Source: Massilia rubra
Lineage (GTDB): Bacteria; Pseudomonadota; Gammaproteobacteria; Burkholderiales; Burkholderiaceae_D
DNA: 64,000 nt
Direction: 5' to 3'
NCBI RefSeq assembly: GCF_011682065.1
Contig: NZ_VUYU01000007.1
Coordinates: 124,001-188,000, forward strand
The position numbers and the translations under genes were made by a program. Each line of letters begins with the position of its first letter. Position 1 is the first letter of the stretch. Below, one piece after another: positions 1-64,000 of this stretch. Under the pieces are notes generated by a model. That model had not been told where the DNA came from. It saw nothing but the letters and a program-made list of their open reading frames with translations, and did no database searches.

Positions 1-1
1 G

Positions 2-490
2 GTCGACAAGCGCAACCTGGCCGACGCCAGCGCGCCGGCGGCGGTGCAGCAGACGCGCGCGCGCCACATCCTGCTCAAGGTCAGCCCGACCATGACGGCG
101 GCCGACGCCAAGCGCAAGCTGACCGAATTGAAGGAACGCCTCGACAACAAGGCTGCCAAGTTCGAAGAACTGGCGCGCCTGTTCTCCAACGACGGTTCGG
201 CCAGCAAGGGTGGCGACCTCGGTTGGCTGTACCCGGGCGACACCGTGCCGGAATTCGAAACCGTGATGGCCACCCTGAAACCGGGTGAACTGAGCGACGT
301 CGTCGAAACCCCGTACGGCTTTCACCTGATCGAAGTCATGGAGCGCAAGAGCGATGACCAGAACAAGGAACGGGTGCGCATGGCTGCGCGCCAGGTGATC
401 CGCGACCGCAAGCTCGAAGAAGCGACCGAAGACTGGGCACGCCAGGTGCGCGACCGCGCCTACGTCGAATTCCGCGACGAGAACAAGTAA
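2..490 (+). CDS. surA: Periplasmic chaperone / peptidyl-prolyl isomerase SurA, C-terminal part
   Basis: The frame is open from the window edge, so only the last 162 residues are seen and the start lies outside. The visible part holds one complete parvulin-type rotamase domain (opening with RARHILLKV, then [19 protein letters not shown] and the closing [12 protein letters not shown]), followed by a basic/acidic C-terminal helix. In SurA this last helix packs back on the N-terminal chaperone module. SurA escorts unfolded outer-membrane proteins through the periplasm to the BAM complex. The stop is 4 bases before pdxA, the usual surA-pdxA-rsmA order of proteobacteria. Identification rests on domain plus synteny; another PpiC-type isomerase is unlikely here. 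Confidence 0.93.
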
Positions 491-494
491 GCGC

Positions 495-1565
495 ATGCGT
501 CAGGCAAGCACACGGCCGGCGATCGCCATCACCACGGGCGAACCGGCCGGGATCGGGCCGGAAATCTCGATCCGCGCCGCCTGGGCCATGCGCGCGCAGG
601 TCAACTGCGTGCTGCTCGGCGACGCCGCCTTCCTGGCGCTCACCGCCAGCCTGATCGACCCCGATATCCAACTGGCCGCCTTGTCGGTGCAGGCGCTGCG
701 CAACGGCGGCCTGCCGCAGTTCGGCCCATCGCGCATTTGCGTCATCGACGTGCCGCTCGGCGCCCACGTGGTGCCGGGCGTCCTGGATCCGGCCAACGGC
801 CGCGCGGTGCTGGCCACGCTCGACCTGGCGGTCGAAGGCGCGCGCGCCGGCTGGTTCGACGCCATGGTCACCGCGCCGCTGCAAAAGAGCACCATCAACG
901 ACGCCGGCGTGGCTTTTTCGGGCCACACCGAATACCTGGCCGAAAAGACCGCCACCGCGCAGGTGGTGATGATGCTGGCCGGTGAAACCGCGTCGGCTAC
1001 CGCACCTGACACGCCGGACAATGTTGCGCTGCGGGTGGCGCTGGCCACCACCCATTTGCCGCTCAAGGATGTCTCGGCGGCGATCACGCGCGACGGTTTG
1101 GGGCGGGTGATCGACATCATTCACCACGACCTGAAAAACAAGTTCGGCATTGCCGCCCCGCGCATCCTGGTCACCGGCCTCAATCCGCACGCGGGCGAGA
1201 ACGGCTACCTGGGACGCGAGGAAATCGACACCATCACGCCGGCGCTGGAAGCGGCGCGCGCACGCGGCATCGACGCGCGCGGCCCGTATCCGGCCGATAC
1301 GCTGTTCCAGCCCAAGTACCTGATGGACGCCGACTGCGTGCTGGCCATGTACCACGACCAGGGCTTGCCGGTGCTCAAATACGCCACCTTCGGGCGCGGC
1401 GTGAACATCACCCTCGGCCTGCCGCTGATCCGCACCTCGGTCGACCATGGCACCGCGCTCGACCTGGCTTGCGCCGGGCTGGGACAAGCCGACTGCGGCA
1501 GCATGGAACAAGCCATCCGCACCGCATTGCAGATGGTGGACGCACAGCGCGCATCACAGCTGTAG
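495..1565 (+). CDS. pdxA: 4-hydroxythreonine-4-phosphate dehydrogenase PdxA
   Basis: 356 residues, somewhat longer than the common 330. PdxA oxidises 4-phosphohydroxy-L-threonine to a product that PdxJ condenses with deoxyxylulose phosphate to make pyridoxine phosphate. Family motifs are clear: [11 protein letters not shown] at the N-terminus, the [10 protein letters not shown] segment with a metal-binding His, LNPHAGENG, and [13 protein letters not shown] with the third metal ligand, followed by [10 protein letters not shown]. The ATG at 495 lies 4 bases after the surA stop, so translation is probably coupled. An acidic linker around residues 165-175 ([13 protein letters not shown]) is a small insertion. 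It sits in the surA-pdxA-rsmA operon. Confidence 0.96.
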
Positions 1566-1599
1566 ATTGCACCCTTAGAACCGCATTGAGAAGAAGAAT

Positions 1600-2385
1600 A
1601 TGAAACACGTCGCCCGCAAGCGCTTCGGCCAGAATTTTTTGACCGACAAACTCGTCCTCGATAACATCATCGACGCCATCGGCCCCGAGAAGGGCCAGGC
1701 GATGGTCGAAATCGGGCCGGGCCTGGCCGCCATGACGGCGCTGCTGCTCAAGCGCCTCGACCACATGCATGTGGTGGAACTGGACCGCGACCTGGTCGCG
1801 CGCCTGGAAAACAACTTCCCGCGCGAGAAGCTGACCATTCATTCGGGCGACGCGCTCAAGTTCGACTACGGCCTCATTCCGGTGCCGGAAGGGCAGAAGC
1901 TGCGCGTGGTCGGCAACCTGCCGTACAACATTTCGAGCCCGCTGCTGTTCCACCTGGCCGACTTCGCGCACCTGATCGAAGACCAGCATTTCATGCTGCA
2001 AAAAGAAGTCGTCGAGCGCATGGTGGCCGCGCCCGGCAGCAAGACGTACGGACGCTTGTCGGTGATGCTGCAGTGGCGTTACGACATGTCGCTCATGTTC
2101 ATCGTGCCGCCGACCGCGTTCGACCCGCCGCCACAGGTGGAGTCGGCCATCGTGCGCATGGTGCCGGTGCCGGCCGAACGCAAACTGGCGTGCGACGGCC
2201 CGACCCTGGAGGCGGTGGTGATGAAGGCGTTCTCGCAGCGCCGCAAGGTGATCCGCAACTGCATGGCGGGGATGTGTACCGAAGCGCAGCTGGTCGAAGC
2301 CGGAATCGACCCGTCGATGCGTCCTGAGACGGTCGGCCTGGCGCAGTATGTGGCGCTGTCGAATTTACTCAAGCAGCCGGCCTGA
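1600..2385 (+). CDS. rsmA: 16S rRNA adenine-N6,N6-dimethyltransferase RsmA (KsgA)
   Basis: 261 residues, typical for KsgA. It dimethylates two adjacent adenines (A1518 and A1519 in E. coli numbering) in the terminal loop of 16S rRNA late in 30S assembly. The start KHVARKRFGQNFL, the SAM-binding motif VEIGPGLAAMT and the catalytic NLPYNISSPLLF (NLPY) are all present; the C-terminal small domain carries FSQRRKVIRNCM. A purine-rich GAGAAGAAGAA precedes the ATG. It follows pdxA by 34 bases in the conserved surA-pdxA-rsmA block. The usual apaG neighbour is not next; a DUF5710 protein follows instead. Confidence 0.97.
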   Translation: MKHVARKRFGQNFLTDKLVLDNIIDAIGPEKGQAMVEIGPGLAAMTALLLKRLDHMHVVELDRDLVARLENNFPREKLTIHSGDALKFDYGLIPVPEGQKLRVVGNLPYNISSPLLFHLADFAHLIEDQHFMLQKEVVERMVAAPGSKTYGRLSVMLQWRYDMSLMFIVPPTAFDPPPQVESAIVRMVPVPAERKLACDGPTLEAVVMKAFSQRRKVIRNCMAGMCTEAQLVEAGIDPSMRPETVGLAQYVALSNLLKQPA

Positions 2386-2398
2386 CAGGAGTGCCCTC

Positions 2399-2755
2399 AT
2401 GATCATGCTCAAAGTCCCGTACGCCGAAAAAGACGAGGCCAAGGCCCTGGGGGCGCGCTGGAACAAGGATAGCAAGCTGTGGTATGTGCCCGACGGGGTC
2501 GATGTGGCGCCGTTCCAGCGCTGGGTGCTCAAGGGCGTGGCGCCGTCGCCGGCGGCTGCCAATCCGTCCGGTGCGCCGGCCGGCAGGATCGATTCGTATG
2601 TGGGCAAGCAGGTCGTGGGAGCGCGCTATGTGGCGCTGGAACACGGGTGCAATCCGTTCGAGGCGTGCGCCGAGTGCGGGCCGAAGCTGGCCGCGTCGGG
2701 ATGGACCGATGCGCGTGCCGAGGTGCTGCGGATTGTGGGTGGGCTGAAAACCTAA
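2399..2755 (+). CDS. Small DUF5710-domain protein
   Basis: 118 residues. The first 45 residues match the DUF5710 pattern: LKVPYAEKDEAKALGARWN then KLWYVPDG, a small module often found in plasmid or phage primase-like proteins and thought to bind nucleic acid. The rest has three Cys in HGCNPFEACAEC, which might bind metal. The ATG at 2399 was chosen because AGGAG lies 7 bases upstream (2387-2391); the longer frame from 2348 overlaps rsmA. It is 13 bases after rsmA and probably cotranscribed. The stop codon touches a palindromic repeat that may end the transcript. Function unknown. Confidence 0.75.
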   Translation: MIMLKVPYAEKDEAKALGARWNKDSKLWYVPDGVDVAPFQRWVLKGVAPSPAAANPSGAPAGRIDSYVGKQVVGARYVALEHGCNPFEACAECGPKLAASGWTDARAEVLRIVGGLKT

Positions 2756-2845
2756 AAACCGTCATTCCCGCGCAGGCGGGAATCCAAGGCCTCTACGCTT
2801 AGCGACGGTGCCTTGGATTCCCGCCTTCGCGGGAATGACGGTTTT
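2755..2845. repeat. Interspersed palindromic repeat, copy 1
   Basis: Two 36-base arms (2755-2790 and 2810-2845) are near-perfect inverted copies around a 19-base centre. Each arm itself contains the core GTCATTCCCGCG...GCGGGAATCCA, a nested short palindrome. A second copy lies at 23236-23314. This core is a familiar dispersed intergenic repeat of betaproteobacterial genomes. Here it lies between the convergent ends of the DUF5710 gene and phoX, where the hairpin could act as a bidirectional terminator. Confidence 0.85.
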
Positions 2846-2898
2846 GGGGACGGTGGGAACGAGGCCTGATCAGGCCCGCCCACCTTCCAAATCGCTCC

Positions 2899-5151
2899 TT
2901 ACGTCCCGATCCGGCCGCCATCATTCTTGGTAATCACAATGGTCGCCGAACGCGGGCGCTTGCCCGGGCCGTAGCCGGCGTTGCTTGGCCACTGGCTGGT
3001 GTACTTCGACGGATCGGCCAGATTCGCCTGCGCCGTGTTTTCGCCCGGGTGCTGGATGTTGATGAACATCGACTTGCCATCCGGCGTTTCGCAGATACCC
3101 GTGATTTCCGAACCCGCCGGCCCGACCAGGAAGCGCTTGAGCGTGTCCGCTGTCGGCTTCTTGCCCACATACGTATCGACCGCCAGGGTGCCGCCGGCCG
3201 CTTTCGGATGGTTCAGGGTGACCTTGGCGCCGTCGCCGACCGTGCCCGGCACTGCGGCCAGCATCATGCAGTTGGTGACGTCGGTGTAGGCGCCATCGTC
3301 GGTCTGGATCCAGCAGATGCCGGTGTACGGGCTGAATGCCAGGCCGTCCGGGCTCGAGAAATCCTGGTCCGCGGTCAGGTTCGACAGGTTCACGAAGCCG
3401 CCGGCGGCGCCCGCTTCGGCGCCGAACAGGTACACATCCCACGTAAAGCTGGTGGCTGCCGAGGCGCCGGCGCCTTCTTTCATGCGCAGGATATGGCCGT
3501 TCGGGTTACCGCTTTGGGCCGAGCTGCCTTTCATGTCGGTGTAGGCGCGCGGGTTGGCGCTGTCCGGCGCCAGTTGCGACGAGGTCGGGTCGACCGCGCG
3601 GTTCGAGTTGTTGGTCAGCGAGTAGTAAATCTCGCCGTTGGCCGGATTGACCGAGCACCATTCCGGACGGTCCATCTTGGTCGCGCCCACCGCATCGGCG
3701 GCCAGGCGGGCGTTGACCGCAATGTCGGCCTGGTCGGCGAACTTGTACGCGCTGTACGCGGCAATGGCGGCGTTCGACATGGCCAGCTCGATCCACTGGC
3801 CAGTGCCGTCGGCGTTGATCTTGGCGACATACAGCTTGCCGCTGTCGAGGTATTTGTCGCCCGTGGCCATGCGGTCCGTGGCGGTGGCGTCGGCGGCGGC
3901 CCAGACGGCGCTCGAGACGAATTTGTAGATGTACTCGTTGCGCGAATCGTCGCCCATGTAGACGGCCAGCTGCTGGCCGACGACCGGGTTGCCGAAGGCG
4001 GCGCTTTCGTGGGCGTAGCGGCCCAGGGCCGTGCGCTTCTTGGCCGACTTGGACTTGTCGTACGGGTCCATTTCGACGATGTAGCCCATGCCGTTCATTT
4101 CGTTGCGGTAGTCGTCGCTGCCATCCGTCGACGCGCCTTTTTTGCTGATGTCCCAACGTGCGTATTTGTCGTCGGTGCCGGCGCTTTCCCAGCCGTGGCG
4201 CGAGGTGGCGCCCTGGTTGCGGCCGTAGCGCTTGAGCGAAGCGATGCTCTTGTCGCCGGCACGGGCGGCGTCGTCGGCGGCGCCGCGCACGAAGTAGCCG
4301 GACCAGTTTTCTTCACCGGTCAGGAACGAGCCCCATGGCGACTTGCCGGTGCCGCAGTTGTTCAGGGTGCCGCGCGTCTTGGTGGCGGTCGGCGAGTATT
4401 TGGTCTTGAGCAGGGCATTGCCGCGCGCGGGACCGGACAGTTCGATGTCGGTCAGCGGGGTAATGCGGTGGTTGAAGGAGGACTCCTTGACGTAGGCCCA
4501 GGCGGCGCCGGTCTTCTTGACTTCGACCACGCTCACGCCGTGGATCGCCACTTCCTTGTCCACTTCCGACGCAGGGCGCGGCAGGGTGGTCACGCCGCCA
4601 TTGGCGTGCAGGAAGAAGGACGACAGTTTCGAATCCGTGGTCGCTTCGTGGTTCACGGCCAGCAGGCCGCGGTCGGAGCTGGTGGTGGTGGCGCTGCCGG
4701 TGGCCGACAGGCCGTAGAACTCCATGCCGTCGTGATGGTCGCCGGCGCGGGTGTCGAAGTTGTTGTCGGTGCCGTCGTTTTTGTAGGCGGGGGTGGTGCC
4801 GTTGAGCGGGTCGCCCAGCGCATAGATGACCGAGGCGGTGTAGCCGGCCGGGACGCTGACCATGTCGGCCAGGCTTTTCGGCACGGCCGTGAAGGCCAGC
4901 AGTTTTTCAGCCGGGACCGGCGGCGGGGTCGGCGTTGGCGTCGGCGTGACAGGCGCCGGGTCGTCGCTGCTGCAGGCCGACAGACCGACTGCGCCAAAAA
5001 TCGCCGTGGCGGCCGAGGCCATGCCGCCGCGCAGCAGGCTGCGGCGGCTCAGGCGGGCGTTCAGCACCGTGTTGAAGTGTTCGTTCGGCGAATCATTGCA
5101 GTCGATGTCATCTGGATCGATGGAGCTGACCAGATCGTTTGGCTTGTTCAT
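2899..5151 (-). CDS. phoX: PhoX-family secreted alkaline phosphatase (DUF839)
   Basis: 750 residues. After the N-terminal segment comes a twin-arginine signal (SRRSLLRGG), a hydrophobic stretch and LSACSSD, so export by Tat is expected, perhaps as a lipoprotein; a Pro/Thr-rich linker follows. The body is the DUF839/PhoX beta-propeller, with WGSFLTGEENW, YGRNQGATSRHGWESAGTDD, the AHESAAFGNPV segment and the C-terminal ICETPDGKSMFINIQHPGENT. PhoX enzymes release phosphate from many esters using calcium and iron. The ATG at 5151 has AGGAC upstream and gives a proper Tat signal; the longer frame to 5226 adds 25 unrelated residues. A Pho box lies 66 bases upstream. Confidence 0.9.
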   Translation of the reverse strand: MNKPNDLVSSIDPDDIDCNDSPNEHFNTVLNARLSRRSLLRGGMASAATAIFGAVGLSACSSDDPAPVTPTPTPTPPPVPAEKLLAFTAVPKSLADMVSVPAGYTASVIYALGDPLNGTTPAYKNDGTDNNFDTRAGDHHDGMEFYGLSATGSATTTSSDRGLLAVNHEATTDSKLSSFFLHANGGVTTLPRPASEVDKEVAIHGVSVVEVKKTGAAWAYVKESSFNHRITPLTDIELSGPARGNALLKTKYSPTATKTRGTLNNCGTGKSPWGSFLTGEENWSGYFVRGAADDAARAGDKSIASLKRYGRNQGATSRHGWESAGTDDKYARWDISKKGASTDGSDDYRNEMNGMGYIVEMDPYDKSKSAKKRTALGRYAHESAAFGNPVVGQQLAVYMGDDSRNEYIYKFVSSAVWAAADATATDRMATGDKYLDSGKLYVAKINADGTGQWIELAMSNAAIAAYSAYKFADQADIAVNARLAADAVGATKMDRPEWCSVNPANGEIYYSLTNNSNRAVDPTSSQLAPDSANPRAYTDMKGSSAQSGNPNGHILRMKEGAGASAATSFTWDVYLFGAEAGAAGGFVNLSNLTADQDFSSPDGLAFSPYTGICWIQTDDGAYTDVTNCMMLAAVPGTVGDGAKVTLNHPKAAGGTLAVDTYVGKKPTADTLKRFLVGPAGSEITGICETPDGKSMFINIQHPGENTAQANLADPSKYTSQWPSNAGYGPGKRPRSATIVITKNDGGRIGT

Positions 5152-5216
5152 GAAGGTCCTATGGCTGGGGGTTGGATTTAGCAAGCCGGATTCTAGCCAG
5201 CCCAGATGACCGTGCC

Positions 5217-5246
5217 GTGACGGCAAGATGACAGGAAGATGACAAG
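5217..5246 (-). promoter_or_regulatory. Pho box (PhoB binding site) upstream of phoX
   Basis: Read on the minus strand the site is CTTGTCATCTTCCTGTCATCTTGCCGTCAC-like: two TGTCAT half-sites exactly 11 bases apart (ATGACA on the plus strand at 5228-5233 and 5239-5244) and a third weaker one (CGTCAC, 5217-5222) at the same spacing. This is the arrangement of a PhoB box. It lies 66-95 bases before the phoX start, placing it at a normal -35 position and implying induction by phosphate starvation. Confidence 0.8.
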
Positions 5247-5371
5247 CTATCCATCACCTGTGCGGTCCATTCGGAAATATCATTTCCAAATAGCCAACAT
5301 TGCCCATTTTCATGCCATGATGGGGTGGCGCTTGCCGACCGGTTCGCCCCTACCATGAGGAACATCATTCG

Positions 5372-6490
5372 ATGAAATTTCCACGCACATTGTGTTTTCT
5401 GCTCGCCACCTTGACTGCCAGCCTGCCCGGTGCGGTCGTGCTGGCGGCGCCTGCCGCCGGGACCGTGCCGGCGGCCGAGAGCGCGGCCAACGAGGCGGTC
5501 CTGGAATATATTCGCGCCGAAATGCAGGAGCGCCGCATTCCGGGCATGCAGATCCTTGTGATCCGGCATGGGAAAGTGGTGCTGTCGGGCGCGTTCGGGG
5601 TGGCCAATCTCCAGCACAAGGTGCCGGTGGGCGAGGGCACCGTGTTTTCGATCAATTCCGCGACCAAATCGTTTACCGGCGTGGCCATCATGCAGCTGGT
5701 CGAGCAGGGCAAGTTGGCGCTCGATGCGCCGGTCTCGCGCTATCTGGACGGCTTGCCGGCGTCGTGGCGGGGCGTGAGCGTCGCCCAGTTGCTCAACCAT
5801 ACGTCCGGGCTGCCCGACGTTCTCGATGCGCAGGGCGACTTGCTGCCGGGCGGCATGGACGGAGCGTGGAAAACCGCGCTGGGCATGCCGCCGCAGTTTT
5901 CACCCGGCCAGCGTTTCAGCTATAACCAGACCAATTATGTGCTGCTGGGGAAAATCATCGACCGCCTCAGCGGCAAGCCTTTTGTGGAATTCATCCGGGG
6001 CGGGCAGTTCGAGGTGGTGGGCATGCCCAACAGCAGTTTTGGCGACACCGGCGACATCATCATGGGCAAGGCCAATTCCTACCGCTTCGCGGGCGGTGTG
6101 CTGCGTAATGTGGTGGAGGAATTTCCCCCGGCCATGCGCACCGGCGCCGGCATGAATACCACCGCGACCGAGCTGGGCAAGTGGATCGTGGCCCTCCAGC
6201 AAGGGCGTCTGCTCACGCCGGCCAGCCTGGCGGCGATGTGGACGCCATCGACCTTTGCCGACGGCCGCCCGGCGCCGTGGGCCTTGGGCTGGCCGGCGAT
6301 CCGCCGCGGCCCCGGGGTGCAGCGCGCAGTGGCCGGCAACGGCGGTGGACGTTCGGCTTTTTATGTGTATCCCGACGACGACCTGGCGGTCATCATCCTG
6401 ACCAACCTGGCCGGGGGCCGGCCGGACCAGTTGATCGACACCGTGGCTGGCTTTTATGTGCCAGCCCTGCGCAAGAGCGCCGTGCGCTGA
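5372..6490 (+). CDS. Secreted serine hydrolase of the beta-lactamase class C fold
   Basis: 372 residues with an N-terminal signal peptide (residues 1-26, ending VVLAAP). The class C / PF00144 motifs are visible: S-x-x-K in NSATKSFTG (nucleophile Ser and general-base Lys), a Tyr-x-Asn in FSYNQTNY and HTSGLPDVLD between them. Such proteins are periplasmic esterases, D-amino-acid peptidases or penicillin-binding-like enzymes; few are real beta-lactamases, and the substrate cannot be read from sequence. The gene faces away from phoX with 145 bases between. It is followed by a hairpin that fits better as a minus-strand terminator of the next gene. Confidence 0.85.
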   Translation: MKFPRTLCFLLATLTASLPGAVVLAAPAAGTVPAAESAANEAVLEYIRAEMQERRIPGMQILVIRHGKVVLSGAFGVANLQHKVPVGEGTVFSINSATKSFTGVAIMQLVEQGKLALDAPVSRYLDGLPASWRGVSVAQLLNHTSGLPDVLDAQGDLLPGGMDGAWKTALGMPPQFSPGQRFSYNQTNYVLLGKIIDRLSGKPFVEFIRGGQFEVVGMPNSSFGDTGDIIMGKANSYRFAGGVLRNVVEEFPPAMRTGAGMNTTATELGKWIVALQQGRLLTPASLAAMWTPSTFADGRPAPWALGWPAIRRGPGVQRAVAGNGGGRSAFYVYPDDDLAVIILTNLAGGRPDQLIDTVAGFYVPALRKSAVR

Positions 6491-6527
6491 ACTGCGCCGG
6501 AACGCAGGCTGGAACGAAAACCGGGAC

Positions 6528-6555
6528 AAAAAAAAGCCCGCTGTGAAGCGGGCTT
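6528..6555 (-). terminator. Rho-independent terminator
   Basis: A perfect 9-base stem (AAGCCCGCT, 6534-6542, pairing with 6547-6555) has a GTGA loop. On the minus strand it is followed by eight T (the plus-strand A-run 6528-6535), so it ends the lipoprotein transcript coming from 7305. It is only weakly suitable for the plus-strand hydrolase. The 135 bases between it and the lipoprotein stop hold nothing else I can identify. Confidence 0.8.
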
Positions 6556-6690
6556 GAAATCCAATTCTTTTTGAGGAGAGTTGGAGGAGACAGGTGCAAT
6601 TATGCTGCGCTACAGCATATCAGGCCAATTTATCTTTGGAATATCAGTTATGCCTTTTGCAAATATCACCTTCACAAGCCCTCGATCGCC

Positions 6691-7305
6691 TTACTTTTCG
6701 CGGCACAGCACGTTGACGTTGGTCACCTCGGCATCGCCCATTTCGCCGATGCCACGGTCCACCGAGCAGACCAGCTTGCCGCCGTCCGGCTGTTGCAGGA
6801 CCGACACGCCGTAGCTGGTGCCGAAGGCGATCGCACCGCCGAATTTATACGTTTGCGCATCCTTGGCGACGTTGATCCTGTCGCTGCTGCCGTTGATCAG
6901 CACCAGGTTTTCGCCGACATACGGCTTGGCCCCGCCATCGGCACCGACGATCTTGACGTTGCCGCCGATCAGATAGGTGTAGTCCCTGCAAGTAATGGTG
7001 ACGTTGATGGCAGCCTGGCGCCCGGCGGTGTCCTTGTTGTTGTCCGGGGTGCAGTCCTGGTGCAGCGCGCTGGTTTTCACCTTCACGTCGTACTGCACGC
7101 CGTATTCGATGGTGTTAGGAAAGCGGAAGCTGGTGGCCTTGGCATCGACCGGCAGGTCGTTCATGCCGATATTGCTCAGGACCAGGCCAGAGTGCTTCAG
7201 ATTGACGATTTTTCCTTCGACAGGAAAGGTCGCTTTGCCGCCGCACGCGGCCAGGCCCAGGGCGAGGGTCAGCAGCAGCGAATGGCGCAGGACGGATGAC
7301 TTCAT
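6691..7305 (-). CDS. Putative lipoprotein with two repeated domains (paralogue of next gene)
   Basis: 204 residues. A lipoprotein signal ends in LGLAACGG (lipobox Cys at about residue 21). The mature part holds two copies of a roughly 90-residue unit of the form G-LVL-N-G, then F-F-x-IxxGxxYxVxV and a closing V-V-x-C: first around residues 28-112, second around 114-201 (ending VNVLC). Paired Cys in each unit suggest a disulfide. No enzymatic motif is seen. The ATG has GGAG upstream. It is paralogous to the gene at 7356-7973 and lies downstream of it in the same direction, so a shared transcript is likely. Confidence 0.75.
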   Translation of the reverse strand: MKSSVLRHSLLLTLALGLAACGGKATFPVEGKIVNLKHSGLVLSNIGMNDLPVDAKATSFRFPNTIEYGVQYDVKVKTSALHQDCTPDNNKDTAGRQAAINVTITCRDYTYLIGGNVKIVGADGGAKPYVGENLVLINGSSDRINVAKDAQTYKFGGAIAFGTSYGVSVLQQPDGGKLVCSVDRGIGEMGDAEVTNVNVLCREK

Positions 7306-7355
7306 GAAATTCTCCAGAGAATATGGCGCCGCCCGCTCGGGGGCGGCGGCCGGGA

Positions 7356-7973
7356 TCAGTTGCAGGTGATGAGGATATTGTCGACGTCGGTCTTGCCCAT
7401 GATGCCGATCGCGTTGTCGATGCGGCAGGTCAGGCCGGGCGGCTGCTGCAGCACGCTCAAGCCATACGCCTGGGTTTCGCCGACCTGGCCAGGCATGGGT
7501 ACGGGTTTCTTTTCATCGATGGGATCGACCCGCAGGTTGAATGTGGTCTGGTTGGCGCGAATGTTCAGGCGATGGGTGCCGTTGATGATCACCAGCGGCT
7601 CGGTGGTCAGGCCAACGATCTTGCCTTTGACATCGTGCGGTTTCAGGGTGCAGCTCACGCCGATCTGGCCGATGCCGTAGTTGCTTGACTTGCCCTTGCC
7701 GTTGATCATCTTGCAGGTGGCGTTCGAGGGAATCGATTTGAAGGTAATGTCGTATTCGGTATTGACGGCGATCAGGTTCGGGAACACGAAGCTGCTCGCG
7801 AACGGCTCGACCTTCAGTTCCGCTCCGCCCTTGTTCTGCAGCACCAGGCCGTCGATGGTGACGCCTTCGACGACGCCCCTCAATTGCATGGTGCCATCAT
7901 CGTCGCCGCCGCAAGCGGCCAGGCTGAGCGCGCACGCAAGTGCCACGGCGGAACGCAGGTACAGATTTTTCAT
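7356..7973 (-). CDS. Putative lipoprotein with two repeated domains (first of tandem pair)
   Basis: 205 residues from the ATG at 7973, chosen because GGAG precedes it and it opens directly into a lipoprotein signal (LSLAACGGDDD). A longer frame to 8186 has no signal sequence at its start. Like its neighbour it has two units: one with IDGLVLQNKGG, FVFPNLIAV and IGVSC, the other with EPLVIINGTHRLN, YGLSVLQQPPG and NILITC. The phrase YGxSVLQQP is shared by both paralogues. It lies 50 bases upstream of the second copy. Function unknown; probably outer-membrane or periplasm-facing. Confidence 0.75.
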   Translation of the reverse strand: MKNLYLRSAVALACALSLAACGGDDDGTMQLRGVVEGVTIDGLVLQNKGGAELKVEPFASSFVFPNLIAVNTEYDITFKSIPSNATCKMINGKGKSSNYGIGQIGVSCTLKPHDVKGKIVGLTTEPLVIINGTHRLNIRANQTTFNLRVDPIDEKKPVPMPGQVGETQAYGLSVLQQPPGLTCRIDNAIGIMGKTDVDNILITCN

Positions 7974-8200
7974 ACTTTCTCCAAAACGAATGCGGGTAAG
8001 GTGGGGAGGCTGGGCCGCCGACGGACAGCCTGATATGGGCGTCATTTTAGAGCATTTGTCAACGCCGCGGCTCATTGCCTTGTATCGGGGTGTCATGCCG
8101 GCGCCGTGGCGCTCCCGTCCTGGTGCGCGCGCCCGACAGTCCGGTTGATTTTCAGGCTGTGCCTCGCTATGCTGGAAGCGGACCAACTACCGAGAAGACC

Positions 8201-8917
8201 ATGCCGACCACGCCACGCCGCACCTGGCCCAAAGCCATCCTGTTCGACCTGGACGATACGCTGTGGCCGATCGCCCCGGTCATCCTGCAAGCGGAGCAAA
8301 CCCTGCACGCCTGGCTGCACAGCAACGCGCCCCGGGTGGCCGAGCGCTTCACCATCGACGCCCTGCGCCAGGCGCGCCTGGCCTTGCTGGCGCAGCAGCC
8401 CGAATTCGAACTCGACCTGGGCGCCTTGCGCCGCGCCGGCCTGCTGTCGGCCTTCGAAGCGGCCGGCGAAGACGGGGCCAAGGTCGAGCAGGCCATGGTC
8501 CATTTCTATGCCGCGCGCAACGCCGTCATCCCCTACGACGACGTGGTGCCCGGCCTCTTGCGCCTGAAAGGCCGCAGCATGCTCGGCTCGGTTACCAATG
8601 GCAATGCCGACCTGCAGGCGATCGGCCTGTCGCACCATTTCAAGGTGTCGGTGGCGGCCAGCCAGTTCGGCCGCGCCAAGCCCGACGCCGCCATTTTCCT
8701 GGCCGCCTGCGCCGAGCTCGGGGTCGACCCGGCCGACGCGGTGTACGTGGGCGACGATGTGCTGCTCGACGTGCAGGGCGCCCAGCGCGCCGGCCTGCGC
8801 GCGGTCTGGCTCAACCGTACCGGCAGCGAGCGCCACCTCGAACACGGCGTGGCGCCGGACGCCATTTGCCGCAGTTTCGATGAGCTGCTCGACTGGCTCA
8901 AGCGCGAGCACGACTGA
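8201..8917 (+). CDS. HAD-superfamily hydrolase
   Basis: 238 residues from the ATG at 8201; the longer frame from 8075 adds unlikely sequence. The four HAD motifs are visible: nucleophile DLDDT in LFDLDDTLWP, SVTNGNAD (motif II Thr), the Lys in GRAKPDAAIF and the acidic pair in YVGDDVLLDVQGA. The helical cap between motifs I and II is of the C1 type, so it is a phosphatase or dehalogenase-like enzyme for a small phosphorylated metabolite. The divergent neighbour is the lipoprotein pair, and hrcA follows after 129 bases. Confidence 0.85.
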   Translation: MPTTPRRTWPKAILFDLDDTLWPIAPVILQAEQTLHAWLHSNAPRVAERFTIDALRQARLALLAQQPEFELDLGALRRAGLLSAFEAAGEDGAKVEQAMVHFYAARNAVIPYDDVVPGLLRLKGRSMLGSVTNGNADLQAIGLSHHFKVSVAASQFGRAKPDAAIFLAACAELGVDPADAVYVGDDVLLDVQGAQRAGLRAVWLNRTGSERHLEHGVAPDAICRSFDELLDWLKREHD

Positions 8918-9046
8918 GGCGCCGAATGCGGCGCACGCGGCGCGCCGGCCACATAAAGCCCCGCCACGCTGGCGAACGTGCATAATAAGCGGATCAGCAC
9001 TTGTGCTTGGCCTTGTTTTTGTCCTTACCGCCCCTCACCTAGAATC

Positions 9047-10063
9047 ATGCAACTCGATACCCGCGCGCAAACGCTGCTCAAAGCCCTGGTCGAACGGTAT
9101 ATCGCCGACGGCCAGCCGGTCGGATCGCGCGCGCTGTCGAAAATCTCCGGACTCGACCTCTCGCCCGCCACCATCCGCAACATCATGGCCGACCTGGAAG
9201 AGCTCGGCTATGTGGCCAGCCCGCACACCTCGGCCGGCCGTATTCCGACTCCGCGCGGCTACCGCATCTTTGTCGATACCTTGCTGACTGTGCAACACAT
9301 CGACGAGCATGCGGTCGACGCGCGCCTGCGCCTGCCGGCCCAGCAGCCGCAAAAGATGATCGCCAATGCGGCGCAGATGCTGTCGTCGCTGTCGCAGTTC
9401 GCCGGCGTGGTGCTCAGTCCGCGGCGCGAATCGGTGTTCCAGCAGATCGAATTCTTGCGCCTGTCCGAAAAGCGCATCCTGCTCGTCATTGTCGACCCGC
9501 GCGGCGACGTGCAGAACCGCCTGCTGTTGACCGAAGCCGACTACACGCCGGCGCAGCTGGTGCGCTCGGCCAATTACATCAACCAGAATTACGGCGGCCT
9601 GTCGTTCGACGACGTGCGCACCCGCCTGACCAAGGAACTGCGCCAGTTGCGCGACGATATGGGCAGCCTGATGCAGGCAGCGGTCGAAGCCGGCAGCGAG
9701 GCGATGACCGACCAGTCGGATGACATGGTCATTTCCGGCGAGCGCAACCTGCTGAGCGTGTCGGACCTGTCGTCCAACATGAGCTCGCTGCGCCAGATGT
9801 TCGACATGTTCGAGCAAAAGACCGGGCTGATGCAGTTGCTCGATGTGTCGAGCAAGGCGACCGGGGTGCAGATCTTTATCGGCGGCGAGTCGAACCTGGT
9901 GCCGATGGATGAAATGAGCGTGGTGACCGCGCCCTACGAGGTCAACGGCAAGATCGTCGGCACCCTGGGCGTGATCGGGCCGACCCGCATGGCGTACGAG
10001 CGCGTCATTCCGATCGTCGATATCACCGCCAAGCTGCTTTCGAACGCGCTCAGCCACTCGTGA
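9047..10063 (+). CDS. hrcA: Heat-inducible transcription repressor HrcA
   Basis: 338 residues, normal for HrcA. HrcA binds the CIRCE inverted repeat and represses groE and dnaK genes, with its folding helped by GroEL. The N-terminal winged helix includes [32 protein letters not shown] sequence and the wing [16 protein letters not shown], both highly diagnostic. The C-terminal GAF-like part has IFIGGESN and [14 protein letters not shown]. The ATG at 9047 was preferred to the longer frame from 8978 because it starts at the conserved DNA-binding domain. No CIRCE copy is visible immediately upstream. It is convergent with fur. Confidence 0.95.
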
Positions 10064-10098
10064 GCCTCGCGTAGCAGTAGCTTGGTCGAGATCCCCCC

Positions 10099-10527
10099 TC
10101 AGGTTTTGTGGGGGCAGGCTGGCTTGACGCAGTTGCCGTAGATTGCCAGCGCGTGTTCGGCAATCTTGAAGCCGCGCTCGACCGCCACCTTGTGCTGGCG
10201 CGATTCGATCTCGTCGTCGTAGAACTCTTCCACCCTGCCGCAGTCGAGGCACACCAGGTGGTCGTGGTGGGAGCCGGCGTTGAGCTCGAAAATCGCCTTG
10301 CCTGTTTCGAAATGGTTGCGGTTGAGCAGGCCCGCTTGCTCGAACTGGGTCAGTACGCGATACACGGTGGCCAGGCCGACATCCATATTATCGGTCAACA
10401 AAATCTTGTAAACATCTTCCGCAGTCAGGTGGCGCACCTCGCTGTTCTGGAAAATCTCGAGGATTTTCAGGCGGGGCAGGGTGGCTTTCAGGCCGCTGGC
10501 TTTGAGGTCGCTGGGATTGTTACTCAT
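10099..10527 (-). CDS. fur: Ferric uptake regulator Fur
   Basis: 142 residues, the standard Fur length. Fur with Fe2+ represses iron-uptake genes by binding Fur boxes. Seen here: the winged helix with [14 protein letters not shown] and [17 protein letters not shown], the metal site in [13 protein letters not shown], and a C-terminal CVKPACP. The ATG at 10527 (SNNPSDLK) was chosen over a 12-residue extension. It is divergent from bamE, a common arrangement in beta- and gammaproteobacteria, and its 3' end converges with hrcA. Confidence 0.95.
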
Positions 10528-10617
10528 GTTTGTTACTCGTATATTGGCGTAGTGCTTTATCATATAGCGTTTTAGACGGAGGTGCCTAGGCTTCCGTACA
10601 ACGATTTGAGGTCATCT

Positions 10618-11178
10618 ATGCCTGTCGATACTGCCGTTTTGCCCCGTTTTAGCCTGCGCGCGCCCCTGGTGGCGACCTTGGCCGGGGCCGTCCTGAGCCT
10701 GTCCGGCTGCACCATGTTCGGTGGCGCCAAGGATCCCGTGGTCCCGGTCAGCGCCTCGCCCGACGCCGGCGCCCAGACCGTGCAGGCCAGCAAGCTGCAA
10801 AAGTTCCTGTGGATCTTCTCGCCGTATCGTCCCGACATTCAGCAAGGTAACTTCATCTCCCAAGAAATGCTGACCCAACTCAAGGTCGGCCAGACCCGCG
10901 AGCAGGTCAAGTTTCTTCTCGGCACGCCGCTGCTGACCGATATCTTCCACGCCGACCGCTGGGACTTTCCGTTCTACCTGGCGCGTGGCGATGGCGAGCT
11001 GACCAGCAGCCGGGTCACGGTCTACTTCAAGGATAACAAGGTCGAGAAATTCGACGGCGGCAACCTGCCGACCGAGAAGGAATACATCGCGCGCATCGCC
11101 GGTCCGTCCAAGGTGGCCTCCAAGCAAGCGCCGAAGCGGGAAGAAGCCGGTTCGGCCTCGATCAAGATCACTAAATAA
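10618..11178 (+). CDS. bamE: Outer-membrane assembly lipoprotein BamE (SmpA/OmlA)
   Basis: 186 residues. The lipoprotein signal ends LSLSGCTMF, so the mature protein is lipid-anchored in the outer membrane, where BamE is an accessory part of the BAM complex. The BamE core is clear: YRPDIQQGNFISQEML, then LKVGQTREQVKFLLGTPLL and RWDFPFYL. The ATG at 10618 has AGGT 8 bases upstream; the GTG at 10582 would give an odd start. A Lys-rich C-terminal tail of about 30 residues exceeds the usual family length. Divergent from fur and upstream of dapB. Confidence 0.94.
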   Translation: MPVDTAVLPRFSLRAPLVATLAGAVLSLSGCTMFGGAKDPVVPVSASPDAGAQTVQASKLQKFLWIFSPYRPDIQQGNFISQEMLTQLKVGQTREQVKFLLGTPLLTDIFHADRWDFPFYLARGDGELTSSRVTVYFKDNKVEKFDGGNLPTEKEYIARIAGPSKVASKQAPKREEAGSASIKITK

Positions 11179-11220
11179 GTCATTCCATACCAGCGCACCG
11201 GTAGCACGAGGGTCGGCACA

Positions 11221-12018
11221 ATGAATCAGATGAAAATTGCAGTAGCGGGCGCCGACGGGCGCATGGGACGGATGCTGGTGGACGCGCTCGCCGCGGCGCC
11301 GGACGCCGTGCTGGCCGGCGCGCTCGGCCTGGCCGGCTCGCCCGCCATCGGCCAACTGGTCGGCCCGGCTCCCGGGGTGACGATCGAAGCGGACCTGGGC
11401 GCCGGCCTGTCTGGCGCCGATTTCCTGATCGACTTCACCCGCCCCGAAGGCACGCTCAAGCACCTTGCGTATTGCGCCGAGCACGGCATCAAGCTGATCA
11501 TCGGCACCACCGGTTTCGACGATGCCGGCAAGGCCGCGATTGCCGCCGCCGCCGAAAAAACCGCAATCATGTTCGCGCCCAACATGAGCGTGGGTGTGAA
11601 CGTCACCCTCAAGCTGCTCGAACTGGCCGCCAAGAGCATGTCCGAGGGCTACGACATCGAAATCATCGAAGCGCACCACCGCCACAAGGTCGATGCGCCG
11701 TCCGGCACCGCGCTCAAGATGGGCGAAGTCATCGCCGACGCGCTCGGGCGCGACCTGAAGGAATGCGCCGTCTACGGACGCGAAGGCGTCACCGGCGAAC
11801 GCGATCCGTCGACCATCGGCTTTGCCACCATCCGCGGCGGCGACATCATCGGCGACCATACGGTGTTGTTTGCCGGCACCGGCGAGCGCATCGAAATCAG
11901 CCACAAGTCGAGCAGCCGCGCCAGCTACGCCAGCGGCGCCCTGCGCGCCTGCCGCTTCCTGGCCGACAAGGCGACCGGTTTGTACGACATGCAGGACGTG
12001 CTGGCGCTTAAAGACTAG
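11221..12018 (+). CDS. dapB: 4-hydroxy-tetrahydrodipicolinate reductase DapB
   Basis: 265 residues, the family length. DapB reduces the DapA product with NAD(P)H in the diaminopimelate/lysine pathway. The Rossmann motif [13 protein letters not shown], the IGTTGFDD strand, [11 protein letters not shown], the catalytic [16 protein letters not shown] (two His and the Lys) and the [11 protein letters not shown] segment are all present. A second ATG at 11230 gives the more usual start MKIAVAG; 11221 is kept because a GAGGG lies at suitable spacing, but either is possible. It continues the bamE operon into exbB. Confidence 0.96.
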
Positions 12019-12023
12019 GCGCC

Positions 12024-12680
12024 ATGCCACCGGTCAATCATTTCAGCATCGCGCGCTACTGGGAACAGGGCGACGCGCTCAGCCACGCGGTGGCGTACGT
12101 GCTGATGCTGATGTCGCTGGTGAGCTGGTTTTTCATCCTGTCCAAAGCCTTCAGCAGCTGGCGCGTGCGGCGCGCGGCGCCAGCCTTGGACGCCTTCTGG
12201 AGCGCCCCCACGCTGCAGGACGGCATCGCGCTGCTGGCCCTGGCCGACCGCGAGCGCATTTATCTGCCGCTGCCGGCGCAAGGCCTGGCCCACGCCGGCG
12301 GCGCCGCCACCCTGGCCGGCGCAATGAGCAAGGATGAACAAATCATCCGCGTGCTGCGCCAGGAAATCACGCGCGCCACCCATCGCATCGAAAGCGGACT
12401 GACCGTGCTGGCCTCGATCGGCGCGACCGCGCCGTTTGTGGGCCTGCTGGGCACGGTGTGGGGGATTTATCATGCGCTGTCGAATGTGTCCGCCGCCGGC
12501 AGCGTGCAGATCGACAAGATCGCCGGACCGGTCGGCGAAGCCTTGATCATGACTGGCTTCGGGCTGGTGGTGGCTATTCCCGCCGTGCTGGCGTATAACG
12601 GCTTGAACCGCCTGAACCGGCTCACGTTGGCCGAGCTCGACGGCTTTGCCCACGATTTGCATTCCTACTTCGGCAGATAA
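12024..12680 (+). CDS. exbB: MotA/TolQ/ExbB-type proton channel protein
   Basis: 218 residues with three hydrophobic segments: one near residues 25-45, and two in the C-terminal half (ASIGATAPFVGLLGTVWGIY and ALIMTGFGLVVAIPAVLAYN). The second and third carry the hallmark sequences of ExbB/TolQ. Together with the following ExbD it would form an inner-membrane proton-driven motor that energises TonB or Tol proteins. It starts 5 bases after dapB. Whether it serves TonB or Tol is not settled by sequence; no tonB, tolA or tolB is in the window. Confidence 0.88.
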   Translation: MPPVNHFSIARYWEQGDALSHAVAYVLMLMSLVSWFFILSKAFSSWRVRRAAPALDAFWSAPTLQDGIALLALADRERIYLPLPAQGLAHAGGAATLAGAMSKDEQIIRVLRQEITRATHRIESGLTVLASIGATAPFVGLLGTVWGIYHALSNVSAAGSVQIDKIAGPVGEALIMTGFGLVVAIPAVLAYNGLNRLNRLTLAELDGFAHDLHSYFGR

Positions 12681-12690
12681 GGGGAGCGGC

Positions 12691-13113
12691 ATGGCATTCG
12701 GCAGCTTCAATCCATCGCGCCAGCAATCGATGATGAGCGATATTAACGTGACCCCGATGGTCGACGTGATGCTGGTGCTGCTCGTCATCTTCATCATGAC
12801 CGCGCCGATGTTCACGCATGCGGTCAAGCTCGACTTGCCACGCGCGCAGGCTGGCGCGGTGCAGTTGCAGCCGCACACGGTGACCATTGCCATCGATGCC
12901 GAAGGCGTGCTGTACTGGAATGAGGAGCGGGTCGATGCGGCCGGGCTCGACGCGCGCCTGACCCAAGCGGCGCGCCAGGCGCCGCAGCCCGAATTACAGC
13001 TGCGCGCAGACAAAAACACCCGTTACGAAGCCGTGGCCCAGGTCATGGCGGCGGCGCAGTCCCGAGGTCTCGGCAAACTGGGCTTCGTGACCGATCCACA
13101 CAAGGAGAAATAA
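12691..13113 (+). CDS. exbD: ExbD/TolR biopolymer transport protein
   Basis: 140 residues. One transmembrane helix near the N-terminus follows the typical MSDINVTPMVDVMLVLLVIF, where the Asp of MVDV is the proton-conducting residue of the family. A periplasmic domain with VTIAIDAEGVLYWN and LRADKNTRYEAVAQVM follows. The ATG at 12691 has GGGGAG upstream; the longer frame from 12646 overlaps exbB. Partner of the upstream ExbB. Confidence 0.9.
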   Translation: MAFGSFNPSRQQSMMSDINVTPMVDVMLVLLVIFIMTAPMFTHAVKLDLPRAQAGAVQLQPHTVTIAIDAEGVLYWNEERVDAAGLDARLTQAARQAPQPELQLRADKNTRYEAVAQVMAAAQSRGLGKLGFVTDPHKEK

Positions 13114-13114
13114 T

Positions 13115-13441
13115 ATGGCCAGTGCCGAACTGAATGGCGCCTCGATCCTCGGCTGGGATACCTTTCATTCCGAAAGCCGCGCGGCGTTCGGGTTTCCCGA
13201 GTATTACGCCAACACGATGGATGCCTGGGTCGATTGCCTGAGCTACCTGCGCGACGAAGACGGCATGACCCGCTTCCGGCTGAAACCGAACGAGGTGCTG
13301 GAGATTGTCGTCAAGGATGCGGCATCGATGCGCGAGCGCGTGCCCGACTTGCTCGACGAGATGACGTTCTGCATCGCCGGCATCAACGAGCGCTATGAGG
13401 ATTACGGCGAGAAGCCGGCGCTGGCGCTGGTGTTGCGCTGA
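13115..13441 (+). CDS. Barstar-family protein
   Basis: 108 residues. The pattern resembles barstar, the barnase inhibitor: an N-terminal strand with LNGASILGWDTFHSE, then the helix region FGFPEYYANTMDAWVDCLSYL, equivalent to the barstar segment that plugs the RNase active site, and a C-terminal strand with ALALVLR. AAGGAG precedes the ATG, one base after the exbD stop codon, so it should be expressed with exbB-exbD. No barnase or other RNase toxin is beside it, so it is an orphan or acts on a distant partner. Confidence 0.78.
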   Translation: MASAELNGASILGWDTFHSESRAAFGFPEYYANTMDAWVDCLSYLRDEDGMTRFRLKPNEVLEIVVKDAASMRERVPDLLDEMTFCIAGINERYEDYGEKPALALVLR

Positions 13442-13463
13442 GCAGCCTGGTGGTTTTGCGTAG

Positions 13464-13492
13464 GGCGCGCGGGCAGCAAGTGCCCGCGCGCC
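13464..13492. terminator. GC-rich stem-loop between convergent genes
   Basis: A perfect 12-base inverted repeat (13464-13475 with 13481-13492) around a GCAAG loop lies between the barstar-like gene and the VOC gene, which converge. There is no T-run, so it is a likely but unproven bidirectional terminator or RNA 3'-end stabiliser. Confidence 0.55.
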
Positions 13493-13507
13493 TGATCCGG
13501 CTGGCGC

Positions 13508-13870
13508 TCAGCGGACCTTCTTGAGGTCGAAATGCGGATTGTAGATCAGTCCCAAGGTATTGCCGAACGGATCCTTCAACTCGACCACCTTGATCGACTC
13601 GCCCACCTCCTGGATGGCCGAGTGGATGCTCGCGCCCAGGCCGGTGATGCGTTCGACTTCCGCCTCGATATCGTCCACGCCCCAGTAGGCCACGCAGCCG
13701 GGCATGCCGGGTTCCCCCGGGTGCAGCCCCAGTTCGAAGCCGCCGATCTCGAAGCCGATGTAGAACGGCTCATCGAAGTAGGGCGCGGTGCGGAACACCT
13801 CGGTGAACCATTTCTTGGCCGCATCCATATCCTGGACCGGGTAGCAGACTGTGCGCATTCCGTTGATCAT
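13508..13870 (-). CDS. VOC-family (glyoxalase/bleomycin-resistance fold) protein
   Basis: 120 residues from the ATG at 13870, which has AGGAG upstream. The sequence follows one vicinal-oxygen-chelate module: RTVCYPVQDMDAAKKWFTEV, FEIGGFELGLHPG, CVAYWGVDDIEAEVERI and the closing VVELKDPFGNTLGLIYNP. The conserved E in VVELKDPFGN is a typical metal ligand position. Members include glyoxalase I, dioxygenases and antibiotic-binding proteins; the substrate is not predictable. Single gene, convergent with the barstar-like gene. Confidence 0.85.
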   Translation of the reverse strand: MINGMRTVCYPVQDMDAAKKWFTEVFRTAPYFDEPFYIGFEIGGFELGLHPGEPGMPGCVAYWGVDDIEAEVERITGLGASIHSAIQEVGESIKVVELKDPFGNTLGLIYNPHFDLKKVR

Positions 13871-14003
13871 GATTGTCTCCTGTGAGTGCAAAGCAGCATC
13901 CTGCCACGGCGCGCGCCGCTTGTATTGTAAAAATGTAAGGCGGTCAGCTCAGGTCTGCTTTCGGCTGGTCGATTGCGCCAGCTTGATTACAAGCCGTTTT
14001 TGA

Positions 14004-14345
14004 ATGTCAAAAATTATGTTAGATAACTCTCCAGAGAGCAAGAGCCTCATCAATGCCTGCTTTCTCATCGAAAAATTGCAGAATGAACTAAACACTATGC
14101 TGTCTTTTTCAAGTGATCAGCTAAGCCGATGGCATTCGCAGAACGAGGTTCGCCTGGCTCTGCTGCTTCAGTTCGCTGAGCAAGCTCGGCTTCCTGAAGA
14201 ATCGTATGAACGCATTCAGAAAAACGTTTGCATGCTTCATAAACCGCTGACGGGCGCCGTCGACATTTCCGCCGATGACATCGGTAGAATATCTGCCTTG
14301 CTCCGTGAAATCGACAATGAGGGGTTCTGCTGCTGGATGATCTAA
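14004..14345 (+). CDS. Hypothetical protein
   Basis: 113 residues, no family recognised. It is mostly predicted helical, with LINACFLIEKLQNELNTML and VRLALLLQFAEQARLPEESYERIQ, and ends in NEGFCCWMI. Base composition is visibly lower in GC than the flanking core genes, suggesting recent acquisition. No good Shine-Dalgarno is visible before the ATG, though the A/T-rich stretch before it could contain a promoter. It belongs to the accessory patch between exbD and leuS. It could be a spurious frame; the coherent helical composition argues mildly that it is real. Confidence 0.5.
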   Translation: MSKIMLDNSPESKSLINACFLIEKLQNELNTMLSFSSDQLSRWHSQNEVRLALLLQFAEQARLPEESYERIQKNVCMLHKPLTGAVDISADDIGRISALLREIDNEGFCCWMI

Positions 14346-14398
14346 GGTTGCCAGCGACTATTCGCGACGTGCAGACGCTGCCGGGACGATATGCACGG

Positions 14399-15163
14399 TC
14401 AGGCCCGCGCGGCAAACGATTCCGGCGTGCTGCCCGACAATTGGCGGAATTCGTGGATCAGGTGCGGCTGGTCGTAGTAGCCCAGCTCGAGCGCGAGGCT
14501 GGACCAGTCGAGCTGCGTGGGGTCGCTGGCGGCGCGGATGCGTGCGCTGGCCTGGCGAAAGCGGCACACGCGCGCGAACTGCTTGGCGCCCAGGCCAACC
14601 CTGGCGCGAAACTGGCTGGACAGGTGCTGGCGCGACACGCCCAGCTGCGCGGCCAGGGTCTCGATGCGCAGGGAACCGTGGGTGCGCTCGATGGCGCTCA
14701 CGGCCGCATCGGCCAGGCCCGGCTTGATGTCGGTGGCAGTGCCGCGCAGGCGTTGCAGCAGCAGGCCTTCGACGGTGGCGACGGCCTCGCTGTCCGATAA
14801 GGTGCGCGACCACAATGCATCGGTGAACTGGCGCGCTGCGGCACCGTCCCACAGGTCATCCAGGGAAGGATGCTGGTCGGCCAGTTCGTGCAGCGGCATG
14901 GCGAAAAAGTGCGCGGCGGCGCCCGCTTTGAAGCGCGCCGCGATGGTGCGCACAGGCTGGTGCACGGGCACGTGGATGACCGTGCTCATCATGCCCGATA
15001 CCCGGCTCAGCGCGGCCACATCCTGCCACAGGATGTCCATGCAGTTGTCCGGCAGCACCCGGTGCGTGACGGGGGAGGCGCCGGGCAGCACCTGGCAGGT
15101 CCACAGGCAAGCCAGATAGGGCGCCAGCGCGGGCTGGGGCGGGTGTTCCTGGTAGAGGACCAT
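14399..15163 (-). CDS. AraC-family transcriptional regulator
   Basis: 254 residues. The C-terminal 100 residues form the two helix-turn-helix units of AraC/XylS: IETLAAQLGVSRQHLSSQFR and then WSSLALELGYYDQPHLIHEFR with the FRQLSGSTPESF ending. The N-terminal half (YLACLWTCQVLPGASPVTHRVLPDNCMDIL) is the type common in regulators annotated with a DUF6597-like sensor domain, ligand unknown. The ATG at 15163 is preferred to the TTG one codon earlier. No obvious target operon adjoins. Confidence 0.88.
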   Translation of the reverse strand: MVLYQEHPPQPALAPYLACLWTCQVLPGASPVTHRVLPDNCMDILWQDVAALSRVSGMMSTVIHVPVHQPVRTIAARFKAGAAAHFFAMPLHELADQHPSLDDLWDGAAARQFTDALWSRTLSDSEAVATVEGLLLQRLRGTATDIKPGLADAAVSAIERTHGSLRIETLAAQLGVSRQHLSSQFRARVGLGAKQFARVCRFRQASARIRAASDPTQLDWSSLALELGYYDQPHLIHEFRQLSGSTPESFAARA

Positions 15164-15216
15164 CAAGATGGCTGGGCGAGTGGACAGGCGGGTATTTTAC
15201 CGTGCAACGGCGGCGT

Positions 15217-15825
15217 TCAGGCCAGCAATCCGGGCCAGAAAGTTTTCAGGAATATCGGAATAATCAGGCTGAAAAACAGCGCGCTTACCCACCTGTATTG
15301 GGCAAGTTCGTTCTTGATCGAGTCCACGCTTGCGCTCAGCCGATCGATTTTGGCTTCAAGGTCAGTCCTGACCTTGTCGATTTTCCCGTCGAGTTGCTTG
15401 ATTTCGGCACTCAGCTCAGTCTTGACCTTGTCGATTTTCCCGTCGAGTCGCTTGATTTCGGCACTCAGCTCAGTCTTGACCATGTCGATTTTCCCGTGAA
15501 GTTGACCAAATTCGGCACTCGCATCGGTACGTATCCTCTCTGATTTTCCGTCGAGCAGGCTGATTTTGGTGTTGAATTCGCCTCTGAAGGTGTCGACTTT
15601 GGCGCCAAGCTCGGTCTTGGTCGAATCGATCCGCGACGTGAGCCGATCTTCGGCATGCCGAAGATCACGCTGCAAGTCGTTTTTGGTTTGCAAAAGGTCG
15701 GCTTCCGACACAACCTCGCTCACTACCGCAGTCAGTGCTTTCGCATGTACATCTGCCTGGCTCCTTGGTACACCGCCCGATTCCAACTGCTGTGCATACG
15801 CTATTGCGTCGAATTTGATCGTCAT
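15217..15825 (-). CDS. DUF1640-type coiled-coil membrane protein with 54-bp tandem repeat
   Basis: 202 residues. The N-terminus (TIKFDAIAYAQQLESGGVP and VSEADLLQTKNDLQRD) and the long coiled coil ending in one C-terminal transmembrane helix (WVSALFFSLIIPIFL) match the DUF1640 / CCDC90-like family. Part of the coil is an 18-residue unit (KIDKVKTELSAEIKRLDG) encoded by two nearly identical 54-bp tandem copies at 15370-15477 and a third diverged one. It is paralogous to the next gene at 15913. The protein is probably anchored in the inner membrane; its role is unknown. Confidence 0.75.
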   Translation of the reverse strand: MTIKFDAIAYAQQLESGGVPRSQADVHAKALTAVVSEVVSEADLLQTKNDLQRDLRHAEDRLTSRIDSTKTELGAKVDTFRGEFNTKISLLDGKSERIRTDASAEFGQLHGKIDMVKTELSAEIKRLDGKIDKVKTELSAEIKQLDGKIDKVRTDLEAKIDRLSASVDSIKNELAQYRWVSALFFSLIIPIFLKTFWPGLLA

Positions 15826-15912
15826 GATGGCAGTTTCCGGTAAGGCTTACTTAGCTCAGAAAAAATCCAGATGGTTCAGAGGCACCGCCATGCGCCGCGA
15901 TTGATCCTGCTT

Positions 15913-16503
15913 TCAGGGAAAGAAAATCTTGATCGCCATGGCGATGTTCAGCGAAATGATCAGGCCGGACAACCAGCGGTTAACGGTCAGATCGTGTTCG
16001 ATCGCTTTGAAGCGTGCCTCGAATTCGCGTCTCAACGAGTCGACTTTTGCATCCACGTTATCGATTTTTGCATCCACGCGATCGACCTTTGCATCCACGT
16101 GATCGACCTTTGCGTCCACGTGATCGACCTTCGCATCCAAGCGATCGACCTTTGCGTCCACATGATCGACCTTTGCATCCATGCGATCGACCTTTGCATC
16201 CACGCGATCGACCTTTGCATCCACGCGATCGACCTTTGCGTCCACGCGATCAATTTTTGCGCCCAAATGGTCGATTTTTGCAATCAGCTCGGTTTTAAAA
16301 AGATTGAGTTGCAAAACCAGCCGCTTCTCGCTCTCTTCAATTTCATGCCGCAGGCTGCTCTCCAGCCGCAACAAATCCTGCCGGCACGCGAACTCGCCAA
16401 CGACCTCAGTCAGTGCCGTTGCATGCACCTCTGCCTGGTCCCTGGGCACGCCGGCATCTTCCAGCCGCTTCGTGTAGGCTAACGCGTCGAATTTGCTTGT
16501 CAT
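15913..16503 (-). CDS. DUF1640-type coiled-coil membrane protein with 21-bp repeat tract
   Basis: 196 residues from the ATG at 16503 (TSKFDALAYTKRLEDAGVP), the same opening as its paralogue at 15217. The middle of the protein is about eleven consecutive heptads of the form V/I-D-x-V-D-A-K, encoded by a 21-bp tandem repeat at about 16040-16270. A single transmembrane helix ends the protein (WLSGLIISLNIAMAI). Heptads with hydrophobic a and d positions predict a long rigid coiled coil. A start nine codons upstream is possible. Transcribed away from leuS. Confidence 0.78.
   Translation of the reverse strand: MTSKFDALAYTKRLEDAGVPRDQAEVHATALTEVVGEFACRQDLLRLESSLRHEIEESEKRLVLQLNLFKTELIAKIDHLGAKIDRVDAKVDRVDAKVDRVDAKVDRMDAKVDHVDAKVDRLDAKVDHVDAKVDHVDAKVDRVDAKIDNVDAKVDSLRREFEARFKAIEHDLTVNRWLSGLIISLNIAMAIKIFFP
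16040..16270. repeat. 21-bp tandem repeat (about 11 copies) coding for heptads
   Basis: On the plus strand the unit is close to GATCGACCTTTGCATCCACGC, repeated about eleven times with 1-4 changes each, mostly at the codons for R/H and V/L/M in the heptad. The unit is exactly seven codons, so gain or loss of copies keeps the frame and lengthens or shortens the coiled coil by whole heptads. Confidence 0.9.
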
Positions 16504-16595
16504 GTTGTTTGGACAGCAAGCCCGCCCCATAGTTCAGCGAATTTTCGCCCCGTGCCCCCGGCCGTGCCCGGATACGGGATGTGCCAGTATAATGA

Positions 16596-19283
<2,688 letters not shown>

Positions 19284-19286
19284 GCG

Positions 19287-19805
19287 ATGACCATCCTTCG
19301 CTCCGCCACCGTGCTGCGCGCCACATGTGCGCTGGTGCTGCTCGCAAGCCTGTCCGCGTGCGGCTTCCAGCTGCGCGGCTCGAACGGCCAGTTCAAGATG
19401 CCGTTCCACAGCATCTACCTGGCCTTCCCCGAAACGTCGGCCCTCGGCACCGAGTTGCGGCGCAACCTGCGCGGCGGCGACGACGTGAAGGTGCTCGCCG
19501 ATGCGTCCAAGGCCGAGACCCTGTTCGACGTGCTGTCCGAGACGCGCGGCAAGCAGATCCTCTCGCTCAACGCCCAGGGCCGCGTGCGCGAATACCTGCT
19601 GACCTATACGCTGGTATTCCGCCTGCGCGACAACAAGGGCGCGGAACTGCTGCCGGCCACCGAAATCTCGCTCAAGCGCTCGATCACCTTCGACGAGAGC
19701 CAGGTACTGGGCAAGGAATCGGAAGAAGTGCTGCTGTACCGCGACATGCAGACCGACCTGGTTCAGCAGATCCTGCGCCGCCTGGTGGCGGTCAAGCCGA
19801 CATGA
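19287..19805 (+). CDS. lptE: LPS-assembly lipoprotein LptE
   Basis: 172 residues with a lipoprotein signal ending ASLSACGFQLRG; the CGFxLRG start of the mature protein is the hallmark of LptE/RlpB. LptE plugs the LptD barrel and delivers lipopolysaccharide to the outer leaflet. The C-terminal EISLKRSITFDESQVLGKESEEVLLYRDMQ matches the family helix. It starts 3 bases after leuS and is followed 7 bases later by holA, the standard proteobacterial order. Confidence 0.95.
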   Translation: MTILRSATVLRATCALVLLASLSACGFQLRGSNGQFKMPFHSIYLAFPETSALGTELRRNLRGGDDVKVLADASKAETLFDVLSETRGKQILSLNAQGRVREYLLTYTLVFRLRDNKGAELLPATEISLKRSITFDESQVLGKESEEVLLYRDMQTDLVQQILRRLVAVKPT

Positions 19806-19812
19806 GCATGCG

Positions 19813-20829
19813 ATGCAGCTGAGGATTGACGCGCTCGAAGGGCACCTGGCCAAGACGATCGCGCCGCTGTACGTGATCGCCAGCGACGAGCATCTGCTGG
19901 CGCTGGAGGCGGCCGACAAGATCCGCCGCGCCGCGCGCGCCAACGGTTACTCCGAACGCGACGTGCTGACGGTGGAGCGCACCTTCAAATGGGGCGAGCT
20001 GCTGGCCGCCAACCAGGCCTTGTCGCTGTTCGGCGACAAGAAGCTGATCGAACTGCGCATCCCGACCGGCAAACCGGGCAAGGATGGCGGGGCGGCGCTG
20101 CAAAGCTACGCCAAGGATCTCAGTCCCGACAACCTCACGCTGATCACCCTGCCCAAGCTCGATTGGCAGACCGCCAAGGCGGCCTGGGTGGGCGCGCTGC
20201 AGCAGGCCGCCGTGTACATCGAAATTCCCTCAATCGAACGCCCCCAGCTGCCCGGCTGGATCGGCACGCGCCTGGCCGCGCACGGCCTCTCCGCCGACCG
20301 CCAGTCGCTCGACTTCATCGCCGACCGGGTCGAAGGCAACCTGCTGGCGGCGCACCAGGAGATTCAAAAGCTCGCGCTGCTGCATGACCCCGGCAAGCTG
20401 ACCTTCGAGCAGGTGCACGACGCGGTGCTCAACGTGGCGCGCTATGATGTGTTCAAGCTGTCCGAGGCCATGCTGGCGGGCGATTGCGCCCGCCTGGTGC
20501 GCATGCTCGAAGGCCTGAAAGGCGAAGGCGAGGCGCTGCCGCTGGTTTTATGGGCGGTCGCCGAAGAAATCCGTACGCTGTTAAAATTGAAATCCGGGAT
20601 GGCGCAGGGACGGCCGCTCGGCGTGCTGCTCAAGGAACACCGCATCTGGGGTCCGCGTGAACGCATGATGGAACCTGCGCTGCGCCGCATCTCGTTGCCA
20701 ATCCTGGAAGGCGCGATGCGCGACGCCGCGCAGGTCGACAAAATGATCAAGGGCCTGCGCGCCAAAGGCTTCGCCGGCGACGCCTGGGATGCGATGCTGC
20801 AGCTGGCCTTGAAAGTAACGCGCGGATAG
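19813..20829 (+). CDS. holA: DNA polymerase III delta subunit HolA
   Basis: 338 residues, the family length. HolA opens the beta clamp within the clamp loader. The N-terminal part has [27 protein letters not shown] and the RTFKWGELL and [21 protein letters not shown] segments, the last carrying the beta-clamp contact region. The middle part, [20 protein letters not shown], is a very conserved signature. The ATG at 19813 sits 7 bases after lptE. Confidence 0.96.
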
Positions 20830-20893
20830 AACGCAGCGGCACGCTACCATGGTGCCGGCGCGATCGATGCGCTTCACCTACGTAGACGAGATA

Positions 20894-22159
20894 ATGAACA
20901 TTACCGAATACATGCAACAGGTCGGCCAGCGCGCCCGCGCCGCTTCGCGCGCGATGGCAAGGTCCGACAGCGCCACGCGCAACCGCGCATTGCTGCTGAT
21001 CGCCGACGCCATCGTGCGCGACAGCGCGCTGCTGCGCGCCGCCAATCAGCTCGACCTCGATGGCGCCGCCGCCGCCGGCCTGGCGCCGGCCATGCTGGAC
21101 CGCCTGCAGCTGTCGGACAAGGCCATCGACACCATGGTCGAAGGCTTGCGCCAGATCGTCTCGCTGACCGACCCGATTGGCGAAATCTCGAACATGAAGT
21201 TCCGCCCGAGCGGCATCCAGGTGGGCCAGATGCGCGTGCCGCTGGGCGTGATCGGCATCATCTACGAAGCGCGCCCCAACGTCACGGTCGACGCGGCGGG
21301 GCTGTGCATCAAGAGCGGCAACGCGACCATCCTGCGCGGCGGCTCCGAAGCGATCAACTGCAACCGCGCGCTGGCCAAAATCGTGGCCGAGGGCCTGGCC
21401 GGCGCCGGCTTGCCGGCCGACGGCGTGCAGATCGTCGACACCACCGACCGCGCCGCCGTCGGCGCGCTGATCACCATGCCCGAGTATGTGGACGTGATCG
21501 TGCCGCGCGGCGGCAAAAGCCTGATCGCGCGCCTGATCGCCGAAGCCACGGTCCCGATGATCAAGCACCTGGACGGCATCTGCCACGTCTACATCGATAC
21601 CAAGGCCGACCTGGAAAAAGCGGTGGCGATCGCGTTTAACGCCAAGTGCCACCGCTACGGCACCTGCAACACCATGGAAACCCTGCTCATCGCGCGCGCC
21701 ATCGCGCCCACCGTGCTGCCACGCCTGGCGGCGCTGTACGCGGGCAAGGAAGTCGAACTGCGCGCCGATCCCGAATCGTTCGCGCTGCTGGCGGGTTACC
21801 CGCACCTGGTGGCGGCCGTGGAAGAAGACTGGTCCACCGAATACCTGGCGCCGGTCCTGTCGATCAAGCTGGTGGACGGCCTGGATGCGGCGATCGACCA
21901 TATCAACACCTATTCGTCGAAGCACACCGAAGCGATCATCACCGAAGACTACAGCGACGCGCTGCGCTTCCTGCGCGAAGTCGATTCGGCCTCGGTGATG
22001 GTGAACGCCTCGACCCGTTTTGCCGACGGTTTCGAGTATGGCCTGGGCGCCGAAATCGGCATTTCCAACGACAAGCTGCACGCGCGCGGCCCGGTCGGGC
22101 TGGAAGGCCTGACGTCGCTCAAGTACGTGGTGTTCGGCCACGGCGAAGTGCGCCCTTAA
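20894..22159 (+). CDS. proA: Gamma-glutamyl phosphate reductase ProA
   Basis: 421 residues, typical. ProA reduces gamma-glutamyl phosphate to glutamate semialdehyde in proline synthesis. Motifs: [21 protein letters not shown], the [12 protein letters not shown] cofactor region, [15 protein letters not shown], and the catalytic Cys in [15 protein letters not shown]. The C-terminal [22 protein letters not shown] closes the aldehyde dehydrogenase fold. The ATG at 20894 starts the known N-terminus ([10 protein letters not shown]); the longer frame from 20849 has no support. Follows holA in the same direction. Confidence 0.97.
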
Positions 22160-22174
22160 CTACTTTGGATTGCC

Positions 22175-22585
22175 ATGCTCTGGATTAAAGCGTTTCACAT
22201 CGTCTTCATCGCCTCGTGGTTTGCCGGGCTGTTTTACCTGCCGCGCATTTTCGTCAACCTGGCGCAGGAAACCGAAACGGTGGCCACCGCGCGCTTGCTG
22301 CTGATGGCGCGCAAGCTGCTGCGCTTTACCACCATGCTGGCGGTGCCGGCGGTGCTGCTGGGGGTCTGGCTGTGGCTCGGATATGGCTTCAAAGGCGGCT
22401 GGATGCATGCCAAGCTGACGCTGGTGTTGCTGGTGATCGGTTACCACCACGCCTGCGGCTCGCTCCTGAAAAAATTCGAGAACGGTGTCAATAAACGCAG
22501 CCATGTGTGGTTCCGCTATTTCAACGAGGTGCCGGTGCTGCTGCTGACCGCCATCGTGATCCTGGTCGTGGTCAAACCCTTCTGA
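22175..22585 (+). CDS. hemJ: HemJ-like / CopD-family membrane protein
   Basis: 136 residues with four hydrophobic segments. The pattern (LWIKAFHIVFIASWFAGLFYLPRIFV near the start, a His in the middle GYHHACG and RYFNEVPVLLL near the end) matches HemJ (UPF0093), the heme-dependent protoporphyrinogen IX oxidase used by many proteobacteria without HemG/HemY. It starts 15 bases after proA. Family assignment is fairly sure; the enzymatic role is taken from the family. Confidence 0.85.
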   Translation: MLWIKAFHIVFIASWFAGLFYLPRIFVNLAQETETVATARLLLMARKLLRFTTMLAVPAVLLGVWLWLGYGFKGGWMHAKLTLVLLVIGYHHACGSLLKKFENGVNKRSHVWFRYFNEVPVLLLTAIVILVVVKPF

Positions 22586-22595
22586 CGGGGGCTTC

Positions 22596-23195
22596 ATGAG
22601 TAAAACGGTTCAGTATTTTTTCGCGCCGCAGTCGCCGTGGGCGTATCTGGGACACGAGCGCTTTGTCGCCATGGCGCAGGCGCGCGGGGCGCTGATCGAC
22701 ATCAAGCCTTTCGACCTGGGCAAGGTGTTCAGCGTGTCGGGCGGGCTGCCGCTGGCCAAGCGTGCGCCGCAGCGCCAGGCCTACCGCCTGCAGGAACTGG
22801 CGCGCTGGTCGAAGCATCTGGGCTTGCCGCTGATTGCGCATCCGACGTTTTTCCCGGTGCCGCCCGATGCGGCGGCGCGTTTGATCATCGCCGCGCGCAC
22901 CAGCCTGGGCGCCGAGGCGGCGCTGGGACTGACCGGCGCGATCATGCGCGCGCTGTGGGCCGAGGACAGGAATATCTCGGACGAAGACACGCTGGCGCAG
23001 GTCGCCAGCGCCTGCGGGCTCGATGGGAAGATGCTGGTCAAGTCGTCGGCCACGGCCGGCGTGCAGGAACAGTACGACCGCAACACCGATGAAGCCATGG
23101 CCGCCAGCGTATTCGGGGTGCCGTGGTACGTGGTTGACGGGGAGGGGTTCTGGGGACAGGACCGGCTCGATTTTGTTGAGCGGGCGCTCTCTTAG
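22596..23195 (+). CDS. 2-hydroxychromene-2-carboxylate isomerase-like (DsbA/GST kappa fold)
   Basis: 199 residues. The opening VQYFFAPQSPWAYLGHERF is the thioredoxin-like start of the DsbA/kappa-GST family, with SPWAYLG where the glutathione-binding Ser lies. The C-terminal ASVFGVPWYVVDGEGFWGQDRLDFVERAL is the characteristic cis-Pro segment. Family members isomerise hydroxychromene carboxylate in naphthalene degradation, but most genome copies act on unknown substrates, and no aromatic-degradation genes are near. It lies 10 bases after hemJ and is followed by a palindromic repeat. Confidence 0.85.
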   Translation: MSKTVQYFFAPQSPWAYLGHERFVAMAQARGALIDIKPFDLGKVFSVSGGLPLAKRAPQRQAYRLQELARWSKHLGLPLIAHPTFFPVPPDAAARLIIAARTSLGAEAALGLTGAIMRALWAEDRNISDEDTLAQVASACGLDGKMLVKSSATAGVQEQYDRNTDEAMAASVFGVPWYVVDGEGFWGQDRLDFVERALS

Positions 23196-23235
23196 CACTT
23201 GAAACGCAATCTTTAGAGGTCGGCTGCAGAGTCCC

Positions 23236-23314
23236 GTCGTTCCCGCGAAGGCGGGAATCCATAGCACCTCCGCTAAGCACATGTGCTATGGATTCCCGCC
23301 TTCGCGGGAAAGAC
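23236..23314. repeat. Interspersed palindromic repeat, copy 2
   Basis: Two 32-base arms (23236-23267 and 23283-23314) are nearly perfect inverted copies and share the CCCGCGAAGGCGGGAATCCA core with the repeat at 2755-2845. The outer parts differ (ATAGCAC instead of AAGGC), so the two copies belong to the same family but are not recent duplicates. It could end the hemJ-isomerase transcript. Confidence 0.85.
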
Positions 23315-23389
23315 GAAGGATAGTGGCTCAAACAGCTACACCGGTATTAGCAACAAACGATTTTTCACAACGGACAAAGGGTTCACCAC

Positions 23390-24592
23390 ATGCCATCATT
23401 TTTCTGCCCATGCCCACGCGGCATGGAAGCGGCGCTTGCCGAAGAACTGGGCGAAATCGCCCTGACCAGCACCACCATGAAAGTGCACAACCAGGTTCCT
23501 GGCGGCGTGCACTGCTCGGGCGACCAGACTGACGCTTACCGCATCAACCTGCACTCGCGCATCGCCTCGCGCGTGCTGATGCGCATGGCGCACGCCAGCT
23601 ACGCCAACGAGAACGACATCTACGACCTGGTCCTGGCCCAGCCCTGGGAAGACTGGTTCGGGGTCGACCACACCATCCGCGTCGACGTCACCGCCGTCAA
23701 GTCGCCCCTGCGCAGCCTGGAATTCACCACGCTCAAGATCAAGGACGCCATCTGCGACCGCTTCCGCGACCAGTTCGACAAGCGCCCGTCGGTCAACACG
23801 CGCGAGCCGGACATGCGCATCGTCGGATTTCTCGACAACCGCAACTTCACGGTCTACCTGGACACCTCCGGCGAAGCCCTGTTCAAGCGCGGCTGGCGTG
23901 AAGAAACCGGCGACGCGCCGCTGCGCGAGAACCTCGCCGCCGGCATGCTGCGCGTCTCCGGCTGGAAGCCGGGCACGGTGCTGTTCGACCCGATGTGCGG
24001 CTCGGGCACCATCCTGATCGAAGCGGCCCAGATGGTGCAGGGTATTCCGCCTGGCGCGCGCCGCAGTTTCGCGTTCGAGAAATTCCATAACTTCGTGGCC
24101 GCCCCGTGGCAGGACATGAAGAACGCGATCAAGCCGCTACCGCTGCCAAGCGAGCCAACCATCTTCGGCAGCGACATCTCGGGCGACATGGTCGCCATGA
24201 CGCGCCATAACCTGAAAATCGCCGGCATCATGTTCGACGTGCCGCTCAAGCAGATCGAGGCCCAGGAAGTGAAGGCGCCGACCGAGCAGCCGGGCATCCT
24301 CTTGACCAACCCGCCGTACGGCGAGCGGATCGGCGTGCGCGGCGACAGCACCATCCCGGCCGACGACATGTCGGTCGCATTCTACTCGGCGCTGGGCACC
24401 ACGCTCAAGCAGCGCTTCGCCGGCTGGACCGTGTTCCTGTTCACCGCCGACCTGACCTTGCCGAAGCTCCTGCGCCTGAAAGAAGCGCGCAAGACGCCAT
24501 TCTTCAACGGCGCCCTCGAATGCCGCCTGTTCAGGTTCGACATGGTGGCAGGCTACAACCGGCGCGAAGAAGCCAAGCCAAAACCGGAGTAA
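23390..24592 (+). CDS. THUMP-domain class I SAM-dependent RNA methyltransferase
   Basis: 400 residues. The N-terminal half has the ferredoxin/THUMP arrangement for RNA binding (FFCPCPRGMEAALAEEL at the start, then INLHSRIASRVLMRM and DNRNFTVYLDTSGEALFKRGWR). The C-terminal half is a methyltransferase with motif I DPMCGSGTILIEAA and the catalytic NPPY in LLTNPPYGERIG. This is the architecture of RlmL/YpsC-type 23S rRNA guanine-N2 methyltransferases. It lacks the RlmK half fused in E. coli. The MFS gene begins 3 bases later. Confidence 0.88.
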   Translation: MPSFFCPCPRGMEAALAEELGEIALTSTTMKVHNQVPGGVHCSGDQTDAYRINLHSRIASRVLMRMAHASYANENDIYDLVLAQPWEDWFGVDHTIRVDVTAVKSPLRSLEFTTLKIKDAICDRFRDQFDKRPSVNTREPDMRIVGFLDNRNFTVYLDTSGEALFKRGWREETGDAPLRENLAAGMLRVSGWKPGTVLFDPMCGSGTILIEAAQMVQGIPPGARRSFAFEKFHNFVAAPWQDMKNAIKPLPLPSEPTIFGSDISGDMVAMTRHNLKIAGIMFDVPLKQIEAQEVKAPTEQPGILLTNPPYGERIGVRGDSTIPADDMSVAFYSALGTTLKQRFAGWTVFLFTADLTLPKLLRLKEARKTPFFNGALECRLFRFDMVAGYNRREEAKPKPE

Positions 24593-24594
24593 GC

Positions 24595-25875
24595 ATGTTC
24601 CCCAGTCCGCCGCCCAACCTGCCGCCGGACCCCGTCACGCCGGTGCCGCTGCCGCCCGTGACGCGGCGCGCGGTTCCCGGGATGGTGGGCCTGGCGACCC
24701 TGCTGGCCGGGCTGTCGATGTTGGGACCGTTCTCGATCGACGCCTACCTGCCGGCCTTCCCCAACATCCAGGCGTCGCTGGGCGCGACCCCGATCGAAGT
24801 CCAGCAAACCCTGACCGCCTACATGCTCGCTTTTGCCGGCATGGTGCTGTGGCATGGCGCGCTGGCCGACGCCTTCGGGCGCCGCAACGTGGTGCTGTGC
24901 GCGCTGGTGGTGTTCGCCATCGGCACCTTCGGCTGCGCCGCCTCGCATTCGGTGCACTACCTGTGGATCTTCCGGATCATGCAGGGCGTCTCCGCCGGGG
25001 CCGGGGTGGTGGTGGGACGCGCCATCATCCGCGACCTGTACGACGATGCGCCGGCGGCGCGCCTGCTCTCCCTGGTGACGATGATTTTCACGATCGCGCC
25101 GGCCATTGCGCCCATCCTGGGCGGCTGGATCGTTACCTATTCCGACTGGCGCACCATCTTCCTGGTGCTGCTGGCCTACAGCGTGATCCTGTTCGTGTAC
25201 TGCTACCGGCGCCTGCCCGAAACGCTGCCGCCTGACAAACGCCAGGCCTTCAATCCGCGCTACCTGTGGCAGAACTACAGCGCCATTTTCAGCTCGCCCC
25301 TGTTCCACATGAAGGCCGGCATCGTGGCCCTCAACTTCGCCGGCCTGTTCTTGTACATCTCGGCCGCGCCGGTGGCGCTGCCAATGCACCTGCGCCTGGG
25401 TCCCGACCAATTCGGATGGCTGTTCATTCCCTCGGTGGCCGGCATCTTCCTGGGCGCGCTCACGGCCAACCGCATCGCCGGCAAAATGAGCTTCGCGCGC
25501 CAGATCGGCATCGGTTTCGGCTTCCTGCTCACGGCCGCCAGCGCCAATCTGTTGTATCACAGCGTCTTTACACCGGCGCTGCCGTGGAGCGTGGCGCCGA
25601 TGTTTTTCTACACCTTCGGCATGTCGCTGATCGCGCCCGGCGCCACCCTGCTCGCGCTCGACCTGTTCCCGCATATCCGCGGCACGGTCGCCTCGTGCCA
25701 GTCGTTCGCCGTCACCCTGCTGGGCGCACTGGTGGCGGGCGTGATCGCGCCGTTCCTGTCGCACTCGATGCTGTGGCTGGCCATGGGCCAGGTCGGTTTC
25801 GCCTTGTGCGCGCTCGGCTTGTGGGTGGCCTCGCGCATGTATCACCGCAGGCGTCCGGCGGCCCTGGAATCGTGA
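24595..25875 (+). CDS. Bcr/CflA-type MFS drug efflux transporter
   Basis: 426 residues with about twelve hydrophobic helices after a Pro-rich N-terminus. The first helix (LATLLAGLSMLGPFSIDAYLPAFP) and the region after it, including the loop motif LADAFGRRNVVL, are typical of Bcr/CflA transporters; FRIMQGVSAGAGVVVGRAIIRDLYD is their classic helix 4-5 signature. Members export bicyclomycin, sulfonamides, chloramphenicol or small peptides; the real substrate cannot be deduced. It begins 3 bases after the RNA methyltransferase and is probably cotranscribed. Confidence 0.88.
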   Translation: MFPSPPPNLPPDPVTPVPLPPVTRRAVPGMVGLATLLAGLSMLGPFSIDAYLPAFPNIQASLGATPIEVQQTLTAYMLAFAGMVLWHGALADAFGRRNVVLCALVVFAIGTFGCAASHSVHYLWIFRIMQGVSAGAGVVVGRAIIRDLYDDAPAARLLSLVTMIFTIAPAIAPILGGWIVTYSDWRTIFLVLLAYSVILFVYCYRRLPETLPPDKRQAFNPRYLWQNYSAIFSSPLFHMKAGIVALNFAGLFLYISAAPVALPMHLRLGPDQFGWLFIPSVAGIFLGALTANRIAGKMSFARQIGIGFGFLLTAASANLLYHSVFTPALPWSVAPMFFYTFGMSLIAPGATLLALDLFPHIRGTVASCQSFAVTLLGALVAGVIAPFLSHSMLWLAMGQVGFALCALGLWVASRMYHRRRPAALES

Positions 25876-26206
25876 CGCGCGGCGCCACTTGACAATAAAA
25901 AGTTTTGCTTTGAGTAACGTTCCTCGGGTCAACATTCGTGCATATATGCTAAGATAGCCGTTTTTAAAACCTGACACGCTGCCCAAATCCCGCGCGCGAC
26001 AGGCGTATTTGATTTTTCGTCGTGGTCGCATCGCGTTGCGCGCCACCTCCAACCATCGACCATTTGGCGGCAGTTTTCGACACCATGCAGCATTCGGACA
26101 ACGATCTTCGCAAGCGGCCCGGGCACGCCCCGGCGCCCCTGTTTCCCGCACCTGCGGGGCAAGTGCGCGTTGCGGGTGCGGACGATGGATTCCGTTTAAG
26201 GTTCCA
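25876..26206. other. Intergenic region upstream of the GGDEF/EAL gene
   Basis: 331 bases without a convincing gene. An AT-rich island at 25885-25960 contains TTGACA (25889-25894) and, further on, TAAGAT (25950-25955), the only promoter-like hexamers seen; they are not at an ideal mutual spacing. If either is used the 5' leader would be 200 bases or longer. The 26022-26210 frame has no ribosome site or coding character and is not called. Confidence 0.4.
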
Positions 26207-28438
26207 ATGAACGACAATCCCGCCAGCGCGCTGTCGCAGACCGATGCTTCTATCAGCGAGGCCGATGCCCAGGCGCAGCCGCGCATCCTGCTGATCGACG
26301 ACGAGCCGCGCCTGCTGTCGGCACTGCACGAGCTGCTGCGCGACCGCGGTTTCGAGCTGGTGACCGCCAGGAGCGGCGCCGAGGCGCTGGCGCAACTGAG
26401 CGCGCGCCGCTTCGACCTGGTGCTGCTCGACCTGCGCCTGCCCGACATGAGCGGCCATGAGATCATGGACTTCATCAACGAGCGCGAGATCGACGCCGAC
26501 GTGATCGTGATGAGCGGCGACGTCGGCATCGAGGCGGCCATCGGCGCCCTCAAGCGCGGCGCCTACGATTACCTGCGCAAGCCCTACAGCCGCGAAGAGA
26601 TGCTCAAGACGGTCGGCAACGCGCTCCAGCAGCGCAGCCTGGCGCTGGACAACGAGCGCATCGCCTCGCAGCTGGAAAACTCCGAAAAGCTGTACCGCTA
26701 CCTGGTCGACAGTTCGCCCGACATCATCTACACCCTCAATCACGAGGGGCGCTTCACCTTCATCAACGACCGCGCCTTCCAGTTGCTCGGCTTTGCGCGC
26801 GAAGACCTGATCGGCCAGCACTACACGATCCTGGTGCACGATGAAGACCTCGAACGCGCGCGCTACGCCTTCAACGAGCGCCGCGTCGACGAACGGGCCT
26901 CGCGCAACGTCGAACTGCGCCTGAAGTGCCATGCGCGCGCCGGCCAGGACCGCCAGTTCAACACCACCCTGATGACCATCTCGCTCAATTCGATGGGCAT
27001 GCATGTGCCGGATAACGACGTCAGGAAGCTCGAGTTCTACGGCACCTACGGCGTGGCGCGCGATATCACCGACCGCAAGCGCGCCGAAGAAGTCATCTCG
27101 TACCAGGCTTACCACGACATCCTGACCGACCTGCCGAACCGCATGCTGTTCAAGGACCGCCTCGGGCTGGCCATCATCCAGGCCAAGCGCAAACTGACCG
27201 AGCTGGCCGTGATGTTCATCGACCTCGATCGCTTCAAGCTGGTGAACGACACGCTCGGCCACGTCAAGGGCGACGAGCTGCTGCAGCAGGTCGCGCTGCG
27301 CCTGAAGCAATGCCTGCGCGACGGAGACACCCTGGCGCGCCAGGGCGGCGACGAATTTACCATCGTGCTGCCGGAACTGGCCGGACGCGCCGAAGCAAAA
27401 GCGATCGCCGAGCAATTCCTGGCCTGCCTGCACCTGCCGTTCGACCTCGATGGGCACCAGGTGCACATTTCGGCCAGCATCGGCATTGCGATTTATCCGG
27501 GCGACGGCGAGTCGATCGACGAGCTGCTGCGCCATGCCGACATCGCGATGTACCAGGTCAAGGCGCTGGGCAAGAACGGCCAGAGTTTTTATCACAACTC
27601 GATGCTCGACGTGTCGCACCAGAAGATCGCGCTCGAACAGAGCCTGCGCAAGGCGCTCGAGCAGAACGAGCTGGAAATGTACTACCAGCCGCAGATCGAC
27701 GTGATCACCGGCCGCATCATCGGCGCCGAAGGGCTGATGCGCTGGAACCATCCGCAGCGCGGCCTGTTGACCGCCAACGAGTTCCTGCCGTTCGCCGAAG
27801 ACAATGGCCTGATGCTGCCGATTTCGGACTGGATGCTGGGCGCCCTGTGCCGCGACATGCTGGTCTGGAACGAGAACGGCGGCGAAGCGATTCGCCTGTC
27901 GCTCAATTTGTCGCCGCAATACCTCGACCGCGGCGACTTTTTCGAGAAGATGCGCGGCGCGCTGCTGCGCTACGGGATTTCGCCGGCCCAGATCGAAGTC
28001 GAAATCACCGAAAACATCTGCATCCGCAATCCGCAGTACGCGATCGAGCAGTTGAACAAGCTGTGCCAGCTGGGCGTATCGGTGGCGATCGACGATTTCG
28101 GCACCGGTTACTCCTCGCTGTCCTACCTGCACCGCTTCCCGATCCACACGATCAAGATCGACCAGTCGTTTGTGAAGGAAATCCACGACGAGCAGGGGCA
28201 TTATCCGGTCATCCTGGCGATCATTTCGATCGCGCGCGGCTTGGGCCTGCATTTGATCGCCGAAGGGGTGGAAACCGAGGTGCAGGCGCGCTACCTTAAG
28301 TCGAACGGTTGCCTGACCATGCAGGGCTACCTGTTCCACCATCCGGTTTCGCTAGGCAGCTTCCTGGAAGTGCTGCGGGAACAGGAAGTCCAACTGGCGG
28401 CCTGCCGCGCCACCTTGCCGCAGGCCAAGCGCGCGTAG
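26207..28438 (+). CDS. Response regulator with PAS, GGDEF and EAL domains
   Basis: 743 residues. Receiver domain at about 25-140 (ILLIDDEPRLLSAL, phospho-acceptor Asp in VLLDLRLPDMSG, Lys in YLRKPYS). PAS sensor at about 160-290. GGDEF at about 300-465 with intact ARQGGDEFTIVLPEL, so it could make cyclic di-GMP. EAL at about 480-735 with EGLMRWNHP in place of EALxRW (Glu kept, Ala to Gly), NLSPQYL, ITEN, IDDFGTGYSSLSYL and IKIDQSFV; the catalytic acidic residues appear intact. It is thus a bifunctional c-di-GMP turnover protein controlled by an unseen sensor kinase. The ATG at 26207 starts just before the receiver domain. Confidence 0.92.
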   Translation: MNDNPASALSQTDASISEADAQAQPRILLIDDEPRLLSALHELLRDRGFELVTARSGAEALAQLSARRFDLVLLDLRLPDMSGHEIMDFINEREIDADVIVMSGDVGIEAAIGALKRGAYDYLRKPYSREEMLKTVGNALQQRSLALDNERIASQLENSEKLYRYLVDSSPDIIYTLNHEGRFTFINDRAFQLLGFAREDLIGQHYTILVHDEDLERARYAFNERRVDERASRNVELRLKCHARAGQDRQFNTTLMTISLNSMGMHVPDNDVRKLEFYGTYGVARDITDRKRAEEVISYQAYHDILTDLPNRMLFKDRLGLAIIQAKRKLTELAVMFIDLDRFKLVNDTLGHVKGDELLQQVALRLKQCLRDGDTLARQGGDEFTIVLPELAGRAEAKAIAEQFLACLHLPFDLDGHQVHISASIGIAIYPGDGESIDELLRHADIAMYQVKALGKNGQSFYHNSMLDVSHQKIALEQSLRKALEQNELEMYYQPQIDVITGRIIGAEGLMRWNHPQRGLLTANEFLPFAEDNGLMLPISDWMLGALCRDMLVWNENGGEAIRLSLNLSPQYLDRGDFFEKMRGALLRYGISPAQIEVEITENICIRNPQYAIEQLNKLCQLGVSVAIDDFGTGYSSLSYLHRFPIHTIKIDQSFVKEIHDEQGHYPVILAIISIARGLGLHLIAEGVETEVQARYLKSNGCLTMQGYLFHHPVSLGSFLEVLREQEVQLAACRATLPQAKRA

Positions 28439-28495
28439 CAATCCCGCACAGGCGCGCCGCGCGCGTGCCCCCGTCCATGGGAATGGTGTACCATA

Positions 28496-28511
28496 CTGTA
28501 TATATATACAG
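28496..28511 (+). promoter_or_regulatory. LexA binding site (SOS box)
   Basis: CTGT-ATATATAT-ACAG is a perfect palindrome, identical to the core of the strongest E. coli SOS box, flanked by TA on the left. It ends 15 bases before the ATG at 28527, where bound LexA would block transcription of the radical SAM-UdgX unit. Confidence 0.92.
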
Positions 28512-28526
28512 TTGAGCGCCAAGCCC

Positions 28527-29759
28527 ATGGAACTGACCGACAAGCTCGAAATCCTCGCCGACGCGGCCAAATACGACGCCTCCTGCGCCAGCAGCGGCGC
28601 GCCCAAGCGCTCGTCCGAGGGCAAGGACGGCATCGGCGCCACCAACGGCATGGGTATTTGCCACAGCTATACGCCGGACGGGCGCTGCGTGTCCCTGCTC
28701 AAGATCCTGCTGACCAATTTCTGCGTCTACGACTGCCAGTATTGCGTCAACCGGCGCACCTCCAACGTGCCGCGCGCGCGGTTTTCGGTCGCTGAAGTGG
28801 TCAAGCTGACGGTCGACTTTTACCTGCGCAACTATATCGATGGCTTGTTCCTCAGTTCCGGCATCATCCAGTCGGCCGACTACACCATGGAGCAATTGGT
28901 GGCCATCGCGCGGCAGTTGCGTGAAGTCCACAATTTCCGTGGCTACATCCACCTCAAGACCATTCCCGATGCCGACGCCGCCCTGATCGCCGCCGCCGGC
29001 AAGTATGCCGACCGGCTCAGCGTCAACATCGAACTGCCGACCGAGGGCAGCATCACGCGCCTGGCGCCCGAAAAAAGCGTGCACACCATCAAGCTGGCGA
29101 TGGGCTCGATCCGCCGCAAGCTCGACGAAAAGGCGCAGGAGCCGCGCGCGCCCAGGTTCGCGCCGGCCGGGCAGAGCACCCAGATGATCGTCGGCGCCGA
29201 CGCCAGCGACGACCAGACCATTCTTAACACCGCCGAAACCCTGTACGGCAGCTACAAGCTCAAGCGCGTCTACTATTCGGCCTTCAGCCCGATCCCGCAA
29301 AGCCCCGACTCGGTGCCGGCGGCGCCCCCGCCCATGCAGCGCGAGCACCGCTTGTACCAGGCCGACTTTCTCATGCGCAGCTACGGTTTCAACGCGGCCG
29401 AACTGTTGCCGGCGGCCGGCAACCTGGCGCTCGACATCGATCCCAAGCTGGCCTGGGCGCTGGCGCACCGCGAGCATTTTCCGATGGACCTCAACATGGC
29501 TGAAGAAACGATGATCGCGCGCGTGCCAGGGATCGGCCTGCGCAACGCCAAACGGCTGGTGGAACTGCGCCGCCTGCGCCGCATCCGCTACGCCGACCTG
29601 ACCCGCCTGCGTTGCAGCATGAAAAAGATCGCCCCGTTCATCGTCACGGCCGACTACCGGCCGGCCTCGGACACCACCGCGTCCGAGGTGTTGCGCCGCT
29701 CAATGGCCGAGCACTCACCACGGCAGCTGGATTTATGGGCGGAACTGCAGGCGGCGTAA
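28527..29759 (+). CDS. Radical SAM protein linked to UDG (putative DNA modification/repair)
   Basis: 410 residues. The [4Fe-4S] site is C66-x3-C70-x2-C73 in NFCVYDCQYCVNRR. The rest of the radical SAM barrel (LFLSSGIIQSADYTMEQL, IHLKTIPDADAALI, VNIELPTEGSI) is followed by a C-terminal helix-hairpin-helix (IARVPGIGLRNAKRLVELRRLRRI), which implies DNA binding. This combination is the family named for its genetic linkage with a UDG-like protein (TIGR03916-type). The ATG at 28527 was chosen; a TTG at 28512 would lie inside the LexA box. The downstream gene overlaps by 25 bases, so the two are translated together. Confidence 0.88.
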   Translation: MELTDKLEILADAAKYDASCASSGAPKRSSEGKDGIGATNGMGICHSYTPDGRCVSLLKILLTNFCVYDCQYCVNRRTSNVPRARFSVAEVVKLTVDFYLRNYIDGLFLSSGIIQSADYTMEQLVAIARQLREVHNFRGYIHLKTIPDADAALIAAAGKYADRLSVNIELPTEGSITRLAPEKSVHTIKLAMGSIRRKLDEKAQEPRAPRFAPAGQSTQMIVGADASDDQTILNTAETLYGSYKLKRVYYSAFSPIPQSPDSVPAAPPPMQREHRLYQADFLMRSYGFNAAELLPAAGNLALDIDPKLAWALAHREHFPMDLNMAEETMIARVPGIGLRNAKRLVELRRLRRIRYADLTRLRCSMKKIAPFIVTADYRPASDTTASEVLRRSMAEHSPRQLDLWAELQAA

Positions 29760-31216
29760 GCGCGGCCGCGTCGGCTGCGGCCGGGCGACCGGTGCTGGTC
29801 CACTCCTTCGAGCAGTGGCGCCACGCCGCGCGCGACTTGCTGGCGCACAAAGTGCCGCCCCATGCGGTGCAATGGATTTCGCACAAGGATGACGGCGACT
29901 TGTTTTCGCAGGGCGCGGAACCGCCGGCCACGGATGCGGTCCAACCTCACAGCAAGTCCACCATGCGCATACCGCGCCAGTTGATGGACATGCTGCAAAG
30001 CGCGGCTTGCTGCCGCGTGCCGAACCGCTGGGCGTTTTTGTACCTGGTGCTGTGGCGCTGGCAGCAGGGCGAAAAAGACGTGCTCTCGGCCGCCGACGAA
30101 GACGGCGCCCGCCTGCACGCCATGGCCAAGGCGGTGCACCGCGAGGAACATGACATGCATGCCTATATCCGTTTTCGCGAGCGCCGCGAAGACGCCGGTC
30201 CGCCCCGTTTCGTGGCCTGGTTCGAGCCGGCCCACGATGTGCTGCCGCAGGTGGCGCGCCACTTCGCCAGCCGCATGGGCAAGGTCACGTGGATGATCGC
30301 CACGCCCGAGGCCAGCGTGCTGTGGGACGGCGCCACCCTGCACAGCACCGGCCCGCTGATGCGCGGCCCGGAAGACATCGACGACGCCGGCGAAGCTTTA
30401 TGGCTCACCTATTACCGCAGCATCTTCAACCCGGCGCGCCTGAATGCCGACCTGATGCACGGACACATCCCCACGCGCTTCTGGAAAAACCTGCCCGAAG
30501 GCGCGCTGGTGCCCGAGATGGTGTCGCAGGCGGCAGCCGGCGCGCGCAGGGTGGGGCAGACCCACAGCGTGGGGCAGCGTGGCGGCACCGTCATTCCCAT
30601 CAGTGCCGACAAGGCCCAGCCGCAGCGCGACGCGCCCAGCACGCTCGACCAGTGCCGCCGTTGCGAGCTGTGGCAGCACGCGACCCAGGCGGTCGGTGGC
30701 GTCGGCCCGGTCGAGGCACGCATCATGCTGGTGGGCGAACAGCCGGGCGACCAGGAAGACCTGGCCGGGCTGCCCTTCGTCGGTCCGGCCGGGCAACTGC
30801 TGGACCGGGCCATGGCCAAGGCCGAGCTGGACCGGCGCACGATCTACCTCACCAATGCCGTCAAACATTTCAAGTGGGAACCGCGCGGCAAGCGGCGCAT
30901 GCACAAGACCCCGGCCCAGCGCGAGGTGGACGCCTGCGCTTACTGGCTGGGCAGCGAGCTCGCGCAGGTCCAGCCCGAGGTCGTCGTCGCCCTGGGCAGC
31001 ACCGCGCTCAAGGCGGTGACGGGCAATCCGCACGCCACGCTCAAGGAGGTGCTGGGCAAGCCCTTCCTGCACGAGGGGCGCTGGGTGGTGGTGGTCTACC
31101 ACCCGTCCTACATCCTGCGCGTGCCGGGCGAGGACATGAAGGTGCAAGCCTTCGGCGTGCTGGTCGACGGCTTTCGCCAGGCGCGCGAACTGGCGGCGCC
31201 GGCGCCAGTGCCATGA
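29735..31216 (+). CDS. udgX: DUF4130 domain fused to UdgX-type uracil-DNA-binding glycosylase
   Basis: 493 residues. Residues 20-270 carry a DUF4130 domain (RIPRQLMDMLQSAACCRV, YLVLWRWQQGEKD, HDMHAYIRFRER, FWKNLPEGA). Residues 300-490 are a family-4-like UDG fold with motif A GEQPGDQED (334-342), C-x2-C at the start (CRRC), and NAVKHFKWEPRGKRRMHKTP: the KRRMH loop (386-390) corresponds to the UdgX KRRIH loop, whose His makes a covalent bond to DNA at uracil. YHPSYILR closes the domain. UdgX captures uracil in single-stranded DNA and resists base-excision turnover. The gene overlaps the radical SAM gene and falls under the same LexA box. Confidence 0.87.
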   Translation: MGGTAGGVSAAASAAAGRPVLVHSFEQWRHAARDLLAHKVPPHAVQWISHKDDGDLFSQGAEPPATDAVQPHSKSTMRIPRQLMDMLQSAACCRVPNRWAFLYLVLWRWQQGEKDVLSAADEDGARLHAMAKAVHREEHDMHAYIRFRERREDAGPPRFVAWFEPAHDVLPQVARHFASRMGKVTWMIATPEASVLWDGATLHSTGPLMRGPEDIDDAGEALWLTYYRSIFNPARLNADLMHGHIPTRFWKNLPEGALVPEMVSQAAAGARRVGQTHSVGQRGGTVIPISADKAQPQRDAPSTLDQCRRCELWQHATQAVGGVGPVEARIMLVGEQPGDQEDLAGLPFVGPAGQLLDRAMAKAELDRRTIYLTNAVKHFKWEPRGKRRMHKTPAQREVDACAYWLGSELAQVQPEVVVALGSTALKAVTGNPHATLKEVLGKPFLHEGRWVVVVYHPSYILRVPGEDMKVQAFGVLVDGFRQARELAAPAPVP

Positions 31217-31242
31217 GGGCGCGCCGATAGCGACACGGGGCC

Positions 31243-32367
31243 TCACACCATCGGCCGCAAGCCGCCCACGCGGGCGCCGATGCAGCGCACCAGCGCATGG
31301 CTTGCCGCATAACAGGCCATCACGATGGCGCCCACCAGCGCATAACACAGCGGTCCCGGCTGTTGCATCAGGCGGTGGCCGAACAGGTCGGCGCCTATCG
31401 CTGTGAGCAGCATCATCAAAGGAAAATGAAACAGGAAGGCCACGCTGGCGCTGTCGGCCAGATGGCGGTTCAGCCTGGCGAAGAAGGAGGGCGCCGCGCC
31501 GCGCGCCGCCGGCACCATCGGGCTGCGGTAGAGCACGCTGGCGACGGCGGCAAATCCCAAGCCGACGATCACGTACTTCCAGAGCATCAGCAGTTGCCCC
31601 CAGGGAGCCGGCAAGAGGTCGGTGCGGGCGCCGGCCAGGCGCGAAAACAAGATCGCCGCCGCCAGCAAGCCCCAGGCCGCCAGCGGGTGGAGCAGGGGCC
31701 GGGGCCACGGCCCGCGCAGGCCGACCGCCACGCCGAGCAGCCAGACCGTCAGCCAGGGCCAGAACGTCGGCGGCATCCAGATCACCAGGCCCAGCAGCAT
31801 CGCCGCGCCGCCCGCCAGGGGCCACGGCGCGTGGCTGCGCCATGCGCGCCGCAGCACAAGCAGCAGGCAGCAGGACCACCACAGGTAGGCGTACAGATAC
31901 AGCATGCCGTTGCTGCCGAAGGTAGGCGCCAGGGCCGGTTGCAGCATGAACAGATTGCTGTAAAAAGCGGACCAGCTGAGGGTGACGGTGCTAAAGGCGG
32001 GAAAGTCGGAGTACAAGCCCGAGCCGTTGAAAAAATGCACGCCGGCCAGGTCGAGCAGGCCGCCCAGGGCCAGCACCGGCACCAGCGCCAGGTGCGAGCG
32101 CCACCAGCGCGCGAGCAGCGCACGATCGCCCTGCGCGGTCGGCATGTGGCGCAAGAACAGGCCGACGAAGATGCCGTTGATCACGAAAAACACGGCGAAG
32201 GATTCGTGCCCGAGGCCGGTGAGGAAATAGAATGCCTGGTCGATGTGCGAGCGCACCCGCATGGCGTCGTAGTCGACGAACATGAGGAAGCGCTCGTGAT
32301 AGACGAGCGCCATCAGGGCGCTGATCCACAGGGATGTGTCGAGAAATATTACAAAGCGTCTGTTCAT
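31243..32367 (-). CDS. Acyltransferase-3 / OpgC-like integral membrane protein
   Basis: 374 residues with about ten hydrophobic segments. The start RRFVIFLDTSLWISALMALVY, the HIDQAFYFLTGLGHESFAVFFVINGIFVGLFL segment and LLFHFPLMMLLTAIG near the end resemble membrane O-acyltransferases of the acyltransferase-3 group (as in OpgC and NodX). Those move acyl groups onto glucans, LPS or small molecules. A start at the ATG at 32367, preceded by AGGAGCGCGAC, is preferred to the frame from 32493. It converges with udgX. The acceptor is unknown. Confidence 0.7.
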   Translation of the reverse strand: MNRRFVIFLDTSLWISALMALVYHERFLMFVDYDAMRVRSHIDQAFYFLTGLGHESFAVFFVINGIFVGLFLRHMPTAQGDRALLARWWRSHLALVPVLALGGLLDLAGVHFFNGSGLYSDFPAFSTVTLSWSAFYSNLFMLQPALAPTFGSNGMLYLYAYLWWSCCLLLVLRRAWRSHAPWPLAGGAAMLLGLVIWMPPTFWPWLTVWLLGVAVGLRGPWPRPLLHPLAAWGLLAAAILFSRLAGARTDLLPAPWGQLLMLWKYVIVGLGFAAVASVLYRSPMVPAARGAAPSFFARLNRHLADSASVAFLFHFPLMMLLTAIGADLFGHRLMQQPGPLCYALVGAIVMACYAASHALVRCIGARVGGLRPMV

Positions 32368-32654
32368 GTCGCGCTCCTTCGCAAGGCCAGGACGGTAGCC
32401 CGGCGGCCCATTGTCTATGCATGTGATCGGCGCTCGTTTGTGGTGCGACAAAGTCGCAGGCCTCCACCGGATAGTTGCAGTGACACGCTGCAAGTGTCGA
32501 AAACCGCCCGGTGCCGGGCGGGACGGGCCTGGCGGGGCCGGGATCAGGGGGCAAGATGGCGAATGGATCGAAAACCCTTGGGTGCGGGGCGGCGGGGAGC
32601 TTATAATGCCTGCGACCGTTCAGGTCGTTCAAGCGTCCGAATCGGACCAGGAAT

Positions 32655-32730
32655 GCGGCTGTAGCTCAATGGATAGAGTATTGGCCTCCGAAGCCAAGGG
32701 TTGTGGGTTCGATCCCCGCCAGCCGCACCA
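32655..32730 (+). tRNA. tRNA-Arg (anticodon CCG)
   Basis: The cloverleaf is complete: acceptor GCGGCTG/CAGCCGC, D-arm GCTC...GAGT, anticodon stem TTGGC/GCCAA with loop CTCCGAA (anticodon CCG, reading CGG), T-arm GTGGG-TTCGATC-CCCGC, discriminator A and encoded CCA. It marks the left edge of a mobile-gene-rich tract. Confidence 0.96.
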
Positions 32731-32978
32731 CCTCAAAAAGTTATCGTTTTCCATCCTCATTTGGCAGTTGCGTGGCAGTTGCAGCGCCGGCAGGCTGGCG
32801 CGTTCCTCGTTTGTTGCATTGCTCGTTGATGCACGATGGGACACATTCCATGTATACCACAGACGGTCTGTAGCAGGCCTCTGGCATTGAGGTGAATGGA
32901 CCTGCTGAGGAAAGAGGCGTTTTAGCATAGGATAGGTAACAGCGCCCTACCGACAAAATATTTCTATATTTGCAAGCC
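32731..32978. other. Stretch downstream of tRNA-Arg with no clear gene
   Basis: About 250 bases with no convincing reading frame. The minus-strand frames here run through the tRNA and look like known spurious translations of tRNA genes. A short direct echo (GGCAGTTGCGTGGCAGTTGC, 32762-32781) is present. Such debris after a tRNA gene is typical of a lost integrated element, but no integrase sequence is left and no attachment-site copy was found. Confidence 0.4.
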
Positions 32979-33159
32979 GTGAACCCAGTTGACCAGCTTT
33001 GTTTTTCAGTAAGCGATCTCATTGATCATGTTGAGGTCGGGCCGGCGCATGTCCCTTTGGCGCTGCTGGGAGAGTTCAAAAAGGATGTGGCTAAGTTCTT
33101 GAAAGGGACGAGCCGTGATATCGGAAATTTGCACGCTAGTTGTCGCCTAAATACGATTT
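32979..33159 (+). pseudogene. Truncated coding sequence ending at an IS remnant
   Basis: From a GTG at 32979 the frame reads VNPVDQLCFSVSDLIDHVEV, then GPAHVPLALLGEFKKDVAKF and LKGTSRDIGN, which has the composition of a real N-terminal region. It then runs into unrelated sequence at about 33130, next to the transposase remnant, and stops at about 33176. I read it as the front of a gene cut by the insertion. No family name is certain and the start is a guess. Confidence 0.4.
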
Positions 33160-33530
33160 TTACGCTGCTTTTTTGAGTGCTTGATTTTTCTCCTTTTTGG
33201 TGACGGCTTCCGTGACACTTTTTTCGAGATTGAGGTGTACGGTCGTAACTGGCGCCCAGCTTCGCGTATCGCCACTCCAGCGCTCCGGGCGCGCGGCCTT
33301 GGCCGCTTCATAGACCTCGGCGCGTTTGCGTAGCAGCGCGCCGTCCAGGCCCGAGTGACGCTGTGCCGGCGTAACGAATTGGATAGCGCTGTGACGGTGT
33401 TCCTCGTTGTACCAGCGCACGAACGTGCCGACCCACTGCCTTGCGGCCATGAGGCTTTCAAATGAACCCTGCGGGTAGGCTGGGCGGTACTTGAGCGTTT
33501 TGAAGAGGCTTTCGCTGAAGGGGATATGTT
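33160..33530 (-). mobile_element. IS3-family transposase remnant (3' end of orfB)
   Basis: The minus-strand frame reads SESLFKTLKYRPAYPQGSFE, then AARQWVGTFVRWYNEEHRHS and AIQFVTPAQRHSGLDGALL. This is the C-terminal end of an IS3-type DDE transposase: the conserved region around the last catalytic Glu (SES-type), W-Y-N-E-x-R-x-H-S and TPAxRH. Only about the last 120 residues exist; the rest of orfB, orfA and the left terminal repeat are missing. At the upstream break (33518-33549) lies a 12-base inverted repeat. A non-mobile relic. Confidence 0.85.
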
Positions 33531-33549
33531 ATCAAACACATATCCCCTT
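33518..33549. repeat. 12-base inverted repeat at the truncation point
   Basis: AAGGGGATATGT (33518-33529) and its exact complement (33538-33549) flank TATCAAAC. The left arm coincides with codons of the truncated transposase, the right arm with the foreign side of the junction, so the structure marks the breakpoint; it lacks a T-run and is not a standard terminator. Confidence 0.75.
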
Positions 33550-33604
33550 ATATGTTGCGGCCAAAGATATGTTGCGCGAGGCGCAGAACGCCGGGATCCG
33601 CAGA

Positions 33605-33680
33605 GGAGTGTTAGCTCAGCTGGTAGAGCAGCGGACTTTTAATCCGTTGGTCGCAGGTTCGAATCCCGCACGGCCTACCA
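33605..33680 (+). tRNA. tRNA-Lys (anticodon TTT), structurally decayed, possible pseudogene
   Basis: The anticodon stem-loop (GCGGA-CTTTTAA-TCCGT) and D-arm are intact and the 3' end has an encoded ACCA. However, the acceptor arms do not match: 5' GGAGTGT against 3' ACGGCCT gives two mismatches and two wobbles in seven pairs, and the T-stem GCAGG/CCCGC has an A-C mismatch. A normal tRNA-Lys would have complementary arms. Either the 5' end was replaced by recombination at this IS-rich spot or the gene is decaying. A good terminator follows, so it is still probably transcribed. Confidence 0.7.
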
Positions 33681-33707
33681 CGAATGTGCATCATAATGCC
33701 TCTATGA

Positions 33708-33738
33708 GGAGCTACGAGAAATTGTAGCTCCTTTTTTT
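33708..33738 (+). terminator. Rho-independent terminator after tRNA-Lys
   Basis: An 8-base stem GGAGCTAC (33708-33715) pairs with GTAGCTCC (33724-33731) and is followed by seven T. It would end the tRNA-Lys transcript. Confidence 0.85.
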
Positions 33739-33787
33739 GTGCTCTGGGCAACTCTGCATGGCCATTGCGAACTACTCACCGCAATAG

Positions 33788-33816
33788 AAAAAGGGCCCGA
33801 AAAATTTCGGGCCCTT
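33788..33816 (-). terminator. Rho-independent terminator after tRNA-Asp
   Basis: AAGGGCCCGAAA pairs with TTTCGGGCCCTT around a two-base centre; on the minus strand the stem is followed by a T-run (plus-strand A-run 33788-33792). It ends the tRNA-Val/tRNA-Asp transcript 7 bases after the tRNA-Asp CCA. Confidence 0.85.
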
Positions 33817-33822
33817 CGATGT

Positions 33823-33899
33823 TGGCGGAGCGGACGGGACTCGAACCCGCGACCCCCGACGTGACAGGCCGGTATTCTAACCAACTGAACTACCACTCC
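33823..33899 (-). tRNA. tRNA-Asp (anticodon GTC)
   Basis: On the minus strand: acceptor GGAGTGG/CCGCTCC (one mismatched-type pair), D-arm GTTC...GAAT, anticodon loop CTGTCAC with anticodon GTC, T-arm CGGG-TTCGAGT-CCCG, and encoded GCCA. It is 50 bases downstream of tRNA-Val, the tRNA-Val/tRNA-Asp pair commonly seen in betaproteobacteria. Confidence 0.95.
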
Positions 33900-33949
33900 A
33901 TATTGCTTTGATCGGTAAAACTGATCTCAAAACCAATCCTTGGTAATGC

Positions 33950-34025
33950 TGGTGGGCGCTGAGAGGCTCGAACTCCCGACCTAAGCCTTGTAAGGGCTCC
34001 GCTCTACCAACTGAGCTAAGCGCCC
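33950..34025 (-). tRNA. tRNA-Val (anticodon TAC)
   Basis: On the minus strand: acceptor GGGCGCT/AGCGCCC, D-arm GCTC...GAGC, anticodon loop CTTACAA with anticodon TAC, T-arm GGGAG-TTCGAGC-CTCTC and encoded ACCA. First gene of the tRNA-Val/tRNA-Asp operon. Confidence 0.96.
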
Positions 34026-34213
34026 CACTACCAGGGATGCACATGACGTTTGTCACCACGTCTAGCGCGAAGCCGCATTCTATATGTTCGCTTTGCTTGC
34101 GGCAAGTGTTATTTGTAAATAGCGCCTCCGGTGTGGATGCGCTTGGCCACGGAACCCCTTGCTTCGCAGCCGGGTTCCCTACGTCCGAAAAAGGTGGCAG
34201 GAAAAATTTACCT

Positions 34214-35662
34214 ATGTCAACATTGTTGCCACACTACTTCTGGGCCACAACAATGACATTTTCCGGGAAACTGCCTGGCAAAACCGCTTACTCTGGGATT
34301 CGACGACCGACTACCCGATCAGCTGGGGTAACTTCACATGGGACCTCTACTGGTGGCCAATGGGACGAACGCCAATCTAAGCAATATAGCCTCGTCGCAG
34401 GTGTTGAATTATGCTTTCAATTCGAAATCCCGCCCCACGTACAAGGTCAGTGGATCGCTTTTGGTGGTTGGTTTTTGGCCACAGGTGACGTAGATGTAAC
34501 AATTGACAGTCCTTTTCCAAAATTTACGCTTTCACCGCCACGTGCGCCCGACTGGTCCAAAATGGGTAGTATGTGGCAGGGTTCAGGCGCAGCCTGCGTT
34601 GCAACGCTCGCTGTGAAAGCGAGGTCTAACACAACGTTCACGGTCTGGAATTTTGCCTGTGGAATCGTTCGGAATCCAGGTTGCTTTTCGGGTAGCGGAT
34701 TTGTTGAATGCGATGGAGGCAGTTATCTCCAGAGGATGCACGATCTTTCCCCTGAGGCGCACCTTTGGGAGCAGGAAGGTGCAGTTTCGCTCCATTTAAG
34801 TCAAGACACCGCCCTGGATTTGAGCGATGGGGAACCGATCACTGTGAAGTCCTGCAATCGGTGCGGACGATTCCTGCCGGTAAATTTCCAGAATGAAAGG
34901 GCCACACTAAGCTTCTCCAATCACTGCGTCGCTAACCGACCTTGCAAACATCCTCTTTTTGGCGCCCCGCGTCATATTAAAACCGGAGAAGCAATTCAGC
35001 TGGAGTACGGATTCCAGCTCGAATGCAGGTATTGTAAGAAGTACTGTGTCAATTGGATGCATAACAGGCAACGAACTGCCGCACAGATGAAGGAAGACGG
35101 CGCCCGCCGGAGATTTTTTGAGTTGCTTATTGCAGAGTTGTTTCAGGAGAGCAAGCAGCTTGCATACAAGGAAAAAAACGGCAGAGAATTGGCCGATTAC
35201 ATCTGGAATAAGTTTGAGAAAAAGTGTTTTAGCTGCGGGGACGACCTGCCTCGCGTGAATGATATGCATCTGGACCACACTCGCCCACTTGCTTTGCTGT
35301 GGCCGCTAGACGAAACTGCAACGGCGCTTTGCGGACCTTGTAATAGTTCGAAAAGCGACAAATTTCCCTCTGACTTTTATGAGAAGCCAGCGTTGGAAAT
35401 ACTTAGCAAAATTACAGGAATTCCCCTTGTGGAACTGGAAACACCGGCGCCGAATATGGTCGTGGTTAACGAGCTTATAGCTAACTTGGAATGGTTCTTT
35501 TCGGAATTCTTAACTTGCGAAGTCATGACTAAAGAACGTGACGGAAAGGTTGCCGCTGAGTTAGTGGTCAAGGCGCTCCAGAAAACCCTTGATCGATGCC
35601 CCTCCGGAGCACCCATCGATCTCCGTGCCGAATACGAGCGCCGGCTGTCAAACCAGAGATAG
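34214..35662 (+). CDS. HNH-family endonuclease, putative type II restriction enzyme
   Basis: 482 residues from the ATG at 34214 (AGGA upstream; the frame is open from 34037 but the first 59 codons look non-coding). The N-terminal half is Trp/Gly-rich and beta-like, with no family I recognise. Two Cys pairs follow (CNRCG and CRYCKKYC). The HNH site at about 330-385 reads CFSCGDDLPRVNDMHLDHTR with D354-H355 and CGPCNSSKSD with N377, a zinc-ribbon HNH fold. GC content appears well below that of neighbours. It converges with two DNA methyltransferases 26 bases away, so cutting unmethylated DNA in a restriction-modification system is the natural reading. Confidence 0.8.
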   Translation: MSTLLPHYFWATTMTFSGKLPGKTAYSGIRRPTTRSAGVTSHGTSTGGQWDERQSKQYSLVAGVELCFQFEIPPHVQGQWIAFGGWFLATGDVDVTIDSPFPKFTLSPPRAPDWSKMGSMWQGSGAACVATLAVKARSNTTFTVWNFACGIVRNPGCFSGSGFVECDGGSYLQRMHDLSPEAHLWEQEGAVSLHLSQDTALDLSDGEPITVKSCNRCGRFLPVNFQNERATLSFSNHCVANRPCKHPLFGAPRHIKTGEAIQLEYGFQLECRYCKKYCVNWMHNRQRTAAQMKEDGARRRFFELLIAELFQESKQLAYKEKNGRELADYIWNKFEKKCFSCGDDLPRVNDMHLDHTRPLALLWPLDETATALCGPCNSSKSDKFPSDFYEKPALEILSKITGIPLVELETPAPNMVVVNELIANLEWFFSEFLTCEVMTKERDGKVAAELVVKALQKTLDRCPSGAPIDLRAEYERRLSNQR

Positions 35663-35688
35663 GCTAAACTGGTCAGGGCATAAAATAT

Positions 35689-36810
35689 CTATTTCTTTTT
35701 TAGAACAAGGTATTGATGCCCTGTTACGCTGCCTTTATCCCTAATGCCATGACTTTCACAATGGTCGACGGATTCAGTGTAGCGATCAAGAATGGAAAAC
35801 TTATCTTCTGCAAGCAATGCTAGTTCGGTCGCCATATCGCATTTTTTACTGAATCCCAAATGGAGAACAACAAGTCCATCATCTTTTAGATGCTTGCTGA
35901 ATTGATCGAAAATTGTCAAGTAAATGGACAAATTCTTTTTCTGAGTTACTTCAACAAAGTTCTGCGATTCCGTATCGAAATCGGATCTAGCCCAACCACA
36001 AAACCAATAGCGCATCCAGTTGGTCATGTAAAAGCGCGTAGAGTCAAAAAACGGGGGGGAAGTGATTATCGCATCGACTTGAGTAATCTGCTCAGGCCAT
36101 GGCTCACAAATATCTGCTTGATAGCATCGGCCCGGTTTGAAGTTGCTTGGAATTTCGACGGCAAGACTCTTATTTACTTTTGTGGAAAGTTTCTCAACAA
36201 CCGATTTATAGATATATTCGCCAGTTGGGGCGTAGGGCGTAATGGGATGGCTATTTCGACTGAGCGCGTACGGCCTATTCCCGTGGAGGATATGCAGCAT
36301 GCATGACATCACAAGGTGCCATTCCGCTGTATCTGCCTTGTTCTTGGCGAAAAATTCTCGGGCGCTCAATACTTCCATATACGTTTCAGGATGAAAATAT
36401 TCAGAGAGCTTGCCGTTAAACTGCACTGTGCCGGCATCATCTAAGGTCTTTTGCGACGGCGGTACTGTCTTGATCCACTTCGCAAGTTCATCCAAGAGAT
36501 ATTTGACTTTTTCAGCATCGGGACGCATCAATTTCGCGTTCGATAATGCAACTCCTAGGAGCGCAATATCCAATCCCAAGCCTACACGCCCCATTAGGGA
36601 AGCCTCAAAGGGGATCGTGCCGGAGCCGCTAAACGGATCCAAAATAACGTCGTTTTCCTTTGAAAATGCGCCAACAAGATGGTGAGCCAATGCAGGCTTC
36701 ATTTTTGCTTGGTAGGAGCAAACGGAATGAAGTGGGCTGCCCCAGTTTCGCTTAGAATAAGGCAATGCTTGGTGTGGCATTGCGTCTTTAAATTCGTTCC
36801 AAATGCGCAT
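35689..36810 (-). CDS. DNA methyltransferase (second of pair), amino-methylating type
   Basis: 373 residues. SAM-binding motif I is DPFSGSGT (from D58) and the catalytic motif IV is TSPPF (from T250): N6-adenine or N4-cytosine methylation, not C5. With motif I first and about 190 residues before motif IV, the order differs from the usual beta class that carries TSPP near the N-terminus. The ATG (36810) overlaps the TAA of the upstream gene by one base (TAATG), so the two are coupled. It presumably protects one strand of the site cut by the HNH enzyme. Appears low in GC, like the rest of this unit. Confidence 0.85.
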   Translation of the reverse strand: MRIWNEFKDAMPHQALPYSKRNWGSPLHSVCSYQAKMKPALAHHLVGAFSKENDVILDPFSGSGTIPFEASLMGRVGLGLDIALLGVALSNAKLMRPDAEKVKYLLDELAKWIKTVPPSQKTLDDAGTVQFNGKLSEYFHPETYMEVLSAREFFAKNKADTAEWHLVMSCMLHILHGNRPYALSRNSHPITPYAPTGEYIYKSVVEKLSTKVNKSLAVEIPSNFKPGRCYQADICEPWPEQITQVDAIITSPPFFDSTRFYMTNWMRYWFCGWARSDFDTESQNFVEVTQKKNLSIYLTIFDQFSKHLKDDGLVVLHLGFSKKCDMATELALLAEDKFSILDRYTESVDHCESHGIRDKGSVTGHQYLVLKKK

Positions 36811-38090
36811 TAGTTCTTTATCTTCCTGAGGACAATAAGCGACTGCGAAAGTTTCGTTTGATCCTTCGAAGTACGCGTGCGTAATCGTATAGTTTCGACA
36901 TGCTGCAAGCCAATGTCTTCCCCGATTGCTGCAAGTATTTCGTGTGTTGGTACGTGAACGCCACCGTATCGGCTGTCGCCAATATCGATGCAGAGAACTC
37001 CATTTAATCGGCAATTTTTCGATAACGATTTAAGGACAACTTGCATATCTTCAAAGTAGCCTGCAACCATTCTCGGGATTCGCATGTCATACGCATTTTC
37101 TTCAAGTTTGGCAACGAGTTCGCGCACTGTCTCGTTCACATGGACGCGACCCTGTGTCTTCGCGACATCGTTTATTCCAGAAGTTATCGCTAAGTTTCGG
37201 AAACTGCGCAATGCATTTTTCTCACCTAAAAAACGACCGTACCACAGCTCTAGTTTTGTATTGCGAAAATAATTTGTGCCATTGAGATATGGCGGGCTCG
37301 TTATGACGCCATCCGCTAGAAAATCCGGACACATACCCAACTCTTTGGCATTTGACGTTAGTAATTTAATTGATCCAACAAGGTCGGGCGACGCCAGGCA
37401 GTCATTTGCAATCACTATCAGATGTTTTCCGACCTCTGCTACAAGGTCGGGGATCCCTTTGGCAAGCTCCTTCTCAGTTTTATACCGGACATCGCCTGCC
37501 CGCTTTAGCAACGAGCAGATGACAATCTTCGACATCACGGAGACGCTTAAAAGCATTCCCAACAAAGGATCTTGCTTGCCTATCTGGTCGTTGACGGTTC
37601 TGATTGCAAGCAGTGAACGAAAGGTACCTTCATCAAAGAATATGCTAGAGCCAAAGTTATTTTGGTAGTCTTTTAGTAATAATTCATCAGATGGAGCTGC
37701 GGCAATTTTTTCCGCTATTGAATCGCTAAGAGCCAACAACCGAGATCGAACCGCTATCCTTTCTGTCCGGGGCAAGTTACCAACTGCCATTTTGGCAGAA
37801 ATGACGAGTCGCATCGCCGGATTTACTTCGCAATAGCCGCAGTCGATTCCGAGGCCTGCAAGTACAATTGGCGCTGTTCCCGTTCCGGCAAATGGCTCGA
37901 TGATGCGACGTGCTCCGGGAATATACTGCGTCAGCATGTGTTTCACGAATTCGGAGGAGAAGCCCTCGAGATATGGGTACCAATCGTGAAAGGGTTCGCC
38001 CTTACCGCCGCTGTGTGTCGTGTGACGGGCTTCTATTTCATCGCGCGGAAAATCCAACGCAAACTGTTGATCTTGCTTCATCAATTTCAT
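36810..38090 (-). CDS. DNA methyltransferase (first of pair), amino-methylating type
   Basis: 426 residues. Motif I is EPFAGTGT (from E65) and motif IV TSPPYLNG (from T264), followed by TNYFRNTKLELWYGR. Same topology as the next gene, so the pair probably arose by duplication; two enzymes are often needed when the recognition site is asymmetric and each strand is methylated separately. The downstream methyltransferase begins inside its stop codon. No controller (C) gene is visible. The promoter must lie in the AT-rich stretch 38091-38200. Confidence 0.85.
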   Translation of the reverse strand: MKLMKQDQQFALDFPRDEIEARHTTHSGGKGEPFHDWYPYLEGFSSEFVKHMLTQYIPGARRIIEPFAGTGTAPIVLAGLGIDCGYCEVNPAMRLVISAKMAVGNLPRTERIAVRSRLLALSDSIAEKIAAAPSDELLLKDYQNNFGSSIFFDEGTFRSLLAIRTVNDQIGKQDPLLGMLLSVSVMSKIVICSLLKRAGDVRYKTEKELAKGIPDLVAEVGKHLIVIANDCLASPDLVGSIKLLTSNAKELGMCPDFLADGVITSPPYLNGTNYFRNTKLELWYGRFLGEKNALRSFRNLAITSGINDVAKTQGRVHVNETVRELVAKLEENAYDMRIPRMVAGYFEDMQVVLKSLSKNCRLNGVLCIDIGDSRYGGVHVPTHEILAAIGEDIGLQHVETIRLRTRTSKDQTKLSQSLIVLRKIKN

Positions 38091-38388
38091 GCTAACTCGA
38101 TTGCCCTAATGTAATTTTTCGCAAGCTTGTTGGCGAGCGCACGACTTGACCATGTTGAGTACGCCTGCCAAGGCTGGGCCAGCCTCAGCACAACATGACA
38201 GTATACGTGATGGTCATCGACCGGGCTACAGGAATGTGGTCACATCCGTGTGATCCCCAGGACCTACGCAGCAAGCGTACTGTCGAAGCCATCACAGCGA
38301 GCGCGAGGTAGCCATTCCCATTTTCCATCACAGATACGGTGTCTGAAATTTGTCAAACACGCTAGAACCCGCGTAGAATGCAGGTGTC
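38091..38388. other. Intergenic region between the methyltransferases and tRNA-Gly
   Basis: About 300 bases without a gene. The part next to the methyltransferase start is AT-rich and should carry its promoter (minus strand); the part next to the tRNA should hold the tRNA-Gly promoter. I see no repeat, attachment site or conserved hairpin. The frame 38250-38492 runs through the tRNA and is not called. Confidence 0.4.
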
Positions 38389-38462
38389 GCGGGTGTAGCT
38401 CAATGGTAGAGCAGAAGCTTCCCAAGCTTACGACGAGGGTTCGATTCCCTTCACCCGCTCCA
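38389..38462 (+). tRNA. tRNA-Gly (anticodon CCC)
   Basis: Acceptor GCGGGTG/CACCCGC, D-arm GCTC...GAGC, anticodon stem AGAAGC-like with loop TTCCCAA (anticodon CCC, reading GGG), T-arm GAGGG-TTCGATT-CCCTT and encoded TCCA. A complete cloverleaf of 74 bases. It bounds the restriction-modification block on the right. Confidence 0.95.
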
Positions 38463-38555
38463 GTGACCTCAGTACCGAATCGTCTGTCCTGACGGCATAC
38501 GATTCCACTTGGCATGGCTAGAATCTGGTTTCCGTTCATGCGAACGAAAGGATCC

Positions 38556-39017
38556 ATGCACCCCTTTGCGATATTGCTCTACGCCGCCCTTAGCCTGATA
38601 CTCTTCAGCGCAGCTATTCCTGCCCATGCATGCAAACTTGCTGAGGAAGCGTACGACCTCAAAGCATTTTTGGCCAAAAAAGATCCCAAGCAAGTCGTGT
38701 TCCTTGGAAAAGTAACGTCGGTCGTATCGCTGCCAGCATCGCCTTTGCTGCTTGTTGATCAACAAATGGAGTTCGAAACGACGCACTGGTGGCGCGGAAC
38801 GCCCAGGAAATTCGTGTCCGGAAGCGGGTACGTTGAAAAGCCAACGGGTTCAAGCTGCGATGGTGTGTTTGATTTCTCGGTCGAGGCTGGTGCAGAATGG
38901 CTGATCGTCGGCTACGTCGAGGGCGGGCGCGTGCATCCAATGCGCATGCTGAGCAAGCGCCTGGCGAACGGCGACATGCCAAAGGATGCGCTGCGCATCC
39001 TCGACGCCCATCAGTGA
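38556..39017 (+). CDS. Secreted hypothetical protein
   Basis: 153 residues from the ATG at 38556, which has AAAGGA upstream; an N-terminal signal peptide ends at AIPAHAC. The mature part begins with a Cys (CKLAEEAYD), then QVVFLGKVTSVVSLPASP and a second Cys in GSSCDGVFDFSV. The layout Cys, beta strand with VFxGKV, and later Cys resembles the netrin/TIMP-like OB folds of small secreted bacterial proteins, but I cannot assign the family. Next gene has the same layout, so they may be paralogues. Confidence 0.65.
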   Translation: MHPFAILLYAALSLILFSAAIPAHACKLAEEAYDLKAFLAKKDPKQVVFLGKVTSVVSLPASPLLLVDQQMEFETTHWWRGTPRKFVSGSGYVEKPTGSSCDGVFDFSVEAGAEWLIVGYVEGGRVHPMRMLSKRLANGDMPKDALRILDAHQ

Positions 39018-39037
39018 ATCCCTATCTTAAGGTCAGC

Positions 39038-39460
39038 ATGAAGACAATCTCCAGTATGTCGCTGTGGCTCGCGGCACTGATGTGCTTTCCCGCCACTGCC
39101 ACGGCATGCACGCCGGCAGGGAAATTTACGCCTTACACTGTCGAGCAGCTCTACAACATCGCCGCCCATGTGGTGTACGCAGAGGGCGGCGAATTGGTGC
39201 ACTCCCCCAACGGCGAGCGCGTCACCGTCAAGGTTCTGGAGCATTTCAAAGGGCCGCAACTCGACAGCGTGCCTGCCTACGAAAGTAGCTGCGACCGGCA
39301 ACCGCAAATTGGCGTCGCCGGAGTGCATTTTCTTGATCCAAACGGCAAAGGGCACGTGATGGCGTATCCGAGCGGCCAGAGCGTGGAGCAGATCCTGGCA
39401 TCGTTGCGCCGCATCAAAGCCGACGCCGCTGCCGGCAAGACGCCCGCCACAGCGCAATAA
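39038..39460 (+). CDS. Secreted hypothetical protein, possibly paralogous to the previous gene
   Basis: 140 residues; signal peptide ending at ATATACTPAG. As in the gene before it, the mature protein starts at a Cys, has HVVYAEGGELVHSPNGERVTV where the neighbour has VVFLGKV, and a second Cys in ESSCDRQP, followed by a C-terminal GQSVEQILASLRRIK helix. The ATG at 39038 has AAGGT upstream. It follows after 20 bases, so both are probably coexpressed and periplasmic. Function unknown. Confidence 0.65.
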   Translation: MKTISSMSLWLAALMCFPATATACTPAGKFTPYTVEQLYNIAAHVVYAEGGELVHSPNGERVTVKVLEHFKGPQLDSVPAYESSCDRQPQIGVAGVHFLDPNGKGHVMAYPSGQSVEQILASLRRIKADAAAGKTPATAQ

Positions 39461-39538
39461 CGGCAACCGGCCTGCACCCGCTCCAGTCAATGAACATGTG
39501 GCGCACCTGTCCACCTGTCCCCATATCAGCCTGTCTGC

Positions 39539-40183
39539 TCAGCTGGCGCGAAACTGCCCGATGCCATGGCGTTCGCCTTTGTGCTCCAGGAACTCGCTCA
39601 CCTGCCTGACGTATCGCTGGCGATAGCGCGATGTCAATTCGGCCAGCATCGCGTTGATGGTCGAACGCTCGTCTGCCGTGAGCCACTCTCCCAGATCCCT
39701 GAGCAAATACGTCATCGCGTTTTGATTATGAAGCATGTGTTCCGGACGGGTCCTTGTCCATGTGGTACAGAAGAGCGCGCTGCGTATCAGTTGGCCGCGT
39801 TCCTGCAAAGGGAGCTTGTCGTCGGCCTCGTAGTCGCGCAGCGCTCGCTGGGCCGCGAGCCACCTCATTTTTTCAACCGACACGCGGCGCCAGTAAAAAA
39901 GCAGCGCGGTAGTGGTCAGCAGCGCATAAAAGGGGAGCGGGCCCCAGAAAATCATGATGTTGAACGCAAACAAACCCACGCCCACCCACCATACCGGCAT
40001 GACCAGTCCGATTCTTGGCTGCATTGCTAAAAAAAACTCGGCCCCGCCGCCAATGCCGAGCGTAAGCGCTGCCAGGACAAAGGGCGTGCCAACGTAGGAA
40101 AATGTCGGGAAAAGCGCGCAAAAACCATAGAACAAGGCGGCGATTATTCCGAGCACGACAGCGGCTTCGAGATTGAAGATCAT
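39539..40183 (-). CDS. Integral membrane protein of unknown function
   Basis: 214 residues. Four hydrophobic segments in the first 100 residues (VLGIIAALFYGFCALF, FVLAALTLGIGGGAEFFL, VWWVGVGLFAFNIMIF, FYALLTTTALLFYW), followed by a charged cytosolic-type C-terminal domain of about 110 residues with RSALFCTTWTRTRPEHMLHN and LGEWLTADERSTINAML. No family recognised. Convergent with the secreted protein pair. Confidence 0.6.
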   Translation of the reverse strand: MIFNLEAAVVLGIIAALFYGFCALFPTFSYVGTPFVLAALTLGIGGGAEFFLAMQPRIGLVMPVWWVGVGLFAFNIMIFWGPLPFYALLTTTALLFYWRRVSVEKMRWLAAQRALRDYEADDKLPLQERGQLIRSALFCTTWTRTRPEHMLHNQNAMTYLLRDLGEWLTADERSTINAMLAELTSRYRQRYVRQVSEFLEHKGERHGIGQFRAS

Positions 40184-40326
40184 GGGGATGAGCGCAGTGC
40201 TGGTAAGGAGATGATGTAAAGATGATGCTGACTTTATGCATTATAACGTGCAGATAAGCAATAATCATGGCGGAGGGGCCCGACGCGGGACGGTACGCGA
40301 ACCTGTCGGACCCGATTCCAGGTGAG

Positions 40327-40629
40327 CTAGAACGGCAATTGACCGGTATCCGCGGATGTTGCATCGAGATCGATCTCGACAAATGCCACATGCTCCAGCT
40401 GCACCAGCGCCAGCAATTCGCTGGTCTGGAACGTGGCGAAAGAGCGAAAACCGTTGTCTTCAATCGACACCAGCATGATCGGCAATGCCGGGAAATACGG
40501 CTGCAGCCGTACCAGCAGCGCCGGCCCGCGTTCGGGCAGCGTGTCGATGGAGTCGACCAGCACGATCGCCAGCACCAGGCCGCCCACCGTGATGCAGGCC
40601 GACTTCATCGGCCCGGCGCGCACGCGCAT
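40327..40629 (-). CDS. Small membrane protein coupled to the phage repressor gene
   Basis: 100 residues. One hydrophobic helix near the N-terminus (ACITVGGLVLAIVLVDSI) then a mixed domain with LPIMLVSIEDNGFRSFATFQ. The ATG overlaps the TGA of the repressor by one base (TGATG), so it should be made from the same transcript during lysogeny. That position is typical for superinfection-exclusion or immunity-accessory genes. No homologue recognised; function inferred only from position. Confidence 0.55.
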   Translation of the reverse strand: MRVRAGPMKSACITVGGLVLAIVLVDSIDTLPERGPALLVRLQPYFPALPIMLVSIEDNGFRSFATFQTSELLALVQLEHVAFVEIDLDATSADTGQLPF

Positions 40630-41342
40630 CAGATACGGTCGCTTTCCTTGCGCACCACGCGCCCCACGATAATGCAGTCGCTGCCGCGGCACACCTTGCG
40701 ATGGTACTTGCGCTTGTCGGAATTGTCGGACTCCAGCCACCAGTCGCCGGCGTCGCGCGAGAGCCTCTTTACCACGGCCTCGCCTTCGTAGTTGACCGCG
40801 AACACAGCGCCGTCGGCCGGCCGGTTATCGGCCGTGTTGATGACGATGATATCGCCGTCATACAAGGTCGGCTCCATGCTCTCGCCCTTGACCCGCGTGG
40901 CCACCAGGCGCTCGGCCACATAGTGGTTGCGTCCGACCCAGCCGGCGTCGAGCGGCAAGGTGGCCCCGGCGTCGTGCTCGGGGTCGGCCTGGAAACCGCT
41001 GATGCCGGCCGACAGGCGCAAGGTCACCATCTTGATCTTGACGAAGCGCGGATCGCCGTCTTCCGGAACCACGACGGGCTGCATGCGCGCCAGGCTGGCG
41101 CCATCTGCCCCATCTGCACCACGGCGCGCCATCGGCCCGGTGCCTTCGTGCAGCCACTCGAAGGCCACATTGCACGCGCTCGCCAGGGCGGCCAGGGTGG
41201 CGGCCTCGGGACCGCGCGCGCCGCTGCGGTTGAGGATACGGTTAATGGTCGGCTGCGGGACGCCGGAGGCGCGCGAGAGCGCGCTTTGCGACTGGAACCC
41301 GGCTTCTTCCATCGCTTGTGTGAGTCGGTCTGAGATAGTCAT
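40629..41342 (-). CDS. Phage CI-like repressor (XRE helix-turn-helix plus S24 peptidase)
   Basis: 237 residues. N-terminal helix-turn-helix at about 8-60 (SQSALSRASGVPQPTINRIL) and a C-terminal LexA/CI-type S24 self-cleavage domain: catalytic Ser in KGESMEPTLYDGD and Lys in GEAVVKRL. Such repressors keep the prophage silent and cleave themselves with RecA after DNA damage. The ATG at 41342 lies about 7 bases after a TATAAT read on the minus strand and has no Shine-Dalgarno, so the mRNA may be leaderless. It is divergent from the Cro-like gene. Confidence 0.9.
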   Translation of the reverse strand: MTISDRLTQAMEEAGFQSQSALSRASGVPQPTINRILNRSGARGPEAATLAALASACNVAFEWLHEGTGPMARRGADGADGASLARMQPVVVPEDGDPRFVKIKMVTLRLSAGISGFQADPEHDAGATLPLDAGWVGRNHYVAERLVATRVKGESMEPTLYDGDIIVINTADNRPADGAVFAVNYEGEAVVKRLSRDAGDWWLESDNSDKRKYHRKVCRGSDCIIVGRVVRKESDRI

Positions 41343-41431
41343 GGAGGCGATTATACACGTGCGGATAGAAATGACCAGAAAAATACGAGAGTGGATTGCA
41401 CATCTATTCGATTGCGTATAGAATGTGTATA
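41343..41431. promoter_or_regulatory. Divergent immunity promoters and operator region
   Basis: Rightward: TTGCAC (41396-41401), 17 bases, TAGAAT (41419-41424). Leftward, on the minus strand: a TGGTCA-like -35 (41372-41377), 16 bases, TATAAT (plus-strand 41350-41355). The inverted heptamers TATACAC (41352-41358) and GTGTATA (41425-41431) flank the region, each overlapping a start site, and are candidate operator half-sites for repressor or Cro. Promoters are predicted from sequence only. Confidence 0.65.
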
Positions 41432-41643
41432 TGGATAAAGATATCTCCACCCTGTTACGGGAAATCAAAGACGCTACCGGGTGGACGGAAATGCGCATTG
41501 CCACGGCCCTGGGAACAACCCAGCCGACCGTCAACCGTATCCTGAACGGTCAGGCGGAATGCAAAATCGCCACTTTCCACGCGATCTGCGCGCTCCACGC
41601 GCTGAAATGTCCTCATGCCCGCACAAGCGGATCGATGAACTGA
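41431..41643 (+). CDS. Cro-like helix-turn-helix protein
   Basis: 70 residues. A helix-turn-helix reads TEMRIATALGTTQPTVNRIL; recognition helix TQPTVNRIL is close to QPTINRIL in the divergent repressor, so both may bind the same operators. Its -10 ends 6 bases before this ATG and there is no Shine-Dalgarno, which predicts a leaderless transcript. It begins the rightward early operon with the ParB-like, helicase and Toprim genes. Confidence 0.8.
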   Translation: MDKDISTLLREIKDATGWTEMRIATALGTTQPTVNRILNGQAECKIATFHAICALHALKCPHARTSGSMN

Positions 41644-41655
41644 CCTGAGGCAAAC

Positions 41656-42609
41656 ATGAGCAACACCCATCACGCCAGCGGCTTGTCCGCCGGTGCGGGA
41701 CAGTCACGTCCGCACCCCACCGGCAGCGCCTCCTCGCAGCCTGCGCCGGTGTACGAACTGCACCCGCTATGCACCCTGTTTCCGCGCCTCTCGGGCAGCC
41801 AGTTCGATGCGCTCAAACGCGACATCGCCGCCCATGGCCTGCGCCAGCCGATCGTGCTGCACCAAGGCGCGATCCTCGACGGCGGCAACCGCTACCGCGC
41901 CTGTCTCGACATCGGCACCGCGCCCCGCTTCATTGAACTGGACGGCATCGGCGCGGCCGCGTATGTGCTGTCGGCCAATCTGCACCGGCGCCATCTGTCG
42001 CCCGGGCAGCAGGCCGCCATCGTCGCCAGCGCGCAGGACTGGAGCCAGGCCCAGCGCAGCGGCGGCGACCGCACGGCGGGGCAGGGTGCAAGGCTGCACC
42101 TTGACACCGTGGCCGAGCGCGCCGCGCGCGCCGGCGCCAGCATCCGCACCCAGAAGATGGCCGACAAGGTCGCGCGCGCCGCGCCCGAGCTGGCCAAAAT
42201 GGTGGGACGCGGCGAATTGAGCTTGCCCGCCGCGCATGAACGCCTCGCCGCGCCGCCATCGCCATCGGCAGCGCAGCCTGATTCGAGCGGCACAGCCGCG
42301 CATGGCGCGCGCCCCGACCTGCTGATCGAGCTCGAAGCGGCCGACAAGGAAATCCGCCGCCTCGGCGCGCTGGTGCTTGAGCTGAGCACGTCCGACCTTG
42401 CGCAGCAGGTCGCGGCCTGGTCGCTGCGCTTCGACCAGTTGTCCGGCCGCCTGGCGCAGCTGAACACTACCTGCAACGACGCCGACAGCAAGGCGCGGCG
42501 CTACGCCCGCTTGCTCGAACGCGTGCGCGCGCTGCTTGGCGTCGAGGCCAACGCCGCGATCGTGCCGGCTGTCTGCGCGCTCAAGGAGGCCGTCCATGCA
42601 CGCTATTGA
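41656..42609 (+). CDS. ParB/sulfiredoxin-fold nuclease-like protein
   Basis: 317 residues. Residues 30-150 form a ParB N-terminal domain: LHPLCTLFPRLSGSQFDALKRDIAAHGLRQP-type start, ILDGGNRYRAC (the GxxR phosphate-binding signature) and LSANLHRRHLSPGQQA. The rest is helical with KMADKVARAAPELAKMVGRGELSLPAAH, a region seen in phage ParB-like proteins with a helix-turn-helix. Acts probably on element DNA, in replication or partition. It follows the Cro-like gene by 12 bases; the helicase gene overlaps its last 14 bases. Confidence 0.82.
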   Translation: MSNTHHASGLSAGAGQSRPHPTGSASSQPAPVYELHPLCTLFPRLSGSQFDALKRDIAAHGLRQPIVLHQGAILDGGNRYRACLDIGTAPRFIELDGIGAAAYVLSANLHRRHLSPGQQAAIVASAQDWSQAQRSGGDRTAGQGARLHLDTVAERAARAGASIRTQKMADKVARAAPELAKMVGRGELSLPAAHERLAAPPSPSAAQPDSSGTAAHGARPDLLIELEAADKEIRRLGALVLELSTSDLAQQVAAWSLRFDQLSGRLAQLNTTCNDADSKARRYARLLERVRALLGVEANAAIVPAVCALKEAVHARY

Positions 42610-44050
42610 ACTGCGCGATTACCAGCGCCAGTCCGAGGACGGTTTGCGCGCGCATATTCGTGACGGTGCGCGCAACCTGATCCTGTCGATTCCCACCGGT
42701 GGCGGCAAGACCGTGATCGCCGCGCACATGATGGCCGAGTGCCGCGCCAAGGGCCGGCGCGCCATCTTTGTCGCCGACCGCATCGCCCTGATCGACCAGA
42801 CCAGCGCCACGCTCGACCGCTATGCCATCGAGCACGGCGTGCTGCAGGGGCAGCACTGGCGCTATCGCCCGTGGGAGCCGATCCAGGTGGCCAGCGTGCA
42901 AACGCTGGCGCGGCGCGGCTGGCCCCAGGCCGACCTGATCATCGTCGATGAATGCCATGCCCTGCAAAAGACCGTCACCGAACGCATCAGCGCGCGCGCC
43001 ACCGTGTGCATCGGCCTGACCGCCACGCCCATCACCAAGGGGCTGGGGCGCTTCTACGACCGCATCGTCACCGTCGCCACCACCAACACCCTGATCCGCG
43101 AACAATTCCTGGTGCCGTTCCGCGTCTTCGCCGCCAGCGAGCCCGATATGAGCGGCGTCAAGACCGTGGCCGGCGAGTGGAGCGACGATGCCGCCGCCGA
43201 GCGCGCCATGCCCATCATCGGTGACTGCGTCGAGGAGTACCTGCGTCACGGCGCCGGTAAAAAATTCATCGCCTTCGGCTGCAACGTGCGCCACTGCGAA
43301 GAGATGCAGCGCCAGTTCGCCGCCGCCGGTGTCCTGTGCGACCTGGTGACCTACCGCAGCGGCGACGAAGCGCGCGCCGCGGCGATTGCCGAATTTCGCA
43401 AGCCGGACAGCTACCTGCGCGGCCTGATCAGCGTCAGTGCGCTGAGCAAGGGATTCGACGTCAGCGATGTCGAGGTGATCATCATGGCGCGTCCGCTCAA
43501 GTCGAGCCTGGCCGAGCACATGCAGATTCTCGGGCGCGGCTTGCGCAGCCATGCGGGCAAGCGCGAATGCATCGTGCTCGATCATAGCGGCAACTGCCTG
43601 CGCTTCTGGAGCGCCATGCACGACTTCCTCGAACACGGCGCCAGCGCGCTGGACGACGCCGAACGGCGCGCGCGCGCCGGCCGTGCGCCTGCCGTGCGCT
43701 TGCCGATGACGTGTCCGGCATGCGCCCATGTGCACGATGCGCTGCCGGCCTGTCCGGTGTGCGGAAAAATGCACGACACGCGCACCCTGACCCAGCACGC
43801 CGAGGGCGCGCTGCACGAAGTGGCCGCCGCCGCGCCCTCCGGCACGGCCGATAGGGCCGACTTCCACGCCCAGCTGCTGGCGATCGCGCACGAACGCGGC
43901 TACGCGCACGGCTGGGCCGCCAACAAGTTCAGGGAGAAGTACGGCGCCTGGCCGGACGAGCCGGCGCCGGCCCCGCGCGCGCCCACGGCGGCCATGCTGG
44001 GATGGGTGCGTTCGCGCGCCATCGCCTTTGCCAAGGGGAGGCAGGCATGA
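42596..44050 (+). CDS. Superfamily 2 DEAD/DEAH-type helicase
   Basis: 484 residues. ELRDYQRQSEDGLRAHI gives a Q-like motif; Walker A SIPTGGGKTVIAAHM; motif II DECH in LIIVDECHAL; motif III TATPITKGLGRFYD; motif VI near ILGRGLRSHAGKRECIVLDH. A zinc ribbon (CPACAHVHDALPACPVCG) follows the helicase core. Such phage helicases unwind the element origin together with a primase. The ATG at 42596 has AAGGAGG upstream and lies inside the end of the previous gene; the Toprim gene starts in its stop codon. Confidence 0.88.
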   Translation: MHAIELRDYQRQSEDGLRAHIRDGARNLILSIPTGGGKTVIAAHMMAECRAKGRRAIFVADRIALIDQTSATLDRYAIEHGVLQGQHWRYRPWEPIQVASVQTLARRGWPQADLIIVDECHALQKTVTERISARATVCIGLTATPITKGLGRFYDRIVTVATTNTLIREQFLVPFRVFAASEPDMSGVKTVAGEWSDDAAAERAMPIIGDCVEEYLRHGAGKKFIAFGCNVRHCEEMQRQFAAAGVLCDLVTYRSGDEARAAAIAEFRKPDSYLRGLISVSALSKGFDVSDVEVIIMARPLKSSLAEHMQILGRGLRSHAGKRECIVLDHSGNCLRFWSAMHDFLEHGASALDDAERRARAGRAPAVRLPMTCPACAHVHDALPACPVCGKMHDTRTLTQHAEGALHEVAAAAPSGTADRADFHAQLLAIAHERGYAHGWAANKFREKYGAWPDEPAPAPRAPTAAMLGWVRSRAIAFAKGRQA

Positions 44051-45003
44051 GCGGCTTCCTTGCATTCATCGGCGCGCACGGCATCATCGCGCCGGACTAC
44101 CTCACGCCGGGCAAATGGCAGCGCTGCCGCACCGAGAACCACCCGCGCAAGAAGAACGGCAGCATCAAGCTGGCCGACGACGGCCAGGTCGGCTGGTGCC
44201 AGGACTACGCGGTCCATGCCGAGCCGCTGATGTGGCGCGCCGGCCGCGCCGGTGCGCTGGCGGCGCCGCTCGAGCGCGCCCTGATCGCGCGCCGCCAGGC
44301 CGAACGGCGCGCCGCGCTGGCCGCGGCCACCTTGAGTGCGCGCAGCCGCTACGCGCAGTGCGCGCCGCTGCGCAACGAACATCCCTACCTGGCCGGCAAA
44401 GGCTTCGGCGTGGCCGGCTGCCACGGCCTGCGGGTCGACGCGGCCGGTGCGCTGGTGGTGCCGATGCTGTGCGACGGCGCCATCCTGAGCCTGCAGCGTA
44501 TTGCGCCGGACGGCGAAAAGCGCTTTCATCCGGGCGCCACCACGCGCGGCGCCTGTTACGTCATCGAGCGTCCCGGCGCGACCCTCACGGCCTTTGCCGA
44601 AGGCTTCGCCACCGGGCTGACCATCTTTCACGCCGTGCCCGCGTGCCGCGTGGTGGTCGCATTCAACGCCGGCAACCTGCCGGTCGTCGCCAGCGCGCGC
44701 CGGCCCGCCGGGCTGGCCGTGGTGTGTGCCGACAACGACTGGGAAACCGCGGCGCGCATCGGCCGCAATCCGGGCCTGGAGTACGCGCGCGAAGCGGCGG
44801 CCCTGCTCGGCGTGGGCGTGGCCTATCCCGAGTGCGCCGGCAGCGACTGGAACGATTTCCTGTCGGCGCAGCTGGAAGCGCGCGCCGCCGCACTGCGGCC
44901 CGGCCTGCGCCATGGGCGTGGCATCTTGCAGATGCAAGCCGGCGTATTCGCCGAGATCAAACACAAGGTCATGCGCCAAGCGCGCCTGGTGCGTCCCATG
45001 TAG
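44047..45003 (+). CDS. Toprim-domain protein, phage primase-like
   Basis: 318 residues. The N-terminal part (GKWQRCRTENHPRKKNGSIK, GQVGWCQDYAVHAEPLMWR) resembles the zinc-free end of phage primases. The Toprim-like core shows FAEGFATGLTIF with the catalytic Glu, VVVAFNAGNLPVV and VVCADND with the Asp pair. ATG overlaps the helicase stop by four bases (ATGA). It probably primes or resolves DNA replication of the element along with the helicase. Complete by length, with no visible gap. Confidence 0.83.
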   Translation: MSGFLAFIGAHGIIAPDYLTPGKWQRCRTENHPRKKNGSIKLADDGQVGWCQDYAVHAEPLMWRAGRAGALAAPLERALIARRQAERRAALAAATLSARSRYAQCAPLRNEHPYLAGKGFGVAGCHGLRVDAAGALVVPMLCDGAILSLQRIAPDGEKRFHPGATTRGACYVIERPGATLTAFAEGFATGLTIFHAVPACRVVVAFNAGNLPVVASARRPAGLAVVCADNDWETAARIGRNPGLEYAREAAALLGVGVAYPECAGSDWNDFLSAQLEARAAALRPGLRHGRGILQMQAGVFAEIKHKVMRQARLVRPM

Positions 45004-45431
45004 GACGCCGGGTGGAGCGGACGACACCCTGAAAAACGTGCACGGGCCTGTATCGGCCCACACCGCGCAAAGACTGGCCGCCTGCCATACACCAGGCAAG
45101 ACAAAAACAAGGCGCGAGGGGGCCTTGCCGAGGACCGCGAGCACGGTCCGGAGCGAACAGCGGTGAGTGTTGAAAAAACTGGCCCGCTTGCAGGTCGCAT
45201 TCGACAAGAGTGTGCCCGACAAGCGGACCGAGGGGAGGTGAGGGCTGCACCTTGGCGGGATTGACCACCCGTGAAGCGGCTACGTGCGATAGCAGTTTTT
45301 GTCTGTTTTGCTCAGGGGGCGGGAAACCACCTCTTTTACACATGCAATCAAGAGGGTTCAACCAACCCCTCTAATGACCACTTATGGGGAATCGACATAT
45401 GAACACCAACTGCATCACCGAGGGAGCAAAC
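45004..45431. other. 428-base intergenic region with several inverted repeats
   Basis: No plausible gene on either strand. Visible structures are GGACCG (45132-45137) with CGGTCC (45144-45149), CCGCTTG (45184-45190) with CAAGCGG (45220-45226), and an AGAGGGTT (45351-45358) with AACCCCTCT (45364-45372). The region separates the early operon from the putative late regulator and could hold an origin, a small RNA or leader structures controlling the next gene; nothing decides between them. Confidence 0.4.
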
Positions 45432-45998
45432 ATGATGGACACACTGACCATGGCATGGCGCGGCAACGACGCGGGCAGCGCACGCAATGCAGGCAATGCA
45501 GGCAAGCTGCGCGCCGAAGCGGCCGTACCGGCGCGCGCACGCGTGCTGACCCGGGCGCCGGCACCGGTAGCGACCGCGTCGCCGCCGGCGCCGACGCTGC
45601 GCGCGTGCGGCGCACACGATGCGCCAGGCCGGCTGGCGCACGAGCGGCTGGCCGACGATCCGGTCAACCTGTGCCTCGAACTGTGGAAGCGCTGGATGGC
45701 CGGCGACGCCGACCGCGACCTGGGCACGCGCACCATGCGCGGCCTGCGTGGCGACGGCGACGGCCACGGCGTCGACCTGTACGAAGCGCAGCAGGCCAGC
45801 GACATCAAAATAGCCGAAGCCACCGACGCCATGATCGGCAGCCTCGAGCGCATCCACGTGTGGGCCATCTACCGCGCCTGCAGCCTGGCCACGGTGTGGG
45901 CGTTTCCGAACGCGTCGCTGGTGGACGTGGCCGCCGAAGCGCGTGCGCAATTGCGCGTGAAACTTCGCAAAAACATTTGCACGGGCATTTTGTTTTGA
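45432..45998 (+). CDS. Putative phage late-gene regulator (antitermination Q-like by position)
   Basis: 188 residues from the ATG at 45432, which has a strong GAGGGAG upstream. The N-terminal 60 residues are Ala/Pro/Arg-rich; the C-terminal part is compact: LCLELWKRWMAGDADRDLG, GSLERIHVWAIYRACSLATVW and AAEARAQLRVKLRKNICTGI. Helical-basic character and position between early genes and the tail operon fit a late regulator of Q/antiterminator type; I cannot place it in a named family from sequence alone. A strong promoter starts inside its 3' end. Starts at 45384 and 45399 are less well supported. Confidence 0.6.
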   Translation: MMDTLTMAWRGNDAGSARNAGNAGKLRAEAAVPARARVLTRAPAPVATASPPAPTLRACGAHDAPGRLAHERLADDPVNLCLELWKRWMAGDADRDLGTRTMRGLRGDGDGHGVDLYEAQQASDIKIAEATDAMIGSLERIHVWAIYRACSLATVWAFPNASLVDVAAEARAQLRVKLRKNICTGILF

Positions 45999-46004
45999 TA
46001 TAAT
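45977..46004 (+). promoter_or_regulatory. Strong promoter, candidate late promoter
   Basis: TTGCAC (45977-45982), 16 bases, TATAAT (45999-46004). It overlaps the end of the putative late regulator. Transcription would start at about 46011 and meet two terminators before the first tail gene, the arrangement of the lambda pR'-tR' late switch. Confidence 0.7.
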
Positions 46005-46036
46005 AGAGGCTCAGGTCGGGTTCGCTCGTCCAAAGA

Positions 46037-46066
46037 AAAGCCCGCTACTAACCTAGCGGGCTTTTT
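46037..46066 (+). terminator. First terminator after the late promoter
   Basis: AAAGCCCGCTA pairs with TAGCGGGCTTT around a short loop, then a T-run. About 55 bases after the predicted transcript start, so unaided polymerase should stop here. Confidence 0.85.
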
Positions 46067-46166
46067 GCATTGGGGCGTGCAAACAGCACCGGCCTGGACA
46101 ACCCGGTCAATCGACACCAAGGTGCAATCCCGCACCATCACAGCAGGATCAGAATCATCCAACCAC

Positions 46167-46197
46167 AACCGCAAAGCATTCGCTTGCGGTTTTTTTT
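46167..46197 (+). terminator. Second terminator before the tail operon
   Basis: AACCGCAA (46167-46174) pairs with TTGCGGTT (46184-46191) and eight T follow (46190-46197). It lies 18 bases before the tail tube ATG, reinforcing the first terminator. Confidence 0.85.
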
Positions 46198-46214
46198 CGT
46201 CTAAAGGAATTAAC

Positions 46215-47426
46215 ATGGGCACTGCAAGCGGCATTTACAAACAAGTCAGCTACAAAGAAGAACTCACCTACGGCGTGCAGCCGGCCGCGGCCGCATCGCA
46301 AGCCGTGCGCCGCGTCACCTCGTCGCTGGACATGACCAAGGACACCTACCAGTCCAACGAGATCCGCACCGACTTCCAGATGAGCGACTTCCGTCATGGC
46401 CAGCGCAAGGTCGGCGGCGCGATCAGCGGCGAGCTGTCGGCCAAGACCTATGCGGACTTCATGGCTGCGGCCCTGAAGAAGCCTTTCACGGCCACCCCCG
46501 CCATCATCGGCGCCACCATCACCATTTCAGGCGTTCCCGGCGCCTACAGCATCACCCGCGCGGCCGGCTCGTTCCTGCTTGAGGGCATCAAGATCGGCGA
46601 CGTCATTCGCCTCACGGTCGGCGCCTTCAACGCTGCCAACCTGAACAAGAACATCCTGGTCACCAACGTCAGCGCGCTGGTACTGACCTGCCTGGTGCTC
46701 AACGGCACCGCCCTGGCGTCGGAAGGCCCGATCGCGTCGGCCAATGTGACGGTGTGGGGCAAGAAATCCCTGATCCCGCAAACAGGCCACAGCGACAAGT
46801 CGTATTCGATCGAGCACTGGTATCCGGAAGTGCCGACCAGCGAAGTGTTCACCGGCTGCAAGGTGTCGAAAATCGGCTTCTCGCTGCCGCCAACCGGCAT
46901 GGCCACCTGCAACGTGGAATTCCAGGGCCAGAACGCGGTCACCAATGTCGGCCAGTACTTCACCAACCCGAGCCCGGTCACGGCCACCAGCACCATGGCG
47001 TCGGTCAACGGCGTGTTGCGCGTGGGTGGCATGACGGTCGCCAACGTGACCGGCCTGAGCGTCGACATCGCCGCCGCCCAGAGCGGCGAGCCGACGGTCG
47101 GCTCGAACACGGTCACGTTCCAGGCCGCGGGGCGCGTGATCGTCACCGGTCAGATCACGGCCACGTTCGACTCGACGGCGCTGCGCGACGCTTTCTACAA
47201 CGAAAGCGAAATCAGCCTGTACGCGGTATTCACGTCGGATAACACCGGCGCGGCCGAGTTCATCGCTTTCAGCATCCCGCGCATCAAGATCGGCGGCGCG
47301 TCCAAGGACGACGGCGAAAAAGCCATCATCCAGACCTTCCCGTTCCAGGCGCTGCTCAACAACGCCGGCGGTGTGAACCTGGCGACCGACCTGACCACCA
47401 TCGCCATCCAGGACTCGGCAGCGTAA
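46215..47426 (+). CDS. Phage tail tube (major tail) protein
   Basis: 403 residues. The start GTASGIYKQVSYKEELTYGV and the KDTYQSNEIRTDFQMSDFRHGQRKVGGAISGEL segment are typical of siphophage tail tube proteins; the protein would polymerise in stacked rings around the tape measure. The C-terminal third (GMTVANVTGLSVDIAAAQSGE) is probably an exposed beta domain. AAGGAATTAAC precedes the ATG. First gene of the tail operon; no capsid, portal or terminase gene precedes it. Confidence 0.88.
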   Translation: MGTASGIYKQVSYKEELTYGVQPAAAASQAVRRVTSSLDMTKDTYQSNEIRTDFQMSDFRHGQRKVGGAISGELSAKTYADFMAAALKKPFTATPAIIGATITISGVPGAYSITRAAGSFLLEGIKIGDVIRLTVGAFNAANLNKNILVTNVSALVLTCLVLNGTALASEGPIASANVTVWGKKSLIPQTGHSDKSYSIEHWYPEVPTSEVFTGCKVSKIGFSLPPTGMATCNVEFQGQNAVTNVGQYFTNPSPVTATSTMASVNGVLRVGGMTVANVTGLSVDIAAAQSGEPTVGSNTVTFQAAGRVIVTGQITATFDSTALRDAFYNESEISLYAVFTSDNTGAAEFIAFSIPRIKIGGASKDDGEKAIIQTFPFQALLNNAGGVNLATDLTTIAIQDSAA

Positions 47427-47589
47427 GCGGCCCCGGTTCTTCACGCAACAACGCGGCGCCGGGATTGCCCGGCGCCGCATCACCAGCACCGGCCGGACCG
47501 CTGTCGCCTTTCGCGGGCGCGGCGTTCCGGCACGGGCACATTGCAGTTCTCTTTGTCATTCCCTCATTTACTCGCGAAAGAAAAACCAC

Positions 47590-48042
47590 ATGAACACCAT
47601 CGACAACAACGTCAGCGACCTCACCTTCAAACTGATCAACAACCTGGACCTGGACGACTACGAAGACATCGTGGCCGGCCGCCTGGTGCTGCTCAATCCG
47701 AAGACCAACGAGCCGAGCTCGGCTTACATCGAACTGGCCAGCCCGGAACACCAGGCGCGCAAGCGCATCGACCTGGCGCGCACCCGCAAGCTGCGCTCCG
47801 AGTATTCGCAGACCGGCAAGATGCCGAGCACCGATCCGGTCGACGACATCGAAGAAGAGACCGACTACCTGGTCGCGTCCACCCTGGGCTGGAACCTGTC
47901 GCAGGGCGGCGCGCCGGTGCCGTTCACGGCCGACGCCGCGCGCAAGCTGTTCACCGATCCGAAAAAGCAATGGGTGCGTGCCCAGGCGCTGGCCGGCCTG
48001 CGCAAGACTGAGCTTTTTATCAAAGACTCCGCGAAAGCCTAG
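47590..48042 (+). CDS. Phage tail assembly chaperone (G-like)
   Basis: 150 residues, acidic in the middle (DPVDDIEEETDYLVA), following the tube gene and preceding the tape measure, the position of gpG. RKRIDLARTRKLRSEYSQTGKM and GAPVPFTADAARKLFTDPKKQWVRAQAL are typical of tail assembly chaperones. Transient binding to the tape measure during tail assembly is inferred. A -1 frame continues past its stop (next entry). The 163 bases before the gene hold no other gene. Confidence 0.75.
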   Translation: MNTIDNNVSDLTFKLINNLDLDDYEDIVAGRLVLLNPKTNEPSSAYIELASPEHQARKRIDLARTRKLRSEYSQTGKMPSTDPVDDIEEETDYLVASTLGWNLSQGGAPVPFTADAARKLFTDPKKQWVRAQALAGLRKTELFIKDSAKA

Positions 48043-48365
48043 CGGAGTGCTGCCGCGCCGAGTATGAACTGTCGGCGCGGCAAGGCGACGGCGCCAGCCT
48101 GCGCACCCATTTGCTCAGGCTGGCAGCCAACACCGGCAAGCGCGACGCGCGGCTGCTGATCGAGTGGCCGCGCCTGGGTTTGCCGGTCTGGGAGGCGTTT
48201 ACGCGCCTCGTCAGGGCGCCGTCGATGAACGGCGTGGAACGCATCAGTACGCAGGAAATCGCCGCTTACCAGGACGTCTATGGCGTCCGTTTTACGCGCT
48301 GGGAACTGGACATGCTGGCCATGTTCGACCACATCGCGATCGATGTATCAAACAAAACACAGTAA
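48012..48365 (+). CDS. Tail assembly chaperone T-like part, probable -1 frameshift extension
   Basis: In the -1 frame relative to the chaperone, the reading frame is open across the chaperone end and continues to the TAA at 48365. It has no ATG or GTG start with a ribosome site; the first usable start would be a weak TTG at 48111. It reads RESLAECCRAEYELSARQGD, then RLGLPVWEAFTRLVRAPSMN and RISTQEIAAYQDVYGVRFTR, in the style of T domains. Expression as a G-T fusion is inferred. I found no canonical X-XXY-YYZ heptamer; the T-run at 48014-48018 is the closest candidate. The coordinate of the shift is therefore approximate. Confidence 0.6.
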   Translation, partial: AFYQRLRESLAECCRAEYELSARQGDGASLRTHLLRLAANTGKRDARLLIEWPRLGLPVWEAFTRLVRAPSMNGVERISTQEIAAYQDVYGVRFTRWELDMLAMFDHIAIDVSNKTQ

Positions 48366-48388
48366 CCACAACATAGATTGGACCGCAC

Positions 48389-51300
48389 ATGATCGCTGGA
48401 GACATGGAAACCCGGCTGCGCGCTGATATTGCGCAGCTGCAGCGCTTTATGCAGGATGTCGACGTCCTGGTCAGGACTTCCGTCGATGACATGCAAAAGA
48501 AGATCGTTGCCGCGCTGGGCAATATTTCGACCACGGTCGGTGACGCCGTCAATAACCTCAATGGCGTGGTCGCCACCGCCGCCAGCGCACTGACCACGCT
48601 GACCACGAACGCGGCCAGCGGCGTGGCTGCGGCGGGCGGACAGGCGGCAAGCGCCATGAGCAAGGCGATGGCGGCCGCCAATAGCGCGCTGGTCGGCTAT
48701 GCCAAGAACATGGTGATGGATTTTCCTGCCTGGATCAAGGGCGGCATCGATGCCGCCGATGCCGTCGGCGCGCTGGCCAAGAAGACGGGCATCGCCACCA
48801 AGGACGTCGCCGGTTTGCAACTGGCATTCACCCAGGGCGGCGCCAGCGGCACGGTGTTCGAGAAGTCGATGGCCAAGCTCGCCATAGGCATCGCTGAAGG
48901 CAATAGCGGCCTTGGCGCACTGAAAATCAAGACCGAGACGGTCGGTGTCGGCTTCGCCAAGAGCAAGGACGTGCTCTATTCGGTGGCCGAAGCGTTCAAG
49001 GGCATGAAGGACGGCGCCCAGAAGAGCGCGCTGGCTATCAAGATTTTTGGCGAAGGTGGCGATGCCCTGATTCCAATGCTCAATGACGGCGCCAAGGGCC
49101 TGAAAGAGATGGAAGAGAACGCGCGCGACCTGGGCCTGACGATCAGCGACGAAACGGCCGAGAGCGCCGGCAAGTTCAACAGCCAGCTCGACCTGATCAA
49201 GCTCGGCGCCACGGGGATGGCCACCCGGATCGCCGCCGACTTGCTGCCGACCCTGACCAATCTGTCGGACGTGTTCCTGGAGACGATGAAGAGCAGCGAA
49301 CTGCTCGGCTTTGCAGCGCATGTGCTTGGCGGTTTCCTGAAATCGCTGTTTGCCGTAGCCCTCATGGTGGGCGAAGTCTTCTCTCAGGTTGGCAAGACGA
49401 TCGGCGGGATGATGGCGGAGATCGCGGTCGGCATCGGCGGCTATGGCGAGGCGATCGGCAAACTCATGAACCGCGACTGGAGTGGCGCCCTGGCTTCGGC
49501 CAAGCAGACCTACGCGCAGATTACGGCCATGAACGCCGACATCCGCCAGGACAAGATCGACAGCATGAGCGCCACGTTCGGCCGGATGGAGAAGGTGTTC
49601 TCCCCCGATGCGCCCGAGAAACCGAAAGAAGATCCCAAGAAAATCGGCTTGAAGGATGAATTGTTGCGCGAACAGAAAGAGCGCGAAGCGGCCAAGAAGA
49701 AGGCCGAGGAAAACCGTGCCAGCGCGAACAAGGACACCGATAACTATATTAAGTCCCTGGAGAAGGAGCGGAGCGAAATCGGGCTGTCGGCAGCGGCGGT
49801 CAAACAGAGCACGGCCGAACGCGAAGCGGCCAAGGCGCCGCAGGAGTCGCAGCGCCAGCGCATCCTGGAACTGGCGGCGGCGATCAAAAAGGAGACGGCC
49901 GCCAACGAGGAGGCCAGCAAGGCCGAGAAGAAGCGCCAGGAAGACGCGGCCGCGTCGCTCAAGGTGTACACGGATGGCGCCACGAAAATGAAGGAAGAGG
50001 TCGCCGCCCTGGAGCGCCAGAAAGAAGTGCACGGCAAGTCCGGCAAGGAAGTTGAAGAACTCGAGACGGGAAAGCTGAAGAAGAAGCTGGCGGACGGCGC
50101 GACGCCGGAGGAAACCGCAGCGATCCAGGAAACCCTGAAGCTGACGGAGCAAAAGACCAAGCTGCGCGTGGAGATCGAGGGCATGGACGCGCTCAAGAAG
50201 GCCGGCGAAGAACTCGACAAGTTCCTCGATCCGGGCAAGGCGAAAGGCTACGCCGAGGTGCTCAAGGATGCCTTCGGCAGCACCGGCGAATCGATCGGCA
50301 AGCTGATGGATGTCATGGGCGAATACGGCGAGCGCGAAGAAAAGGTCGCCGAGGCGCGCAAGAGCGCCAACGCCAAATATGCGAACGACGCGACCAAGCT
50401 GGCCGCCGTCACGCGCGAGATCAATATCAAGGAAACCAAGGACCGCATCGGCTCCTACGGCGACATGGCCGGGGCCGCGAAAGGCTTCTTCAAGGAGGGT
50501 TCGACCGGCTATAAATCGCTCGAAATCGCGGAGAAAGGTTTCCGCGCCATCGAAAAAGCCATGGCGATCCAGTCGATGCTGACCAAGAGCGGCTTGCTGC
50601 AGGCCTTCACCGGCCTGTTCGTGAGCAGCAAGGCCACCGAAACCGCTGCCACCGTGGCCAGCGTCGCGCCCGACGTGGCGGCATCGGTCACCAAGGGCAC
50701 CGCGGCGGCGGCCGCCGGCGTGGCCGGCCAGGCCCAGGGCGATCCGTACACCGCCTGGGCCAGGATGGCGGCGATGGTGGCCGCCATGGCCGCACTCGGC
50801 TTTGCCGTGGCAGGCGGTGGCAAGGGCGGCGGCGGCGGCAAGACCGCCGCCGAGATGCAAAAGACCCAAGGCACCGGTGGCGTATTCGGCGACGAGAATG
50901 CCAAGTCGGACTCGATCGGGCGCTCGCTCGAACTGCTCAAGGGCAGTTCGGACAGCCTGATCCCGCTCAACCGCGGCATGCTCGCGTCGCTGCGCGCCAT
51001 CGAGGCGTCGCTGGGCGGCTTGACCAATATCCTGGTGCGCACGCCCGGCGTTGTCAACGGCACCAATATGGGCATCACGACCGGCCAGTTGGACATCGGC
51101 AAGCCGACCGACGCGATTTCGGGCGTGATGACCAGCGTCACGAAAGCGCTGCTCCCAGGCTTTGGCGGCAAGGTCGCCGGCTTTATCAATAACCTGTGGG
51201 GCAAGACCAAGCAGACGATCGTCGACGCCGGCATTCAGTTCGGCGGCAACGTGCGCTCGCTGCAGGCTGGCGAAGGCTTCAGCCAGTACGCCAGCGTGGA

Positions 51301-54043
51301 TACGACCAAGTCGAGCTTCTTCGGCGCCAAGAAAAAAACCACCAACAACGTCAAGGTAGAAGGCTTGAACGACGAACTGTCGGATCAGTTCGGCAAGGTC
51401 TTCACGAATATCGAAGGCGTATTGAACCACGCAGCCATCGGCCTCGGCGTGGGCGCTGACCACGTCAAGAACACGCTGGACGCCATGACGATCGAGGTCA
51501 GCAGCATCTCGCTGAAAGGCTTGACCGGCACGGCGCTGACCGAAGCGCTCAATGCGGTCCTGTCGAAGACCATGGACGACATGGCGCAGAAGGTGTTTCC
51601 CGACATGACGGGTTTCCGCCAGGTGGGCGAAGGCTACGCCGAAACGGTGATCCGCCTGGCGTCGAACTACAGCGCGCTCGACGCCAACCTGAAGTCGATC
51701 GGCATGACCTTCGGCGCGGTGGGCGTGCCAAGTCTGCGGGCGCGCGAAGACCTGCTCCTGCTCGCCGGCGGGCTGGACAAGCTGACCGAGCAGACCAAGG
51801 GCTTCGCCGAGAATTTCCTGACCGAAGCCGAACGCCTGGCGCCGGTGCAGGAATATGTGACGGCCGAGCTGAAGCGCCTCGGCTTCGAAGGCGTCCAGAC
51901 GCGCGACCAGTTCAAGGCTGCCGTGCAGAGCTTCTCCGCCAGCGGCGCGCTGGCCACCGCGACCGGTGCCGAAACGTACACCGGCCTGATGGCGCTGCAA
52001 GCGGCGTTTGCGGCGGTGGTGCCGGCAATGGAAGCGGTCGCGGTCACATCCAAGTCGGCCGCCGATATTTTGGCGGAAGGCAAGACGCTGAAGGGGCAGA
52101 TCGCCGAGCTGAACATGACCGACCCGGACAAGCTCACGAAGGAGAAAAATGGATATGACAAGAGCAATTGGGCCGACTTCGACGAACTGCAGGCGGCCAA
52201 GGCCAACAAGCCGCTCAGGGAGCAGATTGCGGCATTGAAGTGGGCCGCCATGACGACCGAGAAGCAGCGTGAAGAGGAAATCAAACTCCTCGACAAGACC
52301 ACCCTGGCGCTGTACCTGGAAAAGGAACAGCTGGTCGCCACTGCCAAGGCGGCTGCCGACGCCAAGGTCGCCAAGGAAAAGGCCGACGCCTTGCTGGCCA
52401 AGAACCGCACCATCGACATCCAGATCATGGAATTGACGGGCAACAAGATCGGTGCGCTCAAGGCCACCCGGGAAACCGAGCTGGTGGGACTTGACGCATC
52501 CACCGTCGCCCTGGTCAAGCATCGCAACGCCTTGCAGGACCAGGCTCTGGCGGCAACGAATGCCGTCACCGGCGCGAATACCGCCTTTAACAACGTGAAA
52601 ACGGCGGTCGAGCAGGATAAGGCCGATCTGGAAACGGCGTACCAGACCAACGTCACGGCGATCCAGAAACGCGCCGACGACGCCAAGATAGCGATCGACG
52701 GCATCACCCAGCGCGCCGACGCGGTGCGCGCCGTGTTCGAGAAACTCAACACGGCGCTGGCCTCGACCGTGATCGAATCGAAAGCGTTCGACGGGGCCCA
52801 GCGCAGGTCGGCCCAGGAGTTGCTGGCGCGCGCAGCGGCCACCACGCGTGGCGGCGGCACGGCCGATATCAAGGGCCTGGACGACGCGCTGGCAACCATC
52901 GCCAAGCCATCGCAGCAACTGTTCCGGACTTTCGAGGAATGGGCGCGCGACCAGGCACGCACCGGCAATACCATTGCCGCCTTGCAAGCGAACGCGAAGG
53001 CCGAGATCGATGTGGCGGAGCTGACCGTGGCGGCCATCAACCGCTCCGTCAGCGCCATCGAGGGCGGTACCGCAGCGGAACTGCGCCTGCTCAAGGAGCA
53101 GCACGAAGCTGCGATGGCCAAGCAGCAGCTGATCATCGACAGCGCCAAGTTGCAACTCGACGCCGCCCTGGGCCTGAACACCGGGATCCTGTCCGTCACC
53201 GAGGCGCTCAAGCAATTCGGCACGGCGCTGACCGTGGTCAAGACCACCCAAAGCCCGCGCACCGTCGAGGGTCTGTACGAACAGATCCTCGGCCGCAAGG
53301 GCGAGCAGGGTGGGCTGGACTTCTGGAAGAAGGCTTTCGGCGAATCGATCGACGACAACGAAGTGGCCGATTTCACCAACGCGGCCAAGCCCGAACTCGA
53401 CGCCAAGCAGAAAGGCACCTGGCAGCAATTCCTGAGCGATCACGGCATTCCGTCCAGCGCCATCGGGGGCGGCGCGCCGCCGCTGACCTCGGTCGGCGCC
53501 GCGCCGGTCACATCGGTCGGGGCCGCGCCAACGCTGCTGACGGTCGACCAGCTGTACGAAAACATACTGCATCGCCGCGGCGAGACAGCCGGGCTGACGT
53601 TCTGGAAGAACGCCTTCGGCGCTTCGGTCGATGCGGTCGAGGAGCTGGAGTTCAGGAAAGCGGCCTTGCCGGAACTGCAGGCGCGCGAGAACGGCACGCT
53701 GGCGAAGTTCCTGCGCGATCACGGTGTGCCGGGCTATGCCGACGGCGGCCAGTTCGAGGGCGGCGTGCGCCTGGTGGGCGAGAACGGTCCGGAACTCGAA
53801 GCGACCGGTCCGGCGCGCATTTACAACGCCGGGCAAACGCGCTCCTTGCTGGTCAACGCCAGCAGCGGCGACCTGGCCGGCGAAATTCGCGAACTGCGCA
53901 TGGTGGTGCAGTCGCAGGCCGAAGCACTGATCGAGATCTCGTCCAACACGGGCAAGACGGCCGGCAGCAGCGATCAGTTGGCCAAGCAGTTCAACAACGT
54001 CAGCTCCGGCGGCAATAACCTTCGAACGAAAGCAATCGCATGA
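48389..54043 (+). CDS. Phage tail tape measure protein
   Basis: 1884 residues, long for the family; by the usual rule of about 0.15 nm per residue the tail would be near 280 nm. It is largely coiled coil, with hydrophobic patches at about 300-340 (LFAVALMVGEVFSQVGKTIG) and 790-815. The C-terminus carries two repeats of a DUF4214-like unit at about 1625-1675 (VEGLYEQILGRKGEQGGLDF) and 1718-1768 (VDQLYENILHRRGETAGLTF), and ends with the characteristic GYADGGQFEGGVRLVGENGP block. The tape measure sets tail length and is ejected first. Starts 23 bases after the chaperone extension. Confidence 0.93.
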   Translation: MIAGDMETRLRADIAQLQRFMQDVDVLVRTSVDDMQKKIVAALGNISTTVGDAVNNLNGVVATAASALTTLTTNAASGVAAAGGQAASAMSKAMAAANSALVGYAKNMVMDFPAWIKGGIDAADAVGALAKKTGIATKDVAGLQLAFTQGGASGTVFEKSMAKLAIGIAEGNSGLGALKIKTETVGVGFAKSKDVLYSVAEAFKGMKDGAQKSALAIKIFGEGGDALIPMLNDGAKGLKEMEENARDLGLTISDETAESAGKFNSQLDLIKLGATGMATRIAADLLPTLTNLSDVFLETMKSSELLGFAAHVLGGFLKSLFAVALMVGEVFSQVGKTIGGMMAEIAVGIGGYGEAIGKLMNRDWSGALASAKQTYAQITAMNADIRQDKIDSMSATFGRMEKVFSPDAPEKPKEDPKKIGLKDELLREQKEREAAKKKAEENRASANKDTDNYIKSLEKERSEIGLSAAAVKQSTAEREAAKAPQESQRQRILELAAAIKKETAANEEASKAEKKRQEDAAASLKVYTDGATKMKEEVAALERQKEVHGKSGKEVEELETGKLKKKLADGATPEETAAIQETLKLTEQKTKLRVEIEGMDALKKAGEELDKFLDPGKAKGYAEVLKDAFGSTGESIGKLMDVMGEYGEREEKVAEARKSANAKYANDATKLAAVTREINIKETKDRIGSYGDMAGAAKGFFKEGSTGYKSLEIAEKGFRAIEKAMAIQSMLTKSGLLQAFTGLFVSSKATETAATVASVAPDVAASVTKGTAAAAAGVAGQAQGDPYTAWARMAAMVAAMAALGFAVAGGGKGGGGGKTAAEMQKTQGTGGVFGDENAKSDSIGRSLELLKGSSDSLIPLNRGMLASLRAIEASLGGLTNILVRTPGVVNGTNMGITTGQLDIGKPTDAISGVMTSVTKALLPGFGGKVAGFINNLWGKTKQTIVDAGIQFGGNVRSLQAGEGFSQYASVDTTKSSFFGAKKKTTNNVKVEGLNDELSDQFGKVFTNIEGVLNHAAIGLGVGADHVKNTLDAMTIEVSSISLKGLTGTALTEALNAVLSKTMDDMAQKVFPDMTGFRQVGEGYAETVIRLASNYSALDANLKSIGMTFGAVGVPSLRAREDLLLLAGGLDKLTEQTKGFAENFLTEAERLAPVQEYVTAELKRLGFEGVQTRDQFKAAVQSFSASGALATATGAETYTGLMALQAAFAAVVPAMEAVAVTSKSAADILAEGKTLKGQIAELNMTDPDKLTKEKNGYDKSNWADFDELQAAKANKPLREQIAALKWAAMTTEKQREEEIKLLDKTTLALYLEKEQLVATAKAAADAKVAKEKADALLAKNRTIDIQIMELTGNKIGALKATRETELVGLDASTVALVKHRNALQDQALAATNAVTGANTAFNNVKTAVEQDKADLETAYQTNVTAIQKRADDAKIAIDGITQRADAVRAVFEKLNTALASTVIESKAFDGAQRRSAQELLARAAATTRGGGTADIKGLDDALATIAKPSQQLFRTFEEWARDQARTGNTIAALQANAKAEIDVAELTVAAINRSVSAIEGGTAAELRLLKEQHEAAMAKQQLIIDSAKLQLDAALGLNTGILSVTEALKQFGTALTVVKTTQSPRTVEGLYEQILGRKGEQGGLDFWKKAFGESIDDNEVADFTNAAKPELDAKQKGTWQQFLSDHGIPSSAIGGGAPPLTSVGAAPVTSVGAAPTLLTVDQLYENILHRRGETAGLTFWKNAFGASVDAVEELEFRKAALPELQARENGTLAKFLRDHGVPGYADGGQFEGGVRLVGENGPELEATGPARIYNAGQTRSLLVNASSGDLAGEIRELRMVVQSQAEALIEISSNTGKTAGSSDQLAKQFNNVSSGGNNLRTKAIA

Positions 54044-54966
54044 GCCAACCCTGCAGTGTCCTGGTGCCCGTCAAGGTCACCGGCGCCATGATCGTGAGCA
54101 CCTCGGTGCTCGAGAACGATTATGGCGCCTATCTCCCGAACAAGGCCTACGCGCTGGGCGAGCGGTGCATCAGCACCGTCACCCACCGGATTTACGAGAG
54201 CGTCTCGGCGTCGCCCAACAGCGGCCACGATCCGACCCTGCTGATCAACCAGTTCGGCGCGGTGCCGTGGTGGGTCGACCAGGGCCCGACCAATCTGTGG
54301 GCGATGTTCGACGGCTACGTGTCGACCCAGTGCACGGTTGCCTCGCCCTTGAGCGTGACCTTGCGGGTGGGCGCCTTCAACGCCATCGCCATGTTCGGGC
54401 TCGATGCCGACCGGGTCGACATCACGGTGCTCGATTCTCCTGGCGGCAAGGCCGTCTACACCTATTCGGACGACCTGGAAGGATCGGACCCGCCCGATTA
54501 TTACGAGTGGTGCTTCGACCGTTTCAAGCCGCAGACCGATTTTGTCGGCACCGGCCTGGAAGCCTACAACGATGCCCAGGTGACGATCACCTTGAGCAAG
54601 GTGACCGGTCCGGTGAAGTGCGGCCTGATCGCCCTGGGCGACATGCGCCCGCTCGGGCTGACCGAGTACGGCGCCAAGGTCACGCCGCAGACCTTCAGCT
54701 ATGTCGATGTCGACAAATTCGGCCGCACCACCATCGAACTGGGCGCCAATACCACCGACATGAGCCTGGTGGCCAAGCTCGGCATCAGCGACGCGGCGGC
54801 GGTCTACGCCACGCTCAAGGAACTGCAGGCGGTTCCCTGTGTGTGGATCGCCACCGACCTGGTCGATTACTCACCCCTGCGGGTGTTCGGACTGGGCACG
54901 CCGACGCTCTCGTTCGACGGCCCCGACCTCTGTACTGTTAACCTCGAAGTGAAAGGATTTATCTAA
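54040..54966 (+). CDS. Phage distal tail protein with possible carbohydrate-binding fold
   Basis: 308 residues; the ATG overlaps the tape-measure stop by four bases. Early sequence NDYGAYLPNKAYALGERCIS, IYESVSASPNSGHDP and VPWWVDQGPTNLWAMFDGYV suggests a small carbohydrate-binding-module-like beta domain (Y-x-x-G, Y-x-a, W pattern). The rest is beta-rich with FDRFKPQTDFVGTGLEAYND. Position after the tape measure is that of baseplate or distal-tail proteins. Sugar binding is inferred from the pattern alone. Followed by a one-base overlap (TAATG) with the fibre gene. Confidence 0.65.
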   Translation: MSQPCSVLVPVKVTGAMIVSTSVLENDYGAYLPNKAYALGERCISTVTHRIYESVSASPNSGHDPTLLINQFGAVPWWVDQGPTNLWAMFDGYVSTQCTVASPLSVTLRVGAFNAIAMFGLDADRVDITVLDSPGGKAVYTYSDDLEGSDPPDYYEWCFDRFKPQTDFVGTGLEAYNDAQVTITLSKVTGPVKCGLIALGDMRPLGLTEYGAKVTPQTFSYVDVDKFGRTTIELGANTTDMSLVAKLGISDAAAVYATLKELQAVPCVWIATDLVDYSPLRVFGLGTPTLSFDGPDLCTVNLEVKGFI

Positions 54967-56171
54967 TGGCAATCGAAATTCCACCTCCAATGACCCCGGG
55001 CCCGGTCCCGTTCATCCAGCGCGGCGACCGCGCGACCTTTTCCAGCCGCCTGGACGCCTTCGTGCGCTGGATCATCGCCGGCGTGCCGCAGTTCGTCGCG
55101 GTGGCCGCCAACGTCGAGCATAACGCCGCCGAGGCCCTGACCAGCGCCGCGGCGGCCGATAAATCGGCATTGGCGTCGAAAGAGTCGGCCAGGGTCTCGG
55201 CCGAATCGGCGGGGTTGGCGACGGCGGCGGCCGAAACGGCCAACGGCACCCAGCTCACCAGTACCAGCGTGTCGCCGCTGTCGATCGGCAATGGCAATCG
55301 GATCTTCGAGACCCAGGCGGCCAAGCAGTTCCGTGTCAACGTGCCGATGGTCGCGGTGTCGGCCAGCGATCCGAATGCGCGCATGTTCGGCACCGTGGTC
55401 AGCTATGCCGGGACCACCCTGGTGCTGAACATTACCTCGTTCAGCGGGGTCGGCACGGTATCGAACTGGAATATTTCGGTGGCCGGCGCGGCCGGTCCGG
55501 CCGGTAGCAGCGTGTTGGCTGGCAATGCGACCGACGCCATCAACGAAAAGCGCGGCGCCGACATGGTGTCCTCGGCCAAGCCCGACATCTGGGCGGCGGG
55601 CGGCAACACGGTGGTGCTGACCACCACCGACGCCATTACCGGCTTTCCGCCGGCGCCGCAGGCCGGGGCCACGCGCCGTTTCATCGCATCGGGCAACACG
55701 CCGATCCAGGGCGACGCCAATCTGGTGATCAAGGGCGGCTCGAACGTGCTGGCGGCGGGCGACGAAGTGCAGGTGCTGGCGCTGACCACCACTACCTTCC
55801 GCGCCACCATCACCCGGGCCGACGGCAGCGCGGTGGCGGCGCGCGTGGTGCGCTACGACGCCGGCACGGTCAACACCCTGGACTTCCGCAACGGCCAGGT
55901 GCAGCGCTGGGCGCCGGTGGCCGGTGCCAACGTGCTCAACATCATCAACTGGCCGCAGGCCGGGCAGCTGGGCGAACTGCTGATCGAAGGCTACGCGCTG
56001 TCGGGACGCTGGAATCCGGCCAATATCAAGTGGATCAAGTCGGATGGATCGCATGCCACCACCCTGGGCGCGGTGCCGGTGACGATGCTGGCAAGCACCA
56101 CCGTCGCCGACTGGATCTTGCTGTGGACGGTCGATGGCGGGGTCACTATCTTCGGAAAGGTGATGCGCTGA
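54966..56171 (+). CDS. Tail fibre protein
   Basis: 401 residues. N-terminal PPPMTPGPVPFIQRGDRATFSS and an Ala-rich helical section (EHNAAEALTSAAAADKSALA with SKESARVSAESAGLATAAAE) look like the shaft of a fibre with an anchor domain; a short Gly-rich linker (AGAAGPAGSS) leads to a beta-rich C-terminal domain with TRRFIASGNTPIQGDANL. Fibres define which cells are bound. The ATG follows the preceding stop as TAATG and the next gene begins as TGATG, so the three distal genes are coupled. Confidence 0.75.
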   Translation: MAIEIPPPMTPGPVPFIQRGDRATFSSRLDAFVRWIIAGVPQFVAVAANVEHNAAEALTSAAAADKSALASKESARVSAESAGLATAAAETANGTQLTSTSVSPLSIGNGNRIFETQAAKQFRVNVPMVAVSASDPNARMFGTVVSYAGTTLVLNITSFSGVGTVSNWNISVAGAAGPAGSSVLAGNATDAINEKRGADMVSSAKPDIWAAGGNTVVLTTTDAITGFPPAPQAGATRRFIASGNTPIQGDANLVIKGGSNVLAAGDEVQVLALTTTTFRATITRADGSAVAARVVRYDAGTVNTLDFRNGQVQRWAPVAGANVLNIINWPQAGQLGELLIEGYALSGRWNPANIKWIKSDGSHATTLGAVPVTMLASTTVADWILLWTVDGGVTIFGKVMR

Positions 56172-56833
56172 TGAGCATGCTACTTTTCCGCAGGGGCATG
56201 AGCAGTTCGCGCCAGCTGGTGAACCTGATGTTCTACTCGAACACCACGTGGACCTGCCCGGCTACCACCACCCGCGTGTCGCTCAGCGGTCAGGGGTCGG
56301 GGGGGGCGCCCCAGTCGTACGCCAACGGCGCGCTGAACTGCACCACGGTGACTTACATTAATGACGGGCAGTTTCCGGAAGGCCTTCAGCTTGGCAACTA
56401 CGGCTGGGCGGGTATCCGGGGAGTGACGGAAATGGGCGTTGCGGCGCGCCTGAACAACAACGGCGGCGCGGCGGGTTTTTTCCGGACCGAGTTTATTCAG
56501 TATTCTCACCCGAGTTTTGGCGAGAAGTACCAACGCACCGACACCTTGGTGCCTTTAGCTAATTTCATCATGGGTTCGGCCGGCATCTTGTATGAAGGCT
56601 CGTTTCCGACGTCGGGGCCGATCCAGAACAGTGCCAGCGCCTCGGTCGGCTTCACCTATGTGGTTGCTGCCACCAACGGCTGGCCGACCAGCGCTTTCGG
56701 GTACACATTTCCTGGCGGCGTGGGAGGCCCGGCCAGCGCCAGCGCGTACCCCGATATTGTGGTCGTTCCCGGCTCTCCCTATCCGCTCACGATTCCACCT
56801 GGCGGATGGGTCAGTCTTAGTTATTATCAGTAA
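56171..56833 (+). CDS. Phage protein, probable fibre tip or accessory
   Basis: 220 residues; TGATG overlap with the fibre gene. Beta-rich and Gly/Ser-rich (SLSGQGSGGAPQSYANGALN, MGVAARLNNNGGAAGF, GYTFPGGVGGPASASAYPDI), ending in PPGGWVSLSYYQ. The sequence resembles phage receptor-binding or fibre-tip domains that end in a Gly-rich knob. A terminator follows directly. Confidence 0.6.
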   Translation: MSMLLFRRGMSSSRQLVNLMFYSNTTWTCPATTTRVSLSGQGSGGAPQSYANGALNCTTVTYINDGQFPEGLQLGNYGWAGIRGVTEMGVAARLNNNGGAAGFFRTEFIQYSHPSFGEKYQRTDTLVPLANFIMGSAGILYEGSFPTSGPIQNSASASVGFTYVVAATNGWPTSAFGYTFPGGVGGPASASAYPDIVVVPGSPYPLTIPPGGWVSLSYYQ

Positions 56834-56840
56834 CCCACCC

Positions 56841-56865
56841 AACCCGCTTCGGCGGGTTCTTTTTA
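56841..56865 (+). terminator. Rho-independent terminator between tail and lysis genes
   Basis: AACCCGC (56841-56847), TTCG loop, GCGGGTT (56852-56858), then CTTTTTAT. A classic tetraloop terminator; the lysis cassette begins 12 bases later, so it may be partial or read through. Confidence 0.9.
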
Positions 56866-56877
56866 TGGGAGGCATCC

Positions 56878-57210
56878 ATGCAAATCGATCCGACTGGCGA
56901 CAGCGTCGTGGGCATCAAATACAGCGTGCTGATTTTTTCCTTCATCGGCGCCGCAGTCTCGCTCAGCTATGCAAAAGAAATGACGCGCCCCCAGGCGCTG
57001 ACCGCCATCACCGTCGGCACGGTCGTGTCGGTGATGGCAACGCCGCTGATACTGCATTACCTCGGCCTGCCGCAAGAACTCGACCGCGCAATCGCGTTCT
57101 TTTCCGGCCTGGCGGCGATGCGCGCGGTGCCCGTCCTGTTTTCCCTGATCGACCGCCTGCGCGACATCAAGCTGCCATGGCTGTCGGAACACAATGACCC
57201 GAAGGAATAA
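56878..57210 (+). CDS. Holin-like membrane protein
   Basis: 110 residues with three hydrophobic stretches (VLIFSFIGAAVSLSYA, ALTAITVGTVVSVMATPLIL and FFSGLAAMRAVPVLFSLI). First gene of the lysis cassette, in the place of a holin. GGGAGGC precedes the ATG. Family not recognised; function from context and membrane topology. Confidence 0.65.
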   Translation: MQIDPTGDSVVGIKYSVLIFSFIGAAVSLSYAKEMTRPQALTAITVGTVVSVMATPLILHYLGLPQELDRAIAFFSGLAAMRAVPVLFSLIDRLRDIKLPWLSEHNDPKE

Positions 57211-57214
57211 GCGC

Positions 57215-57463
57215 ATGCCGATCGTTTCACTCATCCAGGCGCTGGCCGGCCTGTACGTCGCCTATGTCAGTACCCTGGCCCTCAATAAAATGGATAAGCG
57301 CACCCCGCCTGGCGTGCGCTACGCCCACATCGCACTGGTGGCCGGCAGCGCCGCCGGGGTGGCCTCGTGCGTGGTTGCGCGCGACATTTTCGAATGCCTG
57401 TTCGCGGTCGGCATTGCGCTGTACGTCGCCGGCAACCGCCGCGGAGAACCGCATGACGCTTGA
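57215..57463 (+). CDS. Second small membrane protein of the lysis cassette
   Basis: 82 residues from the ATG at 57215, which has GAAGGAAT upstream in the end of the previous gene. Two to three hydrophobic segments (IVSLIQALAGLYVAYVSTLA, IALVAGSAAGVASCVV, CLFAVGIALYVAG). It may be a second holin or an antiholin. A start at 57194 would add 7 residues. Confidence 0.6.
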   Translation: MPIVSLIQALAGLYVAYVSTLALNKMDKRTPPGVRYAHIALVAGSAAGVASCVVARDIFECLFAVGIALYVAGNRRGEPHDA

Positions 57464-57968
57464 AGAACTGCGCAGCATCATGCCGTTCGCGCGCGCCAAA
57501 GCCGGCATGTTCCTCCCCGGCCTGAACGCTGCGATGGCCGAATTCGACATCGACACGCCGGTGCGCCAGGCGGCTTTCCTGGCGCAGGTGGGCCATGAGT
57601 CCGGCCAGCTGCTGTACGTGCGCGAGCTGGCCAACGGCGCCGCCTACGAGGGCCGGCGCGATCTTGGCAACGTGGTGGAGGGCGACGGCGTTCGCTTTCG
57701 TGGACGCGGATTGATCCAGCTTACCGGGCGCAGCAACTACAGCGCGTGTGGCAAGGCGCTCGGCATGGACCTGATCGCCCATCCGGAACTGCTCGAGCAA
57801 CCGGCCAACGCGTGCCGTTCGGCCGGCTGGTTCTGGCATGCGAACGGACTCAATGCCCTCGCCGACGCACGCGAGTTCGTCAAACTCACGCGCCGCATCA
57901 ATGGCGGCGCCAATGGCCTGGTCGAACGCCTTGCGCTGACAGCGCGCGCGCTCAAGGTGCTGGCATGA
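57453..57968 (+). CDS. GH19 (chitinase-fold) endolysin
   Basis: 171 residues. GH19 features: QAAFLAQVGHESGQLLYVRE with the first catalytic Glu, GRGLIQLTGRSNYSACGKAL and NACRSAGWFWHANGLN, ending ALTARALKVLA. Phage GH19 lysins cut the glycan backbone of peptidoglycan. No signal peptide; release depends on the holin. Overlaps the gene before and the Rz-like gene after (ATGA). Confidence 0.92.
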   Translation: MTLEELRSIMPFARAKAGMFLPGLNAAMAEFDIDTPVRQAAFLAQVGHESGQLLYVRELANGAAYEGRRDLGNVVEGDGVRFRGRGLIQLTGRSNYSACGKALGMDLIAHPELLEQPANACRSAGWFWHANGLNALADAREFVKLTRRINGGANGLVERLALTARALKVLA

Positions 57969-58351
57969 GCGCCTTTGCCAGCCTGGCCGGCGGCAGCGTC
58001 TGGAAGCTCGCCAGCGCCGTCCTGCTGGCTGCTCTGCTGGTGACCCTGTCGGCAGGGACCACTGCCTGGTGGCTGGCCGCCAGTGCGCGCGACCAGGCCC
58101 AGGCCGAGCTGCGCGTGCAGCACACGCTGGTTGCGCAACTGCGCGGCGCGCTCGACGCGCAGAACGCCGCCGTCGCCGCCGCCGGCCTGGCCACCGCCCT
58201 TGCCGAACAGCGCGGGGAGTTGGCGCGCCAGCAGGCGGCGGCCAACGCACGCCGCTTCGACCTTGCGCTGGCCAGGGTCGCGGGCGTGAAGGCCGCCACC
58301 TGTACAGAGGCCATGCCGGCCGTGAACCTGATCCTGGAGTCGATCCGATGA
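57965..58351 (+). CDS. Rz-like i-spanin
   Basis: 128 residues with an N-terminal transmembrane helix (LASAVLLAALLVTLSAGTTA) and a long helical periplasmic part with ARDQAQAELRVQHTLVAQLR: the i-spanin layout. It starts within the endolysin stop (ATGA) and the o-spanin gene begins in its own stop, as in Rz/Rz1 pairs. Confidence 0.82.
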   Translation: MSAFASLAGGSVWKLASAVLLAALLVTLSAGTTAWWLAASARDQAQAELRVQHTLVAQLRGALDAQNAAVAAAGLATALAEQRGELARQQAAANARRFDLALARVAGVKAATCTEAMPAVNLILESIR

Positions 58352-58602
58352 AAGCGATCACGCTGCTGATGGCGGGCGCACTGCTGGCCGCCTGCGCCAG
58401 CGCGCCGCCGGCGCTGCGCGAAGTGCGCGTGCCGGTGTACACGCCGTGCATCAAGGCCGCACCCGAGCGCCCGGTCTTTGCCGCGCGCACCCTGGCGCCG
58501 GACGCCAGCGATGGCGAGAAAATCCTGGCGATTGCGCGCGACCTGCCCATGCACCTGCGCTACGAGGCCCAGCTCGAAGCGCTGCTGACCGGCTGCCTGT
58601 AG
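58348..58602 (+). CDS. Rz1-like o-spanin lipoprotein
   Basis: 84 residues; lipoprotein signal ending in GALLAACASAP. Short and Pro/Cys-containing (VPVYTPCIKAAPERPVFAAR), typical of o-spanins that reach from the outer membrane to the Rz coil and fuse membranes at lysis. It overlaps Rz by four bases (ATGA). Last gene of the phage element; host trmB starts 53 bases later. Confidence 0.82.
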   Translation: MKAITLLMAGALLAACASAPPALREVRVPVYTPCIKAAPERPVFAARTLAPDASDGEKILAIARDLPMHLRYEAQLEALLTGCL

Positions 58603-58655
58603 CGACGGCCGGTACGATATAATGTCGTCCGGCCTTTTCTTCTACCTCCATCCCC

Positions 58656-59363
58656 ATGTCCGCAGATACCCCGAACCGCCCGATGTTGTACGACCCGACC
58701 GAACATCGCATCCGCAGCTTCGTCACACGCGCCGGTCGCCTGTCGATCGCCCAGGCGCGCGCGCTCGAAGAGCTGGGACCGAAGTTCCTGGTCGAGTATG
58801 CAAAAACACCGCTCGACTTCGAACAAGCCTTCGGCCGCACAGCGCCGGTGATCCTCGAAATCGGCTTCGGCATGGGCGACACCACCTCGCACATCGCCAA
58901 AGGCATGCCGGAGAAGGACTTCATCGGCGTCGAAGTGCACACGCCCGGCGTGGGCAGCCTGCTCAAGCAGATCGGCGAACAGGGTTTGAGCAACCTGCGC
59001 CTGATCCAGCACGATGCGGTCGAAGTGCTCAACCAGATGATCCCGGCCGGCTCGCTGGCCGGCGTGCACGTGTTCTTTCCGGACCCGTGGCACAAGGCGC
59101 GCCACAACAAGCGCCGCCTGCTGCAGCCGCCGTTCGTCAAGCTGCTGGCCGAGCGCCTCGCACCGGGCGGCTACCTGCACTGCGCCACCGACTGGGAAGA
59201 CTACGCGGTCCAGATGCTCGAGGTGCTGGGCGCCGAACCGCTGCTGCAAAACACGGCCGAAGGCTATGCGCCGCAACCGGCCTACCGTCCCCTGACCAAG
59301 TTCGAAAACCGCGGCATCAAGCTCGGTCACGGCGTCTGGGACCTGGTGTTTACCAAAAAATAG
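58656..59363 (+). CDS. trmB: tRNA (guanine-N7-)-methyltransferase TrmB
   Basis: 235 residues, family length. TrmB methylates G46 in the tRNA variable loop. Motifs: SAM site [24 protein letters not shown], the [17 protein letters not shown] block specific to TrmB and [23 protein letters not shown] at 58618-58623 lies 33 bases upstream as a likely -10. It marks the end of the phage element; a terminator follows. Confidence 0.97.
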
Positions 59364-59371
59364 ACCCGATG

Positions 59372-59412
59372 GTGGCGATGCGGCCATGCTGGCTGCATCG
59401 CCACGTTTTTTT
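59372..59412 (+). terminator. Rho-independent terminator of trmB
   Basis: GTGGCGATGC (59372-59381) pairs perfectly with GCATCGCCAC (59395-59404), followed by G and seven T (59406-59412). Confidence 0.92.
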
Positions 59413-59481
59413 CTCCAGAGTGGTAGCGTTTCCAACTAGAATACACAATCTTGGTACGCTTCTTCACAAGGAGTCAATACG

Positions 59482-60657
59482 ATGGGTTCACAAGCCCCCC
59501 GCCTGGACGTGGTCGACGCATTGCGTGGCTTCGCCATCGTGTCGATCATGCTGCTCCATAACATCGAGCACTTCGACCTGTACTACGTCGTACCCGGCTT
59601 GCCACCCTGGCTGGCCGCCCTCGACAACGTCGTCTGGGAGGTCGCCTTCTTCCTCTTCGGCGGAAAATCGTACGCCATCTTCGCGCTGCTGTTCGGCCTT
59701 ACCTTCCACCTGCAGTCGCAGGCGCGCAAGGAGCGCGGCGAGGACTTTCGCACCCGTTACGGCTGGCGCCTGCTGATCCTGTTCGGCTTCGGCATGCTCA
59801 ACTCGATGTTCTATCACGGCGACATCCTCACCATCTATGCCGTCATCGGCCTGTGCCTGCTGCCGGTCGCGCGCCTGCGCGATTGGGCCCTGCTGGCGCT
59901 GGCCGCCATCCTCATGCTGCAGCCGTACGAATGGCTGGTGCTGGTCGACGCCCTGCGCCAGCCGGATGCGATCATCGGCGACCCGGACTCGTGGCAGTAT
60001 TTCGGGCGCATGAATGCGTACCTGACGGGCGACTCGCTGCTGCGCGTCTGGGCCGGCAATCTGACCAATGGCAAGCTGGGGGTGATTCTGTGGAGCTGGG
60101 AAAATGGCCGCGTCTTCCAGATCCTGTCGCTGTTCATGCTTGGCATGCTGGCCGGACGGCGTGGCCTGTTCGAGGCCGGCGCCCACAGCATGCGTTTCTG
60201 GCGCCGCACCCTGCTTGTTGCCACCTTGCTGTTCCTGCCGCTGTATTCCATCCGCATGCTGCTGCCCGACTGGGTCGCCAGCACCGCCGTGCGCCGCCCG
60301 CTGGGCGTCATGGTGGCCTCGTGGTCCAACTTCGCCTTCATGCTGGTGCTGGTGGCGTGCTTTGTCCTGCTGTACCAGGGCGGTGCGCTGACCCGGGCGC
60401 TGCGCTTACTGGCCCCGTTGGGACGTATGAGCCTGACCAGCTACTTCACGCAGTCGATCATCGGTTCCTTTATCTACTATGGCTTCGGCCTGGGCCTGTA
60501 CCAGGTCACCGGCGCCACCGTGTGCCTGTTGATCGGCGCTGTGCTGGCGGCGCTGCAGTGCGCCTTCTGCGCGTGGTGGCTCAGGCGCCACGCGCAGGGG
60601 CCGCTGGAGCAGTTGTGGCACCGGGCGACCTGGATCGGCGCGCGCCAGGCTGCATGA
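59482..60657 (+). CDS. DUF418-domain membrane protein
   Basis: 391 residues with about ten hydrophobic segments. The N-terminal RLDVVDALRGFAIVSIMLLHNIEHF is the usual start of DUF418/YeiB-like proteins. The conserved C-terminal module has PLGRMSLTSYFTQSIIGSFI and WWLRRHAQGPLEQLWHRATW. The family is predicted to be multi-pass membrane acyltransferase-like; substrate unknown. AAGGAGT precedes the ATG. Its 3' end overlaps the convergent EamA gene by 77 bases. Confidence 0.85.
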   Translation: MGSQAPRLDVVDALRGFAIVSIMLLHNIEHFDLYYVVPGLPPWLAALDNVVWEVAFFLFGGKSYAIFALLFGLTFHLQSQARKERGEDFRTRYGWRLLILFGFGMLNSMFYHGDILTIYAVIGLCLLPVARLRDWALLALAAILMLQPYEWLVLVDALRQPDAIIGDPDSWQYFGRMNAYLTGDSLLRVWAGNLTNGKLGVILWSWENGRVFQILSLFMLGMLAGRRGLFEAGAHSMRFWRRTLLVATLLFLPLYSIRMLLPDWVASTAVRRPLGVMVASWSNFAFMLVLVACFVLLYQGGALTRALRLLAPLGRMSLTSYFTQSIIGSFIYYGFGLGLYQVTGATVCLLIGAVLAALQCAFCAWWLRRHAQGPLEQLWHRATWIGARQAA

Positions 60658-61510
60658 AGGCCATCAGGTTCCCGCCCAGGACCAGCAGCAGGCCGCCAAC
60701 GGCGAGGGCGCTCCACTGGTAGCCTTCCAGGACGGTGGACACGCTCAGCGCCACCACCGGAAACAGCACGGTGGAATACGCCGCGCGGTCCGGGCCGATG
60801 CGCCCGACCAGCAGCAGATAGGCGGTAAATCCCACCACCGAACCGGGAATGGCCAGGTACAGCAGCGAGGCCGCGTAGCGCAGGCCCGGTTCGATCGCAA
60901 AGGGCATTTTCAAGAGCCACGCGCCGGCGCCGAGGATGGTGGCGCCGATCAGCATGGCCCAGGTATTGGTCAGCCAGGGCGTCAGGCCAAGCGCCTGCAT
61001 GCGCGACGACAGCAGGTTCCCGGTCGAGAAGCACAAGGTGCCCAGTAGCGCGAGACCGAGGCCGAACAGCATGCCACTGTCGTTCCAGTGGCCGTGCATC
61101 TGCGGCAGGAACAGCAGGGCGATGCCGCCCAGGCCCAGCAAGGCGCCGCCGATCACCTGGCGCCGGATCGGGCGCCCCATGAAGATACGGCCGTTGATGG
61201 CGTTCCAGATCGGCGCCGTCGAAAACACCACCGCCACCAAGCCGCTCGGCACCCACTTGCTCGCGTAGTAGAGGCATAGGAAATTACAGCAGAACAGCAC
61301 GATGCCCTGCGCCAGCAGATAGCGCCAGGCGCTGCGCGGCGGCCAGACGGGTTTGCGCGTGGCGATCAAAAACAGCATCAGCACCGCGCTGGCGATCCAG
61401 AAGCGGTAGGCGATCGACACCGGGGCCGGCACCACGCCGAGTTGAAAGGTGATGGCGATCCAGGTGGTGCCCCAGATCAGGACCGTGAGAAAGTAGAGGA
61501 AGATATTCAT
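60581..61510 (-). CDS. EamA-family (DMT) transporter
   Basis: 309 residues from the ATG at 61510; the longer frame to 61561 starts in unlikely sequence. Ten hydrophobic helices in two EamA halves: NIFLYFLTVLIWGTTWIAI at the start and TVLFPVVALSVSTVLEGYQW at the second repeat. DMT exporters move amino acids or other metabolites out of the cell; substrate not predictable. The last 26 codons overlap the DUF418 gene on the other strand. Confidence 0.87.
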   Translation of the reverse strand: MNIFLYFLTVLIWGTTWIAITFQLGVVPAPVSIAYRFWIASAVLMLFLIATRKPVWPPRSAWRYLLAQGIVLFCCNFLCLYYASKWVPSGLVAVVFSTAPIWNAINGRIFMGRPIRRQVIGGALLGLGGIALLFLPQMHGHWNDSGMLFGLGLALLGTLCFSTGNLLSSRMQALGLTPWLTNTWAMLIGATILGAGAWLLKMPFAIEPGLRYAASLLYLAIPGSVVGFTAYLLLVGRIGPDRAAYSTVLFPVVALSVSTVLEGYQWSALAVGGLLLVLGGNLMAFMQPGARRSRSPGATTAPAAPARGA

Positions 61511-61611
61511 GACGCCATCTTGCCCCGGCGTGGTGGGCGCGGCTTGTCTGATCTTGCGCACTTTGCGCCGTCCGACGGCAGCGGCGCGCTTGCCATGCTA
61601 GACTTTTCAGC

Positions 61612-62499
61612 ATGCACTCACGACCATCGCTCATTTCGCACGCCGTCTTCAACACCATGAGCGGCACCAATGCCACGCTCGAACGCTTCGCGTGGCTGGG
61701 CGACGGCATGGCAACGGCAATCTGGCAGCGCGACACCGAGGAAGAGCTCACCAGCTACGTGCAGCCCGGCCACCACACCCTGTCGTGTTACCTCGGCGGC
61801 GGTTACCGCACCGAGCGCGCCGGCGTGCCGGGCCGTTACGGGGCGCCGCAGCAACTCTGTTCCATGCCCGACTGGCACGAGTCGCAATGGGTGGTGCGCG
61901 GCCATGTGCGCATGCTGCATGTCTACTTCATGCCCGAGCATTTCACCCGGCGCGCCGTGGTGGAACTCGATCGCGAACCGCGCGAACTGACCCTGGCCGA
62001 CCGTACCTACTTTGAAAACCCGCGCATCGTGCAGCTGTGCGAAGCGCTGCTCACGCAATCGTGGGCGGCGCCCGACGATCTGCTGCGCGCCAACGAGATC
62101 ACCCACGAAGCCTTGAGCGAACTGCTTCGCTCGCAAGCCATCGTGCGGCGCGACCTGCGCCTGCGCGGCGGCCTGGCGCCGCTGGTGCGGCGTCGCCTGG
62201 CCGACTACATCGAGCAGCACCTGGCCCAATCGATCACCCTGGGCGAACTGGCGCAGCTGGCCTGCATGTCGGAGTTTCACCTGGCGCGCATGTTCCGCGT
62301 CTCGTTCGGGATGCCGCCGTCAAGCTGGGTGGCGCAGCGCCGCATCGAACGCGCGCGCGCCTTGCTCAAGGCCGGCAAGCTGCCCTTGCAGCAGGTTGCC
62401 GCCGCCTGCGGCTACGCCGACCTGAGTCACTTCAGCCATCGCTTCAGCAAAGCGGTGGGCGCGCCGCCCGGGCGCTTCCGCCAGGCGCTGTTGGATTAA
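61612..62499 (+). CDS. AraC-family transcriptional regulator
   Basis: 295 residues. The C-terminal 100 residues are an AraC DNA-binding domain: two helix-turn-helices (TLGELAQLACMSEFHLARMF and LQQVAAACGYADLSHFSHRF), with FSKAVGAPPGRFRQA at the end. The N-terminal half looks like a cupin-type sensor (HTLSCYLGGGYRTERAGV). The ATG at 61612 is the usual frame start; 61657 is also possible. Divergent from EamA, which it could regulate; that is a guess from position. Confidence 0.85.
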   Translation: MHSRPSLISHAVFNTMSGTNATLERFAWLGDGMATAIWQRDTEEELTSYVQPGHHTLSCYLGGGYRTERAGVPGRYGAPQQLCSMPDWHESQWVVRGHVRMLHVYFMPEHFTRRAVVELDREPRELTLADRTYFENPRIVQLCEALLTQSWAAPDDLLRANEITHEALSELLRSQAIVRRDLRLRGGLAPLVRRRLADYIEQHLAQSITLGELAQLACMSEFHLARMFRVSFGMPPSSWVAQRRIERARALLKAGKLPLQQVAAACGYADLSHFSHRFSKAVGAPPGRFRQALLD

Positions 62500-62542
62500 G
62501 CGTTAAGTACCCGCCCATAAATAACTGTGATTTTTGTCTTCC

Positions 62543-64000
<1,458 letters not shown>

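Follow-up and report, generated by a model that had tools for sequence, protein, structure and literature searches.

A headless siphovirus-type tail locus upstream of trmB in Massilia rubra is a candidate F-type tailocin

What is a phage element that carries a tail and lysis genes but no head? One such element lies upstream of trmB, which it adjoins, in the 64,000-nucleotide stretch of Massilia rubra DNA analyzed here (the window). A preliminary description proposed that it is either a contractionless tailocin or a deletion derivative of a prophage. Pfam and PHROG profile searches bear out the gene inventory given there: an S24-type repressor, Cro, a ParB-like protein, a helicase, a primase, a siphovirus tail operon, and a holin/endolysin/spanin cassette. 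The element spans 40632-58602; the earlier left end at 40327 was a mechanical ORF artifact, and the true one lies at about 40632, with the repressor. Family and tblastn searches of the window likewise support the reported absence of head, terminase, connector, and integrase genes, and the element has none of the integrase, terminase, portal, and capsid genes of a complete temperate phage. No duplicated tRNA-Gly end that might serve as an attachment site was found in the window. We consider the locus a candidate F-type (non-contractile) tailocin derived from an HK97-type temperate siphophage, with a probability of roughly 0.6. The two proposed identities offer no real choice, because the locus also derives by deletion from a family of headed phages and has apparently been kept.

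The left end encodes an S24/LexA-type repressor with HTH and Peptidase_S24 domains (40632..41345, - strand; Pfam/PHROG; dN/dS 0.13 against the copy in M. aquatica described below). AG, GESM, and VVKR motifs are located in its sequence, which we take to be the pattern of self-cleaving repressors; with the Peptidase_S24 match, these motifs are consistent with the self-cleaving type proposed earlier. All further genes and stranded features lie on the + strand. A Cro-like HTH protein (41431..41643; Pfam/PHROG) is followed by a ParB-like protein (41656..42609; PHROG ParB-like, E 5.9e-8) with relatives in viral contigs L123, L127, L130, and L131. The DEAD/ResIII DNA helicase (42596..44050; Pfam/PHROG; dN/dS 0.21) has relatives at 48-66% in 15 viral contigs, and the same contigs hold relatives of the Toprim primase-like protein (44047..45003; Pfam/PHROG; dN/dS 0.15) at 60-69%, or 63-69% in L118, L122, and L123. 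Next is a conserved non-coding block of ~390 nt (45003..45398), a structured RNA candidate common to the family's phage contigs; it matched no Rfam family at E<=0.1 when 38000-60000 was scanned. In L123 this block precedes the integrase, which sits between it and a relative of p45. No integrase relative or remnant was found in the window, and gene order places the site of the missing gene at approximately 45398..45399. The adjoining gene, p45 (45399..45998), encodes a putative late regulator, Q-like by position alone. Its relatives number 112 proteins at E<=0.001, counting its own copy and that of M. aquatica, and one precedes the terminase gene in both L122 and L123.

A late promoter-like site (TTGCAC, 16 bases, TATAAT) coincides with the 3' end of p45, and a terminator-like hairpin comes after it (45977..46070, read from the sequence). 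The layout is comparable in L122, L123, and L134 and unclear in L128, and we infer that this site acts as the late promoter. Homology to phage contigs stops on the left side at 46071 and begins on the right at 46159-46169, and these limits bound the junction interval of a large deletion (46072..46158) that runs from terminase through tail terminator. To its right is a hairpin leader of the tail tube gene (46159..46214), similar in relatives. As judged from these alignments with headed relatives, two deletions account for the layout, one of the integrase and one of the terminase-through-tail terminator block. As a consequence of the head-block deletion, the presumed late promoter would now feed the tail operon. 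When the 10 kb preceding the tube gene was searched with head, terminase, and connector queries, neither the window nor M. aquatica gave a match at E<=1e-4. Whole-element tblastn with head and terminase queries (from L002, L028, L021, L013, and three annotated phages) returned scraps only, the best of which (E 0.002) is a 58-residue terminase-query piece inside the tape measure gene; we did not accept any as a head or terminase remnant.

The late operon encodes a sheathless siphovirus-type tail, with no match to a sheath family in Pfam/PHROG searches of the element. The tail tube protein (46215..47426; Phage_tube_2, E 1.7e-38; dN/dS 0.17) is followed by tail assembly chaperone-type proteins 1 (47590..48042; phrog_313; dN/dS 0.09) and 2 (48111..48365; Phage_TAC_18; zero amino-acid changes from M. 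aquatica) and by a tape measure protein of 1884 aa (48389..54043; PHROG tape measure), whose middle (~51.0-52.4 kb) is swapped relative to M. aquatica. The next gene, p54 (54040..54966; phrog_6278; dN/dS 0.07), is by its position probably a tail-tip protein. A Dit-like identity for p54 is not supported: its model (mean pLDDT 75.8) gave predicted CBM32/discoidin-like fold matches for residues ~6-204, with the C-terminal part barely covered, and the PDB held no sequence relatives at E<=1. A fibre-like protein (54966..56171; weak PHROG tail-fibre match, E 0.03; dN/dS 0.20) has partial relatives in phage loci. The protein after it, p56 (56171..56833), is variable (dS 0.53, dN/dS 0.51) and shares 67% identity with its M. 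aquatica counterpart, against 95-99% for neighboring proteins. Its model is confident at the two ends only (mean pLDDT 61.5). The diversification of p56 and of the tape-measure middle counts in favor of a tailocin: a review describes conservation of the structural genes of tailocins and variability of those for receptor binding (PMC12090994). p56 may be the receptor-binding tip.

The tail operon is present as first described, although "full tail" slightly overstates the case: headed relatives have a tail terminator gene directly before the tube gene, and this gene, too, is missing here. It had no match in the window or in the M. aquatica element; the PF11367 tail terminator profile has zero matches in genome G000 and one in G003, within another prophage. 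Finished siphovirus tails require a tail terminator, and tails without one are possibly uneven in length or inactive. We count this absence as a real weakness of the F-type tailocin assignment, and it favors a defective prophage in decay whose head deletion occurred in a common source, an alternative we regard as possible but doubtful.

The lysis cassette comprises a holin (56878..57210; phrog_2359; dN/dS 0.06), a small protein, p57, placed by its position between holin and endolysin (57194..57463; weak DUF matches only), a GH19 endolysin (57453..57968; Glyco_hydro_19 and phrog_181; dN/dS 0.07), an Rz-like i-spanin candidate (57965..58351; weak PHROG match, E 0.09), and an Rz1-like o-spanin candidate (58348..58602; PHROG matches). 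Relatives of the last two occur in M. frigida loci L030 and L031. With the S24 repressor, Cro, holin, and GH19 endolysin, the element has its own regulator and lysis genes; the spanin matches are weak.

The site could be read in 16 of 17 genomes of the genus: two have the headless element, five have only a repressor, Cro, and holin, and nine have none of these. A full intact phage at the locus in sister strains, which was expected if this were a random deletion, occurs in none of the 16. The five sister species (G002, G004, G006, G008, and G016) carry the repressor, Cro, and a LydA-type holin before trmB, with a PF16083 match in the G008 holin and a holin dN/dS of 0.14-0.32 over ten pairs. These loci, and the rarity of the element (2/17 genomes), count in favor of decay. 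The constrained sister holins would also fit selection for cell lysis under repressor control, to release DNA or vesicles, with the tail as a passenger and the sister loci as a minimal form of the same idea; this reading leaves the constraint on the tube, chaperones, and p54 unexplained, and we consider it improbable.

Related headed prophages do occur away from this site, as in M. frigida. Headed HK97-type siphophages are represented by viral contigs L028/L118, L122/L010, and L123 and by genomes G279 and G353, and their tubes are 64-79% identical to that of the element in L010, L028, G279, and G353. They carry terminase, portal, connectors, and tail terminator, and most also a recognized capsid, whereas the element has none of these; an integrase, likewise lacking from the element, is seen in L122 and L123. 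L028/L118 and L122/L010 match the early and late parts of the element alike. Another genus (G357) also has a headless element, whose tube is of the same kind and which keeps a tail terminator. No head genes were found upstream of the tube genes (57% identical) in L018, L019, and L020.

In M. aquatica the same site is occupied by a headless element of matching layout with identical junctions, so the headless gene order is conserved in a neighboring genome, the comparison that had been suggested. All 18 element genes are unbroken in both copies. Across ten pooled tail and lysis genes, leaving out the tape measure and p56, there are 150.2 synonymous changes over 1479.6 sites and 75.8 non-synonymous changes over 4304 sites (dN/dS ~0.16); at the synonymous rate, ~437 non-synonymous changes would be expected, against the ~76 observed. 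Constraint is of similar strength in tail and lysis genes; the high values for p57 (0.71) and Rz1 (0.91) come from 6 and 10 changes. Because both copies share the same junctions, changes since their split arose in the headless state. These observations argue against decay, in which the apparent constraint would reflect a short time, recombination with headed phages, or the importance of repressor and lysis functions only. Constraint extends beyond the tail genes to helicase, primase, and ParB (pooled dN/dS ~0.23), which together with the low element dS favors decay. Pooled element dS is ~0.11, against 0.16-0.25 for trmB and four other host genes (adjacent h39, 0.11), and the two species may therefore share the element through later exchange rather than long inheritance. 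With the site and layout shared and the genes unbroken and constrained, the element is not a one-strain accident. The shared layout at the same site and the purifying selection make a tailocin the best-supported reading of these sequences.

The retained replication genes also fit a tail-making satellite that copies its own DNA but takes heads and a tail terminator from a headed prophage in the same cell. A possible donor is contig C59 of this genome, which encodes terminase, portal, capsid, connectors, and a tail terminator relative (43% to tt21); in M. aquatica two capsid genes lie elsewhere, one of them beside a PF11367 terminator. Phage satellites carry an integrase and packaging- or capsid-diverting genes. 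Neither these nor a terminase was recognized in the element, in which p45 and p57 have no assigned function. In addition, the C59 terminator is followed by a small ORF that we read as a different tube type, and searching the genome for the window's tube recovered no second relative. We regard a satellite as highly improbable.

F-type tail particles include the monocins of Listeria, a Gram-positive host. A review describes tailocins as having no nucleic-acid replication genes (PMC12090994). The element has no head-formation or packaging genes, as an F-type tailocin should, but it has a helicase and a Toprim primase, an exception shared with rhizoviticin; on account of these replication genes we file it as no more than a candidate. 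Rhizoviticin, a proven F-type tailocin of Allorhizobium vitis, keeps replication genes and an integrase remnant; its replication-related genes are reported to be needed for late transcription, and such genes are said to be absent from other tailocin loci (PMC10811719). Both have a siphovirus-type tail and lysis genes without head genes, known headed prophage relatives, early replication-type genes, and an integrase lost or broken. Rhizoviticin is alphaproteobacterial, a two-prophage chimera that sits next to a tRNA-Cys gene, whereas some phage contigs match both the early and the late parts of the Massilia element, which has no detected integrase remnant and lies upstream of trmB. Killing is proven for rhizoviticin and only proposed for the element. 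The F-type pyocins of Pseudomonas aeruginosa resemble it in their non-contractile tail, regulatory and lysis genes, and fixed chromosomal site. They are regulated by PrtN/PrtR and lie between trpE and trpGCD, according to PMC9810705, whereas the element has a Cro-type switch with an S24 repressor, and early genes. On these comparisons, an early, rhizoviticin-like stage with replication genes still kept is our best reading.

Under the tailocin reading, DNA damage would trigger self-cleavage of the S24 repressor, and the early operon would then be expressed. p45 would activate the late promoter at the 3' end of its gene, from which transcription would run directly into the tube gene, and the retained ParB, helicase, and primase are perhaps needed for late transcription, as published for rhizoviticin. 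Tails would assemble and be released by the holin, endolysin, and spanins, and the tip proteins p54, fibre, and p56 would bind and kill close relatives. A more specific version, which we think rather unlikely, is a working F-type tailocin without its own tail terminator that keeps the early replication genes and structured RNA as a control module; its tails may rely on the tape measure alone or on a terminator supplied by a headed prophage in the same cell.

We found no earlier tailocin report for Massilia in the literature searched (supplements aside); the accessible text of the M. antarctica paper (PMC9028926) does not mention "tailocin", nor that of the M. frigida paper (PMC10213415) "bacteriocin" or "tail". 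Few lineages are known to have F-type tailocins. With headed relatives, a pair of headless species, and repressor-Cro-holin sister loci available for alignment, the steps from prophage to tail weapon would be readable gene by gene. The locus also opens two testable questions: whether a tail may be completed without a terminator, and whether retained replication genes act in transcription, as is reported for those of rhizoviticin.

Beginning at the S24-type repressor gene (40632), the element extends to the end of the Rz1-like gene (58602), directly before the host gene trmB, in a 7.57-Mb genome of 118 contigs whose genus is that of Massilia aquatica. The preliminary description had proposed a headless phage element, and this proved to be real: head, terminase, connector, and integrase genes were sought within it and not found, with family and sequence searches of the element recovering no integrase, terminase, portal, capsid, connector, or tail terminator. 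We best read it as a candidate F-type tailocin locus at an early stage, and what casts most doubt on this is the absent tail terminator. The nearest known system is rhizoviticin of Allorhizobium vitis (PMC10811719). Our literature search returned no earlier report joining tailocins and Massilia. A 22-kb contig of the same genome (G000:C59; loci L146 and L147) carries head genes of a related phage, together with a relative of the tail terminator, and breaks off at the contig end.

Relatives of the tube gene were gathered from viral contigs (27 loci), 392 family genomes, and annotated phages. Matches at E ≤ 1e-40 occurred in 44 of the 392 genomes, five of them at an identity of at least 65%, including the window's own genome and M. 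aquatica. Head and connector genes were searched for upstream of tube in 32 sequences, 26 of which had at least 1 kb upstream; because locus L005 matched identically to G357, a genome from another genus of the family, the two were treated as one. The 25 sequences that remain are not independent events, since some viral contigs are close kin. Head or connector genes lay upstream in 19/25, and terminase, portal, or capsid genes in 15/25. The six in which no head or connector gene was found there were the window, M. aquatica, G357 (where the tail terminator alone matched among the head, connector, and terminator queries), and loci L018 to L020, whose tube is 57% identical. The relatives' heads are HK97-type, with TerL, portal, ClpP-type protease, PF05065 capsid, gp6-type connector, head completion protein, and gp10. 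M. frigida has two prophages, both with capsid genes, whose p54 (the probable tail-tip protein) is 75 to 76% identical.

In viral contig L123, repressor- and Cro-type ORFs (assigned by position) are followed by ParB, helicase, primase, a conserved noncoding block, a tyrosine integrase (PF00589), a relative of the putative late regulator p45, TerL, portal, protease, and capsid. The window retains primase, the noncoding block, and p45, indicating that the integrase is missing between the last two. Homology with phage contigs takes in the terminator after p45 and ends on the left at 46071; it starts again on the right at 46159 to 46169, with the tube gene's hairpin leader. The block from terminase to tail terminator is absent from this interval. 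The p45 relative and the integrase were each detected in 5 of 24 compared sequences (M. aquatica excluded; several are pieces of one contig), so the L123 order holds for some phages, not all.

The noncoding block (45003 to 45398), which precedes the integrase in L123, shares 98% identity with its M. aquatica counterpart and 72 to 76% with 14 viral contigs; the L118 match spans only 69 bases. Its structure was predicted from the alignment of 16 sequences (15 distinct) on which it was then assessed, so the controls are biased toward it. The 80 predicted pairs formed in 97.4% of cells versus 93.0% after shuffling, and in 38 to 45% in slid controls. Changes on both sides affected 20 pairs versus 7.2 by shuffling (reached in 0/500 shuffles), and further pair types were unexceptional (44 versus 41.0; reached in 43/500). 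Rfam 15 gave no match for the block. A model of the RNA core matched 6 of 392 family genomes under stricter filters and, counting the window, 4 of 26 further sources, with no match in L002, L013, L021, G279, or three annotated phages. With its covariation support, the block is a candidate for a new phage RNA family.

M. aquatica shares the element, its site, and its junctions, allowing dN/dS to be calculated for each gene between the two copies. Values were 0 for chaperone 2 (no amino acid change), 0.06 for holin, 0.07 for endolysin and p54, 0.09 for chaperone 1, 0.13 for repressor, 0.15 for primase, 0.17 for tube, 0.20 for fiber, 0.21 for helicase, 0.22 for Rz, 0.27 for ParB, 0.35 for p45 and Cro, 0.51 for p56 (the variable protein after the fiber), 0.57 for tape measure, 0.71 for p57 (between holin and endolysin; 6 changes), and 0.91 for Rz1 (10 changes). 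A pool of ten tail and lysis genes that excludes tape measure and p56 gave ~0.16, and one of helicase, primase, and ParB gave ~0.23. The dS of p56, 0.53, marks it as a replaced allele. The middle of the tape measure gene (51019 to 52397) is likewise replaced relative to M. aquatica, between flanks ~92% identical. Pooled dS of the element was ~0.11, as in the adjacent host gene h39 (0.11), versus 0.16 to 0.25 for trmB and another four host genes; the low value allows for exchange between the two lineages after their split. Separately, ~5.6 kb between tRNA-Arg and tRNA-Gly (32773 to 38371), including an ORF read as a DNA methyltransferase (36810 to 38090), is absent in M. aquatica.

All 17 genus genomes have trmB, and we read the DNA upstream of it in 14 of the 15 besides the window and M. 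aquatica (trmB of G014 lies at a contig end; stretches were shorter in G005 and G011). In five of the 14 (G002, G004, G006, G008, and G016), a repressor (85 to 89%) and Cro are accompanied by a brief segment similar to the beginning of ParB and by a holin gene, assigned to PF16083 in G008, ~0.7 kb before trmB; the other nine gave no match to the element at E ≤ 1e-6. For these five sister species, with only a repressor, Cro, and a LydA-type holin before trmB, the coordinates are L100:18425-18847 (+), L101:884-1297 (-), L102:859-1281 (-), L103:18453-18866 (+), and L104:864-1274 (-). Their holin is constrained (dN/dS 0.14 to 0.32), and a stand-alone, repressor-controlled lysis locus is possible. 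Either the element replaced such a locus or the five genomes lost the remaining genes; we do not choose between these because the window and M. aquatica sit on a long branch in the repressor tree and key nodes are weak in the trmB (0.77) and h29 (0.57) host gene trees. Related tail genes were also seen on the upstream side of this trmB locus, close to the tRNA-Gly site, at ~7.5 to 14.5 kb of L101 (G006) and ~0.4 to 7.4 kb of L103 (G016). Both stretches have tape measure and fiber; G006 also has p54 and spanins, and G016 has p56.

The G357 element (L066 and L067, contig G357:C12; the same element as L005) is a second headless one, built differently. Along with a repressor of 45% identity and two small genes, it encodes a PF11367-type tail terminator scoring just below the curated cutoff, tube, and two chaperone-type genes, followed by ORFs read as tape measure, tip, fiber, and lysis genes; it has no recognized replication genes, and the G357 genome gave no capsid match. 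Within the genus of G357, 3 of 62 genomes match tube: G357, the headed G279, and, weakly and broken, G157. Headless forms with this tail family therefore occur outside the Massilia pair, with the terminator kept in G357.
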